20,254 nucleotides of DNA from a virus: positions 1 through 20,254 of IMG/VR virus record IMGVR_UViG_3300001373_000013; one strand, given 5' to 3'. The translations under genes and the position numbers were made by a program. Under the pieces are notes generated by a model that made no database searches, was not told the DNA's origin, and worked only from the letters and a program-made list of their open reading frames with translations. Positions 1 to 20,254 of this stretch are shown here, piece after piece (the stretch's first letter is position 1; every line of letters begins with the position of its first letter).

Positions 1-426
1 GAATTAATAAAGGAGCGAGAAATATATTTATTAGAAAATGGATGGATTAAAACTCAACCTGTGCCAGGACCGGCAGATAATAGTATTGGCAATACAATAG
101 ACAGTGAAAATTTAACTATAAAAAGAAAAATGTATGATTGTGGTATATCCTGGACAGAGTCAGATAAAAGTAGTGGATCGAGAAGATATGGTTATCAATT
201 GTTTAGAGATAGATTATATGCATCGATAACAGGTGAAGGCCCTGGTATTTATTATATGGAAAATTGTATTGCTAGTATTAAATTAACTCCATTTTTACCA
301 AAAGATGCTAAGACATTAGATGACGTTGATTCATCTTGCGAAGATCACGCTTACGATATGACTAGATATAGATTGTTAAAAGGAAACGATACATACTCAA
401 CCAACCTAGAACTAATAATTTCATAG
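1..426 (+). CDS. terL: Terminase large subunit, C-terminal part (5' truncated by window)
   Basis: The reading frame is open from the first base, so the gene begins before the window and only about 141 C-terminal residues are seen. In the family this subunit is the packaging motor: an N-terminal ATPase pumps DNA into the prohead and a C-terminal RNase H-like nuclease cuts the concatemer. The visible part fits the nuclease end. It has a segment GPGIYYMENCIASIKLTPFL, then acidic DDVDSSCEDHAYDMTRY, in which the Asp of HAYD (bases 355-357) matches the conserved last metal-binding acid of TerL nucleases. The ATPase motifs are outside the window. The portal follows after 8 bases, the usual order. 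The GTG at 61 is an internal codon, not a start. Confidence 0.87.
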   Translation, partial: ELIKEREIYLLENGWIKTQPVPGPADNSIGNTIDSENLTIKRKMYDCGISWTESDKSSGSRRYGYQLFRDRLYASITGEGPGIYYMENCIASIKLTPFLPKDAKTLDDVDSSCEDHAYDMTRYRLLKGNDTYSTNLELIIS

Positions 427-434
427 GAGATAAA

Positions 435-1904
435 ATGCCACAAATAGGGAAAAATGTAAGTTATGTAAGAACAGAATTGACAAATTTATGTAAAGAATAC
501 GATACAATTAGAGATTGTTTAAATGGTCAAGAGGTTATTAAATCCAAGAAAGATAAATATTTACCCAGACCTAATCCATTAGATATTTCAGAAGAAAATT
601 ATACAAGATACAAAGATTATTTAAATAGAGCTGTATTTTATGGAGTTACTAATAGAACTCTAGTGGGTTTATTAGGTCAAATATTTCATAAAAAAGCTAC
701 AGTAAAACTACCTCTATACCTTGAGGAGTTATCTAAAAATATAAATGGAGCTGGATTAAACCTAGAACAATTCTCCAAGAAAGTATGTGGTAATATTATT
801 TCATTTGGTAGGGGCGGAATACTAACTGATTTTACTAATTCAAATGAAAATGAAGTGCCTACGAAAGAATCCATAGATAATGGCAACATAAGGCCAGTTT
901 TGAAATTTTATGAATCATCTGATATTATTAATTGGAGAACTATTGACATAGGATCTAATTCAGTTTTATCTTTAGTTGTTTTGAAAGAAAAATATCCATA
1001 TTATGACGATGGATTTGAATTAAAAGAAGATGTGCAATATAGAGTATTAAGATTAGAAGAAGGTAAATATTATCAATACATCTATAGAGGCAATGTAAAA
1101 AATGCTAAAAGGATATCTCAACAATTTACAGAAATAAGTAAGATATTAATTCTAGATCATAATGGTAATCCATTTAATGAAATACAGTTTGAATTTATAG
1201 GATCATCTAATAATGATGTTGAGATAGATTACCCCCCATTGTATAATATTGCTGCATTAAATATTGCACATTATAGAAATAGCGCCGATTATGAAGAAAT
1301 GTGTTATATTTGTGGACAAATAACTCCATATTTTACCGGATTAACTCAAGAATGGGTGGCAGAAGTTTTACGTGATAAAGTTTATTATGGTAGCAGGACT
1401 ACAATACCTCTTCCCGTGGGAGCTACTGCTGGAATAATTCAAGCTTCATCCAATTCAGTTCCATTTGAGGCTATGGGTCATAAAGAAAAACAAATGGCAG
1501 CATTAGGTGCAAAATTAGTAGAACCTCGGAAGGTTCAACAAACCGCTACAGAAGATCAAAATGATAAATTAACAGAAAATAGTATGCTTGGAACTATTGC
1601 AAATAATGTATCATTAGCTATTGAAAATTCTTTAAAAAGAATGCTTTCATTTGTAAAAAGTGATGATAGTGATATTTTATATAAATTAAATACTGATTTT
1701 GAGATATTAACTATGTCAGAAGGCGAAAGAAGACAATTAACTTCAGAATGGAAAGATGGAATTATAACTTTTAACGAAGTAAGAACTTCGTTAAGAAACA
1801 TAGGAGTTGCGTTCGATGATGATAAAGAAGCTTTATTACTATTTGAAGAAAAAGATAGGCAAAAAAATGAAAAAGAAAATCAAAATCCCAGAAATAATGA
1901 TTGA
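435..1904 (+). CDS. Portal protein, DUF4055 family
   Basis: This 489-residue protein resembles the DUF4055 family, which occupies the portal position in many siphophages. A portal forms the twelve-subunit ring at one capsid vertex through which DNA enters and to which the tail attaches. Recognisable parts are the YKDYLNRAVFYGVTNRTLVGLLGQIF segment (about residues 59-84), INGAGLNLEQFSKKVCGNIISFGRGGIL (about 103-130), and ALNIAHYRNSADYEEMCYICG in the middle. The C-terminus is charged (EKDRQKNEKENQNPRNND). The start is set by AGGAGA at 425-430, 4 bases upstream. The gene lies between terminase and the scaffold/capsid pair, as expected. It contains one copy of the CCGTGGG motif, coding P-V-G. Confidence 0.85.
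   Translation: MPQIGKNVSYVRTELTNLCKEYDTIRDCLNGQEVIKSKKDKYLPRPNPLDISEENYTRYKDYLNRAVFYGVTNRTLVGLLGQIFHKKATVKLPLYLEELSKNINGAGLNLEQFSKKVCGNIISFGRGGILTDFTNSNENEVPTKESIDNGNIRPVLKFYESSDIINWRTIDIGSNSVLSLVVLKEKYPYYDDGFELKEDVQYRVLRLEEGKYYQYIYRGNVKNAKRISQQFTEISKILILDHNGNPFNEIQFEFIGSSNNDVEIDYPPLYNIAALNIAHYRNSADYEEMCYICGQITPYFTGLTQEWVAEVLRDKVYYGSRTTIPLPVGATAGIIQASSNSVPFEAMGHKEKQMAALGAKLVEPRKVQQTATEDQNDKLTENSMLGTIANNVSLAIENSLKRMLSFVKSDDSDILYKLNTDFEILTMSEGERRQLTSEWKDGIITFNEVRTSLRNIGVAFDDDKEALLLFEEKDRQKNEKENQNPRNND
1413..1420 (+). repeat. CCGTGGG motif, copy 1 (forward)
   Basis: Local sequence is TTCCCGTGGGAG inside the portal gene. It codes Pro-Val-Gly with codons CCC GTG GGA, although Val is otherwise mostly GTT or GTA in this window. 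Confidence 0.6.
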
Positions 1905-2106
1905 AGTATATACTGTATATAAAGTATCGTATGGGTATGAAGCTGTTTTGTTTTTAATTAATAGCGATAAACGTGTATATGAGTCCCCTGATACACTTAG
2001 ATTTTCGCAATTAGATAATGTAAGAAAATATTTTAATAATTTAAATATGACTAGAATCAATAGAGATGAAAAGGATGATATCTCAATTGTTGAGTTATGG
2101 GTGTGA
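1867..2106 (+). CDS. Small uncharacterised protein overlapping the portal end
   Basis: I do not recognise this 79-residue protein. It begins MKKKIKIPEIM, has a hydrophobic beta-like stretch (VYKVSYGYEAVLFLI) and ends acidic (RDEKDDISIVELWV). The frame stays open upstream to 1807, but the ATG at 1867 is chosen because AGG at 1857-1859 lies 7 bases before it. A second candidate start at 1897 has no ribosome site. From 1867 the gene overlaps the portal by 38 bases in another frame. It is the first of four small genes placed between portal and scaffold, a common position for accessory genes. A minor virion protein is equally possible. Confidence 0.6.
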   Translation: MKKKIKIPEIMIEVYTVYKVSYGYEAVLFLINSDKRVYESPDTLRFSQLDNVRKYFNNLNMTRINRDEKDDISIVELWV

Positions 2107-2107
2107 T

Positions 2108-2422
2108 ATGAAAAAAGTATTAGTTTGTGGATTAAAAAATTGCAATAAGGATGATTTTGAAGATATTGTTAAAAATTGCCCTTGGATGAGTAATGTAGAT
2201 AATTTAGGAATATATGGTATAGAATTAATACCTGATTACATGTTAAATTTTATATTTAACAATCATGTTCACATATATAGAGTTAAAAATAATTATAATT
2301 TTATAAATGATGATAGATTAGTGATTATATATAAAGATGGAGATAATGAAGTGTTGAATTTAATTGGATTGGCTAATAAATTAAAATTAAAAATGTATAT
2401 TCATTTGAAAAATGGAGGTTGA
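2108..2422 (+). CDS. Degenerate SLOG/DUF2493-like Rossmann protein (tentative)
   Basis: The product is 104 residues. It starts with a short beta strand, MKKVLVCGLKN, and ends DDRLVIIYKDGDNEVLNLIGLANKLKLKMYIHL. This reads like the final strand-helix-strand of DUF2493 proteins of the SLOG superfamily (pattern aD-lIai-dG-s-gT-nmi--Ak--glkvyv). SLOG proteins are Rossmann-like and bind or process nucleotides and their derivatives. The family's usual glycine-rich GG-x-GaD loop is not evident; IYGIELIPDY occupies that place, so catalytic activity may be lost. The ATG at 2108, one base after the previous stop, is preferred over an open frame from 2066. The family call comes from pattern reading only. 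The next gene starts two bases after this stop. Confidence 0.5.
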   Translation: MKKVLVCGLKNCNKDDFEDIVKNCPWMSNVDNLGIYGIELIPDYMLNFIFNNHVHIYRVKNNYNFINDDRLVIIYKDGDNEVLNLIGLANKLKLKMYIHLKNGG

Positions 2423-2423
2423 C

Positions 2424-2630
2424 ATGTCGTTAATTGTTATACTATTGATAATAAGTTGTTCGTTTTTAAGTTTTATTGTAGGATTAAATATTAGTGAAAA
2501 AAGATGGCGTGAAAATTCAAATTATGATAATCTTTTTATAAAAAGTAATAATTGTTTTTATAAAGTATTAAGCAAATATGAATATTGTTTGTATAGGTTA
2601 AATAGTAAACCCCCACGGAAAGGAAATTAA
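2424..2630 (+). CDS. Small single-span membrane protein
   Basis: This 68-residue protein opens with one strongly hydrophobic segment, SLIVILLIISCSFLSFIVGL (residues 2-21). A positively charged stretch (SEKRWREN) and a polar C-terminus rich in Tyr, Asn and Lys follow. This predicts an N-terminal membrane anchor or uncleaved signal, with the rest on one side of the membrane. A lipobox is not convincing around Cys12. The start at 2424 is fixed by GGAGG at 2414-2418, five bases upstream; the in-frame ATG at 2412 overlaps that site and is unlikely. It sits between the SLOG-like and RyR genes. I do not call it a holin, because there is one span and no lysis gene nearby. Confidence 0.65.
   Translation: MSLIVILLIISCSFLSFIVGLNISEKRWRENSNYDNLFIKSNNCFYKVLSKYEYCLYRLNSKPPRKGN
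2612..2618 (-). repeat. CCGTGGG motif, copy 2 (reverse)
   Basis: Read on + as CCCCCACGGAAAGG (2610-2623). It lies at the end of the membrane-protein gene, directly upstream of the AAAGGA ribosome site of the RyR gene. It is the only copy in a different codon phase (AAA CCC CCA CGG). Confidence 0.55.
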
Positions 2631-3029
2631 ATGGACGAAATAGGAGTAGCAAGAATTGTTATATTTATTTCAAAATTAGCTCATAATGCTATGGCTGATA
2701 ATTGTTTACAAAATTATAATATAAATGTCCCGTTATGGGATGATTTACCAGAAGATAATCGGATTGCAGCTTTTAATTTAACAGCTTATACATACGATCA
2801 TCCTGATATTACAGATAAAGAATTGCATGATGAGTGGGTCAAAACTAAATTAAATGATGGTTGGAAATATGGTATTAAATTAGATAATGATAAAAAAGAA
2901 AATCCTAATATTGTTGAATATGAGAATATTCCATTGCATTTTAGAATTAGTAGTAATATTTTTAGAAATGTTATATTATCAAGTAGTAAATTAATATCAT
3001 TCTTAGAAGATGAGGGTGTTATTTCTTGA
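2631..3029 (+). CDS. RyR-domain protein
   Basis: The 132-residue product matches the bacterial and phage RyR domain (the small repeat first named from ryanodine receptors) over about residues 13-115. Landmarks in order are PLWDDLPEDNR (34-44), a helix with HPDIT (57-61), LHDEWVKTKLNDGWKYG (65-81), the charged DNDKKENPN (85-93), and EYENIPLHFRISSNIFRNVI (96-115). In RyR domains the W-x-D-x-P, DGW-YG and KKEHP-like motifs are conserved. The molecular role of prokaryotic RyR domains is unsettled; a ligand-sensing role has been proposed from gene neighbourhoods. AAAGGA precedes the ATG, which directly follows the upstream stop. Its presence among structural genes suggests accessory cargo or a minor virion protein. 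Confidence 0.8.
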   Translation: MDEIGVARIVIFISKLAHNAMADNCLQNYNINVPLWDDLPEDNRIAAFNLTAYTYDHPDITDKELHDEWVKTKLNDGWKYGIKLDNDKKENPNIVEYENIPLHFRISSNIFRNVILSSSKLISFLEDEGVIS

Positions 3030-3034
3030 ATTAA

Positions 3035-3051
3035 TGTGTAAATTATACACA
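3035..3051 (+). promoter_or_regulatory. Short intergenic palindrome
   Basis: In the 43-base gap before the scaffold gene, TGTGTA (3035-3040) and TACACA (3046-3051) form perfect 6-bp arms around AATTA. It could be a small operator or weak hairpin. No T tract follows, so it is not a terminator, and I see no clear promoter around it. Confidence 0.3.
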
Positions 3052-3072
3052 TAAAACTGAAAGGATCTGAAA

Positions 3073-3771
3073 ATGAAAAGAAAGATAAGTAAAGAAGAAT
3101 TTGACAAACTAGATGATTTAAGAAAATCATTATATAAACTTAAGGGAGATATTTATGAACTTGAATTAGAAGATGATGATCATGAAGATACAGGTGCATT
3201 AAAAAGAGCTAAGTTTCATGAACAAGAAAGAAGAAAAGAAGCTGAAAAGTTGAATAAAGAAATGTTAGCCAAACTTGAGGAAATGGAATATGAAAGCACT
3301 AAAAGAAAAGGTGATATAAGTGCAGTTGAAAAATCATTGCATGATAAATATAGTAAAATGTTATCTGAATTAACAGAATCAAATAATAAATTAAAAAATG
3401 GAGTTAAGAAAAGTTTAATAGATAATTTGTCTAGTAAGATATCTAAAGAAATTTCTATAGTCCCAGATTTAATGGGCAAATATGTCAGAGATTATCTGGA
3501 CGTTGAATTTTCGGATGAAGGCCCGCAATTTATCGTTTTGGATGAGCGCGGCTTAAAGACTGGTCTAGCGGTGGATGATTTGAAGAAAAAATTGCTTGAC
3601 AATAAGGAATTAGCCTCAATACTGATAGGGACAAAAGCCAAAGGTGGCAGTGCCACCAATCTTAAAAATCCAAGTATCGGTGATACGAATCAAACATCTG
3701 TGCCATTAGCACAGATGAACCCCAGACAATTAGCCGAATTAATGAAGGCTAAAATTGAATCAAAGGAGTAA
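3073..3771 (+). CDS. Capsid scaffolding protein (putative)
   Basis: The 232-residue product is placed directly before the major capsid gene and has scaffold character. It has a long charged alpha-helical/coiled-coil region rich in Glu and Lys (about residues 1-115, with repeated EAEKL, KLEEME and LHDKYSK patterns). A compact middle segment (DYLDVEFSDEGPQFIVLDERG) follows, and then a flexible Gly/Ser/Asn-rich tail ending in MNPRQLAELMKAKIESKE, a short basic helix like those that bind capsid protein. A scaffold guides shell assembly and then leaves; a fused protease is not seen. AAAGGA at 3060-3065 sets the start. Base composition jumps inside the gene, from about 17% GC (3361-3420) to about 43% GC (3481-3660). 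Confidence 0.72.
   Translation: MKRKISKEEFDKLDDLRKSLYKLKGDIYELELEDDDHEDTGALKRAKFHEQERRKEAEKLNKEMLAKLEEMEYESTKRKGDISAVEKSLHDKYSKMLSELTESNNKLKNGVKKSLIDNLSSKISKEISIVPDLMGKYVRDYLDVEFSDEGPQFIVLDERGLKTGLAVDDLKKKLLDNKELASILIGTKAKGGSATNLKNPSIGDTNQTSVPLAQMNPRQLAELMKAKIESKE
3481..3660. other. GC-rich island inside the scaffold gene
   Basis: Hand counts give 24, 27 and 26 G/C per 60 bases (about 43%), against 10 of 60 just upstream. Codons rare elsewhere in the window (CGC, CCG, GCG, GGC) are clustered here, suggesting a segment of different origin. Confidence 0.6.
3643..3752 (+). promoter_or_regulatory. Cluster of four potential RNA hairpins before the capsid gene
   Basis: Four inverted repeats follow one another in the scaffold's 3' end. 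These are GGTGGCA-G-TGCCACC (3643-3657), GTATC-GGT-GATAC (3674-3686), CATCTGTGC-CATTA-GCACAGATG (3695-3717, a 9-bp perfect stem) and TTAGCC/GGCTAA (3730-3735 with 3747-3752). None has a T tract. They could affect mRNA processing or stability just upstream of the highly expressed capsid gene at 3777. Confidence 0.45.
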
Positions 3772-3776
3772 TTTTT

Positions 3777-4742
3777 ATGGCACTTAGCGACCTTGTAGTA
3801 TTCCAAGAATATTTGCAAACTACTGCCACAGAAGTTTTAGCTCAACAAGTTGAATTATTTGGTGCAGCTAGTGCAAATACTATAGTTTTAACTCCTAGTT
3901 CTCATATGGGGGATTATAACGAAAAAACATTTTTTACAAAAATATCAGGATTGGTTAGACGAAGAAATGCTTATGGTAGCGGGGCTGTAGCAGGTAAAAT
4001 TTTACAACAAGCTCTTGATACAATGGTTAAAGTAGCTGGTGGAACTCCACCAATTGAATTAGATGAGGGCATGTTTAAATGGATTCAAATGAATCCAGAA
4101 GCGGCGGGTGCAGCATTAGGCCAACAGTTAGCCAAAGATATGCTAGCGGATATGCTAAATACTGGTTTGCTTATTACGCAAGCAGCATTATCAGGTGTTA
4201 CTGAACTTATTTATGATGGCACTCAAGATACACCGGATACATTAACGTATCCAATGTTAGTAAAAGGTTCAGCTAAGTTTGGAGATAGATCAAATGATTT
4301 AGCATCCTGGGTAATTCATTCTACACCTATGCATGGGTTGTTTTTAGCTGGTGTTACAAATACAGAAAGACTATTTACTTATGGAACTGTTAACGTAGTA
4401 AGAGATCCTTTTGGTAGAATTTTTGTTATTACAGATAGTCCTTCATTAGTATTTGAAGATACAGCTAATATTTATTACACCTTGGGCTTGGTTCAAGGAG
4501 CTATTAGTGTAGATCAAAATAATGATTTTAGTGATAATATTGAAAAAACGAATGGTTTTGAAAATATTAAAAAGACTTATCAAGCTGAATGGACTTATAA
4601 CACTGGGGTAATGGGTTTTTCATGGAATAAAGGAACGGGTGGAGCAAGCCCAAATAATGCATCATTAGCTAGCCAACCCAACTGGACTAAGATAGTAACT
4701 AGTGTTAAAGATTGTGCTGGTGTAATGGTAGAAAGTAATTAA
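3777..4742 (+). CDS. Major capsid protein
   Basis: The 321-residue product has the size and position of an HK97-fold major capsid protein. It follows the scaffold by 5 bases, has the strong ribosome site AAAGGAG (3762-3768), and is closed by a strong terminator, as for the most abundant virion protein. The sequence reads like siphophage capsid proteins. It has a helical N-terminal part (DLVVFQEYLQTTATEVLAQQ), a central helix-rich region (AAGAALGQQLAKDMLADMLNTGLLITQAAL), then WVIHSTPMHGLFLAG and VVRDPFGRIFVITDSPSLV, typical of the A-domain. The C-terminus carries YQAEWTYNTGVMGFSWNKGTGGASP. No protease or delta-domain cleavage signal is evident. The coat assembles around the portal and scaffold. 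Confidence 0.85.
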   Translation: MALSDLVVFQEYLQTTATEVLAQQVELFGAASANTIVLTPSSHMGDYNEKTFFTKISGLVRRRNAYGSGAVAGKILQQALDTMVKVAGGTPPIELDEGMFKWIQMNPEAAGAALGQQLAKDMLADMLNTGLLITQAALSGVTELIYDGTQDTPDTLTYPMLVKGSAKFGDRSNDLASWVIHSTPMHGLFLAGVTNTERLFTYGTVNVVRDPFGRIFVITDSPSLVFEDTANIYYTLGLVQGAISVDQNNDFSDNIEKTNGFENIKKTYQAEWTYNTGVMGFSWNKGTGGASPNNASLASQPNWTKIVTSVKDCAGVMVESN

Positions 4743-4753
4743 CTTATTACTTG

Positions 4754-4790
4754 ATAAAGGAAGAGAATTAAATACTCTTCCTTTATTTTG
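4754..4790 (+). terminator. Rho-independent terminator after the capsid gene
   Basis: ATAAAGGAAGAG (4754-4765) and CTCTTCCTTTAT (4775-4786) form a perfect 12-bp stem with a 9-base loop, followed by TTTG. It begins 12 bases after the capsid stop. The U tract is short, so termination is probably partial. Confidence 0.8.
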
Positions 4791-4805
4791 TATATGGAGA
4801 AAAAT

Positions 4806-5162
4806 ATGAGTAAGAAAGTTATTATTTTTACAAAAGGACCAGTTCCAAATAAATATGAATTAGAATTAGCTGTAAAGTATAATACAGATGTATTTAGAAA
4901 TAGTATGCATGTTAATACTGATGACGATATAGAATTATGTGATGAAGTTTATGGTCATGTTCCTTATAAATACAAAATTTTCATAGAATGTCAAAAAGTT
5001 TCATCTAATGTAGAATTAGTTAATGAGGAAATTGAAATAATACCTGAAGTTAAATTAGATGAAAATGTTATTGAAGCTCCTAAAAATATAAGAGAAGTTA
5101 AAAACCTGCCAGTTAGAGTTAAACCAAAAATTAAACCTAAGTGGCAATCTAACAAAATGTAA
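4806..5162 (+). CDS. Uncharacterised virion-module protein, paralogue of the next gene's N-terminus
   Basis: The 118-residue product is not a family I can name. Its N-terminal half (MSKKVIIFTKGPVPNKYELELAVKY...ELCDEVYGHVPYKYK) aligns by eye with the next protein (MSIKLIYFTAGVDATPTEDAEIAVLE...EACDMCAGTIPTAYN). Shared features are a start with hydrophobic strand and F-T-x-G, an acidic helix, and a Cys-Asp followed by G-x-(V/I)-P-x-x-Y. The C-terminal 40 residues are low-complexity and basic (VKNLPVRVKPKIKPKWQSNKM). The start at 4806 is chosen because GGAGA (4796-4800) lies 5 bases before it; the ATG at 4794 overlaps that site. It lies directly downstream of the capsid terminator, a typical place for head decoration proteins. 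Confidence 0.65.
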   Translation: MSKKVIIFTKGPVPNKYELELAVKYNTDVFRNSMHVNTDDDIELCDEVYGHVPYKYKIFIECQKVSSNVELVNEEIEIIPEVKLDENVIEAPKNIREVKNLPVRVKPKIKPKWQSNKM

Positions 5163-5178
5163 CCAAAAGGAGAAAAAA

Positions 5179-5685
5179 ATGTCTATAAAGCTAATATATT
5201 TTACAGCCGGTGTTGATGCAACACCAACAGAAGATGCTGAAATTGCAGTTTTGGAAGCTTTAACGATAGCTGATTATAATTTGGAAGTAAGAAATGGTTC
5301 AATAGTCCATGATACAGAAGCTTGCGACATGTGTGCAGGAACTATACCAACTGCATATAATGCAAAACCAGTTTATGGTGATATTGATGCAGATAAACCA
5401 TTACTGTTTGAAGTATGGCCGAAAACATCAGCACTAGATGTTAGCGAAGTAGATACTCAACAATTGAGGGCATTATCTATAACTGGGACAATTTCTGTTA
5501 TAGTTAGTGCCGATGTTACAGCAACAGATGTTACCTATGAAAGTGATGATGAAGCTGTTGCCACAGTAAGTGCTGGTGGATTAATTACACCTATTGGTGC
5601 AGGAACTTGTATAATAACTGCAACATATGAATATGCTACTGGAAAAACATTAACAGCAGAATGCGCTGTAACAGTTCAATCTTAA
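5179..5685 (+). CDS. Putative decoration protein with C-terminal BIG2 Ig-like domain
   Basis: The 168-residue product has two parts. Residues 1-70 repeat the fold of the preceding protein. Residues about 92-168 are a bacterial Ig-like group 2 (BIG2) domain: LRALSITGTISVIVS, then VTYESDDEAVATVSAGGLITPIGAGTCIITATYEYATG, ending CAVTVQS. The core pattern W/Y-x-S-x-(D/N)-x-x-V-A-x-V-x-x-x-G-x-(I/V)-x-x-x-x-x-G is clear. BIG2 domains are common on phage capsids and tails, where they are thought to help bind cell surfaces or mucus. AAAAGGAG lies close to the ATG. Together with the upstream gene it looks like a duplicated pair in which one copy gained an Ig module. Confidence 0.72.
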   Translation: MSIKLIYFTAGVDATPTEDAEIAVLEALTIADYNLEVRNGSIVHDTEACDMCAGTIPTAYNAKPVYGDIDADKPLLFEVWPKTSALDVSEVDTQQLRALSITGTISVIVSADVTATDVTYESDDEAVATVSAGGLITPIGAGTCIITATYEYATGKTLTAECAVTVQS

Positions 5686-5696
5686 GTAGGTGAGAT

Positions 5697-5879
5697 ATGT
5701 CAGATGTGATAGCTAATGATGGAACATTTCTTCCACTGGATAGTATGGAAATGACATTTGAATATAATGGAGATGCTATAGATTATAGTGAAGTTATTCA
5801 AGCTGGTAATACATATAGAAGGTCTTATACTTATGTCGATGGTAAAGTTTCAAAAGTAAGTAAGTGGGAAAAACAGTAA
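5697..5879 (+). CDS. Small 60-residue virion-module protein
   Basis: I do not recognise a family with certainty. The protein is short and beta-rich, with alternating aromatic residues: MEMTFEYNGDAIDYSEVIQAGNTYRRSYTYVDGKVSKVSKWEKQ. The C-terminal pattern (tyrosine-rich strand, turn at DGK, then VSKVSKWEKQ) is seen in many small proteins encoded between capsid and connector or fibre genes of phages. The start has AGGTGAG upstream and follows the previous stop by 11 bases. The stop is 3 bases before the large inverted repeat at 5883-5941. Confidence 0.6.
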   Translation: MSDVIANDGTFLPLDSMEMTFEYNGDAIDYSEVIQAGNTYRRSYTYVDGKVSKVSKWEKQ

Positions 5880-5882
5880 TTA

Positions 5883-5941
5883 TAGCGGTTAATAATAAAG
5901 GAGGTATGAAATGAGTTATGACGAATTATTATTAACCGCTA
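5883..5941 (+). promoter_or_regulatory. Perfect 16-bp inverted repeat enclosing an RBS and start codon
   Basis: TAGCGGTTAATAATAA (5883-5898) and TTATTATTAACCGCTA (5926-5941) are exact reverse complements. The 27-base loop holds the consensus Shine-Dalgarno AGGAGGT (5899-5905) and the start codon at 5911. As RNA the stem would leave the ribosome-binding site single-stranded in the loop. The right arm is also coding sequence of the 5911 gene (Leu-Leu-Leu-Thr-Ala). Confidence 0.7.
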
Positions 5942-6579
5942 ATATTTTTGATTTGGCTACCAAAAATGGTAAATTTGGAAATGGTGATAATTATAGTAAA
6001 TTTGAAACAGATGGCACATTAGTATCTAAAGGAACTGCTACAACATATGAAGATATTTTCTTAGCAATACATCCCAAAGAACTTGGAATTGGTCAACCAA
6101 CATTAAGAACTTTGGACGGAGATATTAGAAAATACACAATGGCAGTTAATGACATATACGATATAGATTGCCCTGAATTATTACATTGTTGGGAAGAAGG
6201 TAGCGGTTTTGAAGTTCATATACATTGGGCAACAAGAGGTTTAAATGATGCTACAGCAAGAGGGGTTAAATTCAAAATAGAAGGATTATGGTCAAATATT
6301 AAGGGAAAAGGATCTCCAGAAAGTTTTGTTGCAATGACTGGTTCGCCATTTTCATCGGAAAAACAAATACCAGCTAATGAACCGGATTTAACATATTATA
6401 ACCATTCTATTTTTTCTTATACTCCCGTGGGTGGTAAGATAGGTGCATGTTTATTATTATCATTAAAAAGAATAGCTTCTGTGAATAATATTGCACCTGC
6501 TAATGATCCTTGGATTTTAATGGTAGGAATACATATTAAAAAAGATACTAGTGGCAGTAGAACCACAACTAATAAGTGA
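5911..6579 (+). CDS. Putative virion structural (fibre/surface) protein
   Basis: The 222-residue product resembles a class of phage structural proteins recognised by the segment CPELLHCWEEGSGFEVHIHWATRG (about residues 87-110). There the L-H-x-W...H-I-H-W strand pair is characteristic, and it is preceded by a region of the type NGDNYSKFETDGTLVSKGTATTYEDI. The remainder is beta-rich, consistent with a beta-sandwich that decorates the head, neck or tail. Residues 189-208 (IASVNNIAPANDPWILMVGI) look like the buried last strands. The start has the strongest ribosome site in this part of the window and sits inside the loop of the 5883-5941 inverted repeat. One CCGTGGG copy lies inside. The exact virion location is unknown. 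Confidence 0.65.
   Translation: MSYDELLLTANIFDLATKNGKFGNGDNYSKFETDGTLVSKGTATTYEDIFLAIHPKELGIGQPTLRTLDGDIRKYTMAVNDIYDIDCPELLHCWEEGSGFEVHIHWATRGLNDATARGVKFKIEGLWSNIKGKGSPESFVAMTGSPFSSEKQIPANEPDLTYYNHSIFSYTPVGGKIGACLLLSLKRIASVNNIAPANDPWILMVGIHIKKDTSGSRTTTNK
6424..6431 (+). repeat. CCGTGGG motif, copy 3 (forward)
   Basis: Local sequence is ACTCCCGTGGGTGG, coding Thr-Pro-Val-Gly-Gly with CCC GTG GGT in the 5911 gene. Confidence 0.6.
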
Positions 6580-6585
6580 GATATC

Positions 6586-7122
6586 ATGAGTCAATTACCA
6601 GCTTCTCAAGCTATTATAAGATTAAAAGAGAATGAGGAAAGATTTGATTTTTTTCTTAATACTAATGCAGGTTATAATACAAATGAATTAGTTCCTAGAG
6701 AAGTTAAAGGAATACCTTACATAATGATGGATATTTTAAGTAGAATAGGCCCAAAAACTGTTTCTCATACAACTTCAAGTTTAGCTCAAAATGAAATCGA
6801 AGAATTTCAAATCGTAATGGCTAAGGTGAGTAGTTTAACAAAAATTACAACTGATAGAAAAGCTTGGATTAGAGTTTATGGCACAGAAGCGGATTTAATA
6901 GCCGATAGAACTAGATTAATAACAGAATCACCAGATCCTATTGATCATGTTATTTGGGATGTTTCTACATATGATAATTTGACAGTTAGATCATGCCCTA
7001 TACCTATTTTTGCAAATGGTGATTCGCCTGTTGTAGATATAGCTTATGTGTCTGTTAAAAATATAGATGCTAGTGCTGGAACTATAACTTGTGATATGGA
7101 TTATATTGGAGGTTCAATCTAA
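6586..7122 (+). CDS. Fibre-associated protein with KENEER N-terminal motif
   Basis: The 178-residue product has two regions. Residues 1-55 (SQAIIRLKENEERFDFFLNTNAGYNTNELVPREVKGIPYIMMDILSRI) match the N-terminal segment seen in many phage tail fibres (AI-RLK-NEER---F-N ... T-DGR-V-TLP). It recurs in the gene starting at 20055. Residues about 67-178 read like a common small structural domain: LTKITTDRKAWIRVYGTEADLIADRTRLITESP, then HVIWDVSTYDNLTVRSCPIPIFANGDSP and a final VSVKNIDASAGTITCDMDYIGG. It probably attaches to, or is part of, a fibre or neck appendage. The spacing (6 bases after the previous stop, GTGAG upstream) and the 1-base overlap with the next gene indicate one operon. Confidence 0.68.
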   Translation: MSQLPASQAIIRLKENEERFDFFLNTNAGYNTNELVPREVKGIPYIMMDILSRIGPKTVSHTTSSLAQNEIEEFQIVMAKVSSLTKITTDRKAWIRVYGTEADLIADRTRLITESPDPIDHVIWDVSTYDNLTVRSCPIPIFANGDSPVVDIAYVSVKNIDASAGTITCDMDYIGGSI

Positions 7123-7994
7123 TGGCTATAAGTAATTTTGTAAGTCCTTTACAAAATACCACCGATGCAGATTTTAGAGCATGGACCAGCGCCATTCACA
7201 ATGGTTTAATATCAATAGGTATTGTTAATGTAGTAGATTCTGGAGAAATAAATTTAACAACTGCTTTAAAACCAAGCACAACAAGTGAAAAAGTTGGTTA
7301 TAAAATTTATCGATTAGATGATACTTTACAATCAACTGTCCCAATTTTTATAAAAATATATTTTGGTAGTTCATCAGCAAATGTTGTTAGACCGGCTATA
7401 TGGATTTCTTGTGGAAAATCTTGGGTTGATGGTGGAACATTAAACGATATTATTTTTACAGAAGTGTTTAATATTATGGCAAGTAGCACTGCTAGTTTTT
7501 TAGATGGTTATGTATGTGGGCAAAATAATAGATTTTTAATTCATTTGGGTTGCTTAGGTTCGGTAACTACTCAATTATTATTTGGTTTAGAAAGAACTCA
7601 CAATAATGTTGGTAGTGATACTTCTTTAGGTTTAATGTTAGTTTGGGGGAATCTTAGTGGTTCATCGACCGTTAGATTTAAATTAGCTAGATATGATGGT
7701 CAAACTACCATGGAGGGATATAGTGGAGGGTACATTCAAGCTTCTGTGCCACAAGTAGGAACTGGCATTTTAGCTCCAAATACATACGCTTACCCAGTTA
7801 GAATATACGGCCCAGCGGAAAGCGCACCTTATATAAATATATGTAGTTATTCAAGTGGGGATTTTAATTTAACAGCTACTTATAGTTTAGTATGCCCAGA
7901 TGGTGTAGAAAGAACTTATTTAACAGCGTCTACTGTTTCATATCCATTACAAGTTAATCCAAAAGTAGCAGTAGCTATGTTTTTGAAGAGTTAA
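7122..7994 (+). CDS. Putative virion structural protein
   Basis: The 290-residue product starts MAISNFVSPLQNTTDADFRAWTSAIHNGLISIGIVNVVDSGEINL and continues GYKIYRLDDTLQSTVPIFIKIYFGSS. This opening is familiar from structural proteins of several siphophage groups: short helix, D-F-R-x-W, then beta-rich strands with Y-x-I-(Y/W)-R-x-x-D-x-L-Q. The rest is beta-rich with many Gly, Ser and Thr. The C-terminus ends with a hydrophobic strand (YPLQVNPKVAVAMFLKS), as in trimeric fibre or surface proteins. The ATG overlaps the upstream stop by one base (TAATG), implying translational coupling; no strong ribosome site is needed. Function within the virion is not determined. Confidence 0.62.
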   Translation: MAISNFVSPLQNTTDADFRAWTSAIHNGLISIGIVNVVDSGEINLTTALKPSTTSEKVGYKIYRLDDTLQSTVPIFIKIYFGSSSANVVRPAIWISCGKSWVDGGTLNDIIFTEVFNIMASSTASFLDGYVCGQNNRFLIHLGCLGSVTTQLLFGLERTHNNVGSDTSLGLMLVWGNLSGSSTVRFKLARYDGQTTMEGYSGGYIQASVPQVGTGILAPNTYAYPVRIYGPAESAPYINICSYSSGDFNLTATYSLVCPDGVERTYLTASTVSYPLQVNPKVAVAMFLKS

Positions 7995-7998
7995 TAAT

Positions 7999-8139
7999 AT
8001 GGCATATATCCTAGAAGTAAATAGTCATCCCGAAGGTTATAGAACTGTAGATGGAGCATATGTTTTATGTGGAGAAATACCGGGACAAGCTGGAGTAAGT
8101 AGACCAACTTCAGGACAAATGTATCCTTTAACAAGGTGA
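7999..8139 (+). CDS. Small 46-residue protein
   Basis: A short open frame (MAYILEVNSHPEGYRTVDGA, continuing to PTSGQMYPLTR) fills the 148-base gap between two structural genes, beginning 4 bases after one stop and ending 3 bases before the next start. Its fit to the gap, its ordinary residue composition and the general absence of long gaps in this window support it being real. It has no clear ribosome site, so reinitiation after the upstream gene is likely. No family is recognised. Confidence 0.6.
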   Translation: MAYILEVNSHPEGYRTVDGAYVLCGEIPGQAGVSRPTSGQMYPLTR

Positions 8140-8142
8140 CAT

Positions 8143-8637
8143 ATGACTTTGATAATAGAAGATGGAACGAATGTTGCTAATGCTAATAGTTATATATCTT
8201 GTGTAAATGCTAGAGCATATGCTATAAGTAGAGGTATAACTCTACCTGCCACCGATCCTGAATTAGAAATACTTTTAATAAAATCAATGGATTATTTGGA
8301 ATCATTAAGAGAGAAATACCAAGGAGTTAAAACATATTCAACACAATGTTTACAATGGCCTAGATATGGAGTTTATATTGATGGGAATGCAGCTTCAAGT
8401 ATTTTAATACCTAATTTATTAATAAAAGCTCAAGCCCAGCTATCAATGGAAGTTTTTGCAGGAATTGATTTACAACCTACTTCCGTGGGTTATGGTATAA
8501 AAAAAGAAAAAGTAGATGCAATTGAAACAGAATATTTTAATAGTGTCGGGAGTCCAGTTCCTAATTTAAGATTAGTTAATTCATTATTGAATCCTTTGTT
8601 TAGATATTATAGAATATTGTCTAATGTGAGAGTATAA
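8143..8637 (+). CDS. Head-tail connector with DnaT-like domain
   Basis: The 164-residue product has the pattern of the phage 'DnaT-like ssDNA-binding domain' family, which in virion modules is the adaptor ring below the portal. Its N-terminus, MTLIIEDGTNVANANSYISCVNARAYAISRGITLPA, matches the family opening (EDGT-v--ANSY-sv-dA-aY---RG). Further on are LEILLIKSMDYLESLREKYQGVKT and the signature CLQWPRYGVYIDG (residues 69-81). The C-terminal helices and tail (FRYYRILSN) are also typical. Despite the family name, this context argues against a replication role: portal and capsid are upstream, head closure and tail tube downstream. AAGGTGA precedes the start. One CCGTGGG copy lies inside. Confidence 0.78.
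   Translation: MTLIIEDGTNVANANSYISCVNARAYAISRGITLPATDPELEILLIKSMDYLESLREKYQGVKTYSTQCLQWPRYGVYIDGNAASSILIPNLLIKAQAQLSMEVFAGIDLQPTSVGYGIKKEKVDAIETEYFNSVGSPVPNLRLVNSLLNPLFRYYRILSNVRV
8481..8489 (+). repeat. CCGTGGG motif, copy 4 (forward)
   Basis: Local sequence is ACTTCCGTGGGTTA, coding Thr-Ser-Val-Gly-Tyr with TCC GTG GGT in the connector gene. Confidence 0.6.
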
Positions 8638-9011
8638 TGAGCATATATAAAAATAGTATTGAAATGGCTAAAAGACTTATAAATAAGTATGGAAAAACTG
8701 TATCTTTTAAAGTGACTCCTTTTACTATAAATGACCCATTACAACCTTGGTTAAAAAATTCTGGGACTACAGTAACATATTCGGTAAAAATGGTATTTTT
8801 AACAAAATATATGGAACAATTATTTATAAAATATATGATAAAAACATCAATTCCAACTGGTGATATTAATGGTTATATGGCACAACAAAGTTTTGTTCCA
8901 AAAATAAATGATATTATTGAAGATGGAAGTAAAACTTTAATAATTTCAGAAATAAATAAAATTTCACCAAATGGTGATGATATTTTATACATTCTGAGGT
9001 TAAAGTTATGA
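8637..9011 (+). CDS. Head-closure / head-tail stopper protein (putative)
   Basis: The 124-residue product begins MSIYKNSIEMAKRLINKYGKTVSFKV, the opening seen in small head-closure proteins of this phage type. It has a middle beta barrel (YSVKMVFLTKYMEQLFIK ... GDINGYMAQQSFVPKINDIIEDGSKTLIISEINKISPNGDDILYILRLKL). The closing pattern (P-x-x-x-D-x-I-x-D-G ... I-x-x-I-x-x-x-x-P-x-G-D-x-I-x-Y-x-L-x-L) is typical of stopper proteins that seal the portal channel and join it to the tail. The start overlaps the upstream stop by one base (TAATG). The stop overlaps the next start as ATGA, so the three connector genes are translationally coupled. Confidence 0.68.
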   Translation: MSIYKNSIEMAKRLINKYGKTVSFKVTPFTINDPLQPWLKNSGTTVTYSVKMVFLTKYMEQLFIKYMIKTSIPTGDINGYMAQQSFVPKINDIIEDGSKTLIISEINKISPNGDDILYILRLKL

Positions 9012-9460
9012 CTGCGAATTATTCACTTGCAATTAAAGAATTATTTACACTAATAAATACAGATTGGAATTTATATTCTACAGCTATTATTGGCTATATT
9101 CCTTTAATTTATTGGCAAGATATAGATGAAGGTTCATTGCCAGATAATAGTAAATATTACTCAAGAGTATATGTTAATTCCATAACCACTGATCAAAGTA
9201 CATTATCAGACATAGTTGGAGGAATAGGTAAACGTAGATTTACAACTTATGGAATTATTGCCATGACAATTTATTGTAGGAAAGGAGATATTCAAGCTTC
9301 AATTAACGGTAGATTATTAAGCCAGATTGTTTTAACGGCTTTGAGGAAAAAAACAGCAAATGTAATAATAAGGCAAGCGAAGATAAACGAACTTGTTCCC
9401 GAAAATGGAATGTCTAGATTTTCCATTTTAGGACAATTCACTTTTGATGAAGTTCAATAG
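9008..9460 (+). CDS. Tail terminator protein (putative, DUF4128-like)
   Basis: The 150-residue product lies between the head-closure gene and the tail tube gene, the usual place for the terminator that caps the tube and docks the head. The sequence fits that fold: an N-terminal helix (SLAIKELFTLINTDWN), a loop with IYWQDIDEGSLPDNSKYYSRVYVNS, then strands KRRFTTYGIIAMTIYCRKGD, a long helix (INGRLLSQIVLTALRKKT), and a final FSILGQFTFDEVQ strand. The segment R-x-x-x-x-G-x-I/x-x-x-I-x...G is common to DUF4128 and tail-terminator proteins. The ATG overlaps the previous stop by four bases, and GAGG sits upstream. Naming is by position and general pattern, not a firm family match. Confidence 0.6.
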   Translation: MTANYSLAIKELFTLINTDWNLYSTAIIGYIPLIYWQDIDEGSLPDNSKYYSRVYVNSITTDQSTLSDIVGGIGKRRFTTYGIIAMTIYCRKGDIQASINGRLLSQIVLTALRKKTANVIIRQAKINELVPENGMSRFSILGQFTFDEVQ

Positions 9461-9471
9461 GAGGTAGTATA

Positions 9472-10989
9472 ATGGGTAATACAGTTGACACTAACGGGAC
9501 AAGTTTAAGTTTCTGTGAAGAAACTACTCCTAAAGTTTTACCGGGATCACCTATTTGGTATGCGTTAGAACCAAATTCATATAGTGATTTTGGCTCTAAT
9601 TTTTCAACTATGGCGAGATCTCCTATTACAGTAGGAAGACAAAAGAAAAAAGGATCTGTAACTGATATGGATTGTCCAGTTGGTTTTAATCATGATTTTT
9701 TGCATACAGGATTAAATAGAATTTTGCAGGGTTTATTTTATGCCGATATTAAAGAAAAGAAAAGTACAGCTCCTTATAATGGAACGCAAGAAACTATAAC
9801 AGGTGTTACTACTTCAAATGATACTTATACAGCTAGTGCAGGAACTACGCTTGATGATTTTTTAACAAAAAATCTTGTATTAGCATCTGGCTTTGGTATT
9901 AGTGCAAATAATGGTTTAAAAACAGTTGTCAGTAGCACTTCAACTACAGTAGTTGTTAGTGAAAATTTAGTTGATGAACCTGCACCACCTTCTACAGCAA
10001 AAATTGAAGTAGTTGGAGTAATAGGAGCTTCTGGAGATATAACTTTAACAGCTTCCGCAACTTCTATTGTATTAGGTTCAACGCTTTTAGATTTTACAAC
10101 ATTAGGATTAAATATAGGAGAATGGATTTTTATTGGTGGTGATACCGCTGGAACAGCTTTTGCTACAGGTGGAACAGGATATGCTAGAATAAAATCAATA
10201 ACAGCGAATGCTATTTCTTTAGATAAAACTACATTTTCGCCTTCAACTGATACTGGAGCGGCAAAAACTATTCAAATATTTTTTGGTTATATATTATTTA
10301 ATGAAAATACTTGTGAAGATATTATCAAAAGATATTATAGATTTGAAAGAAAATTAATTTGTGACGGCGTATCTGATGTTTATGAATACATAAAAGGATG
10401 CTATCCTAATCAGATGACATTGAATTGCCCAACTTCTGATAAATTAAATATAGATATGAGTTTTATAGGTATTGATTCTAGTTATGTTGATACAGTTGAA
10501 ACGGGAACTCATAATGCATCTATAGTTGAAGATGCTATAAATACTTCTAGTGAAGTTTATAGAATTAAAATGGAATTAGTTAGTGCGACATTAAATCAAC
10601 CTGCTTTATTTGCCCATATAACAGATTTTAATTTAAGTATTAACAATAATGTTACAAGTCAGAAGGCAATTGGTGTATTAGGATCTATTGATGCAAGTTT
10701 AGGTGATTTTGAAGTTACTGGTTCAATGACTGCTTATTTTGTGGATATGGCTTCATTAACAGCGTTCAGAAGTAATAGTGATGTAAGTCTTGATGCAATA
10801 TTTGCTTATAATAATAAAGGTTTTATTGCAGATATACCTTTAATGACTCTATCCAAAGGTAGTTTGAAATTAGAAAAAGATAAGCCAATAACAATTCCAA
10901 TTGATTCAAATGCATTTGAAAATTCAAGCGGATACACGTTACTTTTTAATTGGTTTTCTTACTTGCCTTCTGTAGCGATGCCGGTATGA
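9472..10989 (+). CDS. Major tail tube protein
   Basis: The 505-residue product has the position, expression signals and sequence pattern of a siphophage tail tube protein of the large (tube_2-type) class. AGGAGGT lies upstream and a strong terminator downstream. The N-terminus (TVDTNGTSLSFCEETTPKVLPGSPIWYALEPNSYSDFG) and RSPITVGRQKKKGSVTDMDCPVGFNHDFL are typical: the tube protein opens with a strand describing an 'E-T--G' element and a mid-segment that carries the R-I-x-x-G-R-Q-x-x-K-G motif. Residues about 100-270 contain Thr/Ser/Gly-rich repeats that may be inserted surface domains. The C-terminal half (TDFNLSINNNVTSQKAIGVLGSIDASLGDFEVTGSMTAYF) is the conserved beta-barrel core. Many copies stack into the tail tube. 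Confidence 0.82.
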   Translation: MGNTVDTNGTSLSFCEETTPKVLPGSPIWYALEPNSYSDFGSNFSTMARSPITVGRQKKKGSVTDMDCPVGFNHDFLHTGLNRILQGLFYADIKEKKSTAPYNGTQETITGVTTSNDTYTASAGTTLDDFLTKNLVLASGFGISANNGLKTVVSSTSTTVVVSENLVDEPAPPSTAKIEVVGVIGASGDITLTASATSIVLGSTLLDFTTLGLNIGEWIFIGGDTAGTAFATGGTGYARIKSITANAISLDKTTFSPSTDTGAAKTIQIFFGYILFNENTCEDIIKRYYRFERKLICDGVSDVYEYIKGCYPNQMTLNCPTSDKLNIDMSFIGIDSSYVDTVETGTHNASIVEDAINTSSEVYRIKMELVSATLNQPALFAHITDFNLSINNNVTSQKAIGVLGSIDASLGDFEVTGSMTAYFVDMASLTAFRSNSDVSLDAIFAYNNKGFIADIPLMTLSKGSLKLEKDKPITIPIDSNAFENSSGYTLLFNWFSYLPSVAMPV

Positions 10990-10996
10990 TAAAACT

Positions 10997-11015
10997 GCAA
11001 GGCTCCCTTCCTTGC
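10997..11015 (+). promoter_or_regulatory. Small hairpin between tail tube stop and terminator
   Basis: GCAAGG (10997-11002) and CCTTGC (11010-11015) pair around CTCCCTT. CCTTCC (11006-11011) could instead pair with GGAAGG (11034-11039), whose last two bases are also the start of the terminator stem. The two foldings are mutually exclusive. Confidence 0.4.
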
Positions 11016-11037
11016 TCCTTTGGTGGTTAATAGGGAA

Positions 11038-11068
11038 GGCGGATATGTTGTATGTCCGCCTTTTTTTT
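11038..11068 (+). terminator. Strong Rho-independent terminator after the tail tube gene
   Basis: GGCGGA (11038-11043) pairs with TCCGCC (11055-11060) and the stem continues with GU and AU pairs to a TTG loop (10 pairs in all). It is followed at once by eight T residues (11061-11068). It lies just before the chaperone gene, whose ribosome site begins at 11068. Confidence 0.88.
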
Positions 11069-11079
11069 AGGAGAAAAAT

Positions 11080-11502
11080 ATGTCTGTATTATTTCAAACT
11101 TTTGGAACTTCAAAAGAAAAAGAAGAAGATGGTATTTATATACCAATGGGAATAAATACAGATGGAACAGAAATAAAATTTAAAATAGTAAGATCAGGGC
11201 CAACTAATAAAGAATATCAAAAATTATTAAATAAATTAACAACTCCATATGAAAGTATGATCAGAACTGATACTTTACCTAAAGAAGTTGAACTTGAAAT
11301 TTATATGGAATTATTTTTAAAAACTATTTTAAAAGGTTGGGAAAATGTATACGATGTAAATAATGTTGCATATGAATACAATTATATGAATGCTAAAAAA
11401 TTAATGCTAGATTTACCTGAATTATATTCCGAACTTGTAAGAAAATCTAATACTATTAAATTATTCTTATTAGATGACATGAAAGATAACTTAAAAAACT
11501 AA
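11080..11502 (+). CDS. Tail assembly chaperone, short form (G-like)
   Basis: The 140-residue product lies between the tube and tape-measure genes, where siphophages encode the chaperone pair that coats the tape measure during tail assembly. The sequence fits the family in segments such as IKFKIVRSGPTNKEYQKLLNKLTTPYESM, then a helix EVELEIYMELFLKTILKGWENVYDVNNVAYEYNYMNAKKLMLDLPELYSELVRKSN. GW-x-x-V followed by an N-x-x-x-Y-x-Y turn is characteristic. The ribosome site AGGAG precedes the ATG by 6 bases. The last sense codons are TTA AAA AAC before TAA, forming the slippery heptamer that yields the longer product at 11080-11822. Confidence 0.8.
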   Translation: MSVLFQTFGTSKEKEEDGIYIPMGINTDGTEIKFKIVRSGPTNKEYQKLLNKLTTPYESMIRTDTLPKEVELEIYMELFLKTILKGWENVYDVNNVAYEYNYMNAKKLMLDLPELYSELVRKSNTIKLFLLDDMKDNLKN

Positions 11503-11822
11503 TTGACGTTCTACGTTATTCTATGGAAATGGGAAGTGTAGAACGTCAATTAGCTAAACAGTCAATGAGAATGACAAAGACTTTACCTGATAGAATTAAA
11601 AATGCTCCAAAATTAAAAATGGGCTTAGAATTATATCTAGATATATTTTTTGAATTAGAATTTGATAGACCCATAGGAATGTCAATAGGGCCTATTAGTT
11701 GGTTTATTATAGATCAATATTGTATATCTCATAATTTCGATAGTTATCAAAAAGAGTGCGCTCATTATTATATAAGAGGATTAGATAATGAATACTTAAA
11801 ACATATAAATAAGGATAGTTAA
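11080..11822 (+). CDS. Tail assembly chaperone, -1 frameshift product (GT-like)
   Basis: Joining 11080-11499 to 11499-11822 by a -1 slip at AAAAAAC gives a 247-residue product: the 140 residues of the short form, a linker LIDVLRYS, then 99 residues beginning MEMGSVERQLAKQ and ending GLDNEYLKHINKDS. The downstream frame starts at the shift point without any stop. Its first ATG (11523) has no Shine-Dalgarno site, so independent translation is unlikely. In lambda and many other phages the G and GT proteins are made this way; GT's T part binds the tape measure and recruits tube subunits. A long stem-loop directly after the slip site supports frameshifting. The T-part sequence itself is too divergent to name by motif. 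Confidence 0.82.
11493..11499 (+). promoter_or_regulatory. Slippery heptamer A AAA AAC for -1 frameshifting
   Basis: In the zero frame the codons read TTA AAA AAC TAA, so the heptamer is correctly phased as X XXY YYZ. The stop follows directly at 11500-11502. After a -1 slip, reading continues CTA ATT GAC GTT into the T region. Confidence 0.85.
11499..11553 (+). promoter_or_regulatory. Frameshift-stimulating stem-loop
   Basis: CTAATTGACGTTCTAC (11499-11514) is the exact reverse complement of GTAGAACGTCAATTAG (11538-11553). Two GU pairs and one AU pair extend the stem inward to 11517/11535, leaving a 17-base loop. It starts at the last base of the slip site. When the ribosome sits on that site the lower stem would be melted and the upper GACGTTCTAC part would meet the mRNA entrance. 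Confidence 0.8.
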
Positions 11823-11824
11823 GG

Positions 11825-12298
11825 ATGGCAACATTAATTCAAATGGCTAGTAATTTAAGAAGTTTAAAAACTTCTTTAAAAAAATCATCTAATGAAATAA
11901 GTAAAGAATTTTCTAAAAGACTATTGACTCATTTAGTTATGCAAACTCCCGTAGATACTTCAAGAGCATTATCTAATTGGATAATAAACTTAAATAGACA
12001 ACAAATCCCCACGGGTAGCATTGAAAATTATAACGGTATTCCCGCTTATTATCCCGGAAATGATGGTTCCACCGAGCAGATAAGTGAGGATATGGCTATA
12101 ATGGTTGGTGAAACAATGATAAATTTAAAAAAACCCGGTAAAGATATTTTTATAGTTAATAATATATCTTATATGGATTACTTAAATGAAGGTAATAGTA
12201 AGCAACAGAATGCTTTTTGGATTAATTTCAGCATAATGAGACAATATGAAAATATGAAGTTTTATATAGATGTTATAAATAAAGTAAAGTGGAGGTAA
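11825..12298 (+). CDS. Tail completion protein, HK97 gp10-like
   Basis: The 157-residue product shows the hallmarks of the gp10/tail-completion family. It has an N-terminal amphipathic helix, then THLVMQTPVDTSRALSNWIINLN (residues about 36-58; the family motif is TPVDTG-A--NW). Later come KDIFIVNNISYMDYLNEGNSKQQNAFWINFSI (about 107-138; the family motif is I-N--PY---LN-G-S-Q-----W). Such proteins finish the tail or neck joint. The gene here lies between the chaperones and the tape measure, unlike HK97, where it sits with the connectors, but other siphophages show the same arrangement. It begins two bases after the chaperone stop, with AAGGA upstream. One reverse CCGTGGG copy lies inside. Confidence 0.75.
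   Translation: MATLIQMASNLRSLKTSLKKSSNEISKEFSKRLLTHLVMQTPVDTSRALSNWIINLNRQQIPTGSIENYNGIPAYYPGNDGSTEQISEDMAIMVGETMINLKKPGKDIFIVNNISYMDYLNEGNSKQQNAFWINFSIMRQYENMKFYIDVINKVKWR
12007..12015 (-). repeat. CCGTGGG motif, copy 5 (reverse)
   Basis: Read on + as ATCCCCACGGGTAG, coding Ile-Pro-Thr-Gly with CCC ACG GGT in the tail completion gene. Confidence 0.6.
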
Positions 12299-12299
12299 T

Positions 12300-15200
12300 A
12301 TGGAGCAAGTTGTTAGTATAAAGATAACTGATAACGTAGCAACTACAATTGGCCCTAAACTAGAAGATATTGCAAAATTTGCAATACAAGCTTCGCAGAA
12401 ATTAAATACTTTGAAAATAGTATTAAAAGGCTTCTCTTCCGTGGGGTTAAAAGAAGTTTTTGCAGATTTAAAAGGAATTAATGAAGTTTTAAAATCAAAT
12501 AATACACTATCCAAACTAACAAATAAAAGTACATCTGATAGTAATTTGGAAAATAATAGAATTAAACAAGCTATCGCATATGAAGAACAATTAAAAAGAG
12601 GAATTGCCAACGAAACAAAAGAAAATAATAGATTGCAAGCATTAAAAGAAAGAAATATAGCTAAATTACAAGCATTAAAAGATAAACAACAAGCTAAAGA
12701 AGCTCTTAATTCTGAAAAATTAGCAAATAGAATAATTAATAATGATAATAGTATGATACTATCTAAACAAAAATTATTTGATAAAGAAGAGGCTTTGAGA
12801 ATTAAGCAAGCCATTGCGTATGAAAAACAATGGAGAAAAGAAGTAGCAAATGAGAATAAAAGAAGAGAAAATTTTAGATTGCAAACCGTATCAGGTAAAC
12901 CTTCGGGTGGATTCGATTTAACAGACGTTGCTTATACTATAGGTAAAATGTGGTTATTAAAATCAGCCGTGGAAGCTATAATAAGACCAATTATTAATTT
13001 AACAGATTCTTATACACAATTACAAAATAAATTAAGACTTGTTAGCGATAATAATATTCAATTATTAGCATTGACTAACCAAATGTTTGATATATCTACA
13101 AGAGCGAGAGTTCCGGTTCAAGATTTAGCTACAGCTTTTCAAAGATTCGATTTAGCATTAAAACCTTTAGGTGCATCTCAAGTTGAAGTTTTGGCAATGG
13201 TTGAGACTGTATCAAAAGCTATGACATTAAGCGGCGTTTCAACAATGGAGCAAACGCAAGGTTTAAGACAATTATCCCAAGCTTTTAATAAAGGAAAATT
13301 AGATGGCGATGAGTTTAGAACTGTTATGGAAACAATGCCTTTATTAGCACAAGCTATTGCTGATAAGTTAAAAGTGGCTAAGGGTGAATTATTAGATTTA
13401 GCTCCAAAAGGAAAAATTACTTCTCAAGTAATGAGAGAAGCTTTGAAAGACGTTGCTATACAAGTTGAAGCGCAATTTTCAAAATCTATTCCAACAATAG
13501 AACAAGGATTAACAGTTGTAAGAAATAGTTTTTCAAAATTAGCTGGTGAAATAGAAACAAGCACTGGTTTATTTGCGTCTTTAGCTACTAAAATGGTTAA
13601 TTTTTCAAAAGAAGCTAATGTATCTGCACCTAAAATTATAACATTATCAAATAGTATTTTAGAATTATTATCAAATATTAAAGGTTTACTCGTAGAATTA
13701 TCACCAACTACTTATGCTTTAAAAAAGTTTGGTAATGATTCTATTAGTGTTATTGATTTAATTAGTAAATCGTTAATAGGTTTTAGTTTTACATTTTCTG
13801 CGGTAAGAGATATGATAAAAAATGCAATTGATTTATTTACAGTAGGTGCTAAAGATTTCAAAATATCAACAACTAATGTTGATGCATTAGTTAATAAATA
13901 TACAGAATTAGAAAATACTCAAAAAACAAGAGAAGCTACACTTAGATCTATATTGGCTTTAGATAACGAAATTAAAAAAGTAGCTAATGAATATGCCGCT
14001 TTACCAAATAAAAATACAGAACAAGCTGAAAGATTAAAAATGGATTATCAAGCTTTAAAAAATCAAAAAGCTACTCTTGATGGGACATCTAGTTTAAGAG
14101 CTATGCAAGAAATAGAAATTAATAATAAAAAGAAATTAACAGCCGAAGAAAAGAAACTTGCTAGTCAATTGGAAAGAAAATCTGATATATTGAAAAAAAT
14201 TAATTTTGAATTAAACCTAGAAAGAAAATATTTATTTATGGATGATCGGGAAGTTTCTATAAATAAAAGATTTGATAGAATGATTGAACAGTATAATAAT
14301 GCCAAACCAAAAAATAAAAAAATGAGTAAAGATGCAGTAATTTCTTTAAAAGCTGAACTTGAAATGATATATGATGAACAAAAATTATCAAAATTATATA
14401 ATGATATTAAACATAAAATTAAAGACAATATTGATGAGATTACGGCTTCTGAAAAAATTGTAATAGACTTGGCAAAATCAGGAGATCAGCCTATTTTATT
14501 AGGAGAAGCTGTTAGATTTTTAAGAGAATTAACAGATAGTTATTTATCTTTAACAGAACCATTGTATGAATTTAATAAACAAATGGACCTAGAAGTAAAA
14601 TTATTAAAAGAAGTAGGTGTTTATTCTGAAAATAGACAAAAACAATTAGAACTTGAATACGAACTTGAAAGAAAGGGTTTTGAGATAACTAAAGAAATGA
14701 CTAATAAAATTGAAAAAAGATTATTTGATAATAAATTATTAGCAGATTCACAAAACATTGTTAATGAATCCTTGGAAGAATATATAAAAGGAGTTGAGAA
14801 AATACTTGCTTTAAAAAATTTACAAAATAATCCTATTGTTAATGGCGAACAAAGAATGACTCTTCCAATGATGGCTAAAAATATTTCAAATTTATTAGGA
14901 AATTCTTATGATAGTGGTGAAGGTAAAGCTTATTCTGACATTGGAGATATGCAAACTAAAATTAAACTAACTGAGGATATGATTAAAAACTTAGGATTTT
15001 CTATTGATGAATATAATAGTTTTAAAAATAAATTAACATCGGATACGCTTAAATCAACAATGCCTGATTTATTCCCAGATGAGTATTTTAATGAAAGTAA
15101 AAATAAATGGAAAAAATATTATGATTATATCAAAACAATGAGAGAAAATAACATTATAGATGCTAAGACAGAAGCCGATGTCACATTTTTTATTGAAAAA

Positions 15201-15803
15201 AAGAAAATGGAAGCAAAATTACAATTTACTCAAAATACGTTTAGCAATATGGCAAGTTTAATGCAATCGGGATCAAGAGATATTTTCGAAATAGGACGTG
15301 CTTTTGCAATAGCCGAAGCGACAATACAAGGCTATACCGCCGTAATGAATGCATGGTCAGAAGGCCAAAAATATGGTGCAATTGCTGCCGGGCTTGCGGC
15401 TACAGCGGCTGGGATTCATGCCGCAATGTTGATAGGCAAGATCGCCACTTCGGCCCCTCCTTCCTATGAATCCGGCGGATTAATTCAAGGGGGGAAACAG
15501 ACCATCCAAGTTAATGAACGCGGTCGAGAGTTTATAATGAATGCCAACGCCACAAGTAGATATAGACCAATGCTAGAATCGATGAATAGTGGTAGGTCAT
15601 CAGGTGTTAATGTGAAAATAGAAAATTACGGAACTAGTAAAGAATTTGAAGTTAAGCAATTAAGTGAATATGAAATTAGAATAATAGCTACAGATGAAAT
15701 TAATAAAAAAACTCCAGATGTAGTAGCTAGTCAGTTTAGAAATCCAAATTCGAGAGTTTCAAAAGCTATTAATCAAACACTAGTAACACAAAGAAGGTTA
15801 TAG
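12300..15803 (+). CDS. Tape measure protein
   Basis: The 1167-residue product is the longest in the window and determines tail length. At roughly 0.15 nm per residue a tail near 175 nm would be expected. Residues 1-230 are a charged helical region with a duplicated segment. Residues about 233-430 match the tape-measure N-terminal domain (TDSYTQLQNKLRLVSDNN, ISTRARVPVQDLATAFQRF, TQGLRQLSQAFNKGKLDGDEFRTVMETMPLLAQAI). Two hydrophobic stretches follow (about 485-525). The middle 520-980 is coiled-coil. Residues about 1000-1060 (RAFAIAEATIQGYTAVMNAW, then GAIAAGLAATAAGIHAAMLIG, SYESGGLIQGG, ERGREFIMNANATSRY) are the conserved C-terminus. GGAGG lies directly before the ATG. The C-terminal conserved part is encoded by a GC-rich island. 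Confidence 0.9.
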   Translation: MEQVVSIKITDNVATTIGPKLEDIAKFAIQASQKLNTLKIVLKGFSSVGLKEVFADLKGINEVLKSNNTLSKLTNKSTSDSNLENNRIKQAIAYEEQLKRGIANETKENNRLQALKERNIAKLQALKDKQQAKEALNSEKLANRIINNDNSMILSKQKLFDKEEALRIKQAIAYEKQWRKEVANENKRRENFRLQTVSGKPSGGFDLTDVAYTIGKMWLLKSAVEAIIRPIINLTDSYTQLQNKLRLVSDNNIQLLALTNQMFDISTRARVPVQDLATAFQRFDLALKPLGASQVEVLAMVETVSKAMTLSGVSTMEQTQGLRQLSQAFNKGKLDGDEFRTVMETMPLLAQAIADKLKVAKGELLDLAPKGKITSQVMREALKDVAIQVEAQFSKSIPTIEQGLTVVRNSFSKLAGEIETSTGLFASLATKMVNFSKEANVSAPKIITLSNSILELLSNIKGLLVELSPTTYALKKFGNDSISVIDLISKSLIGFSFTFSAVRDMIKNAIDLFTVGAKDFKISTTNVDALVNKYTELENTQKTREATLRSILALDNEIKKVANEYAALPNKNTEQAERLKMDYQALKNQKATLDGTSSLRAMQEIEINNKKKLTAEEKKLASQLERKSDILKKINFELNLERKYLFMDDREVSINKRFDRMIEQYNNAKPKNKKMSKDAVISLKAELEMIYDEQKLSKLYNDIKHKIKDNIDEITASEKIVIDLAKSGDQPILLGEAVRFLRELTDSYLSLTEPLYEFNKQMDLEVKLLKEVGVYSENRQKQLELEYELERKGFEITKEMTNKIEKRLFDNKLLADSQNIVNESLEEYIKGVEKILALKNLQNNPIVNGEQRMTLPMMAKNISNLLGNSYDSGEGKAYSDIGDMQTKIKLTEDMIKNLGFSIDEYNSFKNKLTSDTLKSTMPDLFPDEYFNESKNKWKKYYDYIKTMRENNIIDAKTEADVTFFIEKKKMEAKLQFTQNTFSNMASLMQSGSRDIFEIGRAFAIAEATIQGYTAVMNAWSEGQKYGAIAAGLAATAAGIHAAMLIGKIATSAPPSYESGGLIQGGKQTIQVNERGREFIMNANATSRYRPMLESMNSGRSSGVNVKIENYGTSKEFEVKQLSEYEIRIIATDEINKKTPDVVASQFRNPNSRVSKAINQTLVTQRRL
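12437..12446 (+). repeat. CCGTGGG motif, copy 6 (forward)
   Basis: Local sequence is TCTTCCGTGGGGTTA, coding Ser-Ser-Val-Gly-Leu with TCC GTG GGG near the start of the tape-measure gene. Confidence 0.6.
12558..12639 (+). repeat. Imperfect direct repeat in tape measure, copy A
   Basis: Codes RIKQAIAYEEQLKRGIANET and a following KENNRLQ (from about residue 87). It recurs 240 bases, or 80 codons, downstream in the same frame. Confidence 0.6.
12798..12885 (+). repeat. Imperfect direct repeat in tape measure, copy B
   Basis: Codes RIKQAIAYEKQWRKEVANEN and a following KRRENFRLQ (from about residue 167). The first eight residues are identical to copy A although the DNA differs at several third positions, so the duplication is old. 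Confidence 0.6.
15301..15540. other. GC-rich island in the 3' part of the tape-measure gene
   Basis: Hand counts for four successive 60-base blocks are 28, 33, 34 and 25 G/C (about 50%), against 13 of 60 at 15181-15240 and 17 of 60 at 15601-15660. CGC, GGC, GCC and GCG codons cluster here. It encodes the conserved hydrophobic C-terminal segment. Confidence 0.65.
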
Positions 15804-15811
15804 GTGATAAT

Positions 15812-16303
15812 ATGGCTTTAGATAAATTAATGATACCCCCAGATAAGAATGGTTATTCTTTTGCTGATGGCACCGAAACAATATCAATTAAATTAGATGG
15901 TGGTTTAAGTAGATATAGAAAAGATGTTTTAAAATCTTCATTTGTCGTTAATGTTCAATGGACTATTGGCGAAAAAGACTATAGATATTTGAGATCATTT
16001 TATAGGGGTATAACTGAATCTGGAAGTAAGGCTTTTTTAATGGATATATTGGTTGATAGAGGTTGCGAGTTAACAGAACATGAATGTTTTTTTATTCCTG
16101 GTTCTTTTACAACTAACAATGTATCAGGTGAAACATTTACGGTATCTGCACAAATAGAATGTAAATTAGTAGGATTGGCCGATACTGATCAAGAGTATGT
16201 TTATTGGTATAATGCTTTTGGTGGTTATACTATTTACTATGAAGATTTATTCAATACGATAATTAATACATTTCTACCTAACGATATACCTTACCCGGTG
16301 TAA
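15812..16303 (+). CDS. Distal tail / minor tail protein (putative)
   Basis: The 163-residue product follows the tape measure by 8 bases, the place of a distal tail or minor tail protein. Its sequence has beta-rich tail-protein character: SIKLDGGLSRYRKDVLKSSFVVNVQWTIGEKDYRYLRSFYRGITESGSKAFLMDILVD, with the pattern L-x-G-G-x-S-R-Y-R-x-D ... V-x-W-x-x-x-x-x-x-x-Y-x-x-x-x-x-F-(Y/F). A C-terminal ring-fold strand GSFTTNNVSGETFTVSAQIECKL follows. Similar small proteins lie just before DUF1833 genes in other siphophages. AGGTGAT overlaps the tape-measure stop and serves as ribosome site. The exact family is not certain. Confidence 0.62.
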   Translation: MALDKLMIPPDKNGYSFADGTETISIKLDGGLSRYRKDVLKSSFVVNVQWTIGEKDYRYLRSFYRGITESGSKAFLMDILVDRGCELTEHECFFIPGSFTTNNVSGETFTVSAQIECKLVGLADTDQEYVYWYNAFGGYTIYYEDLFNTIINTFLPNDIPYPV

Positions 16304-16304
16304 T

Positions 16305-16799
16305 ATGGCAGATAAATACACAGAATTTTTTTTGAATAGTAATATAAATATCATAGCATATGAGTGCATAGAAATTTCGCACCCTAGTTTTACAAAAATT
16401 TATAGATTGGTTAGAAATAATACACTTGGTTTAACAGTTGGTGTAAATACATACGAATATTGCCCTATGAAAATTACACCAATATCACAAAGGGATGATT
16501 TAGATCAATTTATAAAAATAGAATTAGGGGACTTAGGAGAAATTATACCAATAGAAATTGATAATATTTTTCAAGAAAATGGTTTTGCAACATTACCCAC
16601 GGTGATATACAATGTTTTTAAAAGTGATAACTTAGTATTAACTGACCCTTTATTCGGTCCAATTTTATTAGAAATAAAAACTTTTACTTTTAATAAAAAT
16701 GGTTGCATGTTTGAAGCAAAAGCTCCTAGTTTAAATGTCCAGAGAGTAGGTGAATATTATAGATTAGATAGATTCCCAGCTTTGAAAGGATTTTTATGA
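16305..16799 (+). CDS. DUF1833 tail protein
   Basis: The 164-residue product matches the DUF1833 family. It opens YTEFFLNSNINIIAYECIEISHPSFTKIYRLVRNNTLGLTV (about residues 5-45); the family pattern is an N-terminal helix followed by Y-E-x-x-E-I-x-H-P-x-F-x-x-x-Y-x-x-V-R-N. It continues with SQRDDLDQFIKIELGDLGEIIPIEID and ends VQRVGEYYRLDRFPALKGFL, also typical of the family, whose members sit between a minor tail gene and an NlpC/P60 gene. It is thought to link the distal tail to the hub, much like lambda L. One base separates its start from the previous stop, and its end overlaps the next start as ATGA. A reverse CCGTGGG copy lies inside. Confidence 0.8.
   Translation: MADKYTEFFLNSNINIIAYECIEISHPSFTKIYRLVRNNTLGLTVGVNTYEYCPMKITPISQRDDLDQFIKIELGDLGEIIPIEIDNIFQENGFATLPTVIYNVFKSDNLVLTDPLFGPILLEIKTFTFNKNGCMFEAKAPSLNVQRVGEYYRLDRFPALKGFL
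16596..16602 (-). repeat. CCGTGGG motif, copy 7 (reverse)
   Basis: Read on + as TTACCCACGGTGAT, coding Leu-Pro-Thr-Val with CCC ACG GTG in the DUF1833 gene. Confidence 0.6.
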
Positions 16800-17140
16800 A
16801 TATAAATAAATTCCTTAATAAAAAATACAATGAAAATACTTATAATTGTTTACACTTTGCATCTGAAGTTTGGGAATATTTAACTGGCGACAATACTTTA
16901 ATTAATATTATTCCCGTGGGTGAAAAGTTTGTATTGACAAAAGATATTATTAATAGAGTTCATTATTTAGAAAAACCTAATAGTCCTTGCCTAGTGTATT
17001 TTAAAAATAATTATTCATCGCATATAGGTGTTTATTTTGATAACAAAATTATACATATTAATAAAAATGGTGTTAAATACGAATTACTTGAATCTGCTAT
17101 TATAGGATTTAAGAAAGTGAGGTTTATGATATGTTTTTAA
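16796..17140 (+). CDS. NlpC/P60-like tail peptidase
   Basis: The 114-residue product is a compact NlpC/P60-type cysteine peptidase, as usually encoded between the DUF1833 and hub genes. Candidate catalytic residues are Cys18 in YNCLHFASEVW, His76 in SSHIGVYFDN, and His87 in IIHINKNG. The spacing (Cys, then about 58 residues, then His followed by G-(V/I)-Y) fits the family. In phage tails such enzymes cut the stem peptide of peptidoglycan during DNA entry or process the tail tip. It lacks a partner Mov34/JAB domain, unlike lambda K, which is common for this gene order. AAAGGA precedes the ATG, which overlaps the previous stop. A CCGTGGG copy codes Ile-Pro-Val-Gly. Confidence 0.75.
   Translation: MNINKFLNKKYNENTYNCLHFASEVWEYLTGDNTLINIIPVGEKFVLTKDIINRVHYLEKPNSPCLVYFKNNYSSHIGVYFDNKIIHINKNGVKYELLESAIIGFKKVRFMICF
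16913..16920 (+). repeat. CCGTGGG motif, copy 8 (forward)
   Basis: Local sequence is ATTCCCGTGGGTGA, coding Ile-Pro-Val-Gly-Glu with CCC GTG GGT in the NlpC/P60 gene. Confidence 0.6.
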
Positions 17141-20043
17141 TAATTATTGAAGATATTACAAATAAAGAAAATTTTGAAAATATAGAAATTGAAGATTTAT
17201 GCGATTATTTAATTGAAAGATATAAAATAATGCCAAAAGGAGCTAGGATCTATAAAGATTCAATATCTGTAGATAATGATATTACACCCACTTGTGAAGC
17301 GGATATTGATAGGTTGAAATGCCTACCTTTTGATTCTACAATTTATTTTATAATATTACCGCAAGGTTTTGAAACATGGGTTTATGCAATATTGTTAATT
17401 GTTACTTTAGCCGCAACCTTCTTATTGAGACCTAAGTTTCCATCTAATTTAGATAATAAATCTTTAGAGTCCCCTAATAATTCTTTAACTGGAATTTCAA
17501 ACTTAAATAGATTGAATGGTAGAATACCTGATATTTTTGGAAGTATAGGGAAAGCAGTTCCTGATTTAATTGGAATACCGTTTACATTTTTTATGAATAA
17601 TATTGAATATGAAATGAGTCACTTGTGTTTAGGTAGGGGTTTTTATGAATTTAAAACTATACTAAATAATGGTAAAATTTTATATGAAATAAGAGATGGT
17701 GATACTTTAATTGAAGAAATGACTTACCCATTTTTAGCAGTATGGGATCCTGGATATTGTGTTTGGAATGATTGGGAATTGTTGCACACTTCTGTTAAAA
17801 TAGGCACACTTAGTTATCCTTTTATATTCTTAGCCGCGATGACAATGTATAAATCAAAATCTGGTGAAAATATTATATTGCAACCACCTAATTTTAAAAC
17901 AGATTCAACAATGACTATAGATAATACTGGATTATTCACACAAATAAGTGGCGGAATAGATTTTACAACTAAGATGAGTATTAATGATAATGTAAATATT
18001 AACGCAGAATATAATGCATTATTTGAAGGAACTGCAACAGTAAGACAAGTTTATAATAGTTATTTTTATGTAACAAAATCAAGTGTATTAGGAATACCGG
18101 ATTGGCCCTTTATAGAAAGTCATTATCCATTTAGATGTAAAGTTTATTACGATAATGGCTACCCAGGAACCCCGTATTATGTTTATTTGGGAATTTTTGA
18201 CATAAGTGAATATGCTGGATATGTTCTTTTTAATGGAATTGCTATAACAAATGAATTACAAGGTTTAACTTGGATTCAAAATCATACTTTTAGAATTGAA
18301 AAACTATTAACAATTGAAGGAATATGTGAAGTTAGTAATGTTTCTACTAATACAATTAATTTTTTAAATCCTGAAAATCTATCTAATTGGGATTATATAG
18401 ATTTTAAAACATCAATAACTAATGTAGCAATTAATTTTTATAATCAAACAGGATCTTCCGTGGGTCCATTTTTTGTAGATAAAATAATAAGTGAAGTATA
18501 TGTAAATTTTGAAGCTACAGGTGGATTATTTAAAAAAACAACTACTACCTTCACTCCCACGGATATAGAAATAAGATTACTAATAGAACCAGTTGATTCA
18601 GAAGGTGTTTTAAATGGTGATAATGTTTCTGATACAACTTTTACAGTGCATGGAAGTGGTGAAAATAATGTTTTTGTAGGTGTATCTACTAGAATAAGAT
18701 TACAAGATGGTCCTAGTAGAGTTAGAATTTCTATTTTTAGATTAACTGATCATGATAATAGTTTTACAGAAACATATCTTGATGAAATAAAAGTTAAAAG
18801 TATTTACTATGGAATTGAAGAAATACCTAGTTTACATTGTTTTGATAATGTTACTACAATGGTATATATTAAAAAATCAGATGCTAATTCCGTAGTATCT
18901 TCTGATAACAAATTAAACTGCTCTGTAACTAGAAAAATACCTTTAAGAATAAGCGGTTCAACTTTTACGGCTGAAAATGGAAGTGGTTGTGAAAATGGAT
19001 TAGGTTTATTTGCTTCTAATAGTGTGGATGATATTTTATCGGCTATTATGTTAGATCCAAAAATAGGTAATAGATCATTATCTGAAATAGACTTCGATTC
19101 TATTTATGATACTGTTTCAGAAATTAATACATATTTTGGAACTATAGAAACTAATTTAAAAAAAGTAACAGAGTTTGCATATACTTTTGATAAAATTATA
19201 ACATTTGAAGAAACAGTTGGACCTATAGCCGAATGTGTTTATAGTTTGTTATATAGAAGGGGTAATTTAATTAAAATGAAATTTGAAAAATTAGAATTAA
19301 ACGGGACTATTTTATTTAATCATAGAAATAAAATTCCAAATTCAGAAGTAAGAACATTATCTTTTGGCAATGTTGAAAATAATGATAGTATTGAATTTGA
19401 ATATATTAATCCTGATACAAATTTGCCAGAAATAGTGTATATCCCAAATACTCTAGGTAATAATCCTAAAAAAATAGAATCAATAGGTGTTAGAAATAAA
19501 CTACAAGCTTATTTTCATGCGTGTAGATATTATAATAAATTATTACATCAGCATGTTACTACAGAGTTTGAATCTACATCAGAAGGCAATTTATTGTTAT
19601 TAAAAGATAAAATTTTAGTAACAGATTCAAGTAGACCTAATATACAGGATGGTGAAGTTACAGGACAAATTGGTTTAGAAATAGAATTAAGTCAAAATGT
19701 CTTACTTGGGACTAACCCTATTATATTTTTACAATACTATGATGGAATAGTAGAATCTATGCAATGTTCAATTGGAACTTTACCAAATAGAGTTTTATTG
19801 GCATCCGCTCCTAGACTTAGTTTAGTAACAGATATAAATAAATTCGCTAGAACTACTTATATTTTGGTTAATGAAGATGATTTATCAATAAGAGAATTTA
19901 TGGTAGAAGAAAGGAATATTCAAAATAATATGACATGTTTAATAAAAGCTATTAATTATAGCGATAGGTATTATTATAATGATAAAGATTATATTGATGA
20001 CAAAGTAGATATAAATGGTAATATTTTAGGAATCCCAACGTAA
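17131..20043 (+). CDS. J-like tail tip / central hub protein
   Basis: The 970-residue product is a J-type host-specificity hub. Residues 1-80 form a small alpha/beta domain similar in layout to lambda I. Residues 83-99 (WVYAILLIVTLAATFLL) are a hydrophobic helix. Residues 114-147 carry the signature SPNNSLTGISNLNRLNGRIPDIFGSIGKAVPDLI, typical of J proteins (S-PN-Q-tG---N--R-YG-IPdifG ... -PdLi). The C-terminal half has long beta-rich regions and ends with baseplate-hub-like strands (TYILVNEDDLSIREFMVEERNIQNNMTCLIKAINYSDRYY). Residues about 410-570 are Thr/Asn-rich and may be an inserted surface or sugar-binding domain. The start overlaps the previous gene by 10 bases, with GAGG upstream. Two CCGTGGG copies lie inside. 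Confidence 0.85.
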   Translation: MFLIIIEDITNKENFENIEIEDLCDYLIERYKIMPKGARIYKDSISVDNDITPTCEADIDRLKCLPFDSTIYFIILPQGFETWVYAILLIVTLAATFLLRPKFPSNLDNKSLESPNNSLTGISNLNRLNGRIPDIFGSIGKAVPDLIGIPFTFFMNNIEYEMSHLCLGRGFYEFKTILNNGKILYEIRDGDTLIEEMTYPFLAVWDPGYCVWNDWELLHTSVKIGTLSYPFIFLAAMTMYKSKSGENIILQPPNFKTDSTMTIDNTGLFTQISGGIDFTTKMSINDNVNINAEYNALFEGTATVRQVYNSYFYVTKSSVLGIPDWPFIESHYPFRCKVYYDNGYPGTPYYVYLGIFDISEYAGYVLFNGIAITNELQGLTWIQNHTFRIEKLLTIEGICEVSNVSTNTINFLNPENLSNWDYIDFKTSITNVAINFYNQTGSSVGPFFVDKIISEVYVNFEATGGLFKKTTTTFTPTDIEIRLLIEPVDSEGVLNGDNVSDTTFTVHGSGENNVFVGVSTRIRLQDGPSRVRISIFRLTDHDNSFTETYLDEIKVKSIYYGIEEIPSLHCFDNVTTMVYIKKSDANSVVSSDNKLNCSVTRKIPLRISGSTFTAENGSGCENGLGLFASNSVDDILSAIMLDPKIGNRSLSEIDFDSIYDTVSEINTYFGTIETNLKKVTEFAYTFDKIITFEETVGPIAECVYSLLYRRGNLIKMKFEKLELNGTILFNHRNKIPNSEVRTLSFGNVENNDSIEFEYINPDTNLPEIVYIPNTLGNNPKKIESIGVRNKLQAYFHACRYYNKLLHQHVTTEFESTSEGNLLLLKDKILVTDSSRPNIQDGEVTGQIGLEIELSQNVLLGTNPIIFLQYYDGIVESMQCSIGTLPNRVLLASAPRLSLVTDINKFARTTYILVNEDDLSIREFMVEERNIQNNMTCLIKAINYSDRYYYNDKDYIDDKVDINGNILGIPT
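18456..18464 (+). repeat. CCGTGGG motif, copy 9 (forward)
   Basis: Local sequence is TCTTCCGTGGGTCC, coding Ser-Ser-Val-Gly-Pro with TCC GTG GGT in the hub gene. Copy 10 lies 98 bases downstream in opposite orientation. Confidence 0.6.
18556..18562 (-). repeat. CCGTGGG motif, copy 10 (reverse)
   Basis: Read on + as ACTCCCACGGATAT, coding Thr-Pro-Thr-Asp with CCC ACG GAT in the hub gene. Confidence 0.6.
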
Positions 20044-20054
20044 AAGGAGCTAGA

Positions 20055-20254
20055 ATGGCTTTAACAATAGATCAGGCAATTGTTAGATTTAAAGAAAATG
20101 AAGAGCGTGCGAATACTTTTGTTAATGATGCTTCAAATATAGGTTTTTATGATACAAATGAAACACCTGTTAGACATGTTGAAACTATTAAACATTTAGT
20201 GAATAGAATAGCAACAAAACATTTGCAAGTAATAAGTAGAGGAGCTTGGTTAAC
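20055..20254 (+). CDS. Tail fibre-type protein, N-terminal part (3' truncated by window)
   Basis: AAAGGAG (20043-20049) and an ATG at 20055 start a frame that runs off the window after 66 codons. The visible part begins MALTIDQAIVRFKENEERAN, continues TFVNDASNIGFYDTNETPVRHVETIKHLVNRI and reaches SRGAWL. It shares the KENEER motif, the T-N-E-x-x-x-R-x-V element and the closing R-I with the 6586 gene. This is the widespread N-terminal segment of phage tail fibres that anchors the fibre to the virion. Position after the J-like hub fits a receptor-binding fibre. The rest of the gene is not visible. Confidence 0.75.
   Translation, partial: MALTIDQAIVRFKENEERANTFVNDASNIGFYDTNETPVRHVETIKHLVNRIATKHLQVISRGAWL

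Follow-up and report, generated by a model that had tools for sequence, protein, structure and literature searches.

A dispersed GTG-core site in a phage fragment and its probable role as a primase start site

The heptamer CCGTGGG occurs ten times in a stretch of viral DNA of 20,254 bases (the window), and we propose that these copies are template-recognition sites at which the phage's own primase starts Okazaki fragments, a reading that we regard as probable. It draws on the kinship of the window with phages that carry a similar site, on the core that the sites share and on their matching density; by the same analogy the window phage would have a primase of the AEP/PrimPol type, the site would prime in the cell, and the primer would begin on the bases named below. 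For the phage group as a whole we lean, with less assurance, towards the broader view that the genome hard-codes its Okazaki-fragment map, as an even series of primase starts on each strand from which strays have mostly been purged, with sites that shift between genes and a spelling that drifts with the primase. A literature search among open-licence papers found no published report of such an array or of a strand-wise priming map.

CCGTGGG sites in the window

The window spans a whole virus record and represents a structural fragment with portal, head, tail tube, tape measure and tail genes, which ends inside a tail gene. Six copies of CCGTGGG lie on its plus strand and four on its minus strand, which makes this an over-represented short site with a GTG core on both strands at a density of about one per 2 kb. 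The expected count is 0.28 by dinucleotide shuffles, with a maximum of two among 100 shuffles, and 0.20 under an order-3 Markov model (Poisson p of about 2e-14), in agreement with the first-pass annotation, made from the letters of the window, which had put it well below one. CCGTGGG is the most extreme over-represented 7-mer of the window. It is also sharply bounded, as the ten exact copies are accompanied by only two one-mismatch neighbours where about seven are expected. All ten copies reported by the first-pass annotation were found again in their places and orientations; they are listed here with the head protein gene that served as marker for placing the phage:

1414-1420, plus strand, CCGTGGG in the portal gene, coding P-V-G
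2612-2618, minus strand, CCGTGGG in a small ORF (2412-2630), coding P-P-R on the coding strand
3777-4742, plus strand, major head protein gene
6425-6431, plus strand, CCGTGGG in a structural-region ORF (5911-6579), coding P-V-G
8483-8489, plus strand, CCGTGGG in the head-tail adaptor gene, coding S-V-G
12008-12014, minus strand, CCGTGGG in the tail completion/neck gene, coding P-T-G
12439-12445, plus strand, CCGTGGG in the tape measure gene, coding S-V-G
16596-16602, minus strand, CCGTGGG in a minor tail gene, coding P-T-V
16914-16920, plus strand, CCGTGGG in an ORF (16796-17140), coding P-V-G
18458-18464, plus strand, CCGTGGG in the large tail protein gene, coding S-V-G
18556-18562, minus strand, CCGTGGG in the large tail protein gene, coding P-T-D

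The copies had been described as coding different peptides, which holds for those on the minus strand (PPR, PTG, PTV and PTD), whereas the six plus copies share one frame (P/S-V-G); six of the eight (P/S)-V-G tripeptides in the window are spelt CC-GTG-GG. The codons GTG and ACG are indeed otherwise avoided, with 34 of 369 valine codons and 25 of 454 threonine codons, respectively. The extended form, given earlier as T(T/C)CCGTGGG(T/G/A), is Y-CCGTGGG-(T/G/A), with one copy preceded by A. Gaps between plus-strand sites have a coefficient of variation (CV) of 0.40 (p 0.06), and the minus strand with its four sites gives p 0.42; at these small numbers even spacing is suggestive on the plus strand only.

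The head protein of the window is 57-58% identical to those of Paracoccus phage R3 (58%) and Septimatrevirus phages, and 62% identical to those of the nearest viral contigs among those searched. There is no primase gene within the 20-kb window, which covers the structural part only; its closest capsid relatives on long contigs encode the primase and carry the TGTGGGCA system described below. As a side observation, the truncated last ORF (20055-20254) starts, by eye, much like the ORF at 6586-7122 (DQAIVRFKENEERAN... vs. SQAIIRLKENEERFD...), which suggests that a structural or fibre-type gene is present twice.

Related phages carry a dispersed site with the same core

The octamer TGTGGGCA is enriched in most relatives of the window phage, and CCGTGGG in none of them. 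Septimatrevirus-like phages hold 15-26 copies of TGTGGGCA per genome where fewer than 1.1 are expected. Observed and expected counts over whole genomes are 18 and 0.24 in Ab26, 26 and 0.65 in R3, 18 and 0.26 in KL1, and 15 and 0.19 in PaMx42, and the corresponding values are 24 and 1.1 in Acinetobacter phage W9, 17 and 0.3 in RcTitan, and 16 and 0.7 in FtMidnight. The first-pass annotation had proposed a count against a Markov expectation in related phages, and by that measure the relatives lie far above expectation. Similar enrichment is seen in phages of Acinetobacter, Achromobacter, Sphingomonas, Rhodobacter and E. coli. The spelling varies: the main form in Klebsiella phage Kmi2C is TGTGGGC(T/A), other relatives use TGTRGGCA, TGTGGYYA, TGTGGTCA together with TGTGGCTA, or TGTGGCCA, and in some related phages TGTGGTTA, TGTGGTCA or TGTGGCCA replaces TGTGGGCA. 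The core common to all spellings is GTGG, mostly GTGGG. In every relative GTG usually follows a T, in the window a C, and the spelling of the window stands apart even from that of AT-rich relatives with an unchanged TGTGGGCA (contig L293, 33% GC).

CCGTGGG in the window is not a private oddity and probably represents a drifted spelling of this type of dispersed site. We consider it unlikely that it represents an element distinct from the TGTGGGCA system, with a GTGGG core common to both by chance. Such an element would fit the different upstream bases, the presence of GTGGG outside the site at near-expected frequency in the window (see below) and the lack of an intermediate phage, as no second contig enriched in CCGTGGG was found among several hundred loci, and searches with the head protein, the portal, the tail protein and the primase yielded no close CCGTGGG relative. 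The two sites nevertheless agree in core, in density on both strands and in the kind of genome position that they occupy, and it is the nearest capsid relatives of the window that carry the TGTGGGCA system.

Several further words are strongly enriched in related contigs (TAGACGGT, TAGACGTC, GCGTTAG, CGGGGTCG, GGCTCTGG and TTAAATTTA, in L161/L315, L267, L271, L275, L353, L157/L327 and G014); some may be further primase-site variants and some ordinary repeats.

The site follows the replication module

The dispersed site goes with the phage replication module, and not with the capsid or the host. Seven phages whose capsid is homologous but whose replication module differs were without a dispersed site of the TGTGG[G] type, which excludes a capsid-linked role; two of the seven show unrelated enriched words (GGTGTGG in STP9 and TGCCGTTG in Kagunavirus). 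Salmonella phage SE13, a contractile-tailed Rosemountvirus that has the module, contains 26 copies of TTGTGGGT against 1.4 expected; its primase, too far diverged to be picked up by tblastn, was assigned from an alignment. Of 63 primase loci of at least 10 kb, 52 contain an octamer of the TGT[AG]G type at p<1e-4. The 29 prophage-type capsid loci and the 141 reversed-word controls yielded no such case. The other 11 of the 63 primase loci are without a clear TGT-type octamer, and in the locus G015 the best octamer, TGGGCAGC, is without GTG.

A prediction could be made from this association. Six phages with other capsids were chosen solely by primase homology, and all six proved to have a TGTGG-type site: CAjan (TGTGGTTA, 41 vs. 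2.4 expected), VspDsh_1 (TGTGGTCA, 43 vs. 2.65 expected), MiCath (TGTGGTCA, 27 copies), R7M (TGTGGTTA, 25 copies), Vibrio phage 1.117 (TGTGGTCA, 18 copies) and Rhizobium phage Y2_17_2, with the shorter word CTGTGG(T/A). By word count NrS-2, which was scored neither as a primase carrier nor as a non-carrier, has no such octamer. A gene-presence table identifies the primase, an SF2 helicase and a single-stranded DNA-binding protein (SSB) as constant partners of the site, while the DNA polymerases of motif-bearing phages are of two unrelated types. The module is inherited largely as a block, and presence alone cannot separate the primase from the SF2 helicase and SSB.

The primase and its known specificity

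Judged by sequence and by a structural model, the primase of the module is predicted to be an AEP/PrimPol primase with a PrimPol fold and a helix-bundle domain (HBD). Ab26 gp35, annotated as "DNA primase", matches the Pfam NrS-1 HBD domain at 1.5e-8, and a profile of eleven primases (A1) searched against the PDB finds NrS-1 PrimPol (6a9w, E 9e-43; 7ola, 4e-50) over residues of about 6-256, so that the primases of the related phages are homologous to a characterised PrimPol-HBD protein across both domains. The catalytic residues Asp-89 and Asp-91 (DxD) and Ser-117, Ser-119, Gly-122 and His-124 (SxSGxGxH) are invariant in all eleven sequences and align with FIDLD and SPSGDGLH of NrS-1. An AlphaFold model of the N-terminal part of the PaMx42 primase (mean pLDDT 89) has NrS-1 N300 as its best six PDB matches (top E 1e-17), followed by the pRN1 primase. 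The TM-scores are modest at 0.4-0.5, perhaps due to a differing placement of the two domains.

Two enzymes of this family read a short GTG-containing template. NrS-1 PrimPol, a primase-helicase homologous to those of the related phages, recognises TTTGGTTA and, more efficiently, GTGG, its best minimal site (PMC8718748); TTTGGTTA has the same octamer form as the TGTGGTTA of CAjan and is one base away from it. The NrS-1 genome contains only two TTTGGTTA sites, near its centre (PMC7102993), compared to 15-43 spaced copies in the phages studied here, and the NrS-1 enzyme doubles as the replicative polymerase, whereas the phages here have a separate DNA polymerase. The primase of pRN1 (ORF904), likewise an AEP primase with an HBD, requires a template GTG and begins its primer across from the two bases immediately 5' of it (PMC8076596). 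Its site comprises three bases in a small archaeal plasmid, for which no evenly spaced genomic array has been described. By analogy with the NrS-1 and pRN1 enzymes, we propose that the primases of the relatives may initiate in a sequence-specific manner at the dispersed sites.

Spacing on each strand

In eleven whole genomes the gaps between sites on the same strand, of about 2-6 kb, have a CV of 0.27-0.63, compared to about 0.9 for random placement. Most of the strand-wise tests give p <0.01, but these are not independent because the eleven genomes are related. On the plus strand of VspDsh_1 the CV is 0.24, with every gap between 1.3 and 3.0 kb. A low CV is absent on the MiCath plus strand and in G014. 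Where two spellings coexist, pooling them yields a more regular series than either spelling alone, as seen for TGTAGGCA and TGTGGGCA in G003 and likewise for the two spellings of R7M. Sites on opposite strands show no exclusion and come as close as 40 bases. The late-gene strand carries 191 sites and the other strand 105 across the eleven genomes.

The gaps are close in size to the Okazaki fragments of T7, which average about 3 kb and range from about 1 to 6 kb (PMC12839067). T7 gp4 is similar in being a phage primase with template-encoded Okazaki starts, at sites 5'-(G/T)2GTC-3', but it belongs to the DnaG/TOPRIM type family, its sites are many and only partly used, and a sharp array of 7-8-base sites with even per-strand spacing has not been reported for it.

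Turnover of positions and coding freedom

Of the alignable sites of Ab26, 16 of 25 are kept in PaMx42, 13 of 22 in KL1 and 5 of 20 in FtMidnight, and none in R3, Lucius (0 of 11) or phiAxp-1 (0 of 9), yet the copy number stays at 22-28 despite this turnover. Only 4 of 260 sites fall outside long ORFs; the rest lie within genes in either orientation, which disposes of promoters and terminators. Sites in the relatives use all six reading registers and shift between homologous genes, which argues for selection on the DNA rather than the protein, as the first-pass annotation had supposed; the finding that it had named as contrary evidence, conservation of residues rather than bases in homologues, is contradicted in the relatives. 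Selection at the protein level was rejected on the same grounds, although Val-Gly is a convenient place for fitting the site.

Ten of the eleven whole genomes have fewer GTGGG outside the site than expected, while the window shows no avoidance (6 vs. 7.8 expected). Avoidance of GTG or GTGGG, strong in Septimatrevirus-like phages, does not occur in the window or Kmi2C and is in part confounded with a separate loss of CTC/GAG; it was discarded as a universal mark of the system.

Proposed role and alternatives

How could a primase make use of such sites? During replication the HBD of the phage AEP/PrimPol primase-helicase would bind the GTGG(G) core on the exposed, single-stranded template, and the PrimPol domain would then begin the primer against the base or bases that directly precede GTG on its 5' side, which are T in most relatives and C-C in the window. 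Each site would correspond to the start of one Okazaki fragment. Such a role would explain sites on both strands, a spacing of 2-6 kb per strand and the loss of extra GTGGG in most relatives. Among the roles offered by the first-pass annotation, a site for a phage DNA-binding protein came nearest, although the likely reader, a primase on single-stranded template, had not been proposed.

The main mechanistic rival is a Chi-like role for the phage helicase, in which the motif would halt or switch the SF2 helicase and a Cas4/RecB-like exonuclease, and the strand would then be taken over by Sak4 and SSB in recombination. The genes for all four adjoin the motif-bearing replication module, and Chi sites are likewise short, asymmetric and read on one strand, in keeping with the strand-wise placement. 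However, the nuclease is not present in all carriers: Cas4 was not detected with three queries in phiAxp-1 despite its 26 TGTGGGC sites, nor was Sak4 detected by tblastn in Lucius. A Chi-like role gives no clear reason for even spacing or for a minimum gap on the same strand, and GTG/GTGG specificity is experimentally known for the primase of the family and not for its nuclease. We rate this explanation as improbable.

Sites for a protein that binds duplex DNA, such as a repressor, a stoperator-like silencer, or a nucleoid or packaging protein, are very improbable. In being dispersed and in changing sequence from phage to phage, the copies resemble the stoperator sites of cluster A mycobacteriophages. 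Regularity within a strand without exclusion between strands would be odd for a reader of the duplex, nearly all sites are in genes in either orientation, and a small helix-turn-helix protein is found next to the primase in only a few carriers.

A signal set by the host, be it a methylation target, an uptake sequence, a host Chi or a DnaA box, is scarcely credible, since one and the same octamer recurs in phages whose hosts span nine unrelated genera (Pseudomonas, Burkholderia, Paracoccus, Rhodobacter, Sphingomonas, Klebsiella, Acinetobacter and Achromobacter, as well as E. coli) and the word varies between phages and tracks their replication module, even though uptake sequences do occur in prophages of naturally competent hosts and TGTGGTTAA is one base away from the DnaA box. 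Among the earlier suggestions, methylation by the host, uptake and a Chi site of the host lose favour on this basis. Chi sites and DNA uptake sequences are similar in that they are short, dispersed words over-represented in genes on both strands, but their readers are host-encoded. In Pasteurellaceae-type prophages (L020-L048 and L066) the uptake words AAGTGCGG or ACAAGCGG were in excess, a positive control for the k-mer method.

Returning to the priming sites, what would they be useful for? The starts of lagging-strand fragments in phages are usually known only statistically. If the octamers are priming sites, these starts could be read from the sequence in many phages, including CAjan of E. 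coli K-12; the co-evolution of spacing, strand bias and primase specificity would become testable, and primase specificity could be predicted from sequence. Priming would also make sense of the puzzling excess of such a word in several phage genera.

Depletion of GTG and CTC/GAG

Outside the motif, GTG occurs at 0.20-0.45 of the expected frequency in Ab26, KL1, PaMx42, Kmi2C, Lucius and RcTitan (L074 and relatives). This genome-wide depletion could reflect the avoidance of stray primase sites or form part of a CTC/CTA depletion. CTC/GAG is almost absent from six phages (L074, L075, L076, L077, L084 and L087), with observed/expected ratios of 0.01-0.03, and is partly depleted in L078, L079, L081 and L088 as well; the ratio is below 0.1 in 49 of 217 loci. 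The loss is separate from the priming motif because CTC/GAG is near normal in the window and SE13. An enzyme that cuts or modifies DNA at a three-base target may underlie this scarcity. In Ab26 the 28 copies of CTC/GAG in 43 kb lie mostly within GGAGT Shine-Dalgarno-like sequences.
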